Below are positions 1 through 64,000 of a DNA stretch of 64,000 nt, piece after piece (positions within the stretch are counted from its first letter, which is position 1; every line of letters begins with the position of its first letter). The stretch is from Capniomyces stellatus (lineage: Eukaryota; Kickxellomycota; Harpellomycetes; Harpellales; Legeriomycetaceae). The notes under the pieces were generated by a model. It was not told the DNA's origin and made no database searches. It saw only the letters and a program-made list of their open reading frames with translations. Location of the stretch: contig LUVW01000033.1 in the NCBI GenBank assembly GCA_001661515.1, positions 161,769 through 225,768 of the forward strand, given 5' to 3'. Both the position numbers and the translations under genes were made by a program.

Positions 1-351
1 CTTTATTAGATGGTGCAGATGCTGCACTCTGTCATTTGTCATAGCAACGCAAATTTGCTGATGAGATGTGTTTGTAGCAACGCGCATCTATGTTGATGCG
101 GCCATCTGGTGGGAAATCAGTATGTGCATGTGTTACGAGCTTATAGCAGAGTTGTCGCAGTCGTGTTTAGCATTGATATCACTTGATACTGTTACTGCCC
201 AACATTTCCATTCCAATCTGACTAGTTTTATTTTTAGATTAGCCATTAACGGCAGAGTCTAGCTAGAAAATTTATCAGTTATCTTGGAATTGATAAACAA
301 TATTTGTGTTCTTCACCTTGCCACTTGAATTTTGTTGTCACTTGCATTTTT

Positions 352-473
352 TCGTTGTTTTCATGTTGTTGTTGTTTTCATGTTGTTGTTGTTTTCATGT
401 TGTTGTTGTTTTCATGTTGTTGTTGTTTTCATGTTGTTGTTGTTTTCATGTTGTTGTTGTTTTCATGTTGTTG
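352..473. repeat. 17-bp minisatellite, about 7 copies
   Basis: The tandem unit is catgttgttgttgtttt. Because 17 is not a multiple of three, all three frames are read in turn, which gives a spurious open frame of Phe, His, Val, Leu and Cys. Copies are nearly identical, suggesting recent expansion. Confidence 0.9.
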
Positions 474-570
474 CTATAAATAAAATATCTACTTCTACTA
501 GTACAATAATAGCTAAATATAAGTGTTACTTAGTTTGATCATCGAATGAACGAGGTGCCGATTTTATTAT

Positions 571-577
571 ACACATA

Positions 578-609
<32 letters not shown>
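571..609. repeat. (CA)n microsatellite
   Basis: A run of CA dinucleotides with two interrupting CATA units near its 5' end. Confidence 0.9.
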
Positions 610-1344
610 TCTTGTTTTGATTTCATTAAGAGATTATTCTGACAAGGTTTTGGTAATCATATCAATCACGAAGCTTTGTAGATTCGGTGTGTTGTTGTTT
701 ATTTAATGCTGCGCATATACTCACTCCAGTTCATCCTGACCTTAAATTTACATAATTGACAAAAAACCAACCATGTTATTAATAGCAGAGCATCTTTTAC
801 TATCTCTTATTATCTGTTTTGTATACTTCTTGTTTATCTATAACCTCCGGTCACCAGCCCAAAAACTCGGTCTTTTTGCAATAATTTTATGCCGCTTCCA
901 TATTCGAACTTTTCTTTTTCTTTTTCCTTCTTTTTAATTTCTCAATCCCAAATCTTACATTGTATATGTATTTTTTTTTTAGGCGATATCTGCATTTACT
1001 AACAGTAGCTCGCTTGCTTTGTATTTGCATATACAGCTCTATTGTTAGTCAACTTTTCAAATGCAATAGTGAAAGAGCGAAGCATAGTTTATATCCATCT
1101 TGCAATTAGCTCTGCTTTTGCTAACATTCCTGTGTCAGTTGAAGCTACTTCTTCAGTGCTAAGCGTTCACCAGTACGTCTGCTTGTATAAATAGCCACAC
1201 TTTTGCTTCAATAATCATGTTTTCCTCACCAACACAAAAAAGCGCCGTCCGAGTTTTTTACTTTGTAACTTTATTATTATCATTGACTTTAATTTACAAA
1301 ACACAACAAGCTAACATTATTTTATCAAAATAGAAACAAGAAAA

Positions 1345-2076
1345 ATGCTTTCGGCAGATGATTTATACTTGACCTTTTGTACCAAAAAGTCAAAGAAAAG
1401 GATAGTTGTCACTCTAAACATCAGGTCGCTATTCTTTACACAAAATTTACTTTTGCCAATCCAGCGCAAAACACTAGTTAACATCGAAGAGTTGTGTCTG
1501 AAGCCACGTTTGCAAATGGTTCAGAAAATCAACGCCTTTGCCAAAAATACAGTCAACAGCAGCGAGGCTGTCCATGAGGCCAAAATTGAAAAGAGGAGCC
1601 AGTTGATAGAAGAGATAAGGCTGATTATCGATGACCTGTTTGTGATTTTAAACAAAAGTAAGGTAGCGTTGCAAGCGAGAGGCGAACCACAAGTGTTTCT
1701 AAAGAACTACAAGGGAAACTTGTATCGTTTTCTAGCAAACCTAGAGGTTGGCGAAAGAAAAAAAGAGTATCTGGGAATAGCGCTGGACCTGTACATGTTG
1801 GGCTACAGAGCTGCAGCGTTGATTCTTCCGTTGTCAACTTTTACGTTTCTGGATGTCACCAATAGCATTGCCGAGTTGGTGTGCGGCAACACGGATCAAA
1901 TGAAGGAAGGCTACCAGTTTTTGTACAGTGTTTACCACATCATAAACAGAGAGCTAGACTTTTTGAAAGATGAAGAGTACAAAAGCATAGTCCCTCTGTG
2001 CAAGAAGGTGATATCAAACATCATTGCATGGAGACATTTGCTGTATCTGAGCAAACGCAGAGGTGCAACTTCCTAG
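1345..2076 (+). CDS. Divergent 14-3-3-like protein A
   Basis: Single-exon gene for 243 residues, the size of a 14-3-3 protein. 14-3-3 proteins are all-helical dimers that bind phosphoserine/threonine peptides. Helix 3 is seen at about residues 40-62, helix 4 near 86-106, and the helix 5 signature at 116-134 (EPQVFLKNYKGNLYRFLANL, compare ESKVFYLKMKGDYYRYLAE). The C-terminal part ends in helix 9 with a Trp at 229, as in the family. Pocket positions are only partly kept: the K49 equivalent is Glu49, the R56 equivalent is Arg55, and the Arg-Tyr pair in helix 5 is Arg128-Phe129. Helix 3 carries ELCLKPR, a variant shared with the genes at 25.6 and 28.0 kb. Remote homology to 14-3-3 is convincing; normal phosphopeptide binding is not assured. 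The ATG follows an A-rich leader (aagaaaa). Confidence 0.75.
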   Translation: MLSADDLYLTFCTKKSKKRIVVTLNIRSLFFTQNLLLPIQRKTLVNIEELCLKPRLQMVQKINAFAKNTVNSSEAVHEAKIEKRSQLIEEIRLIIDDLFVILNKSKVALQARGEPQVFLKNYKGNLYRFLANLEVGERKKEYLGIALDLYMLGYRAAALILPLSTFTFLDVTNSIAELVCGNTDQMKEGYQFLYSVYHIINRELDFLKDEEYKSIVPLCKKVISNIIAWRHLLYLSKRRGATS

Positions 2077-2462
2077 TCACAGGAAATCATCTTACACATT
2101 TCACCCATTTCACTACTATCTCACATTTAGCACGTTTAGTATTGGGTGTGTTTCTACAAAGCTTTTATGTAGTCGTCTATTGCTTTTACACTTAAATTTA
2201 TTTATATTTATGTTTTCAGACTCTGGTCTGGTCTGGTTTTATTTATTTATTGAAATTGTTTATTTTTTTTTATTGCAAGTCAATTAACCGTTTTATTATT
2301 ATTTGATTTTACCAAGTTTCAATTTGAAAATAAACTAATATGTTTCTATGTGGCTTGGTCAATTACTAGGCTGAAATAAAATTGTAATACCCTTTGATAA
2401 TTGACAAACACAAAAGTATAACTAAGCAATTCCCAACGTGTTGATGTACTCTAGCATGGGCT

Positions 2463-2465
<3 letters not shown>

Positions 2466-2494
<29 letters not shown>

Positions 2495-2496
2495 GN

Positions 2497-2526
<30 letters not shown>
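2466..2526. repeat. Poly-G tract with an unresolved base
   Basis: About 60 G residues with a single N at 2496, so the true length is unknown. It may be a real G-rich tract or an artefact of homopolymer assembly. It produces spurious poly-Gly and poly-Pro open frames on the two strands. Confidence 0.85.
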
Positions 2527-2527
<1 letters not shown>

Positions 2528-3221
2528 GGAGGAGGAGGGGAGGCTCTTGAGCACAAAAGCAACGTAAGAGTGATGATGTTGCTTTACTCACGTGTGTATC
2601 AAACGCCTTTAAAGTCGAGATTTAACGCAACTTCTTTTTTAGTTTTATTTTTAAATGGGGGCACGAGAACACTAAAGTTGGTGCAAAAAAATAAAAGTAT
2701 ACATTTGCATTGCTATTCAATGGTAAGACAAGGTTCATATTGGGTGAGGCGCGGCTAATAAGTGTTTTTTTTGTTTGTGTTGTACATGGCTTCTAGATAA
2801 AGGATAGATAAAAAAAAGAGAATGATATGGTTGAAAAAAAAAACTGTTTATGTTGGTCAACTGCGGATATGGTAAAATGCATGCAAAGAGATGGGACGCA
2901 AACGTACGAGATAAATAATGTTGTATGTAAAAAAAAAAGGGACAACTATGGGATACTGAGTTGCGTTATGAGATATATTATCAAAAGGTGTGATTATATT
3001 TGTGTAATGTATCCATAACATATGGAACTAGTAAATGCAGCTGGTAGATGTTGCAAAGTTCACATATTTGTTTTTATAAAAGAGAAATGAACGTGACACC
3101 AAAAACAGTGTTACAAAAGAGAAAAGTCCAAGTAAAAAAGTCGGCCTTGTTACAAAGTAAATTTAGATGATTGTCAAGGTTTTCTTTATTTTTTCCAAAT
3201 ACAGCTTGATTTTATTTCCTT

Positions 3222-3248
3222 GGTCAAACGGGTCAAACGGGTCAAACG
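3222..3248. repeat. Three copies of a 9-bp repeat
   Basis: Three exact tandem copies of ggtcaaacg in otherwise unremarkable AT-rich sequence. Function unknown. Confidence 0.85.
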
Positions 3249-4461
3249 AGCGTGTGATATCAATGGCAAATATCAAATGTTTGTTATACCCGCTTATTTG
3301 CTGAATGATTGTAGATAATATGGCATTGATTGTTTATATCACATTATAAATTTTACGTTTTATTTCTATCATCTGTGTGTGTATGTTTTTTATTTTTATT
3401 TTTATTATTATTTTTGTTATTATTTTTATTTTTATTATTGCCATTGTTCTGTTTTGCTTTTAATAGTGGAAAATTAAAATGTTTGGATTAATAACTGTCA
3501 GGTTTGGCTAATAAGGCACAAGTGTAGCAGGTGAGATGAGAGAGCAGTAGGCGGAGGGCCTAAGCGTGTTTTGACTTGGGGAAAGGGTGGGGAGGTTGAT
3601 GTGGCAAAAGAAAAACGGGAAATTATAGTTAAATGAAGGCAAGGTGTGTGTAATGAATATTAAAACCTTAAATGCTAACAAAGCCAGGAAAACGCTGCAT
3701 TGCGAGCAATTCAAGGGTGCCAAAAGTATTTACGAATAAAAAATAAAGCGCCAAGAATAGATGGCACAATAAATTTGTGATTTGGAGAATTGGTATCCAG
3801 TACAGCATAATAAAATGAAATATAACATAAAATGTAGCGTAATAAAATATAAAGTGAAGGATGGCGTAGAGAAATGAAATATTTAAACAGAGAAACTTGT
3901 GAATTAAAAAAATAAGAGGCTGTAATATTAACACCAACATACATTTAGAAATAACAACGTAAAAAAAAAAAGTTTAAACTGGCAAAACAAGTCAGATAAA
4001 AAAGGAACAATTAAAGAATAAATAAAAAACATATATAAAGGGAATCTCAAATGCGGGAGGAATAGAGAGCAAAAAGTTTGGAAAACTGTTTGAAATAGTA
4101 CAAATTGGTAATATAATAGATATAATTCAAATTTGAGTATAGGGCTTAATTCTCAATTTTGCAAAAGTAAATGTAAAAGAAAGAGCGAAGGTCCTCACTT
4201 GGTTGTAGAAGTAAGAAAATTAGAGACGACACCAGCGTTGCGACTTTTTTTTTTTCGAGTCGCTTAGTGTAAACTGGATTTAAATTAAAATCAAGCTTTA
4301 GAAGGAATTCGGGTTACTTTGTTTTGAGGTGTAAAATTATAAACAATTGTTTGGAAGGGAAAGATCGAATTACAGGGTATGCTGTATAAACTGTAAACAG
4401 AGACAGAAACCGGATACGCGTACGTGCAATAAGAAGAGATAGATGTATAGAGAGTATAAAT

Positions 4462-6784
4462 ATGGCGAACGGCAACAGGAGCAATGGGAGTAGAAATAGA
4501 GTAGAAAGTGTTTTGGGGGAATCGAGCGATTTGAGCAGGTTGTTTGAAGAGTTGAGCGAAAGTGTAGCGATGAGGTCAAGGAGGAGATCGATAGAGTTGC
4601 AGGGGTTGGGGCTGGATACGGATAGGAGCAACGAGGAAGTGTACTTTGACACCTTGTTCTCAAACGCAATAGGTAAGGCGAAAAAAGAAAGAGGTGAAAA
4701 CGGGGCAGAGGGGGGTATTTGAAATGGATATAGTTGTTGGAATGAATTGTAAGTAAAAAGGATGTGGAACGGTATGATTTTATAGAAGACATGGAAGGTG
4801 GAGGACGTGGAAGTAGTAGTATAGCTTTAGATAATGGGGAGGAACAGGGAGTAGAGGGTGAGAGTGAGAGTATACCGGTGTTAGTTGGAGTAAGCGGAGA
4901 GGAACATGTAGATAATAATGGAAGCGAGGTTGAGAATGAAAGTGATAGCCAGAGTGAAGATAGAGGTGCTACAGGGAATGTAGATATGAATATGGGGATG
5001 ATGGTAATGAGCACGAATAATAACTTGGGTGTGCGTGGGAGAGGTGGGGAGAGGGTGGGCGTTGTAGGGGGAGTGGGTAGATCGGAAACGGCGATTGGAG
5101 GGTTGGAGGGAGTGCTGAATCGGTCAAATAGAACACAACATATGGGTGCAGCCAACGCGAGCATGAGATATTTGATGCCTAGGGGGTATAGGACGGTGGA
5201 TAGCAGGCTGATGGGGGTGCAGCCAAGACAGCAGTTTTCGACGATGCGGGAGTTGATAGCAGTGAGGAGGCGGGCAAGAGGGGGCGGAGGAGGGAACACA
5301 AGAGAAAGCAGAAATAGAAACAGAAACAGAAACATGGATGCAAGTATAGATAGAAGAGGGAATTTAGGAGATGGGGAAGAAGAAGAGGAGGATGGGGACG
5401 AGGAGGAGGAAGAAGAAGAAGATGAAGAAGAGGACTATGTAATACAGAGGGAGCGAGATCGGTTATTGGAGAGAGAGCGAGCGCTTTTGGCGTTTGGGAG
5501 TCTTGGAATAGACACAGATCTGCGCAGACGGCTTGAAAGAGAGCTGCGTAGAGACAACGCGTTGTTTGCAGAGAGAGAGTCGCAGAGAGTTGGAGCAAGA
5601 GCAATACATGCAGGAAAGAGGTTTGATAGGGTTGAGGAGATAGTCAAGCTGAGGGAGGAGGAACTGAAGACTATTCCTAGGGGTTTGGTGCCTTTGAGGA
5701 AGCTGAACAGCACTTTTCTGAAGGCAGGGACGCATTTTGTAGGGGTCCAGGAACTGGCCAAAAACAGCTCGAATCCTTTGCTTAATTTCGGCAGATTATC
5801 CTCCAGTCCAGGCAGTAACAGTGGGTCTGGATCAGATTCTGGCAGTGGGATGTGGGATGTGCAAGTCAGTATTGAGCATGTTGATATTGAGGCTGGTATT
5901 CTTGGAGGTGTTATGAGGGCATTTAACATCCCAATGGTTGAGACTACAGTAACTACTTTATGGAAAGGACAGGTGCGCAATGGAGCTCATACATATAAAT
6001 TAGTTGTGGTTAAATAGCAGATAATGAATAGAAACTGTAAACAATAAATGGGTGATTACAGATTGTAGATTTTAGAAACTTTGATCAATGGACTAGAAAT
6101 TGGACAGCCAATGTTTTAACAGACATGGCTCATTGGAGTCTGATCTACCCTCAAGCAGACAAAAGAAAATCAAGGTAATCAAAGCGGCTTAACTACTTGA
6201 CTTGTCAGTAGTGCGACTGTTTAATGCTGTGTATTCATTCATTTGTTTTGATATTGTTAGGATGCTGGAATCGTTTGAAAAGAGTTGGGTTGGAAAGTTT
6301 ATGCCATCGGAATTTGAAAACTATATTTTTATGAGGTGGAAAGGTATGGACTCACACTTGCTTTTTCATATTGGTTATTTGATGCCGAGAGTATATATAT
6401 ATGAATGTATGTTTAAAGTTGACGAGTCCTGTATTTATAAATCAATAGAAACCGATTTCTTAAAGTCAACATCAAGCGAAGCAGGACTGACAATTACCGG
6501 GTTTTATTATGTTGTTATGGACCGATTGACAGGCAGAGTAAATGGTAATGGTGAATTCAAATAGCATAAATAAGAGTGTTTAAATATGGCCGAGTAGGGA
6601 GCATGTATTTGGTAGATTGAAAAATAACGTGTAAAGTTTGATTGGGTTTTGTTTAGGAGTTTATTATGACCCACTATGCCAGCCGTTCCAAAAAGTAGAG
6701 TTGAGGCCAGTGTCTTTGAATGAGCCCAGCAAAAGTAATGGGGGCTGCAGTGGATACAGTTTCAGTTCTTTTTCTGTCTGCTAA
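4462..6784 (+). CDS. GID4: GID/CTLH ubiquitin ligase substrate receptor Gid4 (Vid24)
   Basis: Gid4 is the substrate receptor of the GID/CTLH E3 ubiquitin ligase and recognises N-terminal proline degrons, for example of gluconeogenic enzymes. Proposed exons: 4462-4672, 4786-5972, 6062-6174, 6261-6544 and 6657-6784, giving 640 residues; phases agree at every junction. The C-terminal third carries the family beta-barrel: STFLKAGTHFVG, then WDVQVSIEHVD, LWKGQIVDF, RNWTANVLTDMAHW (compare RKWDADEDVDRKHW), ENYIFMRWK, TGFYYVVMDRLTG and a last exon with VYYDPLCQPF. The N-terminal two thirds are acidic, Arg-rich and low-complexity (poly-Glu run near 5385-5435) with no recognised domain, making the protein longer than the 362-residue yeast and about 300-residue human proteins. 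The first junction is the least certain because disordered sequence gives no homology guide. Transcribed alone; the sequence shows no regulatory signal I can name. Confidence 0.9.
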
Positions 6785-7298
6785 ATAAGAGTGTTTGTAT
6801 TTCTAATATTGTTGTTGTGGAGACACAAGTTTTGGTTTATTTAGTGTTTGGGTATATATATGGCTTTGGTGATGGATTTCCAAAAATAAATAGATAAATA
6901 AATAAAGAACATTTAGAAATTAGCCGGTGAAAATGACTAAAACAGCAAAAAAAAAAAAAAAAAGTGTAAAACGTGATAGCAGAACAAATAGTTTGGTTGT
7001 GTCTGTAAGGCTTAAATAAAATTGCAAAAATGTAAAAAGCAACGATTAAAAATAGTAAATAAAGAGAAAGTGGAAAAGAAAGGAAATGATAAAACCAGGC
7101 TTTTAAAGAATCACAACAGTTCAAACATATTTTAATAAAAGAGTAAACTGGAGAGAATAAAAGAAGGTGCAAGAATAATAAAAAGGAGAAACAAGGCGGA
7201 ATTTATATAAAAAACAAGGTGTTTCATAAATTCATTAAATAAATAGAATTGGAAAAGAAAAGAAAAGAAAAGAAAAGGGAGGTGAAGGTGCCAATAGA
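6785..7298. other. Intergenic region between GID4 and VPS54
   Basis: About 510 A-rich bases. A (GAAAA)n run at 7252-7277 lies just before the VPS54 start. No gene seen. Confidence 0.7.
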
Positions 7299-10200
7299 AT
7301 GAATAAAATCATAAAGGTAGGCAATAGGCAAAGGGAAGAGAGAGAAGAAGAGGTGGAACGAGAACGAGAAAGAGAACGGGAGCAAGAAAGAGAACGGGAG
7401 CGGGAGCGGGAGAGGGGAATGGAGACGCCTAAATTCCCAGAAATGGTGTTTGGAGAGTTGACAAGAGGAGATAGTAGGCAGTGCGAGGGGGGGAAGGAGG
7501 TGGTGGGGTCAGGGTTGGAGCTGGGGCTGGGGCGGGAGGCTTCAAGGGGGTTTGGGGTGGAGCGAAGAAAGTATATATGTATGGGGGAGGGGGATGAGAT
7601 AGTGGATAGGGAGGAGTGGATGGTGATTCAAACGAATGCGATATCGGGGTTGACGAGGAGTAGGAAAAAGTCGGGGTTGTTGGGGAAGATAAGCAAGAGC
7701 GAGTTACCGGTGGTTAAGGGGACAAAGTTCAAGTCGGTAAAGTACGGGACGTTTAAAAAGTATGTGGACCAGGTTGAGGAGGAGTATCAGCAGCATTTGG
7801 AGAATCAGGAGAGAAAGAGGCAGTTTGTGTTTAAGCAGCAGCAGGAGCTGATAGATGAGCAAGGACGGGAACGGGAGTTGGAGTTGGAGTTAGGGATAGA
7901 GTTGGGGTCGGAATTGGAGGGGGAAGCTTTGGGAAAGTTATTAAAGGGGCAAAGGGGTGCTGGTGGGGGGTATGTGAATGGCAACAGGGATGGAGATAGC
8001 TTCAGTGACAACAGGGAGGGGAGGGGAAGAGGAGAAATTGAGAGAAAAGTTCCAAGTATATTTTTTTCAAAGACGTTTGATTTAGAGGATCCAGGTACGT
8101 TTGAAAAGGTGATGGGTATGCTGAGAGAAGATTATAAAGGTGGGGGTGAAGAAAATAGGGATTACGACAATAGGGGCGGGGGTATGAAGTTTGAGGAGGT
8201 GTTTGGGAGAGAAAAGGAGAAGGAAAAGTTGAATGAGTATTTGGACCGAGTGGAGACGGAGTTGACGAGGGAAATAGCGGGGCGGTCAAAGGCGTTTTTT
8301 GAGGCGCTTTCAACGTTGCAAAAGTTGTATGAGGAGACAAAGCATTGCAAGCAGGAAATCCAGAAGCTGTTGGGAATAATTGAGGAGTCGAAGGAAGTGG
8401 AGAGGAGCAGTGGAGTGTTGGTGTTGGTGGGGATGCAGCGGAGGCGGATGAACCTGAGGGAGAGTTTGAGGTTTGTACGGGTGCTTGAGGAGACGTGCAA
8501 CACGCTGCCAGTGATTGAGGAGTTGGTTAGAGGAAATGACTCTGTTGGGGCGTTGAGTTTGCTGGAAGAGCTGGAAAATGTGGTAATGGATACAAAAGCA
8601 GCAGGAAAATCGACGAGTAACAGCAGCGATAATGAAGACAAAGAAAAAGACAAAGAAAAGGGCAGAGGCAGAGGTAGGCGTAATAAGGCAGGGGAAGCAA
8701 ATGAAGAGTTGAGAGAGTTGGGGTTAGTTAACAATACGTTTGGGTATACAGCAAAGCAGCTGAAGAGAGCAATGGAGTCGGTGGCAGACACGGCGTTGGA
8801 GAGTTTGGTGGAGCATTTGGAGACAGGGATGGTAGAGTATGTGGAAAGTAAAAGCAAAGTTAAAGTTAAAGGCCGAGTAAACAGTAGTAGAAAAAGTAAA
8901 TACAGGCATAGAGTAGAGATAAACGGAAAGGTATTGGCGTTGGTTCGGGGACTGGAGAGGATAGGCAGAGGTGGGGAGGGACTTGGGAAGTTTGGGGAGA
9001 GACTGGAGGAAACAGTAGGGAGGTTGGTGGAGAAACATTACCCAGACGAGGCGGGGCTGGTGTTTCCTCGGTCAGGAAATGGAGTGGATTTCAACGATGC
9101 TCAGGTTCAGGAGCAATTAGCAGCGAGCGTGAAGGCGGTGTCGTTTGACTTGTTCTTGAAGCTGCTGGTTGACCAGTGCAACAGTTTGGTGTTGGTGAAT
9201 GAGTATATCAGTGAGGTTTGTTTGGTTGTTTTTCAGCAGGTTTGCAAGACAAGTCCAGTAGAAGATGGTAATTAATCAGAGTAAATAACAGATAGTAAAT
9301 ATTAAATAGCAAATGGTGAATATAGAGTAAATAGTAAATAGTAATGAATGATGAATGATGAATAGGCGAGTTGGGTAGAAAAGTCAACGAGTTAAGGGAA
9401 CAGATAACGGATATTTCGCACATGAGGTTTGCCAAGTTGATTTTACACAGAAAGGAGCAGAATTCAAGGCTGCCGATTGGATCGTTTTACCGGGTGTTTG
9501 AAGAGGCAAAGAAGTTTATTTACCAGGTGGAGGAGCTGAGTAGTGGGAAGCGATCGGTGTCAACGAGATGGTTAGTGATGAGTTTGGGCAAAAACTTTAT
9601 ACAGAATTTGTCGGTGGAGAAGAGCAAGCAGCTGAACATGATGATTGAAAACGAACAATGGAACCAAACTGATGCACCACAGGATTACCAGCAACTATTT
9701 GACAAGTTGGTAGAAACTAGTAACATTCAAATCGAATCTGAACCAGAGTTTGAATCTGAACCAGAGTCTGAATCTGGATCTGGATCTGGATCTGAATCTG
9801 GATCTGAATCTGAATCTGAATCTGAATCTGAATCTGATTATAGATTCAAGTCTAAATCTAGATTAGAAATTGGTAAAGTAAAGGATCCGTTTTATGTGAG
9901 ATCGGCAGAATTGGCAAGTAAATGTTTGCCACTAGTAACAGCAAACAACAATAGTAGCAATAATAATAATAATAGTAATAGTAATAGTAATAGTAATAGT
10001 AATATTAATATTAATAGTAATAATGTTGGAAGGAGGTCGGTAGGGAAATTAACAATCAACAATACAAGCTATGCGGTGGTTGGCAGTGTGTTGGTGTTGA
10101 TAAAGATAGTGTATGACTATGTGGTTGTTGGGCTGCACGTGCCGTTTTTGGCGACGCAGGTGGTGGCAGAACTATCGGGAGTTCTGAAGCAGTTTAACAG

Positions 10201-11110
10201 CCGGGTGTGCCAAGTAGTGTTGGGGGCCGGGGCAATGGCGTCTGCGGGGCTAAAGAACATTTCGGCAAAGCATATAGCGTTAGCGTCAATAGCGCTGGAT
10301 GTTGGGGTGGAACTGATCAACACGACCCAGAAGATCCTGGGGTTCAGCGTGGACAGCACGCAGGCAGCGTTGCTAGGAGTATTTGACCAGATCAGATTTG
10401 ACTACATGGCCCACCGCGACGAACTGTTCAAGAAGCTGCTGGCCATAATGGGTGACCGTGCAAGTGTCCATGTTGCCACAATTGCCCGGACAAACTACGA
10501 CGATTTGGTTGGGTTGCCCAGTCCAGGTGCCGCCCTCATCCTTACTGAACTGGCTAGACTGCACAGGATTCTTTCCCGCTACCTCAAGTCCTCCGACATG
10601 CTTTTGACCTTCCGCTCTATTGTGTCCATCTACGACCTCAAACTCAAACCCGTTCTCGAGTCCCAAGTCCTTGTCGCCACTGTTGTTGGAAAACTCAACA
10701 TCATCAACGACCTGCGCGAACTCAACATTTCTCTCTCCTCCCTGCCCCACGTCCCCAACCTCTCTGACATGCTTGAGATTCTTGCAAACAACATCAACCT
10801 CGTCTCTGACTTTTTACCCCCCACAACTCCCCCCACTCCCCCCACTAGTGCTCGTGCTGACTACCAGAAACGGGCCCAACAGGATCACGATGGTGAAAAT
10901 TATGACTATAGCGACCAAAGCATCAACCAATCAAGCTCCGAATCTCTATATATCGGTGGTGTTCAAGTAAACGTCCCTAAATCCCATAGCCAAATCTCTT
11001 CTCCTACCAACTCCAACTCTCCATCACTGTTGGTTTCTGATCCTAATACTGTTTCTGTTGCTGACCCTGTTACTTTACCATGTCATTCTATAGATTCTGA
11101 TAGTAATTGA
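7299..11110 (+). CDS. VPS54: GARP complex subunit Vps54
   Basis: Vps54 is a subunit of the GARP tethering complex, which captures endosome-derived vesicles at the trans-Golgi network. Exons 7299-9267 and 9366-11110 (98-nt intron) encode 1237 residues. A charged Arg/Glu N-terminus is followed by a Vps54-like stretch containing NAIS, then FSKTFDLEDPGTFEKVMG, and the coiled-coil block FFEALSTLQKLYEETKHC (family FFNALSSLQNLH). After the intron come the region with MMIENEQWNQTD (family LDNERWKQADVP) and the C-terminal Vps54 domain with LTINNTSYAVVGSVLVLIKI, VCQVVLGAGAM, KHIALAS and AIMGDR. Inserted low-complexity tracts include Ser-Glu repeats (about 9735-9840) and Asn/Ser repeats (about 9955-10025). 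The protein is longer than most family members because of these. The coding strand is strongly G-rich until about 10.4 kb and C-rich afterwards. A later in-frame ATG at 7419 could also be the start. Confidence 0.92.
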
Positions 11111-11214
11111 TTTTACTGATTATATCGATTTTACTGATTATATCGATTTTGCTGATTTTACTGATTTTACTGATTTTACTGATTATATTGATTATATCGA
11201 TTCTATCGATTTTA
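11108..11214. repeat. Diverged ~19-bp tandem repeat
   Basis: Repeated ttttactgattatatcga-type units, the shorter ones missing the tatatcga part, located in the VPS54 3' flank. They probably lie in the 3' UTR. Confidence 0.8.
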
Positions 11215-12233
11215 TTTCTATAAAAAGCTAATCTGTTGCTTTATTATTATTATTATTATTAATAATTCAAGGGGTCCCCAGTTCTATTTATATTCCCACT
11301 ATTATATTACTAATATTTGGTTACTAATTACTTTTTAATAGTCGAATGTAACATAAAAGCAGCTTTTTTGTTTTTGTTTTGGAGATTCAAAACGCAAAAT
11401 CTATTTTACAAAATATGTATAGTGCAACGATAACATAGCCAATACAGAATAGAACCCCAGACTTTTATTATCATTACAGTTTTAACGTTATTATCGATAT
11501 TGAACTAGCTTCAGGATTTTTTGTTATTATTTTTTTTTTCCATTTTTGTTGTGATCAAAAAGTCTATGCAAGTTGTGAGATTAACACTTATTCATTCTCC
11601 ATTTTTGTTTATATAAAAAGAACAATTATAGATTGGTCAGTATAGCAATTGCATAGTTTCTATAACTTGAAGTTGCGAATAGACGATACAACCGACAATT
11701 TACGATTTATTTTTACGATTTATTTTTAGTTTTGGTTTAGGTTTTGGTTCTTTACGCCGAATGTGTTGCAAGCTTATTCCAGAGTAGTTTGTCTTTTTTT
11801 TATTTTTTTTCCCATTCTAGTTGTAATTCTGATTCTTTTTCTCTAATTTCTTTCTTCTTTTCTTTTCTTTTTTTTTTTTGGTTTATTTAATTTATTTATT
11901 TTGCTACTGTAGCAATCCAAGGTAAAAAAGAGGAAAGAAAGAAAAGAAGGAAAAAAAAAGGGAGGTGGAAGAATTTAGGAGGCTTGTAAACAGCAATAAT
12001 AACAACGAAAAAGAAGTAATAGGACGGAATAAGAGGAGTTAACATCAAGTGGGATAGCAACACGAAGAAAGTTATTCTATTTTTTTAAAAAAATATATAT
12101 AAAGCAAGTAGGAGTGGAAGTGGTGGTGGTGGAAGCGGGAGGAAGCAGAGAGGAATAGATAAATATAAAACAACAAAAAACTATATAACGATAAAACGAT
12201 AAATCCGACAGAAACAATAGTATAATAGCAATA
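11111..12233. other. Intergenic region with tandem repeats
   Basis: About 1.1 kb, AT-rich. It begins with diverged tandem copies of ttttactgattatatcga (11108-11214) directly after the VPS54 stop codon. The remainder has T-runs and purine-rich runs before the MAPKK start. No gene seen. Confidence 0.65.
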
Positions 12234-13858
12234 ATGTCGTTACGAAAGAAGCGGAATTTCAAGGGGTTGGCGTTACCAATGAATCCGGAAACAACAGGCG
12301 ATGGTGGCGGAGGAGCAGCAGAAAGAGTGATTGGCGAGAGTATGGATGTGGAAATGAGCCAGATAACTGAAGAGGACGGCGAGGATAGAGAGAGTAAGAG
12401 TAGAGAACGGACAGGAAAAGCGATAAATTCATCTAGTTTAGGTTTTGGTTTTGAAGATGGGTTGATGATAAAGGAAGAGGATATTTCTGTTGAATGTGTA
12501 ATGGGCTCTGGAGTTAGCGGAACTGTAAGCAAGGTTTTGCATCTACCAACAAACACGATTATGGCGATGAAGGCAAGTTTCAACCTTTTTTATTTGCTTT
12601 TTTTTTATATACATCTACTATTGCTAGTACTGATTGTTCAATTAAAAAATAGTTGAATTTATTCTTGCATTTAGGTTGTGAGAATCGAAGCCAGCATTCG
12701 ACTTCAAGTTTTAAAAGAACTCCAGATTCTTCACGGCTGCAATTCCCCAAACATCATTTCTTTTTTTGGCTCTTACCCATCAGACAATGTGATCAAAATC
12801 TGCATGGAGTATATGGATCTTGGGTAAACTAATCAGATACTTGTATAATCGAGTCGGACTCTAATGGAACTGTGCTGTTTACTTATTTATTTATTTTTGT
12901 TTTGCGTCTTTTGTTAATTTAGGTCTTTTGACAGTATTTACAAGCGATATGGCCCGATTCCAGTTGATGTTTTAGGAATGTTGACAGTTTCCGTAAGTTT
13001 TGTTCCCTACTTTATTTACCATTTTTAGCCTGTTTACTTGTAGCGATAATAACAGTACTAACGTTTTTATTTCATGTGCTTACTATTTCTGTACTTTACA
13101 CACTGTAAATAACATTGCATAGGTGATTCAAGGACTGACGTACCTGTACAACACGCATAGGATTATGCACAGAGGTAAAAAAAAAAATCTATGAAGATTC
13201 AAAAGCTAATAAACAAACAAATAACGGAACCTTGTTACAAATCTGTACACCCCTCTACCTACAAACTCCATAGATATAAAGCCGTCAAACATTCTAGTAA
13301 ATTCAAAAGGGTACATAAAAATATGTGATTTCGGAATCAGCAAGGAAATGGTAAACTCGATAGCAAACACTTTTGTTGGCACCGCCTCCTACATGTCTCC
13401 AGAACGCATGCAGGGCAGCAGTTACACCGTAAAGTCTGATGTCTGGTCGCTAGGCACCACATTAATGGAACTCGCCCTTGGAAGCTATCCCTTCCGAACA
13501 GAGGGCGACAACATGACTATCTTTGAAATGCTCGATTATATTGCCAACGAAAAGCTTCCAAGTCTAGACAGGTCCAAATTCCCCTCAGAGTTGTGTGATT
13601 TGGTTGAGTGCTGGTAAGTATTACCCACCCATTATTATTCTCTATTCACATCATTATTCACCACTATTCACATTGCTTTTACTAATGTATTGTTTATTAA
13701 CTTTTACGACCGGTTAATCTCGTCTTATTAGTTTGATTAAAGATCCCAAAGGCCGACCAACCCCATCAATGCTCATAAAACACCCGTTTGTTCAACAGTA
13801 TTCCCAAAAACGCATCGATATAGCTGGTTGGGCAAACTCATTGAAATCCTCTCATTAA
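12234..13858 (+). CDS. MAP kinase kinase (Ste7/Fuz7/MEK type)
   Basis: Dual-specificity kinase that phosphorylates a MAP kinase. Six exons: 12234-12572, 12675-12823, 12923-12992, 13123-13174, 13274-13613 and 13732-13858, giving 358 residues. All kinase motifs are visible: glycine loop GSGVSGTV (residues 91-98), Lys113 in MAMK, the helix C block with LKELQILH, catalytic loop MHRDIKPSN, CDFG, the activation segment with NSIANTFVGT (the two MEK phospho-sites are Ser and Thr), and YMSPERMQG. SYTVKSDVWSLGTTLMELA and the C-terminal KDPKGRPTP match Ste7/Fuz7/MEK1 rather than the Pbs2 or Mkk1 families. The acidic ~80-residue N-terminus has no clear MAPK docking motif. The first intron begins with GC (gcaagt) rather than GT. 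A MAPK phosphatase-like gene lies at 40.9 kb in the same window, but no functional link is shown. Confidence 0.93.
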
Positions 13859-15808
13859 ATAACTATACTTTCATTTTACTTTTATTCTATTCTACCAATT
13901 GTAATTGTTTACAAATATACCCAAAATCAGCCTTTTGAACACCACCACTACCAAACCTAGACAATAACCATCCCTCACTCCAACCAAGTTTGGTCAAAGC
14001 GAGAAAGAAATCTTATTGATTCCTCTTGTTTTTTTTGTTTAAAGGGGTACTTTTTTTTTCTTCTTTTTTTTCTTATTCAGTCTTACCCACCAAATAACAA
14101 ACCCTTTTTTCATTAAGAGTGAATTTGGCAGTTTTTGCAAGAAAGAAAAAGAATCAAAAAAAAGATTTAAAAAAAAGATAAAAAAAAGAAAAAAACACAC
14201 ACGCACATCAAACAACCACACTACTATTTTTTTTCCACAATTTTTTTTTTCTCAAGGTCTAGTAACGAAAAAGAAAGATAGTCAAGAATAACACATACAA
14301 AAAAAACAAGCTAATATCCCAACATCAAGCACAATTTGACAATGAGTAAGAAAGAAGGATGCAAGCAAAAGAAAATGGCAGATCAAATGAAAGGGTTGGA
14401 TAGGAGGAGGGGAACGGTCAAAGAGTAGTCTGAATTGAGTTACGTCCCTCTCCCCCAGCTCCTTCACCTTCTGTACTATTTGATAAATCAAACAGACAAA
14501 AGAAAAAAAAGGAGGGAGAGAAACGCCTTGCGTATTGCACTTCATAAATAATTACCACCAGGGAGCGAACTTTCAAAACTAGAGACAAAGCCAAATGAAT
14601 GGTTTGAACTAGCCATTTCTCCTAGTAAATTCAACACCTACTAGAATATTTTTTCTGGTCACTTGATTCCCCACCCTGTAAACCCAAGTATACATACATA
14701 TACAGTGGATGTGTTTTTATTAACAGGATTCTCAGCAAGAGTACCTCGTTTTTCTTCCTCAGTTTTGGTTTCCCCACCTCTCTACTACTACCGCTATTGT
14801 AGTGTTGGCTAGTATTGCTACCAACCGCAAGACAACAACGACAATAATAAAAAGATAAAAGATAGAAAAAAAAAGAGAAAAGAAAAGGGGCGAATGGCTT
14901 TTCTCAGACCTTCTCCAAGGGTAAATAGTAGGAACAAAAGTTGTTGTTTGTAAAGACAACGCCTTTTGTTTGTTAGCCCCTGACGCAAGCTTCTGACCGT
15001 TCCCCTAAACAACCAATCCTTACCTTTACTTTCAATCAACCTTTCTTTACCTTTATCCTCATTTCTTTATATTACTCTCATCACTAACTTGATGTTGGTA
15101 TAGTGTCTTGTTCTTTCCATTGTATAAACTTGAGATTTCTAACTTTGCTTTTTCTTTTTTTTTTTTAAGGTTTTTTATTTCCGAAAACGAAAATGGAAAA
15201 AAAAATAAAAATTTACTAGTTACCTTTGAAAATAAAAAGTAAAAAAAAGGGGTTTATAGTGCGTCATTTGGTTAAGGAAAAAAAAATTGATGTCCAGATT
15301 CCATTTGTTTTATACTATTCTGAATTTTATTTTTTTGCTAAAAAGTTTTTTTTTTATTTCAATTCATTTTCAGATTTTCAAAAAAAAAACAGACAAATAA
15401 TTTTCTTCTTCCCTACTGTTGGATGTGGGCTTTTTTTAAAAGAAAAAAATGCTGTATTATTTTGTTTCAATTTCCATTGTTTTATTTTAGCATTAAAAAA
15501 GTGCAATCCCGTCAATTAAAAAAAAAGTGTAATGTTTTTGATAGTTTATTGGTCAAATTGGTAACGATTAATACTGTTTCACTGGAAAAAAGTAGGAGAA
15601 AGGGTGGAGAAAATAGAAAAAAATTTACTATTATATTTTGTGAATTGTAATTTTGTGATGTCAAGTATTTTTTTTCTTGTTTTTGATTCATTTGATTTTC
15701 CTTGTAAAACAAAATTGTAAAGATTTATGCGGAAAAATGTATGGCAATAAACCCCCCCCAAAAACCAGTAATAATAACCAAAATAAATGAGCGAATGAAT
15801 AGGCAGAA
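13859..15808. other. Intergenic region of about 1.95 kb
   Basis: This lies between the 3' ends of the MAPKK and of the minus-strand ICP55 gene, so it should hold two 3' UTRs. It is rich in A and T homopolymers and has no convincing gene. Confidence 0.6.
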
Positions 15809-18204
15809 TCAGTTTGCATTCATAATGGCTTCGATATCCAATCGTGATTTTGGTGTTTGGCGTGTCAAAACCACAGATTTTTTACTGATTGGTCCATTGA
15901 TACCTGGTTCATTACTACTACGGCTGCCACCAACAACGACATTGTCTTCAATTCGAATTCCAATGCCTTGGAAATGTTTAGGATAAATACTGTCGTATGG
16001 TACATAAATTCCAGGCTCAACAGTGACCACCATTCCGTTTCTGAGTTCGAGTCCTCTACTTATATCGCCAGTGTCATGGACATTCATTCCTAGGTAGTGT
16101 GACAGGTGGTGTGGGTAAAGTCTCCTTGACAAGCTATTAACAGTCAAGTCCTTAAAGCCCAGAGAACTAAGCTCTCGAACCAACATCCGCGCAGACATGT
16201 TGTGCAGGTCGTTTAAGCTCAGTCCGCTATCCGAGTTTGCCTCCTTAATTGTTTCTTCTTGGACCAACAGCACTGCGTCGTAAAGGTCGGCTTGCGCAGC
16301 TGAATACTTTCCGTTTACTGGGAACGTCCTGCTGATGTCTGCGGTATACGACGAATACTCCATTCCTGCATCCACAAGAACCAAATCCCCACTTCTAAAA
16401 TATATAAAAGCAAGAGAAAGTCAGTTTTTTTTTTTTTTTTTTTTGCTTCCCCCTTCCCTCCTTCCCTTCCCTCTTTTTTTTGTGTGTATTAAAAATTGCT
16501 TACTTTATTGGCATGTTGTTCTGGACATAATGCAGAACCAACGCTCGATCTCCTGACGCAAATACCGGCACATACCCGTGTCTTGCCAACGACGCGGTAT
16601 CGCCACAACTGAGCTTTGAATAGTGTTCAAAGGCCGACGCCAACACGTCCTCGTTAATTCCGGGCTTGCAAGTTGCGTACACCTGTTTAAACCCAACTGC
16701 CGAAATGTCTGCTGCTTTTTGGAGCAACTTGATTTCGTTCTCCGACTTTATCAGGCGCAGATTTTGGACACGTTTGTCAACTCCCACAAGTTTGGCTGTT
16801 GCATTGGCTATGTATTTAAAATGTTTCAGTTAGATGTTAATGACATGTATTTCAAATCGAACGTTTCCACTATAGTCAACTCGTTCTTTTTTTTCTTTTT
16901 TTCTTTCTTGATTTCTTTTTCGAATAAGCAAGTAATAATTAGCAGTGCTTTCATCTCTTCCAAACCTTCTTTGCAGATTTCTAGAACTTTGTTCGAATTT
17001 GATCCTAATACCGTGTCGTTTTTGGACGGTATGTCCATGTATATCTTTGCAGAATCCGTCAGCTTTGCGTTTTTGATCATGCTCTTTGACCGCTTTTCCA
17101 ACTCCTGGATTGGCCAGGCTTCATCAGCACCAAAAATATCAACTGCACTGCACAGCCCGTTCCTTGGCCCATCCCAAACCTCGCGTTCAAAGTCCTTTTT
17201 CTCACAGAACAGTGTTGTTTTGTATCCCTTTTGTACCAAGCTTGTTTTTTCTAGGTCATTATTATGGCGGTTATTATGGCGATTATTATTATATTCGTGT
17301 TTCTTGATGAGTTGATTGTATTAACCAACACCGTCAACAGCCTCACAAAAAAAAAAAAGAAGGTTCATTGATATTATTAATGCTGTGATTACCAATAATC
17401 ACAGCCGAGTTTGGTTCGTTCCACCCTGTAATGTAATAAAAATTTGTGTCTTGTCGGAACGGATAGCTAACAACAACAACAACAAGTTGGTACTGTGAAA
17501 GAATAAACAGAATGGTGTTCAAGTTCCGCATGTAAAAGTTGAGCGAATAAATAAATTGAAATAATAACCGGAATGCGTACTTACAACACATGAGGTGAGT
17601 AGTATCGTGTTGAGGCACTGAAAAGGATTACCAAACTGCCCTCAGGCAAATCCTCAACCAAGTTGGATTTACGCTCTTCGAATTCGGTTTTAGGTATTCC
17701 AGGCACAACTATTGAAGATGAAATACAAAGGTGGAATAAGATAAACCCGTTACTGTTGTAGTGTTTTTTTTTCGGTACTGTACAAACGCTATATATATAT
17801 GTGTGTGTGTGTGTTTGTGTATACTTTACGTTCGTTTGGTTTTACAAGCAGCGGATTGACTTGGTTTGTTGGTTGGCCAAACCAATTTTCGGTTATTGGA
17901 TCCATTTTTTGAGGGGTTTGGAACAGCCCAAACCTTCTATTTACTTCACATTGGCCTAGCACAAAAAGATATATTTAACGAGTTTGAGGGATCCCAATTT
18001 ATCACAATAAAAAAAACCTTAAAAAAAAAAACCACAAGACAACTAAACAAAGAGCAAAGTGGAATTGGTAGAGTGGAATTGGCAGCGTGGGTTAGTTGGT
18101 AAAGTGGGTTAGTTGGTGGTTGACAAACATGACTTACTAAAGTTTCTGACTAGTAGATTTAACCGAGTTGGTCTGAATTTCAAAGTGAATGCGGTTCTCA
18201 ACAT
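15809..18204 (-). CDS. ICP55: Mitochondrial Xaa-Pro aminopeptidase (ICP55/XPNPEP3 family)
   Basis: M24-family metallopeptidase; family members trim an N-terminal residue from imported mitochondrial proteins, stabilising them. Seven exons, in transcript order: 18204-18138, 17955-17830, 17708-17585, 17466-17393, 17250-16966, 16807-16504 and 16394-15809, giving 521 residues. The N-terminus (MLRTAFTLKFRPTRLNLLVR) is basic, hydroxylated and amphipathic, as expected for a mitochondrial presequence. The aminopeptidase P N-domain shows FGQPTNQVNPLLV, GIPKTEFEERKS, EGSLVILFSASTRYYSPHV and FYPFRQDTNFYYITGWNEP. The metal ligands of the catalytic domain are all present: Asp in VDAGMEYSS, Asp in TADISRT, His in SHYLGMNVHD, Glu in VEPGIY and Glu in IRIEDN. 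The junction after exon 5 uses a weak donor (gtttgg) and is the least certain. The intron between exons 4 and 5 contains a T12 tract. Confidence 0.93.
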
Positions 18205-18614
18205 ATTTGAAATAGCAGTATTCGTGATGTAAACGCGGTTTGAGTTTACTGTATAGTGATTTGGGTTGCTGTTAAGTAGTAATCTAGAAAGAAGAAGAAA
18301 AACAATAGGTATTAGACAAAACAAATGAATGGAGGTTGAGAAAAAGGGGGGAAAGTTTAACTCCAAAGAATCAGTTTAGAATTAAAGTTGATTAGAATGG
18401 CAATAATAGAATGGGAAAAAAAAAAGGGCGGATTACCAAAAACAAATGAACAAATCAGAGAGTCGTGTTGGTTATTTAATTTGATTATAAAAAAGAAAAA
18501 CGATCAAAATCTATATTCAGTGATGTATTTGGGAGAGGTAAATAAAGAAAAGGTAAATAAGGAAAAGGTAAATGAAGAAAAAGTTGATTATTGCTATTTG
18601 TGTAATTGACAGAG
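18205..18614. other. Intergenic region, head (ICP55) to tail (SCYL2)
   Basis: About 410 bases between two minus-strand genes. It contains three diverged copies of ggtaaataaagaaaa at 18538-18582 and no gene. It should hold the ICP55 promoter and the SCYL2 3' end. Confidence 0.65.
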
Positions 18615-21600
18615 TTACGAAAACGGATCAAAAATAGACAAGTCGTTGGCTTTTTTGTTGTTGTTGTTATTGTTGTTGTTGTTGATTGGTGGAGGTAATG
18701 TGGACTTTTGATTTATTGGGTTCATAATAGTCATGCTAATACTATTAGTGACAATATTGGCGGTACTGGTTGTGGTGCTGGTAGTGGAGTTTAGAGATTT
18801 GAAGTTTGGAGTGCTGTAGCTGTTGCTGGAGAGGCCGGTTGATATTGGCAAGGAGAAGTTTGAAGGTTTGGATATGGAGGATTTAAATGCGTTGATGTCG
18901 TAGGTGGGGTTTGTTGGATTGATTTTGGGGGGGATTGGGGAGGAAGAGTGTACATTATGAATAGTGTGTACATTATGAGCAGTTTGTACATTATGAGCAG
19001 TTTGTACATTTTGTGTGTGGTGTGCGTTGTAAGAGTTGGTTGGTAGTGGATGTTGGTGGAGTGTAAAGCTGCCAAAGTCGGAATCAAAGCTATCGTCGCG
19101 GTCAATGATACTGGAGGAGGCGTGGATGGTTGGTTTGATTGGTTTGATTGGTTGGTGGGGGTTGGTGGAGGGATTTGTGGCGGTTGGGGAGTCGTAGAGA
19201 GAGAACTTTGAGGGTATAGGGGGAGGATTGGAGGAGGTATTTGAGATTGGGGGGAGGGTTGGGGGAATTCTGTGGGAGGGTGGGGGTTGGCTTTGGGAAG
19301 AGTTGGGGGGATTGATGCTGGTGGAGATGGGGGGAGCAGTGGGGGGAGGGTTGGGGGAATGGGAGTGGGATTGAGTGAGTCGTTTGCGGGCAGAAGCCTC
19401 AAGGTCGCGGCTAATGGCGTTGATGACAGCGATAATGTCGTCAAACTGAGCGTTGGTGTATAAAGTGGAGGTATCAACAACAATGCCCCACAGGTGCGGG
19501 ATGAGAAAAGCAGCAGCGTCCTTTTGGGAGACGAGGCTGGACTGGACAAGTTTCAAGTACACCTTGCCAATACGAGCAACAATCTGGGCGTCTTTAGACT
19601 TTGTGCGGACCATCATGGGCACGAGCTCAGAATTGACGAGATTTTTGTCGAGTGAGCCAACAAGTAGTAGGATGGAGTCGAGGGCGTACAGTTTGAGGGA
19701 AAGAACGTTGGCGCGCATGTACACTTTCTGGACCAGGGGAAACAGCGTGGTTGTTACCTGGGCGTACTCGATGTGTTCTGCAACTACTGGCACAGCTACT
19801 AGAGCTCTTTCTAGCTGTACGTTGTCCCTTGACACGTCCAGTACCTTGTACAGCAGCGCCAGAATCACCGACTCGAACTTGTCGCTGCTCATCAGCCTCT
19901 TGAACACCAGCACGTTGTCCAGCACACTCGCTACCGCCATTTGCGACTCTACTATCTCCGCGCTCTCCAGAACCGCCTCCAGCTTCGCCATCGTGTTGTT
20001 CATAAACTCCATCGGTGTCTGCAGCTTCACTATATACATCAGATTCACCATCATCCACCCCAGCATCTCTTTATTCTCCTTGTTTATTGCCAACGCCGAT
20101 CCCAACATCGTCAAAATCTTTCTCTTCAGCACTGATTCTGAGAACTCTGGCAGCACCTTCACCATCCCCTTCATAAACTCTATTCTCTCCTCCATCGTCC
20201 GCTCCAATATTCCCTCCAAATACTGGATCGTCCCCACCAATACATTGTCAAAGTATTTCCCCGCCCCAAACTCCTTTAACGTCATTCTAAATTCTGGCTC
20301 CACCACTGTCAATCTCCTTATCGCCTCTATTTACCATTACCCCCAATTTATTTATTTATTAATTTTATTTAATTATTCTATTTATTATTCTATTTAATTA
20401 TTCTATTTATTATTCTATTTATTATTCTATTTATTAATTATTCTATTTATATATTAATTATCTCTCTATATTTATTAATTAATTATCCAATTATCAACTA
20501 ATTACCTCTTATATATTCCGCCAAATCTTCATACTTGGCTCCACTCCCAAGCCCCGCCACCTTCCGTTTATACTTTTGGATATCTCGGTCGCTACTTATC
20601 ACCGACTCTCCCTTCTTATAGCAACTATGCATCAAACAACCTAGCGAAAACACATCGTTTGTTGGTCCCACCTCGTTGTCAATTACGTACTCTGGCGCTA
20701 GAAAGTCCAGGTCTGGCTGCACATGTCTTGGTAACCCGTAATTGTACTCGAATCGGTCGCTGTTATACCTGCTCTTTTTCTGCTCTGTCTGCTTTGAAAA
20801 TCCAAACCTATTTTACAGTTTACCAATCTTAATACTCTTCCTCAATTTCTCTCTACTCTATTATATATATACTATTATCTTTCTGCTCTTCCTCCTCCCC
20901 CACCCCCTCCCACCTCCACAACTCTTACCCTCCTAGCTTCCAATCTCCCGCTGAATTAATCAACACACTCATTGGATTTATATTCCCGTGAACCAGCTTC
21001 ACTTCATTGTGCAAAAACTCAAGTCCCTTCAGCAACTGATCCATCCCCCTTTGAATCTCCAAATCATCCAACTCATACCTTTCCTCCCCAACTCCCAACC
21101 CCTCATCTCTCCCCCGGTTACCCCTACCTCCCCCTTCAAACCTATCGCTGTGCTGCCCACCACTCCCAAACCCCTCCAACCCCCTTGCCCCCTCTCTCCC
21201 CCTGTCTCTACCCCCCTTATCCCCCAAACTAATCGAATCATACAAACTGCACAGCACCTGCTCCGTTATAAACGTTATCGCCCCTCTTGTCTCCTCAACC
21301 GGCTCAACTACCTTCAAAATCGACGGATGTCTTATTCTCGTCAATTGACTCACCTCCCTCTTTAACAAGTCATACACCAACCCTTGCTCCCCACTATCCA
21401 TAAACCTCCCCCCTCCCTCCATCCCCCCTCCCCTGTCAAAGTACGACTTTTCAAACACCCACGCCGTCACTTCCACCCCCGAACTCCGGTGTCGCGCCGC
21501 ATACAGCTTCCAAAGCCCCGACCGCCCCGAAGACTCACTTCCCTCTAGCTTCACATCATATTCCCTTGACAACTTGCCCCCCAACACCGTCAGATTCGCA

Positions 21601-21680
21601 TTCACTTGCTTTATCGTTTGTGTTGCTGCTAAATTCGCATTCGCCGCAAAATCTTTTAACTTTGTAAAGTACCCCTCCAT
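18615..21680 (-). CDS. SCYL2: SCY1-like pseudokinase, SCYL2/CVAK104 family
   Basis: SCYL2 proteins are clathrin- and adaptor-associated pseudokinases acting in Golgi/endosome traffic. Three exons, in transcript order: 21680-20929, 20807-20506 and 20326-18615, giving 921 residues. The kinase-like domain has FITEQVLCSLYDSI, GLEFLHNEVKLVHGNINP (HGN where active kinases have HRD), a GDWKLGGFGF segment replacing DFG, and FLAPEYVIDNE. A HEAT-repeat region follows, starting at YFDNVLVGTIQYLE (compare FFDDVGAVTLQYFD). The C-terminal third is disordered and rich in Pro, Ser and Asn and ends in NDLSIFDPFS; the DPF triplet is the motif that binds the AP-2 alpha-ear. Missing HRD and DFG motifs are normal for this family. 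The intron between exons 2 and 3 is made largely of TTATTCTATT-like repeats. Confidence 0.92.
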
Positions 21681-23469
21681 TATTATTACTCTTTCTTTTT
21701 TCCCTTCTTTACCGTCAATCTATTGTTTATTTCCTTTTTTCCTCTTTCTACTTTTTATTCCTTTCGCCGTTTTTCTTGCTCTTTTTCTTTCTTTTATCCT
21801 TCAATCTCCTTTTTTTTTCCTACTTTATCCCAAATTTTATCTGGTAAAACACTCTCTCTTCAAATTCCCTACATTAACTTGAATTTATAAATTTTCTCGA
21901 TTTTTTTTTATTTATCTTTTAATTTCACTTCAAACCATCTTGTATTTCGTATTTCAACATTCAATTAGCAATGGCCCAGTTTTGCTTTGGAAAATCACCC
22001 TTTGATTTACAAATCCTCGCTACTATTATCCAATGACTTTTTCATTCCGCCATTGTTGTTGCCCTTTTGTTGCCATTTCTTCACCTAATTGCTTCCCTAA
22101 AACCAATGCCCACTATTCAAACTCCATTACACCTTGACCACTCCAACTACAATCCACAGCTGCATATACACCATTCCTCTCACCCTTTCTCCCCTCTTCC
22201 CTCACCCTCCCATTCCCAATTTCTTTTTTTTTTTGAGCTATTATTACGTTGACCCTCCTTTCTACCAACACACATTCACATGAAATATCAAAGCCTCTCT
22301 CATCCAAGTCAACTTACTGACTTTCACATTCCTTCCAAACCAGTTTAAATCACAAAACCTGTGTTACCGGCTATTATATTCTCCGTCCTGTGTTGCCTAC
22401 TCTTCTCTTTATTGTTTTTTTTCCACTGCCCACAACACAATAGAGTTGACAAAGAATTCCATGTCTTAATTTGGATCCGCATTTGGCTCAAGCAAGTTTA
22501 ACCCAAATTAGACTTTATCAAGTATTCGTTAAGAAGAGAAAAAAAAATCTCGAAATGGACAACCCACTTGAATCCTGTTTGCCTAATGTTTATAGGTCTT
22601 GGATTTTAACGTATCAAGGCTAGATTTGTATATCAATCTAACCGGCACAATTAATCTCGTTTTGTATCAAGTACTAAATCAACTAACCTGTTCAGGAAAA
22701 AAAAAAAAATTAAAGCCCAGCTCATATGGTTGATTGGCTTGCGCTTCAAATCTACCAAATACCATTCGGTGATAAGTTTGTTATAGGCCATTTTGAACGT
22801 AGAAAGTAAACGCACGGTTTGTAAGCAATCGTCAGATAACTTGACTGGGTGGCGTGCTTTATCGATGACACGGGCATGAGATCCATTTGAGGTTGCAACG
22901 CCTTTAAAAAAAATACAACCTTTTATACTTGATGATCAAACCTAACTTTTTCTTTTTTTTCTCATTTTAAATAATAACAGTGTTAATAAAACACCGACTA
23001 CATGGATATTTTGCCTCACTAAAATATTTGCAGTTATCAGTATCAACACTGATATCAGTGGCACCCACTACTTTTTTTTTTAAATATATATATATACAAA
23101 CCGAGTAACTATAGAGTTATGAAATACAATAAAGAAAAAGAATAAGAAGAAAGGATATTAAGAATAAAGAGAAAGAATACACTTTGCATATTTGGATGGC
23201 CATCCAAATAGCCTATGCCCAGGGAATACTGCACTGCGGTTGCCATCAATCCAAAAATAAATAAAAAAAAGGTTTGATTATTTTGGAAAAAAAAAAAGTT
23301 GTGAAATGGGCATGTATATAAAGCGAGAAAGAATAACCTACTTGGTTTTTTTATTTTTTTTTAAAAAAAAATACAATACTTGCATCTTTTTTCAGAGTAC
23401 ACTTTATCGAAGAGCTAATCGGCAAAGAACTGATACTAACTTTGACCACTATAATTGCGCAAATCCGCC
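21681..23469. other. Divergent intergenic region of about 1.8 kb
   Basis: It separates the 5' ends of SCYL2 (minus) and the pseudo-trypsin gene (plus) and so should hold both promoters. The SCYL2-proximal part is pyrimidine-rich on the plus strand; the rest is AT-rich with a short TA repeat near 23087. No supportable gene. Confidence 0.6.
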
Positions 23470-24714
23470 ATGTTTATTAAACCAACCATAAGCCTGATTG
23501 CCTTGTGTATTGCATCAAGTGCTGCTTCTTTACCCGGCAACACACCTAAACCAAGTTCTATATACTTTGACGAAAATGCTGTTTCTAAACACATCAAATT
23601 GAGCAGCGTATTAGGGTTTGATATCATTGGCGTTCCAGAGTACCACAACCTGGTAAACGTAGCGGTTTTGGACTTTAGTGATGTGTATAATACCGAGCAC
23701 TTTTGTCTCGGTGTTGTTGTTGAAAGCAGAAGAATCATCGTATCTACCGCATGTTTTCAGAATAAAGCAATAAGCAATTCTTATGGCTTTGCTAAAGGAT
23801 ATTCCAACATCCTTCACGCCGTCAAAGTTTACGAGTTTAAAGACGGCGAGTATATTTACAAAAGTAAAGGTAAATGCTTGATTTTTTTTTTTTATTATTG
23901 AAATATAAATGCTAAATTTGGCTTTTTAGATTTAGTTGTAGCTTTGGGCTAAATCAATGAACCCTGGAAATTGTTGGTAATAACTGTGATTTTATTTGCA
24001 ATAGACCGACTAAGCGTGAATAGATTGTTAAATAAGCCTGTGAAGCGTATAATTAGCATGCACATTGGTCCAATAATGGGCATCACCGCCAGTGGTAAAA
24101 TGGTAATATTTTCTCAGTACGTGATTTTAATAGTTGATAAATACAGAGGAGAGGTTTTTAAAAAACACGCTGTTATTCACGCTGGTCATGTAATTGACAA
24201 GAACAACTTGCTCCAGTTTGACTACAGTTCAAACGAAGCCGCGAAATGTTCTAAAGAAGTTGGAACTAGCCTCAACACGGGAAAAAGCGTCAATGTTGCA
24301 AACTGTTTCAGCTTTTCCAACTCCAAAACGTCTACAAAATACTTCTCGCCTGCCACAAATCCGTTTGACGAACAGGTAAAGTTTATTCCCAGTAATGTAA
24401 ACTTGCAAAAATTCTTATCCTCAGAAAACGCGCTTGGAGCTAGTAGCTCCAAGTGCGTTTTAAAAAAAATATTCAAAAGACGTATCACTGTGGTGCCGAT
24501 GGGAAGCGTTTTCTTTGTCAAACGGCTATTGAACACTGGCAGTTCTGGCCAGAATAAGCAAAAATTTGCACTGGATTTTCTTGGGATAAGCCAATTTGTA
24601 AACTGCGACATTGATGGCGGAGAGTATCAATGCAGCTACGTGATCTACCCGATAGACGCTTACCCTTGGATTAGTGAGAATATCAATTTCCATTTGAATT
24701 CAGCTTCAAACTGA
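23470..24714 (+). CDS. Secreted trypsin-like (S1) serine protease homologue, probably inactive
   Basis: Two exons, 23470-23869 and 24005-24714, encode 369 residues. The first ~20 (MFIKPTISLIALCIASSAAS) are a clear signal peptide. The mature part starts like a chymotrypsin-fold protein: FDIIGVPEYHNLVNVAVLD, then EHFCLGVVVESRRIIVSTAC, which matches the FCGGxLIxxxWVLTAAHC block. At the catalytic His position the sequence has Ala (STAC for AAHC), and no GDSGGP motif is visible. The C-terminus GGEYQCSYVIYPIDAYPWI resembles the PGVYTxVxxYxxWI end of S1 peptidases. I infer a secreted non-catalytic protease homologue with a binding or regulatory role that I cannot name. The ATG was chosen because it gives the signal peptide directly. 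An alternative acceptor near 23932 would lead to an early stop. Confidence 0.65.
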
Positions 24715-25572
24715 GACTCAAATACAGCTTCGGATATGCTCATACAGTAGCACAAAGCCAGATGAGGTTCAATGTATAGGTATGGTTGATTCTGTATCTA
24801 AAACTCGATTGTGTTTTTTGAATACATTCCGTTATCTATATGCCAATCTAGTTTTATTTACGTTGAAATGAGGCTTTGGTGCCGAAATGTGCAGAAATGG
24901 AATATACTTAATTAATGACACGTTATTATAAAGAAAAATAGCATCTTGTATCAAAAAATATATGTAAAAAAAAAGTGAGTAGATGCTTTTTAGACTTGAT
25001 CTATTTTGGACTAAAAAAATTTCTGTGCCTACTTTAATAAAAGAGAGGAAAAGGTTAATAGAATTTGGTAATTTCGGGTCTAGACTCGACGGTCTTTGAG
25101 GAAATTAGAGTGGTGGTGATAATTAAATTTGGGGTTGATCTTGAAAGCTGATGAGTAATGTTTTAAAAAAAAAAGCTATTTTTGTGACAACTTGGAAAGT
25201 TGATGCATTGGATTTAAAGGTTTAGGGACAAGTGGTATGTTGTCTGAGAATAAGCGTCTATCTGAGCTCCAGATACTCAAGTTTGAGCTAGGAGTTATAA
25301 CAAACTAAAATGTATAAAAGCACAGGGAGATTTGCAAAGCTCGCCACCATTACCATTTTTGTTTTACTCTGCAATATACTTGAATACGAAGTTTTGGCGA
25401 GATATCTGTTTTAACGATTTTTTACGTTTATTGATAAGGTTTTTTTATAACCAGAACAGTCTGCTTTATTATTGTTTTCTTTTTTTAAAAGAAAGGAGAG
25501 GAAAGAAGTGATACTGGACAAGAACTTTGGCTGATAACAGAGTAATTGGTGTATTTTTTTTTTTTTGGAGAA
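24715..25572. other. Intergenic region
   Basis: About 860 AT-rich bases between two plus-strand genes. A TATAAAAG sequence near 25314 is a candidate promoter element for the 14-3-3-like gene B. No gene seen. Confidence 0.6.
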
Positions 25573-26361
25573 ATGCATTGTTATAGTACGAGGTATCTGC
25601 TTGAGGTTTTGGGGCCAAATGGGCTGATGTATAGAGTACACCCTGATGTGATAAAGTTTATCGAGTCGAAAACGCGATTTTCTTGGCAAGAGTTGGCGAT
25701 ATTCAACGAGATAATGGTGCTGTGTCTTTGTACAAGGTTAGAGTACTTTGATGGCCATCGGAAGTTGCTAGAAAGAAACTACAAGAACAGGAGGTTTGAT
25801 GTGGAAAAGACGGTTCGGGTAGCGAAAAAGTTGAAGAGCGAGATATTTTCCATCTGCCATCAGCTGTTGGCGCTGTTGAACCACAATGACCTGGTGTATA
25901 ATGGGGAAATAAAGTCGAGGGTTGTTGCGTGTAGATATTATGGAGACGTGTATATGTATTTGGGAGAGATTGAGAGTGGAGCAAACAAGATGGTTTATTA
26001 CAAGAAATCAATAGAGTATTTCAATAAAGGAATTGGGATTGCATCGGAGGATTACAAGGAAACCAAACCGACACTTCTTGTGATTACAAAAAAACTAACG
26101 GATCTGTACCAGTTCAGTCTGTTTAACCCAACAAGAGCATACGAGGTGTGTAACAAGATACTGAAGAGCATTAAAAACCTAGAAGAGTTTGAAGCAGCAA
26201 ACAACACGAGCGGTGAGATAATAATGATAAAGGATGTGGTGAACAACATGAACGTGTTGAAAAACAAGGTTTTGAAGGGGAAATCCCTGACTTGTAAGAT
26301 TGATAATGAGTTTTACTTTTTAAATCTGAACATGAAGAGGTGCAAGTACGCGGACATCTAG
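25573..26361 (+). CDS. Divergent 14-3-3-like protein B
   Basis: Single-exon gene for 262 residues, chosen from the first ATG after a T-rich leader. It shares helix 3 with the 14-3-3-like genes at 1.3 and 28.0 kb: VLCLCTRLEYF at 49-59 compares with ELCLKPRLQMV and DHCLYPRVMLY. Helix 4 is visible at about 86-105 (KLKSEIFSICHQLLALL) and helix 5 at about 118-134 (VACRYYGDVYMYLGEIE, compare KGDYYRYLAE). The K49 position is Val49, the R56 position Arg55, and the helix 5 Arg is replaced by Met128 (Tyr129 kept). The C-terminal half has helical repeats (YYKKSIEYFNKGIGIA, then KPTLLVITKKLTDLYQF) but lacks the final helix 9 Trp. It is the most diverged of the three. Gene C lies about 370 bases downstream in convergent orientation. 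Confidence 0.65.
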   Translation: MHCYSTRYLLEVLGPNGLMYRVHPDVIKFIESKTRFSWQELAIFNEIMVLCLCTRLEYFDGHRKLLERNYKNRRFDVEKTVRVAKKLKSEIFSICHQLLALLNHNDLVYNGEIKSRVVACRYYGDVYMYLGEIESGANKMVYYKKSIEYFNKGIGIASEDYKETKPTLLVITKKLTDLYQFSLFNPTRAYEVCNKILKSIKNLEEFEAANNTSGEIIMIKDVVNNMNVLKNKVLKGKSLTCKIDNEFYFLNLNMKRCKYADI

Positions 26362-26728
26362 CAACAAAGTGTTATTGTGGTTCATTCACGACCTAAAACA
26401 CTAGTTTGAACGACGCAATGGCCTGTTTATCTATTTAACTAGTATGTGTTTACTATTATTTGTTTATTTGTTTATTTATTTAACTATTTATTATTTAGAT
26501 AAATCATCCGACACTCTAATTTTTACTCTTGATTTCTTGAAAACAAAATGTTGATGCAGATTGAATCAATATGAAAGTATATCAACTTAATACCAATAAT
26601 GGTAATAAAACAGTAATGGAGCTAAATATGTCGGATTACAAGGCAAAATAGATAAATAAATAAACAAAAACGAGAAAAAGTAGTGAATAGACAAAGTTGG
26701 TGAGGGGAAGGAGGTAGAAGAAACAAAT
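26362..26728. other. Convergent intergenic region between 14-3-3-like genes B and C
   Basis: About 370 bases containing TTATTTGTTTATTTATTTA repeats and AATAAA-like sequences on both strands, as expected for two facing 3' ends. No gene. Confidence 0.65.
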
Positions 26729-28036
26729 CTATAGTTCTTGTGAACCACTGATGTAAACTTTGAGTTTCCACAAGCCCAGCATGTGTGTGATTCTTTCAAT
26801 TATAGGAGACACTTTACAGAACTCAACTTCATCCAGCAGTTTGATTGAGCCGTCAATGTAGCTCAAGTAATCGGCGGCAAACTGGTAACCCTGGACTGGC
26901 AAGTCTAGACTGTTTGCGATAAAACTTGAAAGGTTGAGAACAAGCTTTAGATTGACCAAGTTTGTTCTTGGCAAGTTGGTTTGGGCATATTCGTAGGCAT
27001 ATTTGTAGGCATTAAGCGATGACTGCAGGTAGTATTCCTTTTTTGACTCTTGATAGTTTGGTTCTTGGTAGTTTGGTTCTTGGTAGTTTGGTTCTTGGTA
27101 GTTTGGTTCTTGGTAGTTTGGTTCTTGGTAGTTTGGTTCTTGGTAGTTTGGTTCTTGGTAGTTTGGTTCCTGGTAGTTTGGTTCCTGGTGGCTTTTGTTT
27201 GGAATTGTTTTAATAACTGGGCTTTGGTTTTCAAGTTTGCTATTGCTTGTTTTGATGGTGGGATTGTGGCGTTGTTTGTTGGGTTTTTGGCAGGCTACGC
27301 CTAAATTGTGGGAAGTTTTAGGTAGCCACTCGCTGATGAATGAGTTTGGTTTGACATGTGGTGGATTGATCAAAAGTAAATCTGGGGAATTAATAGCGTT
27401 GTGCTTGTAAAGTTTATGTTGGGTGATGGGATACTCGTACTCTTGGTGGTGGTATGTGTTGATGTCATCGTCTTCAAACTCAGCTAGGTAATTGAACAAG
27501 TCACCGATGGATTTGTAGAAGAAAACTTTGGATTCGCCATCGCTGTACCTGACCAATCTGCATTTTTCGAGGATGTAAATGATGTCTGTACAGATGGATT
27601 GGATCTCGGCTTTTAAGGATGCTTTTTGAAGTTTTATTTCGAGCTTTTGGTCGTTGACTGAGGGATTATCGATAGGATCACAAGTAGGATTCAGACTCAA
27701 GATGTCAGTACAGCTGTTTATTTTAATTTTGACGGTGTTTTCGGTAGTTTTCAGGTTATTGTCTGGTGGTGGTGTTGTGGGTTTGGGCGGCTGTTGGGTT
27801 GGAAAATGATTGACGGAGGAGCACGTTGGTAAAGCAAAATTATCGATGGAATCAAGAGATCTGTAGAGCATGACTCTGGGATAGAGGCAGTGGTCGTTTA
27901 TGTTAGTCAAGACGGATCTTTCGCGGGGGGAAATAGATGTTCTGAGAAAGAACATTGATCTGATTTCGTTGTTTACAAAGAGTTTTGTATGTCCATTTTC
28001 TTTGACTTGGATCAGGTAAAACTGGTCACTAAACAT
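26729..28036 (-). CDS. 14-3-3-like protein C with a repeat-filled insertion
   Basis: Single-exon gene for 435 residues. Helix 3 is at about 38-60 (RERSVLTNINDHCLYPRVML), helix 4 near 142-160, the helix 5 signature at 168-188 (ESKVFFYKSIGDLFNYLAEF, very close to 14-3-3 ESKVFYLKMKGDYYRYLAE), and helices 6-9 follow the insertion (YYLQSSLNAYKYAYEYA, NLKLVLNLSSFI, HMLGLW). Two insertions make it much longer than a 14-3-3 (~245): a Pro/Asn-rich one after helix 3, and one between helices 5 and 6 holding about ten YQEPN pentapeptides. Pocket residues: K49 is Asp48, R56 is Arg54, R127 is Asn182, Y128 is Tyr183. That is two acidic or neutral changes in the basic groove, so canonical phosphopeptide binding is unlikely. 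Of the three genes this one has the clearest 14-3-3 signature. Confidence 0.75.
   Translation of the reverse strand: MFSDQFYLIQVKENGHTKLFVNNEIRSMFFLRTSISPRERSVLTNINDHCLYPRVMLYRSLDSIDNFALPTCSSVNHFPTQQPPKPTTPPPDNNLKTTENTVKIKINSCTDILSLNPTCDPIDNPSVNDQKLEIKLQKASLKAEIQSICTDIIYILEKCRLVRYSDGESKVFFYKSIGDLFNYLAEFEDDDINTYHHQEYEYPITQHKLYKHNAINSPDLLLINPPHVKPNSFISEWLPKTSHNLGVACQKPNKQRHNPTIKTSNSKLENQSPVIKTIPNKSHQEPNYQEPNYQEPNYQEPNYQEPNYQEPNYQEPNYQEPNYQEPNYQESKKEYYLQSSLNAYKYAYEYAQTNLPRTNLVNLKLVLNLSSFIANSLDLPVQGYQFAADYLSYIDGSIKLLDEVEFCKVSPIIERITHMLGLWKLKVYISGSQEL
27051..27190. repeat. 15-bp coding tandem repeat (YQEPN)
   Basis: About ten near-identical copies of ttggttcttggtagt, the last two carrying a C for T change. 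Read on the minus strand inside 14-3-3-like gene C, each unit encodes Tyr-Gln-Glu-Pro-Asn. The near identity suggests recent expansion, and copy number may vary between strains. Confidence 0.95.
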
Positions 28037-28505
28037 TTCTCAAGTAAACCTTGAGTATTTTTTATGTTTTTCCTTCTTTTTTTTTCGTTTTTTTTGAAAG
28101 ATTGTAGACTAGTAGGAATATGGGAGTAATGGAGGTATTGATTGAAAGGATAAAAAGAATAAAAAAATATATATATATATATGGTTGCGGTGGGAGGATG
28201 AGGAAGGAAGGAATAAAATAATAGGAATAAAGAATGAGAAAAATAAAAGACAAAGAACAAGAGTATAAGAAAAGAATAAAAAAGGAAATGAAAAGGGAAA
28301 TGAAAAAGGGAATAAAAATGGTAGTCAAGATGCAGAGTTTGGTAAACATGTAAAGTAAATAATATGTAAGAGATGCATGGAAAAAGGAAAACAAGAATAG
28401 TAATAGTAATAGTAATAGTAGTAGTAGTAATAGGTATTATTATGATTGAAAATATTGTAGAGTAATAATAAAGAAATAATAATAAAAATAAAGAAAAGAA
28501 GAAAA
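28037..28505. other. Intergenic region
   Basis: About 470 bases between the start of 14-3-3-like gene C and the end of CCT6, both on the minus strand. It has a TA run (28168-28183), AGAATAAA-like repeats and TAGTAATAG repeats. No gene. Confidence 0.65.
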
Positions 28506-30312
28506 CTATTGTTCGGTATTTTTTAAAGAGGCGCGTCCAGCTCTCATGATTTCATCAACGAGTAAGAGATTACTGGCAATGATGGAGCAGCTTTGTAGCT
28601 GTTGGCGAATGACTCTGTAGTTGTCCCAGATGCCATCGAGTTTAGGATCAAGAACGCTGCCACTATCGAGATCAACGCCGACATGGTGACCGAGGTTGAA
28701 GGCCTCCTGGATTTCAACAATGACCTGGAGGGGTTCGTGGCCACCATTTAGGGCGAGGGTTTTGGGGATGACAAGGAGAGCTTCGGCAAAGGCCTCGAGA
28801 CCTAGGCGGGCGGTTCCGGAGACGGAATTTTTGAAGGGAGGAGCGTTGAGGTGGTTTGAGCAGGCGGCAAAGAAGGACCCGGCGCCAGGAACCAGACACT
28901 TGTCCTCGATAGCGTTTTTGACGGCACGCAGACCATCGCGAACAGCATCGTTGATCTGGGTGAGGGTGTAAGCATTTGGACCCTTGAGCAAAACAGTGAC
29001 GGATTTGGGGTCGTTGCACTGTTCAACAAAAGTGTATTTTTCCTCGCCCAGGGTGTACTCGTAAACAAGACCGGAAAACCCGAGGACTTGTGGGGCAAGA
29101 TCATCGAGAGAGTTCTGGGCAGACCCGCCACAACACAGCATGAGACGTTCCATGTTTCTGCGCTTGGCTCTGCGCAGGGCGTAAATTCCGTTGTGGGCAA
29201 GAACGTCTAGTGACATGGGGTCGATTCCCTTCTGGTTGACAACAACAAATCCGTAGTCTTTTTTGTCTCCGCTGCACACCAGATTCTTCAGATCGACGAT
29301 TTTCTTCAACCGGTCGTCCACAAACTTTCGCTCTGAACTGATCAGCTTGTCCCGCTGTTCTGCCGAGCTGTAGTAAAACCCACTGTTTACTTCGGTCTTT
29401 TCGTACTCCAGCGACGAGTTCAACGTCAGAATAAACGCGTTCTTGATCCTCTTTGGCATGTCTGGGTGTCGTGCTCCGTGATCCATTACTAATCCCTTCA
29501 CCAGTCTGCTGTCTGTTGCTGTTCGGTGCTGCATCTTCATTATCTCAATCATAAACAAGTCTATTGGCACCTCTTCCTGCTTAATCGTCGTCACTGCATC
29601 CACTACCACCTCTGTAAGCTGATCTGCTAACTTTGCCCCTAGCTTTGTGCGCAACGCTGTTCGCGCTATCTGAATCAATGTCTCTCTATCCATTTCCATC
29701 TCATTCTTGAATCCCTCCAAAAACTATTTTACATTTCATTTAGCTTCTTATTATTACCATCTTTTTTATTCTTATCATTATTATTATCTCCTAATTATTC
29801 TTGTTATTACCTTCAGTGACTCCTCTTTAGCCAACGCAAATCCCTCAGATATTATTCTTGGGTGAATCCCCTCCTCAACTCTTCTTTGCGCCTGCTTCAA
29901 CAACTCCCCAACTAACAATACCACACTTGTTGTCCCATCTCCCGTAATCTCGTCTTGTGCTGCTGCCGCCCTCGCAATCATCACCGCTACCGGATTTGTT
30001 ATCTGCATCTCACTCAACAACACCTTCCCATCCTTTGTCACTTTAATCCCCCCACTCCCATCAACCAACATCTTTAGTGTCCCCCTTGGCCCCAAATTCG
30101 ACTTTAATACCGACTGAAGCCCAATTGCTGACGATACATTTACATTCAACGCTTGTCCTGACCGTGCTACCTCCGAATTCGGATTTGCTTGCTTTACCGC
30201 TGTTCCTGACCTACATTTATTTTATTTCATCCTTTCTTTTTTTAATCTCCTCTTCATTTACTTTTCTTGTTCTCCTTTTCTATACTTTTTTTCAATCTCT
30301 TGTTGCTTACAT
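28506..30312 (-). CDS. CCT6: CCT/TRiC chaperonin subunit zeta (CCT6)
   Basis: CCT6 is one of eight subunits of the cytosolic chaperonin that folds actin, tubulin and other proteins. Main coding exons, in transcript order: 30210-29811 and 29723-28506. Group II chaperonin motifs are present: [29 protein letters not shown], the nucleotide motif [65 protein letters not shown] and [15 protein letters not shown]. They match yeast Cct6 closely along the full length. The conserved N-terminus [16 protein letters not shown] begins with g|TCA right after an acceptor (tgtag), and there is no ATG in that exon. The upstream donor at 30310 reads aaaAT|gtaagc, so a 100-nt intron would join AT to G and create the start codon. 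That gives 539 residues, the usual family length. The split start is an inference. Confidence 0.93.
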
Positions 30313-30498
30313 TTTATCTTATCTTCTATCTCTTTTATGTCTTTAATCTAAAGCTCAAGAGTCTCTCTATTTCTTTAATTTCGATTTATCAAGCTCTGTT
30401 TATTTACATTCCTCTTTTCTTTTTTTCTTTCAACTCTTTTTCCAACTAACTCTAACTTTTCTTATTCTTTTTTTTTTTTTTTTTTTTTTTTTTNNNNN

Positions 30499-30530
<32 letters not shown>

Positions 30531-31876
30531 ATTTTAATTTACTTTTAATTTTCCGATTACTATTACTTTTACTATTTATTTTTATTAAATCATTTTCTTT
30601 TGTTACACTCAAAACTATCTAGTTCATTCTTGTCTAGCTAGTATTTTTACCACCTTCAAGTTTTCTTGATCTATTTTTTTTTTCTTTCTCTTCCAGCTTT
30701 TTATTTTCCTCCCAAGTTTTATATTCCAATATTATATACAATCTGCCACCTTCTCCCTCCTATTATTCGCTAGATTTATCATTTAATCAACAAACCCCAC
30801 TGCCAATTTATTATTTGTTCTTAATTTCCATTACTCCACTCTACTTTATTCCATTGTATTCTTTTTGCCATTAACCTTTTCCCTTCTACCTTTCAAATAA
30901 TAATATTACTTTCTTACTTTACATACTCATTTTGCCATACTTTAATTACCAACATACAAATTCCACCAATTCCACCAATGCCAACACTAACTATAATTTT
31001 TTTACATACAACACATCTTTCCTTCCCTCTCGCCACCTTTTTACTATACACCATCTCTCCGCCTATAACCACATAATCACCAGGGCTTCATAAGCCTTAT
31101 TACAAGCCCTGCTAAATTACAACCAGAACCGGTTTTTATAACTTTAAACTGGCGCCAGACTCGATCCCAAAATCCCTGCTGAACCAACTCCATAATTAAC
31201 CGTCTTAGCTTGGCTTTTGGTTTAGCTCGGAAACATCAGGTCCAAAAAGCGCTGAATGGCAAACTTACGACACCCTTTATAATTGACCTTTACTTTCTAC
31301 TTTAAATTTGGAAAGAAAAAAAAAAAACTTGAACCCATTGGCTGTATATAAAAACAGTGCTTATGAACTCTACGTTCAATAACAACAAAAAGTGTTTTAA
31401 AAAAAAAAATCAAAGTGTTGGTACCAGCCAATTAAAACTTTGACATCAACTATCTTTACCAATTATAAAGCAAAGAAATAGGCCAAGTAGATTTCAAACT
31501 ATACGCTGCTCTTAATATAAGAAAATAATTTCAAGAAACCCCCGAAAATCTAAAGCTGCCAAACCTGAAGCCAAAAATCCCCTAAGTAACAAAACCACAC
31601 GGAATTCAAATGCCCAAAAAAGCTTCAATTCTTCATAATATATAAAAAACGCTATTAAAAAAAAAGCGAATAAAAAATGTGCAAAAAAAAAAAATGAAAA
31701 AGAAAAAAAAACAGGTAATAATAAAATAGAAAAAAATTAGTATACAAATTGGGGGTTTTTGCTAAATTAATATAGTAAATATGAAAAAATGAGAAAACCC
31801 TCTTTCCCGTGAAATAAGTCTGTATATTAACAGTTAATAAAAAGGAACGACGAGCCACCTTTCATATATATACAAG
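30313..31876. other. Divergent intergenic region with assembly gap
   Basis: About 1.56 kb between the 5' ends of CCT6 (minus) and RPS3 (plus). It contains a poly-T tract with five Ns and a pyrimidine-rich stretch on the plus strand near CCT6. The RPS3-proximal part is AT-rich with A-runs and TATATATA just before the ATG. No gene seen. Confidence 0.6.
30468..30527. repeat. Poly-T tract with gap (NNNNN)
   Basis: T-run interrupted by five Ns at 30494-30498; the true length is unresolved. It lies in the presumed upstream region of CCT6. Confidence 0.9.
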
Positions 31877-33688
31877 ATGTCTCAAATCTCCAAAACCAAA
31901 AAAGTAAGTATCAAAGTAAAATATTAATATACTTGACCTAATCAAACTTAGCAATAGAAGATATATATAATACTCACCATCAGGATTCAAAGTAACAAAA
32001 GGAAATCAAAGAGGAAAAAAATGGACAAAGTCAAGTGAACCAAGATAATAGATTCGAATCCAAGTCCACATCTGTTGGTTTTAAAATTAGCCTTGATAGT
32101 AGACATACATTATCTCTGCTTGATAACTAAATGGTGCTGCTGAATCAAGTCTACGTTTGTAAAAGATACTGTTTTTTTTTACACTACGGATTCGCATGAT
32201 TTACTTGCAGTGTCTTGATATATTTTTTTCACAACAGTGGTTGATGGTCTATTCCAAACAAAACATGATACTTGAATCCTCTTTGCGATAAAAAAAAGGA
32301 GGGAGGATATAAACAGTCATCAGCTTTGGTTGGAATAAAATCATCAATACTCAAGTGAATCTAATCTTGACAAGCAAGCTTCCTCAACTACCTAGCACTG
32401 GATTTATTTGTTTTATTGCAATAGATTCAAAAACTATTTAGTGGGAGAAGTGAGCGTTTGTATGTACAAGAATCAGTTTGGGCTCACTGGTGTGTCTGGA
32501 TTATTTTTAATTTTACGATTAACTATGTATCTAGAAACACATCATTGTATCCTGAATGAAATCTTTGCATATGCACCAGCACATTTTATTATTAAGTATA
32601 GGAAAGTGCATGTTTGGTATAGAGCAATGCTTTTGTTTAAGACCTAAACTCGATGTAATGACATGGCTATTCAAAACTATTGACTTGGGAGGGGAGGGTT
32701 CGTTGATGGAGCTATACTTTGGTTTTGTTGTTTCTTTTTATTCTGTTTGGGGAGTAGTTAATGGTTATTCATGATGAGTGCTTTTTGCCTTTATTATCTG
32801 ACACCTCTTGTTTGAATGTTGGGCTTTGTCGTAATAAACAGAGTCCAATATAATGCACGCAAATTTTCACTGAAACTAACCATTAACTTGCAAGAATATT
32901 GAAAGCTTGATGTACGGAGTGGAGGAAGTGAATGAGTGAATGTACTAACAAATACATGATTGAATTTGCTGTAGCTTGTTGCAGACGGAGTTTTCTACGC
33001 CGAACTCGATCAATTCTTCCAACACGAATTGGCCGCTGAGGGTTACTCAGGTTGTGAAGTCCGTGCCGCACCAGCACGCACTGAAATCATCATCAGAGCC
33101 ACCCAGACCCAAGATGTTCTTGGAGTAAAGGGTCGCCGTATCCGCGAATTGACATCCATTGTCCAGAAGCGTTTCGGATTTGCCGAAGGAACCTGTGAAT
33201 TGTTTGCCGAAAAGGTTGCTGCCCGTGGTCTTTCAGCTGTTGCCCAGGCCGAGTCCCTTAAATACAAATTGTTGCAAGGTTTGGCTGTCCGTCGTGCCTG
33301 TTACTCAGTAATGAGATACGTCATGGAGTCTGGTGCCAAGGGTTGTGAAGTTATTGTCTCTGGTAAGCTCCGTGCTGCCCGTGCCAAGGCCATGAAGTTC
33401 AGCGATGGATTTATGGTTCACTCCGGACACCCAGCCGAACAATTCATTGACTACGCCGTCCGTCACGCCGAGATGAAACAAGGTGTCTTGGGTATCAAGG
33501 TCAAGATCATGTTGGCTTGGGATCCTACAGGAAGAATCGGTCCAAAGAACCCTCTTCCAGATATGGTCACCATCATGGAGCCAAAGGAAGAAGCTACTAT
33601 TGCCGAACCAATCTCAGAAGATAAGAAGGGTCCTGTTGATATCGCTCCTGTCCACGTTGAATCTGTTGAGACTGCTGAAGCTCATTAA
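31877..33688 (+). CDS. RPS3: 40S ribosomal protein uS3 (RPS3)
   Basis: uS3 is a core protein of the small ribosomal subunit at the mRNA entry channel. Exon 1 (31877-31903) encodes MSQISKTKK and exon 2 (32975-33688) the rest, 246 residues in total. The KH domain is clear: [33 protein letters not shown] with its GxxG-type loop, [17 protein letters not shown], then [40 protein letters not shown] and [17 protein letters not shown]. Length and sequence are those of eukaryotic uS3. Codons are visibly optimised compared with neighbours, as expected for a highly expressed gene. The 1071-nt intron after codon 9 is about ten times longer than other introns here and carries a C/D box snoRNA. AATAAA-like signals follow the stop codon (about 33706). 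Confidence 0.97.
32757..32887 (+). ncRNA. Intronic C/D box snoRNA in the RPS3 intron
   Basis: A perfect 10-bp terminal stem (gttaatggtt at 32757-32766, aaccattaac at 32878-32887) encloses a canonical C box ATGATGA (32771-32777) and D box CTGA (32870-32873), each four bases from the stem. A D' box CTGA lies at 32798-32801. An internal 9-bp hairpin with two G-T pairs (gggctttgt at 32821-32829, acagagtcc at 32838-32846) separates D' from the 3' guide region. The molecule would be about 131 nt and released from the spliced intron, whose 3' end is 87 nt further on. Guide candidates are the bases just upstream of D' and D; I could not assign an rRNA target. Intron-hosted snoRNAs in ribosomal protein genes are common, and the animal RPS3 intron also hosts one (U15), but I see no sequence match to it. 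Confidence 0.82.
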
Positions 33689-34018
33689 AATCATTATATA
33701 TTTTTAAATAAAATTTGATTAAACTTTTTGTCTTTTTCTGTTTAATTTTTTTTCAAGTTTTTTAATTTCTTCTTTTTTAATTAACTCTGTCTTAATTAAA
33801 CTTGATTCCCACAGATTTTAAACTACTTTACAAAAAAATTTAAAACCATGTATTTCCTTCTTTCTCTTCCGTTAATCTTATTTAAACTGCCAATATCATG
33901 ACTGTGCTTGTTGTAATTGACACCTCAAACTATCCAACTATTACTACTATTTATACTACTTTTAAAAAATATATATGTAGAAACTTGTTGACAACCATCC
34001 CTCATTGCTATTGCTGCT
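33689..34018. other. Convergent intergenic region
   Basis: 330 AT-rich bases between the 3' ends of RPS3 (plus) and AK6 (minus). It includes taaataaaatt near 33705 as a polyadenylation-type signal. No gene. Confidence 0.7.
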
Positions 34019-34789
34019 TTATGATACATAGTCATTGACCCATGTCTGTATATGCAACACGTTGTTTTCCATATCCTCGACGTTATCGCTTGACAACTCC
34101 ACCACTATCTCTTCCTTGTAGCTTTCAACTGCTTCCTCCATAACAATCTGCATAATCTCACACTCCATGTTTTCATCAATCTTTTTCTGATTATATTTCC
34201 TATTTCAGTTAAACGTTTGATATTAATGCAATTCTCAATAACAACAACAACAACAGTAATGTTGATATTGACACGAAAGCTCTCTATATTTATTTGATCC
34301 CTTCCTATCTTACCTCTCTACCAAGCGGTCATACAGCTTGTCCGTGCTACATCGCAGCACCACTACCAAATCAAACCATCGCTCTGGGAATATTCCGCAT
34401 GTATGGAAATCAACTATACATCCCCCCTCTGCTAACAGCTCCTCCATTTTATCCAACAACTATTTCAAGTACATTCCAGATATATCACAAATACATTTGT
34501 TTCTACTTGTTTTTACCCAACTCGATCATTTCAATTATATCCCACTATCTACTGCACCTCCCCTCCATTAACATACCTTGTCTTCATTCAACCAATGTGT
34601 ATCAAATTCCTCATTATACCCATCATGCAATCCCTCTGATTTAACCAAATCTCCCACATTAATCAACTTGTATCCTGTCACGCCGGCAACCATCTCACTT
34701 GTCGTTGTTTTTCCCGTTCCGGGTGTCCCTGTTATAAGCACATTTGGCAATTCTCTTGCCTTGTGGTTTGGTATAATCATTTCACTCAT
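34019..34789 (-). CDS. FAP7: Adenylate kinase isoenzyme 6 homologue (Fap7/hCINAP)
   Basis: AK6/Fap7 is a small nuclear NTPase with adenylate kinase activity that acts in late 40S ribosome maturation. Exons in transcript order: 34789-34577, 34459-34314 and 34199-34019, giving 179 residues, the family size. Walker A is GTPGTGKTT (residues 21-29). KLINVGDLVKSE matches the human KYINVGDLAREE. DKMEELLAEGGCIVDFHTC and FPERWFDLVVVLRCSTD match the family block with FPERWFHIVFVLRTDT, and ERKYNQKKIDENMECEIMQ matches the LID-adjacent region. The C-terminus WVNDYVS is the usual helix. All junctions keep frame. It lies tail-to-tail with RPS3, whose product Fap7 partners in maturation (known for Rps14); adjacency may be chance. 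Confidence 0.95.
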
Positions 34790-37700
34790 TCCGTTTTTGT
34801 TTTCCTTCTTTTTTCCTCTCTTACTCTTTACTTCCTGTTCCTGCTACTATTTTTTTAAAAACTTGATTGCTGTTACTACTTTTTTTTTTCCTTGATTGCT
34901 GTTTTTTAATGGTAAATAATTGGGATCGTAAATTCTTACTCTTTCAATCTCTTTCTTCCCTTTTTTTGTCGTTGCTATACCTCCTTGTTTATTGGTCGTA
35001 CGCTATATGTATCCAAAGCTGATCTGCTTGCTACACTTTGTGAAAATAGCTATATCGTTTGGTTTTACCTTTTATTTTTATCTTTATTGTTGATACAGTT
35101 ACTGTTTACTATATTAATTCCTCAGTAATAAAATTTTAAATCAGATTTTGGTTTTTTTTTTCTTTTTTTCTACTAACTTTTCACTTTTTTTTTTTCCTGT
35201 TTTATTCGTTCTGGCTAATCGAACTTTAATCTTGAAATAAATAATCAAAAGTTGAAAAAAAAGAAAGAAAAAAAAGTTGATAAAAAGCCTTAATCCACTT
35301 GAATCAGTTTTTAATTAATTAGGATCAAAAATTGTTGAAAAAGGCTATATAAAAAAAGAATGGAGAATCGAAACTAACCCAATCAATCAGTTCGTAACTA
35401 AATAATATACATAAACACAAAGTATATCGCCAACTTGAATACCTTGACTCTTGACTTTCAAACATAGCCATATCGGATCATCTCACTTTGGTGTATGTTT
35501 GTAAAACTTTGGATTATCAATCATACTACATATACCTTCATGGACTATTAGAAGGTATAAACAAACAAAAACAAAAAAAAATGGTGGAAATAGATCATTG
35601 AACGCACCACAGCTTTAAATAACAAAAACTGCCAAACCACAGTACAGGTGTAACCCGAATTATGTGTTTTAACTTGCATATCCTACCTCTCCACCTAAAC
35701 TGCATCACCCAATTGCCATCCAAGAGCCATGCCTTCTTAATGGAGACTATTTTAAATATACTTTAATCTTAGTGTGACAAACTGCTACTGCACAAAAAAA
35801 ATAATAAACGAACGCAGTTACATTCTCCTTCAACTATTCCTCGCCTAGTATACACTTCTACAAACAGTAACAACTACGTTAAACTGCACCAAATTAATAT
35901 CCAGCAACTATACTCCGCATGTTGTATTCTTTCAGTTTATCTTTAATCCCCAATACCAGGTCGATATCTATCGATAGCACACACCAAATTAAAACATATC
36001 TCGCCAATGACACTTACTCTCTTTTTTTTTCCAATTAGCTTGACTAACGCTTAAAAAGGTTGTTCACCAAATACCCATGATGAATTGAATCTCTGTTCTA
36101 CGCTCAAAAAAAAATAGAAAAAAAAAAGTCTCATTTACGCAATTACATACTCGGCACTGTAGCTTAATGTATTGGTACTTTGGTTTCGACTAATCGCAGT
36201 ACAAGACTATGGTTTAAAAATAGGCTTGTCTTGACACTAATATAAGAAAAAACATTCTCAACTTAAATTTAGCTCTAATTCTCCAAAGTAAATAAGTGCT
36301 TTGTACTTTGCTTTTAACTCTAAATAAAACGGGTCCTTAATATAACACAGATTTACTTTTTCATCACTGATAGCAACAAGTACTGTTTCATTCCAATTGA
36401 GTCGCACAAACTTGGTCAAAATATACTCATTGGTTGATGGTGTATTTAGGCGAATTAGTGACAAAAGCTCGTGTCCAGAGCATAGCATAGAGAACTTGGT
36501 AATATGGTGTCTAATCACGCACTAAATGTTCCTGAATCAAACCTGTTACTAAAATAAATTACGCTAAAACGCCGCTCTATAAATAGACATCAACACTTGG
36601 TCTGTTTACAACAGCTTGGGCTTGTTAGTTACTCACCTCTTCTTTTTTTTTTGTGATTTGTTTTGGCCTTGGTTCTGTTTTCGGTCACAATTTAACTTTT
36701 TTTCATTATTGAAATTAACAATTTAGCTCCTTTTTAACTATTTTAGCTTTTTTAATTAATTACAATTAAAACATCAATCCATCTATTAATAGATCACAAA
36801 TAATACCAAATTTTGCCAACTCATTTCTTTTTTACAATACATTCGCTGTAGATTTGGATCTCAGAACTGTTGTTGTTGGTTATCGATAAATCTTTCTGTC
36901 CTTGGTATAAAAATTACAGAAAACAAAAGGCTTGTTTGAACATGACTGTAAATTGGTTAATTGACTCCATCTCGCTTTTTTTAGCAACTCAATACAAACT
37001 ATCCAAACCAGCGTACACATCCACCAATTATACCTCTCAGAGTACCATTAACCAACATTTTGATTATAACCTTTCTTTCATACGTCAGGTAATTCAGACT
37101 GGCTGCGCATTCATGCAAGCTACAACTAGGACGTATTGGAAAGGAATGGCGAAACATATGTAATATACATATGTTTTCTCTGGTGCCAGCTATTTGCGCA
37201 ACCTCTGCAAGCAAACTATGCCAACAACGCTGACGTGGATATATAAACACCCCTGATATTTTTATTGTTGTACTGTTTTAAGCTGCTCCTAGATCAAAAA
37301 AAAAAATGAAGAATCCTTTCAAACCGCTTATATTAAATCCAACCTCTACTTACCATACCATACCCGTAACATATGTACTACCAGTCCTACTCTGTTCGTC
37401 AGCTTGCCAATTCCAGACCTTTGGACCGAATATCATTTCTATTTATATACAAATCAGCATCACAGTCTATTTTAAGCTTTATTTTATTAATTTGTCGTCA
37501 CCAAGTAATCAATGCTCTAAAAAAACCCCCCTTTGGCTGACTCGACAAAATATTGGCTACGGTAATACCATAGAGATAAACAATATATGCTCAATTGGTG
37601 CTTTTCTTCGTTTGAGTTTATGAGAACTATATTTGCTGAATGCTGGCAATAAAGCAGCAACTATAACTTTAGAATGCTAAAAAAAATAAACTATGATTTG

Positions 37701-40700
37701 TCGTTAAATGACACTGTTCTTGGCTTTTTTTACTATCCCTCAGTCTACTTCAAATTCAAATTGAACCCTCCCCCCCCCTTCCATATTGCTTTACACTTAC
37801 TACTGTTACAACTGTACCAAGCCTTTAAAAGTTAATAATAGATTCAACTTGGCTTTTTTAATAGCCATTCATTTCTACTCGGTGGATATTTATGCCAAAC
37901 CTATGTTCTAGTAAATTGAATAAGACTATCACCACAAACGGGTGACCATTTTGGCTTGGTATCTAAAAACAAAATACTCTCTCATTCAATGTACACTTTC
38001 CTTACACAAGAACATCCATCAACGCCTCTCGCGTATCAACAACCACGCCATAAGATCAACTGGCTGTTACTCTAAACAACTGAAATTGTCATTAAATTTT
38101 GTTCTTTCTTTGATAAAACGGCAAAGTACTCATATACCCCTGTGCTACTTGGATACTACAATATTACAAAAGTTGTTTAGTTAATTAAACTTGCAAATAC
38201 GTTATACCGCTGCTTTGGTTATCGGCAATCATAGAGTGCAGATACTTTGGAATGCTATTGATTGTTTAAACCGTGGTACACCCGAGCAACTACATTACTG
38301 CTTTGTGCCTCTGATTTCCGTAAATATTCTCAAGACATCCGTTTTCTCCCGTAAACTAGAGAACTATTCAATAGCGATTGGATGGAAACGCTCTACCTCC
38401 TGTAATAATTTGCTAAACCCTTTCTGATTTTTTCCAAAAATAAGCGTAGTTCTAAAAATAAACACTTTTAGCGCTGATGTACCATTTTTCTTTTCTTTGT
38501 CAAATAAATCGAGCATAAAAGCATTATGTTTTATTTACAGGTAACTGTCAAATCAGAGATCAATTACCTTATTACAAGTTCAAGAATAATTTGGTGCGTG
38601 TTTTTATGAACCTCTTTTTTTAGAAACCGCCAATCCCTTTCTTTTGCTTATTTTTTTAGCACCTACAGGTCGATAAAGTAAATATGAATTCTGGTCACAT
38701 CTAGCTTTATTTTCACTAAAGAGCTTCCACGAATATTACGTACTGGGTATAGACAAAGAGAAAGTAAGTGCTGATAGATGGGAGAACGTATGGATACTCA
38801 AGAAAAATATGACTTCAGATTTCCTAATCGCCCTGCCAGCTATTCAAAAAATCTACTTGAAGTATGATATACTCTTCCTCTCCCATACGCACATATACAT
38901 GCACACAAATACATGCACACAAATACATGCACAAACATACACGTACACACATATAAACGTATATATTTTACGCATTTGAACTTTCAATGCAATGGCGCTT
39001 GAGCATTTTTACCACTAGTGTTATTATATGTTGTCAGCTTATTGCAATCTTACTATAGTCGGTATGTTACAATTAGATGTGAATATCCCGCTCAAACTGC
39101 AAATACGGGAATTTCAACACATTGCTCTTAAAATAGATACTTGGCGCATTGGTTAACTATTGCTCGTAAGCTAACCCCTTTTCAAGAAATAATCCATATT
39201 ATGTAATTCCCACAATCCTCCCCCGTACAGATTTATAACTCGTATCTACTTGGACTATTTTTTCAAGTAGGCTATTCCGCCAACAGTTTCAATAAAACAG
39301 CATATGGGAGTTTATATCAACTAATACCTGATTTAAAACATTCGATTTATGTTCATAGGATTCTCTCAACAAATTTCACAACTCTGCAGAACTCGTAAAC
39401 TTTAATAATATTTTTTGTTTCTAATGAAATTGACGCTTTTTCACTGGGCAAATTCATTTAGACAAACCCTTATTGCTCAGAAAAAGATCGCCATTTAAAA
39501 AGATGTCACTGAGTGTTATTTATAAATCAATTTACAAATTCAGTAAACTGGACAAAATCTGCGATATGTCAATTACTAATACATTTTAACAAAATTTGAC
39601 CCATATTGTGTAACTAGACATTGAATATAGTACACCATTGTGCGAAGAGTTTACAGTAAAGTTCATATAAAATGCTCTAGGGAAATGTGTTATATATAAA
39701 ATCCATAACGCCTGCCCTAATGTTTATTTCTGAATGCGATTCATCAGAGGCAATGGTAGCAGTAATGTTTGACTTGATTCACAACCGTAATCATAAGTCA
39801 CAAACATATCCACACAAACTTCACCATTGTGAATGAAATGACAATATGCTTCGTCTTGGTGAACAGGCTTTTTCTCAACTTTTTTCACTTTTTTGCAATA
39901 GCAAATGCCATTAATTGGTAACTGCCTGACTAAATAGCCAATAATTTAATAGAAAAGCTAATGAAAAGAAGAGTGCTAAGGGAAAGGGAAAGAAAAAAGC
40001 TGTTGTAGGTATACACAAATTACAATTCTTAGCTAGATGCCATTAAGTAATCTTTGGAACTGATGTTGTCTATATGCCTATTTATTATAATGCTATTGAG
40101 AATCATATATAATAGAGTTTTATGTTTGCCGTAAGATGTGCTTAATGAGGACTTGATTGACGTTTTTTTTTCTTTCTTTTGTTCAAAACCAAATTTTTAT
40201 TACAAATTTAACGGAATTGATGAAAGTGAAGTTCTCAATAATAATGTAAAGTTGTAATCCATTACATTTCTATTTAAAATTTAGTAAAAAGTTAGATAAT
40301 ACTTGAAAAGTCACATCTATTAATAGAAACACTATTTATGCTTCAACTCTAAATACTATCGCAAAAAATAAAATAAAAAATTACAATCAAACTCTTGAAG
40401 TTTCAAACCTTTGAATCGGTGCAACTCAACCAAAACATCCTATATACACCAATGGACTATTCGGAAATAAATTCCAACAAGTAAAAGAGGAAAAAAAAAA
40501 AAGAAAAAAAAAAGTTGGGGTTTTCTTTAGAGCTTTTAAACCTGAGCAAAAACTTCAGCGTATAAAGCTCTTAGTATTAAAGTTGGTTACAGAGTATTCT
40601 TTGACTTCTTAGTTTAGCCAAAATTCAATTAGTTTTTGTTCGTTTCGAGTCAATATTAAATTAGTCCATTTTATTTTTGAGATAGAAAAAAAATACATAT

Positions 40701-40852
40701 AAAACAAAGAAAGACTTGCTTTCTTTCTTCAGGTTTAGAGTTTATCCACGATTTTACTATAGCATTAGACGCAGCAATCAATTATTGAAGTTTTCAATTT
40801 TATACTAGTACAACTGGTTGAAATAGCAAACCCAAAGTTATAGTTGCTAGAT
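34790..40852. other. Gene-poor stretch of about 6 kb
   Basis: No supportable gene on either strand. The longest open frames are about 100 codons and of low or odd complexity. The first ~300 bases are the AK6 promoter region. A minus-strand open frame at 36258-36518 has a short stretch reminiscent of 14-3-3 helix 5 but stops directly after it. A CATGCACACAAATA-type repeat lies near 38895-38960. The last few hundred bases before 40853 are upstream sequence of the phosphatase gene. Confidence 0.5.
38895..38962. repeat. ACATGCACACAAAT-type microsatellite
   Basis: About five imperfect tandem copies of acatgcacacaaat with drift into acacgtacacacat. No function suggested. Confidence 0.75.
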
Positions 40853-41695
40853 ATGTCACACACAACGGCCTTCAATATGGACTGCCTAGAGCCACTTAGA
40901 TTTAATAGCAGAGTTACAAAGTCTGCTAGGAACCAAAACAGCATCTTCAAAAAGCCAAAGTTTAACGCACCATTGATTTTAAAAACAGAAGCCATTGGCA
41001 ATTTAACGTGCATGTTCGATAAAGATGTTGGTAACGAGCTTAAACTGAATGTTAGCGACGAGTCCGATGAATTGCAAAGTGCGAGAGTTAGACTAGATGG
41101 TTCATATGAATCCTCAGAGCCCACTATAAGCAGCCCTATATGTATTTTGCCAAATCTGTATCTAGGAAACGAGAATGATGCCTCAAATCTAGAAACACTA
41201 GAGAGACTAAATATTAAAAGCGTGCTAAACGTGGCTAAAGAGTCTAGAAACGTATTCCTTGAACAGTTTGATACCAACTCTTGCAGCCCAAGCTCATCAA
41301 GCAGCGAATACAGCGAAATTGTTACACCAGAGGACATATACTTTGCTGGAAGCGGTAGCAACACACTAGCTGCATTAGAGAGCCCAGGCCACGAAAGCAG
41401 GGTAAAATACAAACACTACTACTGGGACCATGCGGAAGAGAACATTGCAGACTGCTTTGACGACTGCTTTGAGTTTATAGAAAGCTCTCTGTCCAAAAAC
41501 AGGGGCGTTCTGATACACTGCCAGCTTGGAGTTTCCCGCTCTGCCAGTTTGACCATAGCCTATGTGATGTTCAAGATGAATTATAGCTTTATGAAGGCAT
41601 ACGAGTATGTAAAATCAAAGTCACCTAGGATTTCACCAAACATGTCTTTAATTGGACAGCTATCAGAGTACGAGAGAGATCTCTTAAAAAAATAA
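40853..41695 (+). CDS. Dual-specificity protein phosphatase (MAPK phosphatase type)
   Basis: Single-exon gene for 280 residues. The DUSP catalytic domain occupies about residues 90-278: ISSPICILPNLYLGNENDAS (family start I.P.LYLGN), LERLNIKSVLNVAKE, the general-acid region YYWDHAEENI with Asp, and the signature HCQLGVSRSASLTIAYVM with the nucleophile Cys and Arg of HCxxGxSRS. RISPNMSLIGQLSEYE matches the family PxxxFxxQLxxYE tail. A ~45-residue Ser-rich insertion containing SPSSSSSEYS lies between the LNV strand and the acid loop. Fungal members such as Msg5 and Pmp1 dephosphorylate MAP kinases; the specific MAPK here is unknown. The N-terminal ~85 residues are non-catalytic and could carry a docking site, though no clear motif is visible. 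The start is the first ATG after an in-frame near-cognate codon. Confidence 0.92.
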   Translation: MSHTTAFNMDCLEPLRFNSRVTKSARNQNSIFKKPKFNAPLILKTEAIGNLTCMFDKDVGNELKLNVSDESDELQSARVRLDGSYESSEPTISSPICILPNLYLGNENDASNLETLERLNIKSVLNVAKESRNVFLEQFDTNSCSPSSSSSEYSEIVTPEDIYFAGSGSNTLAALESPGHESRVKYKHYYWDHAEENIADCFDDCFEFIESSLSKNRGVLIHCQLGVSRSASLTIAYVMFKMNYSFMKAYEYVKSKSPRISPNMSLIGQLSEYERDLLKK

Positions 41696-43517
41696 CTCTT
41701 GTGCCTGGCGCACAAATACTTGTATATAGCATACTGCCTATTATTATTCTTCAAGCGACGGACAAACTTTATTAAACCAGACTTGGCCAAGCTGACTTTT
41801 GTAAAACCACAGCAACAACAAAAACAAACCCAATACCCCTATGATCAGTTCATCGGCGTGTTTTAGCACTTTTAAATGTGAAAGAAGGCTCAGTTCTTCT
41901 CACAAACCACATATCTCATTGCAGTGATAATATGTGACTCTGTAAATAACTTTTCTTTGTTTATTATTCCTCTTTTTTTTTTTCCTTTTTGGTTTACTAA
42001 TAAAATTAACCAATTCAGCCTAAATAACCCATATTTGCTGTTATCCAAGTGAAAATGACCCGTTTGTTTATTGTTTTGTTTTGGAATGACTATTGCTAGA
42101 AGAGGTGTCTTTGGTATTTTATTGCGTGAATCACTGGTGAGAAATTTGTTTCTTTGCAAAAGAAATCGGCTATTGTAAAACACTTGGCTGGTGAATTCCA
42201 GATTAAACAAGCCAAATAAATTGATGTGTTTTAATAGATTGAGTTTTAGCTTCAGAACAAACCGACAACCATGTTGAAAAACTTTGGTTCATATGCTTGA
42301 TGTGTTTTGAAGAACAGCCAGAATACAATAACCGAGACGAGTCTTTTAAAGTTTGCATTAATATTCAAGTGAAAAGAAGAAAAGGAACGACAATTGCATG
42401 AATACCGGACTCTGCTCCTGACTAGCTGTCCTGGTAAATAATCTGTTCTATAATCGAACTCTGACATTTTTTTTATTTATATTTTGTAATCCTCGTTAGT
42501 TCAACAAGCTTCGATTAAACTTGCAAAGATAACTTGTGAAGTTAACTGGCCTGAAAAGCGGGGGCTGTCCAATGCTAAGCAACCTTTAACTAAATTGATT
42601 GTGATTGAATTTACGAATACAGTGTTGGCATTTGTAAACTCCACTGTTTTTGGTAAGTTGATAACTACACAAATTAATAACTGTGGGCATAGTTCCATGT
42701 TTAGCAATATTGTACTCGAGTCTATTATTAGCGATCCCATTAAAGTGAAATAAAGTGGAATTAAGATCCCAACCATGAGTACAGCTGCCAATTTGGGGAG
42801 ACTCGCAGTAAATATAAAAATAGAACCAACTGAAGAGACCCAGTGCTAACGAGTTTTTAATTAATTTATTTACTTTTTTACTTTAGCCCCAATGTTTCAA
42901 TTAAAAAAAATAAAATAAAAAAAAAGTTCAAAAAAATAAAAATAAAAGAACGAAACCCTGATCTTAGGATGTGTTGAAAAGTTAATTAGCGTCACAATGT
43001 AACGCCCCCTCCTCCCCCCTCCCCTCCACCACACATCATATTTGTGCGAGCATCAAGGTCCTAAAAGGGAAACTTGGTGGGATATTTTTTTATCCTGCAT
43101 TAGGAATAAATTCCCGTATCTATATTTAGACAAAAACTCTGCCTTTGTTGGGTTTTTTTTTCTTTTTCTTTTTGCAACTTAAAAGGCGACGCTATCAAGT
43201 TGGAAAAATGAACTTCAAATCAAATCAAATCAAATATGATATAATATAATATAATATAATATAATAATGAATGATGAATAAAATATATTAACATCCATGT
43301 CGCGTTCATTACTTGTTGACCAGATAACAGTATATTTATTCGTTACTAGAGGTTCTTATTGGACAGTAAATGCTTAGACTAAAATAGAAACAACCATCAA
43401 TGTATCAAACAACTTATTAAGCCTGCTTGTACTATGTTTTTTCCTATAATACATATACGGTAAAACCAGATTACTTTAGTGATTTGATTTATTGGTTTTC
43501 CTCAATGCATATTTATC
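41696..43517. other. Intergenic stretch of about 1.8 kb
   Basis: No supportable gene. It includes a C-rich patch (about 43003-43030), an A-rich tract near 42903-42950, and short AAATC and ATAAT repeats at 43216-43265. It ends at the tRNA. Confidence 0.55.
43216..43268. repeat. AAATC and ATAAT short tandem repeats
   Basis: Three AAATC-type units (caaatcaaatcaaat) are followed by about five ATAAT units. Simple sequence only. Confidence 0.8.
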
Positions 43518-43590
43518 GGTCGTGTGGCCTAATGGATAAGGCGTCAGACTTCGGATCTGAAGATTGTGGGTTCGAGTCCCACCATGATCG
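43518..43590 (+). tRNA. tRNA-Arg (anticodon TCG)
   Basis: A complete cloverleaf of 73 bases. The acceptor stem is ggtcgtg with catgatc (two G-T pairs) and discriminator G. The D arm is gcct-aatggata-aggc. The anticodon arm is tcaga-cttcgga-tctga with TCG in the loop, and the T arm is gtggg-ttcgagt-cccac. There is no intron, and no CCA is encoded, as is normal in eukaryotes. Internal A and B boxes are intact (tggcctaatgg, ggttcgagtcc). Confidence 0.96.
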
Positions 43591-43615
43591 AATGTAGAAG
43601 AGAATTCCAAGTTTC

Positions 43616-43623
43616 TTTTTTTT
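43616..43623 (+). terminator. RNA polymerase III T-run terminator
   Basis: Eight Ts beginning 25 bases after the end of the tRNA, followed after a C by six more. A typical Pol III stop signal for the tRNA-Arg gene. Confidence 0.75.
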
Positions 43624-43816
43624 CTTTTTTGCAAAAGAGATAGGGGGGATAGCTTTTTAGTAACTTTGGGATAAAGTTTGGAGTGTGGAGGTGTAGGCGA
43701 CATAAACTTAATATTCAGATGATGGGTGTTGTTGGTTGAATGGTAGAATAGTTTATTTACATGTGGGAAATTGTAGTAAAGAAGTCGAGTAGAAAAAAAA
43801 ATATATAAAATAAAAT

Positions 43817-44300
43817 TTATAAAGGTAGATTTTGGCTATACTCATCGATCCACTTGGACAGACCTATATCAGTCATATTATTACGGCAGAGTAGTAGGTT
43901 ACTAAAGTTCTTTGAGTACAAATCGCAGTTGCTGGAGCAAGATTTGAGAATAAAATCGATGTTCTGGCTTAAAGACAGAATGTTGGTGTTGTCAAATGGC
44001 GGCAGGGGATCGGAAGCTTGTGAATGGATGAATGATGAAGAGTGGAAAAAGTAAAAGTCCATGTGCAATTGGAGATTTTGGTAGTTGTTGGGGAAATAAA
44101 AGCTTGGAGCTTCAGAAAACGCAATGTACTCGGGCTTTTGGAAGTCGGGCTTGGTGGTAAGAATGTTGGAGTAAACGGAAGATTTTCGTTTGAGTTTCAA
44201 GTCTTTTGGTTGGACAGATTTTGTAGGCGAGGATTTGGTGCTGGACACAGAATTTTTGTGGGGATTGGCAAGGTAGTGATCATTACTGTTGCTGTTGCTT

Positions 44301-44333
<33 letters not shown>

Positions 44334-46960
44334 GAAAAAAGCGAGTGTATAGAGTGTAAAGACTTGCTGGACTCACCCAAACTCTGAGACGAATAAAGGC
44401 GTAAATTCTGGGTATTTGGTTTGGAGTAGTTTAGCGGAAATATGCTGGTGTTTGGCTTCTTTGGGACTGATTTCTCTGATGTGTTCCTAAGCCCCAGTCC
44501 CTTGTATTTGACGTGGGGAACCATAGAGCTGTGTTTAGAGCCACTTTGGTAACCCTTGCCTAAAAAGGGCCACTTTTCAGCATCGGAAGCGTCTTTTCTT
44601 CTTGGAAAGTCCAAGTTTGAACTGTTTCCATACTTGACCTCCTTTGCTATCCTTGATATCGGGCCTTGACCCCACTTGAACAACTTGCCGGCAATCTGCT
44701 TGCCTGTCTCGTACCGGGCATTTCCACTACTCCCCAACGCCGAGCCCTGTAAATTTCCAAAAGTAACTGTGGTTTCTGTGCTTTGGGGAGCAAAAACGTC
44801 TGGCTTACAAACATCCTCCATGGCGCTGTGGCTTCTGCTGCTTGCCAACTCATCAAAACTGTCTCCAATCGTTTGGGAAGAGTCGCGATCTAGCTTGCGG
44901 GCACGTGCATTGCCTTTGAGCGCGTCAACCCGGAACTTTTGTCCTGCTCTGGAGCTTGATTCTGGGTTTGAATCCGAGCTCTGATACTCCTGGTCATAAC
45001 TGTTCCCTTGGTACAACGATCTATTCACTGTCTCGAAATATCTGCTCTTGTTTATATAGCTCGGGTTTCTGGATCCCTCGCTTCTGATCCCTGATTCAAT
45101 GGTCCTATACAAGTCCCTCTCTGCCACTCGCCCACCAAGCTCACCACAACCCCCTCCATTGCTGCCTTCTACGCTCTTGCTGCTGGCTTTTGGCTGGCAC
45201 AGTTTTTGACTGTCTTCAACCCCAGCGCCTGCCACCACCATATCTATCTCTGCTTGCTTGATATGCTCATAACTGTTATCGCTCCCAGCACTTTTTGGAT
45301 CGCCCAGCGTCTCAAATGAGGTACGCAGCTTGTAACTGGAGTCGTTCAGCCTGTTTATTTCCGAGTATATCCTGTCCAGCCAATCATCCCCCGTAGTCTT
45401 TTCTTCCGAGTACTCAAAGTTGTTTTTTAACCCAATATTCAATTCTTGGTAATCAAGGTTCAAATCCAGCTTCACCAAACCACCAAACTCTAATCCTGAT
45501 CCTAACTCTAACTTTGAATCTAACTTTGAATCTAACTTTGACCCTAATCCTGACCCTAATCCTGACCCTAATTCTGACCCTAATCCTGACCCTAATCCTG
45601 ACCCTAATTCTGACCCTAATCCTGACCCTAGATCCCCCAGATCGCTGCTGCGGCTACTTGGCACAGGCGCGCTCTTCGTGTCCCTGCTCAATTTTTTCTT
45701 ATCCGCCTGAACATTCGAATACTCTGTTGAATCGTTCGAGTTGGACAAATATCTTGATTTTGCTTTGCCATACCTCATATATTTATCATTTGCTCCCACA
45801 TTACTCAATACCTTTGTCTCTGTGGTTCCCAACAAAGCGCCTCTCTCTTTAGGCTTGCCTGCAGTACTCCTTTGATTCTCGGAGTCTACACTGCTGCTTC
45901 TGCTTGCCGCCCCACTGGCCTCCTCTTTATTCCCAACTTTAAACGAGTATTTACCAAACTGAAACTTTTGAATCTTTTTCTGCTCAACTTCGTTTGTCAA
46001 GAAATTTATATTTGGCTTCGCTGTTTTACTTTCAAGTAAATATATTCTTCTTGCGTTCTCCTTAACCACACTTTCCTTGTCTGTCCTGCCAATCGCCCCA
46101 ACTGCCGCTGATCCTACACTCTTTGCCTCTGCGTATCTAATGTTATCGCTGCTGCTGGCAACACGCGTCTGGGCATCGTGGCTGTACGAATAATTCGCAC
46201 TGTCAAAGTCGCTCTCGTTATACACACTAAGTTTGGAGTCATGACTCCCCTTCTTTTTATGTAAAATATCCCCAACAGCTCCTCCTGCCTCACCGCTAGT
46301 CAAACGGTGTATCCTTAGATGGTTGTCCTGATCAGCGCTATCCTCGCTTACTTCTGTCAATACTGGTGACACCGACTCTAAAGAACTGTATTTTAACCTA
46401 TTCGCCCTCATAGACTCGCCCTTATTTCTATTTGCCCCTAAAGCATTGCTTGCTGCCACACCCTTGTACCCAAAATTACTCACTACCTCCTTCTTTGGTG
46501 GCTTTGGGCCATGGCTCTCAATTAAATCTACTCCCAATACTTCTCTATTCACCATGTCGTGGCCAAAGTAGTGTTTATTATGGCTTGTGTGACCACTGGC
46601 TGCAGAGTTGCTATATGCCCTCTTGTACATATTCACTATTCCTCCTAAAAACTTGCTCTTTTTTTTATCCTGCATATTCTCGTAGCCCTTTTCTCTTTCC
46701 ACCTCATCTATCGCCTTTTGTTTCTGAAACTCGATGCTCTTTCGCACTCTCAAATCGCTCATATATGGCCTTAATATGTCATCCCTTACATATTTATCCA
46801 TAATCGGCCTACTAACACTCACTGTTCTGGCCCTAAGTTGGTAGTCTGTTGCCCCATTCACCAATGTTACAGTTGCTGACCTATTCCTACCTTTCTTTGG
46901 TACACTGGCCTTGTACTTTGTCTCGCTTTTAGCCTGTATGTTATCCATTTCAACTAACAT
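43817..46960 (-). CDS. Large disordered protein of unknown function
   Basis: Single open frame for 1047 residues from the first ATG; not recognised. The N-terminal ~120 residues are basic and more conserved-looking (DKYVRDDILRPYMSDLRVRK, then a helix with EFQKQKAIDEVEREKGYENM). The middle is Ser, Asn and Gly rich with four-residue GSGL/GSEL repeats, and the C-terminal part has a Ser-Asn tract encoded by a CTGTTG repeat (about 44285-44332). The last ~100 residues are again ordered-looking (MDFYFFHSSSFIHSQ, LSQNIDFILKSCSSNC, SKWIDEYSQNL). There are no transmembrane segments and no catalytic motifs that I can identify. The length of the frame and its even codon use support a real gene. Its coding strand turns from purine-rich at the 5' end to pyrimidine-rich at the 3' end. 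It may be a scaffold or cytoskeletal regulator, but that is a guess. Confidence 0.7.
45490..45630. repeat. 12-bp coding repeat (GSGL/GSEL and related)
   Basis: About 11 tandem copies of ctaatcctgacc-type units with single-base changes. On the minus strand each encodes Gly-Ser-Gly-Leu, Gly-Ser-Glu-Leu or Asp-Ser-Lys-Leu. It superficially resembles a telomere repeat but keeps the frame of the surrounding gene. Confidence 0.9.
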
Positions 46961-49900
46961 TTCTTGTCTACTTTTCAATGTATGCTAGCACCAAGTCATA
47001 GAGCCTACAAGCTCTGACGGAGGAGGGGGGGGGGGGTATAAAGGCGCTATACCCTCTCTTTTTTTTAAAAAAAACAAAGCAAACTTCGGCTATCGTATTC
47101 CCTATTATATCAATACCAAAAATACGTTGTTTACAGTTGAATTAGTTATGTTAATATTGGCGTTGATAAACTATAAATGTGGATTTAAGAATCACAGCTC
47201 AAATTCTAAACTTTTAAAAAAATACGTGTCTGCTATTTTTAAACTCTGAGGCTTGGGCAAACGCAACTGCTTAGACCTTCAATTTAAAGTGTTTTACATA
47301 CCACTGGCGTACTATTCACGCCTTTTACATTTATTTATTTTTTCTACTTACCCAGTTTCTTCTCTATACGTGCTTGGCAATAAATAAACTCAGGGTATTG
47401 GCTACTCTATCAATGGCTAAGGCTAAAAAGAATCGGTCGACGCTATTTTATTCTTATCCAAACGGTTTGTTTTTATACGCTACTTGGTTAACCCTCATTC
47501 GCTCTACTCTTTTTTTTAAAGTATATATACGCTCTATATTATCTATATGCTCTATATGCTAAATCGTTTATAGTGGCACTTGAATCTTCCTCCTTCTACG
47601 CACAAATTCGATATATGCTGGCTACTACTTTTTTACTTCTTCAAAGGATACATGCGCTACTGCGAATGTTTCTTTGATGTTTGCTTTGTATATAAAAACT
47701 TGCAAGTACTTTACAGAATTCGTGTTTTATTGAGCTTTTGTGTCTTTCTTTCAGAATACACAGTTAAAATGTACGTTTTACTTTAACTCTATAAATACTT
47801 GGACCTTAGCGCCATTTTAAATATGAATCATGCATGTAAACATCAACGGCTCGATTTATAGCAACACATCATTTCTGACATTTTATCAATGATTATTATC
47901 CATCTCCAGTGCTCAAACCACGGATTTATTCTCAACAACCTCCACTATTTTACTTTTTAAGTTAAATATGAGGATGCTGCACCTTGTTTGAAAAAAAAAT
48001 TTGTATTTTGAATTTACGCCTATTTTCTGTTGATATTTTTAATGTACATATTCGTAATGATTGGTAAGCAGGCTTTATCAAATATTCTTTATTTAGCTTA
48101 ATTTTCTATCCCTTACCTTCCCTCTAGCTATTTTGTAACCCAGTAGCAAATCATTTCGCATTTGTTATTCAGTGTTAATTGTAGGACTATTTGTAATTAC
48201 ACTTTTTTGCTCATTTGTAATCTATTTGGTGTTTATATTGTTTTTTTCCTCCCATTACCCACAGCTTTGCTCTTTTTTTTACTGTGAATCTATTCGTTGG
48301 TATGCTAATTTACCGCTCCTATCTAGCACTTTTGAACGATATTTGTTAACCTAATTCCAAATTTAGAACTTACTATACACTAATAGCCACTATACTTTAC
48401 CTTTTGGTTTACTAACCCCCCAATGCTTATATTTTTTTCACTTTATTTTTTAATTTCTAATTGATTTTCTTTAGTTGCTAGCCAGGAGTACAAATTGCTA
48501 AAAGGCACGGCTTTTTGGACAACCGTTCTTCTACTCGATATAAAACCAAACACCACTTGCAACAACAAAAGGTCGAAAAGCTCTATTTGGTTACAAGAAA
48601 ACAAATATATTTATATTGATTCGCTACGCCTCAACTGAGTTGGTAACAAAAAGTTACACAGCCTTACTAAGCAAAACAAAAACAAGTTAATGTAGTGCTG
48701 GTGTAAGCGGTATTGACTGCAACAATCAACCAACACCACCCGGTCTACTATAAATATAATAAGAGTAAACAAACAAAAAACACAAATCATAAATACACTT
48801 ACTGTCGTCATAATTTTAGGCTAATTGTCGGCTAAATTCAAAGATGGGCGTTTTTTCGACAAAGTCTGCCATAAAAATAAACTGATTCATAGATATTCAA
48901 CGATTTTCTAATAAAAAAAATACACTCGGCCATCAACTCCCAACTACTATAATCCTGCGATGAGCTGTTTTAGTCTAATAAACCTGGCTGAAATTTATAA
49001 ATCGACTTGCTGATTTGTCCAAAGTGAATACCCAAGGCCCTTTGTTAGTATTGAGGCAGAGCCCCCAGCGACTTCAATACAAAGAACCAAGTAGTACCTG
49101 CTTTAGCTTACTTGTAAAAACAAACCTGGGCCCATTAAGCAAATATATAAACACCAAAAGGTACATTAAGTAATAACAGCAGTGGCGACTGGGTTCTTTT
49201 TGCTCTCAATAGTTACCACTTCTAAAAATGGTGATTTTTTTTTTTTTTTTACTCTAGAATAACTTTTCTAGTAATTAATGGCTATCAAGTGACAAAAAAA
49301 ATTATATAATAAACACTTGAACTAACCTGCAATTGGAGTAAAAAAAAAAACAGGTGTTGCGATTAGCTTGCTAGATGCATCCTTGATCACACTGAGCGAG
49401 TATTGGCTGAACAGAACCTTTTTTCTTTGATTTATTTTATAATGATTCTTGTGCCGCTTGTTTTGAATGGCCAAATAGTCTATTCCTAACAACCGACTTT
49501 AGAAGTTGAGATATGTATCTGGTTTTATCTTTAAAGCAATATTTCCATATACGCACTGCAGACTAAATCAAAACGTTGATCTCCAATCCTTGCTAAATAC
49601 CAATCTACACGACTTGAGTTTTTTTCCCATAGCACAAAAACTAAATTTGCAAATCCTAATAACTTATAAATTAGCAGCAAATTAAACTAACTTATGCAGA
49701 TTCCCTTCACATGGTTAAACAAGCGCCAAACTCATAAGCTATAGTGTTGGCTAATGTTTTCTTTCTATTGTTTCGGTATCGTTTTCTTTAATCATTTTTT
49801 TTTTCGATTCTGATTTTGATCTTTTAACTGTTTTTTAACCTTTTATTGTTTGTTTACGATTGGTAAAGTAATCAAGTTAAAACATTTCAAAGTTTAGCTC

Positions 49901-52900
49901 AAGCCTGTTTGAATTCAACATCATAGTGTTAGGGGTTTAGAATAGCGTAGATTTGTTTTTTTTTTCTTCTTTTTCTTTGATCTTTTTCTAAACTTTTCTT
50001 CTGATTCTGCTTATTTAGATGATTTTTGAAGAAACTGATACAGAATTTGCTATGAGAAGATTCCTCGTGGCAAAATTGATTATTCACTAAAGAAACCCCC
50101 GCAATTTAAAAATCGTTGCTGGTAAATTACAATATAAATTAGAAACTCGATAATTCAAGCTTTAATTTTTGTGTCAATTATTAATCTCTTCAAAAATCTT
50201 GACCCATTTGCTTGATGTTTTATGAAAAAATAATTGTTAATTGATAATCAAAGAAAGCTGGTCGATTTGCTAGTTGTTTGTTCCCCCCCCCCAACCTCTA
50301 TGATTTATACACTGTTAACAACATGATTATAATCCGTGTTTAAATCTAAGCCATAACCCAAGTTTAGCCTAGTGCAGTGCAATGCAGTGCAGTTTAGTGC
50401 ATTCAATACCGCTAAAATCTTAACGTAATTTGTTTTAAAACAAGCAGCGCCGTAATAATAAATCATCGCTTTTATTTTTACTGAAATCTATCTTGCTATT
50501 ATCGTTTTATTCGAGCGATTTATTCGAGCGATTTATTCTTATTTTGGTTCTGATCATGCCTCTTGGTACATATGGCTCTTGATACACATGACTCTTATGT
50601 AAAATTTCACGCTTTAGCTGATCTAGACACACCTTGGAAAACAATGTTGTGACAATGCAAAAAAAGTGAACAAGGAGTTTATCTATTTACAAAGCATTTG
50701 ACCCTGAAGGCACGAGTATAAATATAACATTTGCATGTAAATGGTTTTGGCCTGACACTACCTCCTCCCCCTCACTTTTTTTACTGTCCAGGCTCTAGTA
50801 AAGCAGCAAATACTACAAAAGTTACACAACCAAATAACGATCACAAGGTTGTTCACTTACAAAATATCATTGATTTATGCTAGTAGGTAATGCGTGAAGC
50901 GATTCAAAAGCACGCTATATTTTACTCTGCGCGCTTTTTTTTTTGAAGATGCATTACAAATTCTGCCGAATCCCTCACGTAAAATTTTAATGAACCTTAT
51001 TAGAATAATTTCAATAAAAAAAAAAGAAACTGATTAGAAGATATTTGCACGCTTTAACACACAAATAAGTGAGGAGAACTGCATATCTATTTTAAAGGTT
51101 CGGCTAATATACCTAGGTTGGGCCCGAGAAATACTTGGATATCTATTTTCCACTTGACCTTGATTATCGCATAAGTGAGCTTTTCTGACTTGGACATTTT
51201 TGATCAAATGTGCCCATTAGATTATGATATATGGCTTTATACGTTTTTCCAAGTTTGATAAAAGCGGGCTATAAAACCAACCTACTACATACGTGGGCCA
51301 GATGTTTAAATCGCGGCTGTGGTTTTATCAAGTGAAGTACTTTTTTAAAAGTGCGAGTATAATATGCTTAATATGTGCTATAAGGAGGACTAATGGTATA
51401 CCACTTTTTATAGCATGTGTCTACACGCATTTAACCCAACTGACTGTTGGCTAGTTGACAACGCGGCATTTATTACTTGTAAAAATATGCGACTAGTAAG
51501 CCCTGCTGAGCACATCTATTTCGTTATTTACACCTTTCCTGTTTGGTTTCTGCTTGAACAAGTGCTGAAAAATATTGCCCAAAAAAAATTCCCCTACCGC
51601 TTATCTTTTTAAGGCTTTTCGGATGTGCGGTTGACAAAACCACGCCTTTACACTTGCAGTATGCATAAAAGTACAAAGAATTGGACGTGTTACCGACCGG
51701 ATGTAGTAGATCGTCTATGTTTATATTCCCCTTACTCGCTTATAGTTTGTGTTGCTCCAAGTAAGGAGTATTTTCTTTTTGACTAGTGAAATCAAACTCA
51801 ATTGAATGTTGTACATATTAAAGCATGTTATATATAAATCTCTTTGGACGTAAAAGAAGTCGAGTGACTTTTGTACTCTTTAAAGAATCTAGACTATAGC
51901 GTTTTATTTCCCTGAGAAAATCAGCTAATGTTTGATGGATGATATGACAACGGAGAAAATTAAATGGCCGACCATTGTTAAACTCTATTATTCATTGTGG
52001 TGCTCATTGAAATGCTATAGGCCCAAGTTGAAGATGAATATACTAGATGTGTTATTTAAGAGCCAGCCAATGTTTGCATTGGCAAAAAAGTGTAAAAGTG
52101 GTGGTTTTATATAGCTTGGGGCCATTTGGATGACATTAATGTATGAGTGATATTGCCTTTAGTTAGCCAAAGCTATATACCTGTAATTAATTTTCAGAAA
52201 CAGGCTATTGATGTCATTATTATTATAGCAGATGGGTGGTTAAACAAATAGACTTGCGATTTTTATTTTGAACACATCTATTTTAAGGAACAATTTGAAC
52301 TGAAATTACGAGTTTAGAGACATGGTAAATCACTGAAATATAGTATAAAGAAGAAAAACTAATGGTAGGGAATTGCAGTCAGCCAGGCATTGTGTGTGTG
52401 TTTTTTTAAAACAACTTTGAGTGTTTGTTACCTTTATTCAAACTTTTAAACTTGAAATAAGGTGCATAAATGCAGTTAAAGTAAAACGTAAGGCCAATTA
52501 TAAGTGACAAACCAACATTTTCATTGATCATAGGATTTTTCGAATAAGCATTTTTAAATAAAAAATGGATTTGCCTAAAAATATCTAAAAAATGCAAAAT
52601 CCATTGATCTCAAGCTAGGGGTAGCAAATAGACCAATAGATTTTAGAAAAGTGTTGGCTTAAATCAATAGCTTTGCTGGAAAGGGAATAATAATGGGTTT
52701 TGAGCTAAAACAAATGTTTAAGCCAAATTTCAACTAATGACGATTATTAGAAATAAAATGCAACATGTGTTACCAAAAAACTTTGGGGTAAAATTGACTC
52801 TATTCTTGCAAACTTTAAACTAAGATGGTTCAATTGGAGCGCTAGGAAAGCAAAGTTCTCATAGTAAAAATAAAGCATAGATCATAATAAAAATAGTGCA

Positions 52901-53979
52901 AGTTAGGGCAAAGAATAAATCTGTAAAGGCAAATAAAATAAATTAAATAAAAGCAAAAAGAAGAAAAGGAAATAATTATTAAAGGAAAGAAAAAAACTGA
53001 TCTCATTGGCAAAATTCCTGCAAGTTGTAGCTGAAACAAGAGTTGAGTGATAAAAAAATACATTTGCCCAATGGACATAGCAAATAAATAGGCATGCTTT
53101 ATTGAGTAAGCAATAATATGTTAAATAAATAATAGCACTTGGTTATAAAGATTATTTGCTTTGGTAGATTGTTAGCCCATCATTTTCTTGAAATTGATTC
53201 AAGAATCTAAAATAAATTGACTACAAAACTAAACAACACCAGAATTATTTCAAAGAAATAGTCAAATAATTGAGGGAATTGTAGAATTATCTAATAATTA
53301 ATCTAGCGTTTAACAATAAAAAAAAGGTGAGACGTTGTAAATTAAATCTTAAATTAAAATAAGCACTACTATTAAGGTTCTAAAGTTTTAAATTGCTAAA
53401 CAGGTTTGAAACAAGTAAACAGCAACTAATAGTAATCTGTTTGCCTCTTTTTTATTTTGCAAAAAAACACAAAATTTAAATTTAAAACTACTATTTTTAT
53501 TTTTTTGCTTTTCAAAACATTTCAACAAAAAAAATATAAGTATACTTATTTAAGAAATTTATATACAACATAAGGCACAAATATTTAAAAATAAATAAAA
53601 CTCGCTCTGTTTTAGCACCTTAAACTTTAATATATACTACCTTTGTTTTACACAACACACTCTTACAGCTATTTCTTACTTTAAATCACATATAGCTCAG
53701 TCCAAGTCGTTAATACTCGCAGCTCTTTTTCCTATTAATAGAAAAGAACTATACTTTATCAATACCAAATAGCGTTATTAGCCCACAACATACTCAACAG
53801 CCCAGTGTCACTCTCGCTAGTTACTACTCTTGTTTTACAGCTACATACTGTTTATAAATTCACCTGAACACACCTTTTACCACACTAAAGGCGAACAAGG
53901 TCAACTTTAAGGAACTTTTATTCTCAAAGCCTTTTTGGAAAGAAAAAAAAGTACACGCAGCAAAATCATACTAGTTAGG
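46961..53979. other. Gene-poor stretch of about 7 kb
   Basis: No supportable gene; open frames stay below about 80 codons. The start holds the upstream region of the disordered protein gene, including a G10 run at 47027-47036. A somewhat GC-richer patch at 49034-49135 can fold (stem gtattga/tcaatac) and might be a non-coding RNA. A direct repeat ttattcgagcga occurs at about 50507-50530, and cagtgcaatg-type repeats near 50375. Confidence 0.5.
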
Positions 53980-54750
53980 ATGAATATCAAGTCTTTGGGG
54001 AACAACAACAGTAAGTAAAGCAATAAATATGTATAAATTAATTTATGGCATTGTCTGTGTTGGCTACCACAGCACTAGAGTCTTTTAACAGTACGGCCCA
54101 TCAAGCGTTTTACCGCTTAATCCCACGCGTGTACCTTACCCTTACTTTACCCCTACTTTACCCCTACTTTACCCTTGCTTTACCCTTGCTTTATTATTCT
54201 TACTTTGCGATTTACTAATAGAAGAGATATGGGAAGGTGAGCAAGGTGCCGGAAAAATGGTATACCACGACTATCAAAGAGAGAGCTCTCCTGATTCAGA
54301 TAGTTCAAGCCCTTACTCAAGCCGTAGCGACCCTTTTGAAGGCGTTCCCAACCGTAGCCCTTGTCAATGTGGCGTTTGTGGGAAAAAGTACAAACATCGC
54401 AGTTGCTTGTATAAGGTATGGCCAGTTACTTTGTGTTCACCAACCTAACCCCGTTTATTTAGTTTAGGTTTTTTTTTGATTTAAACATTACCGTTTCAAC
54501 TAAATAGCATTTGTGGGAGCATCACGAAGCATGGGAGACATGTCTAAAGTATAACTTAACGAAGCATCAGCAAGTACAAATGATGGAGGTAGGCTATATC
54601 ACTCGGCGCTGTTGATTTTAGCTTAACTTGAGTGCAAACCGGCCATTTAGCGTGTCATTTCGTTTTACTAACAAATGCATAACATTATGGTTGTAGGCGG
54701 CTCAAGTGCTGGTAGACATGCTAAATTTAAAAATCACCCAGCCATTATAA
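53980..54750 (+). CDS. Small C2H2 zinc-finger protein
   Basis: Four exons, 53980-54010, 54222-54415, 54508-54588 and 54697-54750, encode about 119 residues. The zinc finger is split by an intron: CQCGVCGKKYKHRSCLYK then HLWEHHEAW, giving Cys-x2-Cys-x12-His-x4-His. The motif YKHRxCLxKHxWEHHxxW followed by KHQQVQMMEAAQVLVDM occurs in a fungal family of small C2H2 proteins with presumed DNA-binding roles; none that I can name precisely. A Ser-rich stretch (SSPDSDSSSPYSSRS) precedes the finger. All phases agree. The last exon is the least certain: a donor inside it (ctg|gtagac) could instead join to a GC-richer segment near 55063. The first intron (210 nt) is filled with TTTACCCCTAC-type repeats. 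Confidence 0.8.
54137..54194. repeat. TTTACCCCTAC-type repeat in an intron
   Basis: About five imperfect 11-bp units (ctttacccctactttacccc) inside intron 1 of the C2H2 gene. It recalls a degenerate C-rich telomere-like repeat but does not match the usual fungal TTAGGG unit. Confidence 0.8.
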
Positions 54751-57700
54751 TTGTATTATTCAGGAACATCTACCATTTTAAAATACTCTCGCATCTTTAT
54801 GCTATGTTGCTGTGGTTGTACCTCTACTCGGTTTACGGTCCAGTTAGCCATATCATCATTCTTATTTAGTTTATTACTTTTTTTAAACCGGAAACACTTT
54901 AGTAAAGCGTTTCTAAACAGCCTTTTATTTCTTAGATAAGAGTGTTTTTTTTATGTTCCCTGTACACTATTGTATTTTTTTTATGTTTATGTTTTATATA
55001 ATAAACAGCCATTGCTAGTTCTTTAGTCTTCTGTTTTATCCCTTCTTCTCTTTGCACTCCAGGTACTGTGCTACACGTACTTGCTGCTGTTGCGTGATCG
55101 CCTGCAGGTCTACGCGAAAGGTATCCTTAGCTATGTCTAAGTCGGTATGGTGGAATTTGTTAATCATTTCTGATTTGCTTTACCCGTATGCAACTGATAT
55201 GTGATGCCTTTTACTCCAGTGAAAAAAGGAGGTAAACTTCCCTTTTATATGGCAACTAATTGGAGGCCTTGGTACCAAGTCTATTTGATATATTTTTATA
55301 TTTTGGAGACTTTTGGAAAATAAAAGACTGGAAAAGGAAATCCAGAACAGGCAAAGTAGCCACCAGAATAAATCAGAGCGGTGGCCATCAAGAACCCTAT
55401 TGGAAAATATCTAGTACTATTGATGTTGCCTTGTTTTTCTCTTTTTTTTTTTCTTTCTCAAGGAATATTTTTATTTACTTTAATCAACTTTTTTTTTTCC
55501 TTTCTAGCAACGCTAAAATTTGGCTTGGTTAATTAATTGTCATTAGCTGGCAACAACAGCTTAGTTACTTTGCTTATTTAAGGTTTGGCTTTTTCAGTTT
55601 AAATATTTTTCTCGAAACCCACCCCCTCCCCCCACTAATAAACAATAGAGCCAAGCAGAGTAAAGCAAAGTAAATCAGAAAGAAAAAAAGAGAATAAGGA
55701 GCGCTTGCTAATCAACTTTTGCTTTGGCTGTCTCGACAGTCAACCAGTTAAAGTGGGTAGAGTATGTTTGTATAAATGATAATTGTAGAAAATAAGATCA
55801 TTTCAGCAATAGAGAATACCTATTAGATCAAGTAGGGTTCATAGAGATTAAATTGCTTGGAAAAGTTGCATCTATATTACACAGGATAACAAATTAATGA
55901 TCAACAAACATTTCATACGTTTTTATTTCCACTTTAATATTATCTTTATTTTAACATTGTTTCTATTTTAACATTGTTTCTAACTAGACAATACTTTTAA
56001 TCTAAAAGGACAGCGTTTATTTTGATGCGTTTTTTGATACTTTTGATTATTTTTAACTTCAAACTCGACTAGTAAGATTGTTCGCAAAGCCATATTGAAA
56101 CATTAAATGCCAAACAGATCTAAAAAAGAAAAACATGGTCTCTTTCTTGATTTTCATTGTTATTGGTTTGACTTTTTTAGCAACAACTACATCTGTGGTA
56201 TAGTCAGGCGGATGCTATACCATGTAATTATCCGACATATCGAAAAACCAACTGGTGATCAGAAGCAGAAAAAGAAAAAAATAAACTCGACCTCTTTAGT
56301 TGCTAGATTTATAAAACAAACTGAATCAGGCGGTGGTGGTATGGACAAAACACGCACTCGGCACATAAAAACATCGTATGTTGAGGTATAGTTATAGTGG
56401 CCCTTGGTTGCAGCTCAACTCTTTGGATGTGTATATTCTTGTGTATACATCTACCATACTGTCCATCACGCTATTGCTGTGAGCACCGCCCTTTTGTTTA
56501 CAACAACAGTCTCTTTGCTTTTATTAATATTCAAACTGAAGTAGGGCCTCATACATATCTGACAACTGCCCACACCTTTTTATTTGTCCACGAATACATA
56601 TTTTGACCGTACAATTATAGCTACCAATGGGTGGTGTACGAGAGTGGTACATAAAATCATCGGTACTTGCGTTGGTTACTATTAGATATTTTAATCAGCA
56701 TTTCTAGCACCCAGCCCCTGCCAAAAACATATGTGTATTGCTACACAAAAGATGTGCTATTTCATTTCTGGTTTTTTTTCTTTATCTCCCGAGAGCCTAA
56801 TATAAAGATATTCACTTGAAGGGTAGGATTTCTTGGTAGCCACGTTTAAACGCCAAAAATACTATGGGTTATATTGTATGGGTGTCTTGAAGTGGGGGGT
56901 TTTTTTTTTCAAGCGGGAGGAGCTTATTTGGCCGAATTCAAGCTTTATGCATGTTTAATTTGCAATTGTGCTGATACCATTTTGGCCATTGTTATAAGGC
57001 GGCACTTTAGCTTGCATCAAAGAACAGAACCTCGATATTTCGGCTAAAGCTAAAAAGTTCAAAGTAAAAAAAAAACGCTTAAAATTGAAAATAATATAGC
57101 GTTATCTATCACTAGAGCTGGGAAAAGATCATTGCTAAAGTCGCATTAGTTGAATTAGCATATAAAAACTTGGTTATTTCTAAATCATCAAGGTTTCATT
57201 TTTTTCTCCATCACGTGTTCAAATTGACGGTATGACCAAAACGGTTTATTACCGAATTTAGAATTATATCAGAAATTGCTAAAAATACCTTATATGCTGA
57301 CATGTAATTAATATATGTATGTATGGCGCTAAGCTTTTTGAACATGTTCATAATCAATTCTAGTAGTTGAATGTTGTCTGTTTTATCACTGAGCAAGGTT
57401 TGAACACTTTTGTTTTTTTTTGCACCCCTTTTTTTGCTTTTTTTTATTTATTTATTTTTTGGAGTGAGCTCGACTTATTCTTACCTAGAAGATTTAATGC
57501 GCTGATTTCAACTATTTATTTGGCTTGAATTTAAGGAGTATTTAACAGCTTTTATAAATGCAGCGGTATCTCAGTTGACATGTATGTCCATACATTTAAA
57601 GAGCTAAACTATGATAGGAATTTATACTAGAATAATTGGACATAGTGGTGATTTTGCCAAGTTGGAGTCAAATTGCGGTGCCAATAATAATTGGCTCTAG

Positions 57701-60269
57701 ACAAACATAGCGGTTTATAGGTATGCCATTTTCCTCCTTTTTCCAGCAATAACTGGTGTCTGCCAAGATGGTTCAAGTTTTAGCAGCCTTTTGATGGTTC
57801 GTGTATGTGTGTACTTTAAATTGTTGATTGGTGTTTGCAAGTCAATGCCATATTGTTTAGCTTTTTCAAGCTAGCCATTGTATGGCAGTGACGCTGCTAG
57901 GCACTTTGAGATCTATTTAGGAGAAACATATAAATTGAGCAAATATGTAGCTTAAAAAACAAAAAAGCCAACTCAGCAATAGGCGTATTGTAGACATAAG
58001 CTTTATAAGATTTGGAGATTGCCTAGTTGCGAATTTGGCAAAGAGTACAAGGAAAATAAAAACAATTATCGAAAAGGTGAAGAAAAATGGAAGAAGGTTT
58101 GGCATTTAACATTCTAATAAGCTATTTGATTTGAGACCTATCTGCGGTTTATGTTTTTAATACTGGGTGGTGTTGTGATGGTATTATTAAGTTTGTCAGC
58201 TCGAAGGTAGAAGCTAGTGTCGATTGGAAGTAAATTATGGCGAACTTGGTGTAATTGCTGTAATGATAACACATTTTATCGGTTTTGACTTTTTGCTTAA
58301 TCTGTGGTAGTGTAAAACAAGAAATAAAGCACACTTCTGGACTATTATACCAGCCTGTGCTGATGAGCTTGTAATTGCAGAGCGATTTGATATGTTGTAT
58401 TATTAATATCAGACGGCTATAAATAATGCTAAGGATTACAAAGAGAAAAAAAGGCATAGAAAAAGCGGGCAAGCTGCGGCTACAATTGGCTGCAATTTAA
58501 ATTAAACATGCATAATTAGTAACAACGTGATATTCAAAATAATAGTAACCAAATCTCTTTTTTAGAAAAAGAAGGTAAATAAAAAGGTGCTTATTTGATA
58601 CAAAATAGAATTTAGAATGTTTTTGTATTCTATAAATATGTTGAAAGTTACCAAAGTAATAAGCAATTCTTAGGTAAATACTTTGCTGTGTCACAGGCAA
58701 GCTCAAATAAATTTGATAAACAAATATCTATTTATTATGAATTATATCGTAACCCCCAATGATGTAAACTTCGACCATAAAAAGTTCAACAAAAAGGCAA
58801 ACTCAACCATATCAAATTCGATGTGCATTAGTTTATCTGCAAATTAAATCAAATCAATATAACTGCTTGTGTTCAAAATGCATCAAGTGATGGTTATACA
58901 AGTTTCAATTAGGAGCTAAAGACTTGAATTTAGCTTAAACACGAAAATCAAGAGGCATATTAACGAAAATAAGTGAAGGAGGGAGAAGAAAAAAAAAAGG
59001 TGCTAAAGTTAGGCTTTTAACTCGAGTACACAGAACTCGAACAAAACTATACGTCAATATTTATCAAACTACATATATTTGCTGTACAAAACGGTCGGTT
59101 TTTGTTCTGATTGCCCAAGTATTGCTTCCTTTATAGGAAAAAAAAAACAATTGAAAGAAAGAAGAAAGAAAGAAGAAAGAAAAAAGAAAAAAGAAAAAAG
59201 AAGAGGAAAAAGAAAAAAGAAAAACGCAAATTAAAAATTGAAAATTGAAAATTGAAACCAAATAAACCAACATTATAAACCACCGATATAATATGACTAA
59301 TATAATCTAAAGGACAAATAAATAAATAATTCCAGCTGGCCCTTTTAGGTCCACGAACTTTGTCATATTCTCAAACATAGATTATATATTTTTTTGTAAA
59401 CTTATAAAGTTAGCAAACAATATACGACGCAACATTTTAATACTAAAAGTACACTCAACACAAACCAACAGAACTAGACCGTATAGCGCCCAAGCCACCG
59501 TTTACCAATAGAGTGCTTGTACGTTTACGAACCTGCTTCCACTATAGTAAGTGTATATTTGTATATTGCGTACGGAAAATTTGATGTGTTGTTGTAAGCG
59601 CCAGCCTGATCTTATCAATAGCTTGTGTGGTTGACATCATTTTGACATTTGCTTGATGATACGGATACAGAAATACACAAAGCGCGACTATACTGGCGCT
59701 GCAACCTTGACATCAAAACACAACGTTTGTATAATTATGGATCAAAGTTTATTTCCCAGTTTACTTTTCTAAAAAAAAAAAACATATAAAAGTAAAACAA
59801 AACAAAGGCTGGATCACGTTCAGTACATACGAGCTACTTAAAGTATCAATGCGTGTATACAGCCGATTAATTATGTCTGTATACTTGTTCATTGTGTGTA
59901 ATATAGACCAGATCAGAGATATAACCGGACCCAAATATATATATAGTAGCTATAGCCATCACGGGGAATCTACCACAGCCTATATATAACAAAAAGACGA
60001 GCGGAGGAAGAAAAAAGAAAAGCCCCATCCCACCCCACCCCCCTCACATTTAATAATGCAGTCCTCGAAAGACAGTAGTTCAAGTAAATATATACACGCC
60101 ACGCCAACTTGTGAATGTTTGATTTTAGGGTTAGAAATTACCTGATCTATTTCTAGCGCCATTATTGTTGTTGTTATCAGAGTTATACACAGTAGTTTGT
60201 AACATTTGCAACAAATATATATATATATAAATATATTTAGCACCACCAAGCCGAACCGAATTCAGCATC
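54751..60269. other. Gene-poor stretch of about 5.5 kb
   Basis: No supportable complete gene. At 55063-55127 a GC-richer segment preceded by a good acceptor (ctccag) and followed by g|gtatcc reads as VLCYTYLLLLRDRLQVYAK and could be a stray exon. Purine-rich GAAAGAA repeats lie at 59150-59225. The final ~400 bases before 60270 include C-rich and TA-rich tracts and should hold the bZIP promoter. Confidence 0.5.
59150..59225. repeat. Purine-rich GAAAGAA/GAAAAAA tract
   Basis: Consecutive imperfect gaaagaa and gaaaaaa units on the plus strand, all purine. Simple sequence. Confidence 0.8.
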
Positions 60270-61365
60270 ATGGATAGAAGCCAGTCTTTCAGAAGGAACA
60301 AGTCGAATGAAAACCCCGAAGAGGCAGCGGCTAAAGCTGAACGGAACCGTTCTGCACAAAGGGCGTTTCGTCAGCGACGCGAACAGTATGTAAAGGAGCT
60401 AGAGTGGAGAGCAACACAGTTTGAGGAGCTCCAGCAAGTAATTCACCAGATTTCGGACGAAAATCAGTTACTAAGAATGAGAGTGGATAGCCTAACACAC
60501 CATATTAACCAGCTTGGATTTGCTGTCCCGCCATTACCACCAATCAACCGCCACCCAGCAGATTGGGCGCCTGGAGTGCCCTACCCTGAGTTATTAAATG
60601 GAGTTGGGTCGCAGAGGCCTGGGTATGAAGCGATTCAAAGGATTGGGTCGCATCCCGGACTTGCAATGAAAAGCTACAACTCACCAACACTATCGTCTGC
60701 AGTAGCAGCGGCAGTGGCCACATCAATTAGCACACCTGGAGTAATCCCAAACAACATGGCCGAGAATTCCACAGCCACAAGCAGTTTAAACCATAACAGC
60801 GATCCACTGAACTTGGACGATGTTCACCAAAATAAAAACAACAAAAACAACCATCCAGATCTGAGCTTGACAAATCCTACAGCAGCCAATCACGAGTCAA
60901 AGCTTAGTGGCGATTTAGAGGAGTCTTTGGAGGATGTTTCTGGCAGCATTCCCCTGATCCAAGACCAGGAAAATGTCATGACCATGTCAGGAAGATACTC
61001 TGGTGCCACTGTTATTGACCAGCAACGCGACTTTATCTATGAACCTCACGGCAACGAATACTCTAACTTCAGCGGCCGAGGACCTTACCAGAGCATTCCA
61101 CAACCATCATACATGTTACACCAAAAGTACAATAACGACATTAGAATGGATATGCGTTATCAGGGTCTCCAAGCTCCTAGTAAGTTTTGAATGCTATAAT
61201 TCTTGCAAGTGCCGGTTGAACATTAGTTAGCCCTGATTTAACCGCGATGTCAATGTCAATATTAATCCCATTCCACTCTTTATTTTATTTGATAAAACAT
61301 TAGACAACTACTTAATAGATTCAGGCGAAAATGTTTATGTTGGGTCACCAACTACTCGAATATAG
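60270..61365 (+). CDS. Yap/Pap1-type bZIP transcription factor without cysteines
   Basis: Two exons, 60270-61179 and 61304-61365, encode 323 residues. The basic region AERNRSAQRAFRQRREQYVK (about 22-41) has the Yap/Pap1 signature NxxAQxxFR. A leucine zipper follows at about 44-80 (ELEWRATQFEELQQVIHQIS, then ENQLLRMRVDSLTHHINQLG). The rest is Asn, Ser and Pro rich and disordered, with an acidic patch LSGDLEESLEDVSGS that could act in activation. No cysteine occurs in the whole protein, so the redox-sensing Cys clusters that control nuclear export in Yap1 and Pap1 are absent. It should bind DNA as a dimer at Yap-type sites, but not sense peroxide in the Yap1 way. Similar short bZIPs exist in many fungi. 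Exon 2 adds NNYLIDSGENVYVGSPTTRI; without splicing the protein would end three residues after the donor. Confidence 0.9.
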
Positions 61366-62864
61366 CCTCTTTACATACTATATATTATTATTACTATATT
61401 ATTATTCCACTTTATTGTTCAGCGCTTCTTTTTTTATTTCCTCCTTTTTTTTTCAAATGTTATAAAAACCAAAATCAAATAAGATAATACTAGTATTTAA
61501 AACCAACAATGACATCTTTTTAGTTGACTATTGTTGTAATTAACTAGGACAAATCCGTGTTTTATTAATCGAGCCACTCATTGTGCAATTGGATCTTGTA
61601 CAAGTGACGTTTCAATCATCCCAGGTTTGCTATAACAACTAGACAGAGTGACAGTATGGAGAGTCTTGTTGACTCATAAAATTTACGACTTTGACGAGTT
61701 TATAATTATCTTTTTTTTTTTTTCCCACCTCTTTTGGTTATTTTTATATTTTTATTTTTGGAATTACTCGACAATTTTCTGTCCTAAAATAGATAAGGCT
61801 TGCGCTATAGGCAAATGCCGTTGTAAACACTGGAAAAAACAAATTCAAGGATTTCAATTGAAAAAAATAACTCGCAGGATATTGCTGATTGATTGGTGTA
61901 TTTTGTATCGAGATGACATTGGAAAGGCCAATCAGTTTGGAGGGAATAACGAAGCAAATGGAGCTCGGATTTGACAAATATAATCATGTAGTCTAAGCTT
62001 TTTTTTTTTTTACTCTCAACAAGTGTGACAACCGATATTGTCAATGTATAGCCTTTCTGTGGGGGAGGGGATTTTATTGCTATTTTGTGCTGTCTCTAAA
62101 CTTGAAGTGGCGAGACTGAGCATTTGTATCCAGACGAAAAGAAGGCCATTAATGACCCGGGTCGTGCAGTATCTGTGGTTAAATATTTTTAGTTGGTGCT
62201 TTTGTAAAAGTTTGTTTGGTGTAGAAAAAAGAAATGAACGTGGTTTGTTTATACGGAAAGCTTACTTATAGTCATGAACATAGTGATTGTATGTTAGGAG
62301 AGAGGTTTAGGAACGCATTGAGACACTCCTTGATTTACAAGTTGAAAATTGGCGAGTTTGGTGTGTTTAGTATGCGTAATAGATTCATTAAACATGTTCA
62401 TGATTGATACAACCATTCTGGGTTTTTGGTTTATCCAGCCATATTCTGAACCATTAGTAAAGCTCCGCCAAGGAAGAAAAGAAAAGAAAGGATTTTATTT
62501 CAGAGCGGTTGCGCTTTGAAAGGACGATATGTGTCTTATTGAAAATACATTGTGTCTTTATTTTTTATTTATTATCCAAATGATATACATTGCTTTGTGT
62601 GTGTGTTTTTCTTATTATTCGTATTTGTACTTGGTTTTGTTTTGTTTTTTGAAACCTAGCAGATTTTTTTTTAGTTTTGAACAAGATGGTTGCTTTTTAG
62701 CCAATGTTGAGTGTTGGTATCAAGATACAAGTACACCTTTCTAATAAAGAGTAAACCAAAGTTTCAAAGTCATATGGGCAAAGTTTTGAATTTTCACATA
62801 ATAAAGCGATGGATGTTTAACTTTGTTGAGGTAAATATTTTTTTGTCAAGTGCAAAGGAAAGAC

Positions 62865-62896
<32 letters not shown>

Positions 62897-64000
62897 AGAA
62901 ATAATCTTACATGTAAACGTTTGTAGCAATAACAGAGGTTAAAAAAAACCCCCAGGTAATGTTTATTTATGCTATGGGGTTTGTAAGATTTTTTGAGCTT
63001 AACTCAATTTGTTCCGGAGCGGCAAAGTGCCCTTAATATTAATTATGTATTTGAATATATAAATATAGATGGATTGTTATTTGGTTTGGAAATAAATAAA
63101 TAATTACAAGTGGTTTTTATTAGCGCTTATAGTAATTTTGAAGTTTGGGATTACCAAATTGAAAAAATCGATGACCAGAATCGATTCAGCAAGATTTTGT
63201 TCCTAAATTATCCGTTTAAATACCAAGGGTTGAATGAGTAATGTTGGAGAGTTTGGCTTACTAAGCAGCAAAAAAAAAAAAGAGAGTTTCGGGAGTATAA
63301 CGAAAAAAAAAGACTTTACAAAGTCTGAATGTAGAAAGGAGCATCTATTTTGAACAATGGATATATAGCACATGTCGTGTTTTAAAGATTAGCAAAGTGA
63401 CGCGATTCTAAGGAGTCTTAGTCAAATTTTGGTAAGCTGTGTTGTATTGCAAGTATAGTTTTAACTTGACCTAGGGGATAAAGCCAAGGTTAAGAAGAAA
63501 TTTTGACGAGAATAGTAACCGAAATAAACCGGGTATGTTTAGCAAAGAGAAATGGTATCTTTTAACGGGATATAACACCCGTTGTTGATTATTAAATAGC
63601 TTACAAACTCGATGAGATCGATTGATATTTATAAGACTACAAATTAAAGAGGCCACCGACAATGTGTTGAAATTATTTCTAATTATTTTTACCCAATGTT
63701 CTTGGTAAAATCGATAGGATAGTTTATGAATAAGAAGAGGAGAAAGAAATTGGAGCACTGATTTGATGTAAATTATTTTTAAACTCTTTGATATTATGTA
63801 AAGTATTTGTACTTGGACTTATGGATAATTAATGCTGTTTGAGTTTGATTATTGATAAAGGAATATATATATTTTTTATCAATGTTTAGATAGAGTTAAA
63901 TAAAACGACATGATGGAGATGATGAAACAAAAATAGTAAATGGTGAAGTTTGATCCCGAGTTGGGAGAAAGGAAAAAAAAAAAAAAAAAAAAAAAAAAAA
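61366..64000. other. Non-coding 3' region of the window
   Basis: About 2.6 kb without a supportable gene. It contains A and T homopolymers, including a long poly-A near 62866-62893, and ends in about 28 A residues that may mark a contig edge or gap. Open frames are short and of low complexity. Confidence 0.55.
63973..64000. repeat. Terminal poly-A tract
   Basis: The window ends in an uninterrupted A-run of 28. Given that the other long homopolymers hold N gaps, an assembly break may follow. Confidence 0.8.

Follow-up and report, generated by a model that had tools for sequence, protein, structure and literature searches.

The genome of Capniomyces stellatus carries two ordinary, intron-bearing 14-3-3 genes and, beside them, a divergent family of at least seven members. 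The seven that we could analyse whole are intronless, and none of them has an intact phosphate pocket, whereas both ordinary genes carry the full one. Few eukaryotic signalling proteins are as conserved as the 14-3-3s, and the phosphate pocket is treated as their defining feature. We give a little better than an even chance to the reading that these paralogues have kept the helical cup and given up reading phosphoserine, which would make them candidate ligand-binding scaffolds. The family suggests that an old signalling scaffold has been turned to a new use.

Three divergent genes in one stretch of DNA

The window is a stretch of 64,000 nucleotides on contig LUVW01000033.1. Three of the seven members (W1, W2 and W3) lie in it and the other four elsewhere in the same genome. 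W2 and W3 are convergent.

1345..2076, + strand: W1, divergent 14-3-3-fold protein, 243 aa, one exon
1495..1509, + strand: W1 helix C motif CLKPR, residues 51-55 (translation, alignment)
25573..26361, + strand: W2, divergent 14-3-3-fold protein, 262 aa, one exon
25597..25638, + strand: W2 residues 9-22, predicted beta-hairpin replacing helix A (DSSP on AF2 model)
25723..25737, + strand: W2 helix C motif CLCTR, residues 51-55 (translation, alignment)
26729..28036, - strand: W3, divergent 14-3-3-fold protein, 435 aa, one exon (ORF, translation)
27047..27448, - strand: insert in W3, about 130 residues long and lying between helices E and F; both ends approximate (alignment)
27048..27189, - strand: 15-bp tandem repeat within the W3 insert, encoding a QEPNY repeat (Tandem Repeats Finder; 9.5 copies, 98% matches)
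27875..27889, - strand: W3 helix C motif CLYPR, residues 50-54 (translation, alignment)
27974..28015, - strand: W3 residues 8-21, aligned to the W2 hairpin stretch (alignment)

A neighbouring housekeeping gene has its closest relatives in Harpellales and other Kickxellomycotina fungi.

An earlier note on this DNA had taken the three genes for 14-3-3 genes with a common (L/H)CLxxR motif in helix C. Both claims hold. The frames are intact at these coordinates, the motif reads LCLKPR, LCLCTR and HCLYPR, and in the profile search that the note had proposed all three proteins pass the curated PF00244 cut-off of 33.2 bits (W1 37.8, W2 43.3 and W3 74.8 bits, the last in two stretches). Structure prediction, also proposed there, points to the same fold, ordinarily an all-helical cup of nine helices, among the matches listed: the best 50 of each search are by title 14-3-3 entries or complexes with 14-3-3, and a few titles name the partner only, for example BRAF.

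Other helical families were considered and, within the matches listed, set aside. SMG5, SMG6 and SMG7 (EST1) show a 14-3-3-like fold in a diverged setting, but they are large and also contain TPR and further domains. Pfam gives the seven proteins no TPR, SMG/EST1 or other helical row at E up to 1, and the listed structure matches are 14-3-3.

The family in the whole genome

Beyond the window, a search of the whole genome, again an idea of the earlier note, found four further whole members, all above the PF00244 cut-off (4/4), and two more copies that are identical to each other. The part of these two copies that was read, 134 residues, scores 14.4 bits (E 0.029), under the cut-off. The seven whole members are only 13-24% identical to one another; the two ordinary genes of the genome share 78%. 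All seven carry the motif C-[LV]-x-[PT]-R, with proline in 6/7. Its cysteine aligns with V51 and its arginine with R55 of 14-3-3 zeta, and both residues are invariant (7/7). The members outside the window, the lost phosphate pocket and the altered N-terminus go beyond what the earlier note had described.

A tree built from 19 rows over the 197 columns that span helices C to I, with the N-terminus and the inserts left out, places the seven on one side of a branch with support 97/98. Their end branches are very long. The earlier note had proposed a lineage-specific, fast-evolving branch. Fast evolution and separation from the housekeeping 14-3-3s stand, given this branch and the two full-pocket genes of the genome. 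The branch may or may not be lineage-specific: two protein searches returned ordinary 14-3-3s only, and relatives much below 50% identity (our estimate) would escape them because both need shared exact words. One search, with a profile of the seven rows, scored 7995 candidates and gave 32 proteins at E <= 1e-3; the other, with the C57 member, the one member queried singly, had 601 candidates and gave 30 proteins at E <= 10. Together they yield 36 distinct proteins, all of which retain the ordinary pocket. Against the PDB, the profile scores best with 14-3-3s of yeast (E 2.6e-37 and 2.1e-36).

Simple tandem duplication does not account for the window trio, since W2 clusters with the members from contigs C29 and C3 and not with its neighbour W3. 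As to a viral origin, W3 was used for one pattern scan across viral contigs, which detects close relatives only and found none. Among the literature matches listed, no title describes such a 14-3-3 family; no paper was found that combines Smittium with 14-3-3, or that joins 14-3-3, K49E and V176D.

Loss of the phosphate pocket

The full set K49/R56/R127/Y128 occurs in 0/7 divergent members and in 38/38 ordinary rows (the 36 found proteins and the genome's own two), a control that leans to conserved proteins because it was gathered by shared exact words. An earlier site table had held 12 ordinary rows. Position by position, the divergent members keep K49 in 0/7, R56 in 1/7, R60 in 3/7, R127 in 3/7 and Y128 in 5/7. 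Acids have moved in: position 49 is acidic in five of the seven, and every member has an acid at groove position 49 and/or 176. We take V176D to be a laboratory loss-of-binding change in 14-3-3. From these residues we predict that ligand binding dependent on phosphoserine or phosphothreonine has been lost in the divergent members. Since some keep R127 or Y128, remnant phosphate binding is possible, above all in the C57 and C29 members, which retain both.

The N-terminus and the dimer contact

In the family, the region of helix A is a common DxxYL segment. The AF2 model of W2 has two strands there (residues 9-14 and 17-22, DSSP). Its mean pLDDT is 69.9, and residues 1-30 reach 53, 69 and 72 in successive blocks. 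With modest confidence, the model thus predicts a beta-hairpin in W2. In the model of W1, residues 4-12 instead form a helix of low confidence (pLDDT about 39); this model was built with 29 ordinary 14-3-3s, whose N-terminal alignment was poor.

It is possible, if rather doubtful, that the N-terminal change is real and amounts to a disordered or shortened helix A, with artefactual strands. Such a change would be compatible with our main reading, and the strands do appear in just one of two models, with modest confidence there. However, that model is the one with a sound N-terminal alignment, and 5/7 members have a turn-like NG, PNG, PDSKG, NNNG or DNRG in the middle of the segment, where ordinary helix A has AEQAE.

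In the whole-genome search, residues 3-68 of W3 match the N-terminus of W1 (E 4.3e-4). Against the hairpin, the N-terminus of W2, the very protein modelled with it, is the one that is not distinct from its own shuffles (236/1000 score as high), even though the test was anchored on the shared YL and so favours real sequences. The N-terminus may resemble the beginning of BTB/Skp1 folds. Capture of a new N-terminal domain was rejected as first choice because the distance from tyrosine to motif, 43 residues, equals that of two of three ordinary rows (the C3 gene and P0005; P0007 has 46) and because the ordinary C3 gene has DxxY too.

Ordinary 14-3-3s dimerise with helices A and B packed against C' and D' of the partner. 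In the family the contact residues of helix A are mostly replaced: L12 by C, V, V, H, V, V and Y, A16 by S, N, G, G, D, C and G, and R18 by K, L, T, P, K, R and I. Position 89, presumably one half of the usual dimer salt bridge, is acidic in 7/7, and its usual partner R18 is basic in just 3/7. Given the conserved acid, the old dimer contact may be retained in part.

Alternatively, the divergent proteins could be built-in dominant negatives that form pairs with both ordinary 14-3-3s, cutting their valency or titrating them, much like laboratory K49E. The acids at positions 49 and 89 fit this idea, and K49E 14-3-3 zeta is described as dominant negative in PMC2956685. We consider it unlikely: the helix A side of the contact is mostly replaced, and the mutual identity of the seven reflects far more divergence than a titrator requires.

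A proposed mechanism

Returning to converted scaffolds, we can sketch how such proteins may be built and work. Helix A would have turned into a beta-hairpin, as in the one model. By helix spacing, residues 51, 55, 58 and 62 should lie on another face of helix C than the groove residues 49, 56 and 60; the face with C51 and R55 may form a new subunit contact with the changed N-terminus. The groove, now acidic or hydrophobic, might bind basic or unphosphorylated peptides, the basic preference being read from its charge. Different members could then hold different partners, as constitutive scaffolds that work without kinase switching. The detailed version is tentative, and its chances fall well short of even: here helix A would have been remodelled on the spot, with no change in length, into a hairpin forming a new dimer contact together with C51/R55, and the groove would read unphosphorylated, perhaps basic ligands.

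If true, the best-known reader of phosphoserine would here have been converted by nature, in several copies, to a different purpose. A genome with two ordinary copies and at least seven that lack the intact pocket and have a changed N-terminus would provide a natural test of the fold without phosphate, and the family may show a dimer element going from helix to hairpin at unchanged length.

Phosphopeptides might instead still be bound, through a shifted pocket in which the invariant R55 acts with R60 or R127 (each in 3/7). A shift of the register by one residue would place the invariant arginine at R56. Yet even then position 49 is basic in 0/7, and acids at positions 49 and 176 work against phosphate. 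Three features support the unshifted register: the shared ER that directly precedes the motif of W3 and C8, a hydrophobic residue at W59 in 7/7 and the 43-residue spacing. A shifted pocket is in our view distinctly improbable.

Selection acts on the protein, since the invariant residues are encoded by differing synonymous codons. Across the seven frames, GC2 is 0.27-0.34 and GC3 0.42-0.55, and the chance of a whole frame without a stop, given its own base composition, lies between about 7e-8 (W1) and 9e-11 (W3). That the genes are relaxed, decaying duplicates without function, as the very long branches and the known active site lost in 7/7 might suggest, is highly improbable in view of seven whole frames, this codon-like composition and these varied codons.

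Comparison with known 14-3-3 systems

Ordinary fungal 14-3-3s (Bmh1 type, PF00244) are homologous to the family over helices C to I and share with it R55 and the acid at 89. In contrast to them, all seven members lack an intact phosphate set, have an altered helix A region, carry C51 and mostly P54, and show no introns.

Trypanosoma brucei 14-3-3I/II resemble the family in their atypical target recognition. However, PMC3006207 describes their phosphopeptide-binding residues as well conserved and phosphopeptides as bound.

A parallel comes from Cryptosporidium parvum, which has one ordinary 14-3-3 and two that have strongly diverged, Cp14a and Cp14b (PMC3154893, also for what follows). Cp14b has rearranged helices A and B, fused in one subunit, and an odd dimer. 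It binds its own phosphorylated tail, and both proteins are described as retaining a triad. C. parvum has only these two diverged copies, whereas C. stellatus has at least seven, with pocket residues lost and a hairpin predicted.

A family of divergent 14-3-3 genes

The window carries three divergent genes of the 14-3-3 fold, W1, W2 and W3. The earlier note had proposed all three from sequence alone, and ORF calling and translation bear it out: each frame is real and uninterrupted. In a Pfam profile check each protein also exceeds the curated 14-3-3 cut-off. Two inserts account for the greater length of W3. The first separates helices C and D; the second, of about 130 residues, lies between helices E and F and contains a 15-bp repeat coding QEPNY.

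Genes of the window
1345-2076, + strand: W1, intact open frame
4746-6017, + strand: Vid24-like (Vac_ImportDeg) gene, ordinary fungal neighbour
9362-11110, + strand: Vps54 gene, ordinary fungal neighbour
15809-16420, - strand: M24 peptidase gene, ordinary fungal neighbour
25573-26361, + strand: W2, intact open frame
26729-28036, - strand: W3, intact open frame
28506-30221, - strand: TCP-1 zeta gene, ordinary fungal neighbour
40844-41695, + strand: dual-specificity phosphatase gene, ordinary fungal neighbour
60231-61190, + strand: bZIP factor gene, ordinary fungal neighbour

We searched the genome (24.5 Mb, 59 contigs, the window lying on contig C27) in six frames with PF00244. The 11 matches correspond to nine genes. 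Two are ordinary 14-3-3s, with splice points placed by eye: in C3:194810 an intron follows the first 20 codons, and in C25:28493 one precedes KGDYYRY. The other seven are divergent, each a single open frame: W1, W2, W3, C57:243226, C29:185996, C3:340866 (C3b) and C8:168178. These seven are 14-3-3 paralogues by descent.

Used singly as genome queries, the seven together return the same nine genes, one addition, and low-complexity matches that trace to the repeat in W3 (W3 query). The addition, found with W1, is a further 14-3-3-like member with two copies on two other contigs. The copies are identical over 134 compared residues (27% identity to W1) and 100% identical over 623 compared bases, which suggests that the gene was duplicated very recently or that the assembly contains it twice. 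The 134 compared residues score below the Pfam 14-3-3 cut-off, and the family placement is due to the match to W1.

Loss of the intact phosphate-binding set

We aligned the seven divergent members with 12 ordinary rows (MAFFT L-INS-i). Between the N-terminal Tyr and the end of helix C, all seven align without gaps to the ordinary C3 protein. Positions are numbered as in 14-3-3 zeta, and the roles given to them are those of the textbooks. The shared helix 3 motif of the earlier note, (L/H)CLxxR, falls at zeta 50 to 55. All seven have Cys at V51 and Arg at R55, and six have Pro at A54 (Thr in W2).

The phosphate-binding set K49/R56/R127/Y128 reads KRRY in 38 of 38 ordinary rows. In the divergent members it reads ELRF (W1), VLMY (W2), DVNY (W3), EVRY (C57), LVRY (C29), ERKY (C3b) and EVGS (C8). 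An acid stands at K49 in five of the seven and at V176 in five; every member has an acid at 49, 176 or both. V176D has reportedly served as a laboratory loss-of-binding change in 14-3-3. N173 is retained in two of the seven. Since the seven depart from the family at one defining site, the phosphate set, we file them as a 14-3-3 variant and not as ordinary members.

The closest precedent we found is the pair Cp14a and Cp14b of Cryptosporidium, degenerate or rearranged 14-3-3s (PMC3154893). Among the papers searched, none names both Smittium and 14-3-3. Relatives of the divergent family may sit in fungal genomes that are unsampled or poorly matched.

A rebuilt N-terminus

The ordinary C3 gene reads ADHVYKAKLAEQAERYDEM over helix A and the first part of helix B. 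In the divergent members this stretch is replaced by a DxxYL segment (Asp in six of seven, Tyr and Leu in all), with an alternating pattern and turns, for example YLIQVKENGHTKLFV.

A leave-one-out profile of the segment was compared with 1000 shuffles of the left-out seventh sequence. The test is anchored on YL, which somewhat favours real sequences. The real N-terminus outscores all 1000 shuffles in W1, W3, C29 and C3b, and is equalled or exceeded by 3 in C57 and 14 in C8. The W2 N-terminus failed this test (236/1000 shuffles score as high). Ordinary N-termini score below zero in the profile or are unreported. Independently, residues 3-68 of W3 match the W1 N-terminus in a whole-genome search (E 4.3e-4). 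Given the profile test and this match, the divergent N-terminus is a derived feature common to six or all seven of the members.

The Tyr lies 43 residues from the motif Cys in all seven. Among ordinary rows the distance from Tyr to V51 is 43 in the C3 gene and P0005, and 46 in P0007. The unchanged length and the retained DxxY suggest that the N-terminus was altered in place rather than by domain capture.

Descent and selection

Pairwise identity among the seven is 13-24%, compared to 78% between the two ordinary genes. In a PMSF tree of 19 rows, a branch with support 97/98 sets the seven apart from the other rows. End branches are long (1.3 to 10 changes per site), hence this grouping could in part be long-branch attraction. 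C51 and the N-terminal segment make up few of the tree columns or lie outside them, and are separate evidence of one origin. Within the seven, W2 clusters with C29 and C3b (94/91); W1, W3, C57 and C8 are resolved no further.

Codons at the invariant sites differ silently (R55: CGT, AGG, AGA, CGT, CGA, AGA, AGA), and a stop-free frame has a chance of 7e-8 to 9e-11 for each frame. As judged from their coding sequence, we take the divergent members to be working genes.

A possible mechanism

Judged from the spacing of residues along helix C, zeta 49, 56 and 60 would lie together on its groove face. Zeta 51, 55, 58 and 62 would lie on another face, turned towards helices A and B and the partner subunit; positions 58 and 62 belong to the dimer contact. 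Invariant across the divergent members are the Tyr, the Leu, C51, R55 and an acid at 89. They would fit the partner-facing side of helix C and the N-terminus, and the residues lost or reversed are those of the groove. Read most simply, the family would have a fixed new scaffold or dimer contact and a groove that no longer accepts phosphate. As a first guess, its ligands might be basic or unphosphorylated peptides. Two rivals to this reading remain: the divergent members may titrate the ordinary 14-3-3s, or they may bind phosphate at a shifted site.

Neighbouring genes

The TCP-1 zeta gene (reading frame 28506-29723) adjoins W3. Among the 120 of 6607 matches listed, Smittium culicis shares 74% identity with it across the full query and Zancudomyces culisetae (Harpellales, Kickxellomycotina) 76% over 84%; further Kickxellomycotina, Martensiomyces and Coemansia among them, follow next by score. 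The top score among the matches listed belongs to a fish, Labeo rohita (60% identity over 89%), which we regard as a peculiarity of that database record. Judged by this gene, the fungus most likely belongs to Harpellales or stands close to them.

About 0.86 kb upstream of W2 lies a likely two-exon gene, identified by eye (23470-24714, + strand). The start of its product resembles a secretion signal, and a Pfam search with the product gave no match. For its second part there is a single clear paralogue, on contig C40 (28%, E 4.7e-13), besides weaker matches on contigs C34 and C23. The only tRNA that ARAGORN reports within the window is a tRNA-Arg with anticodon tcg (43517-43591, + strand). At 43817-46960 (- strand) there is an open frame of 1047 aa with LGSGLGSEL-type repeats.
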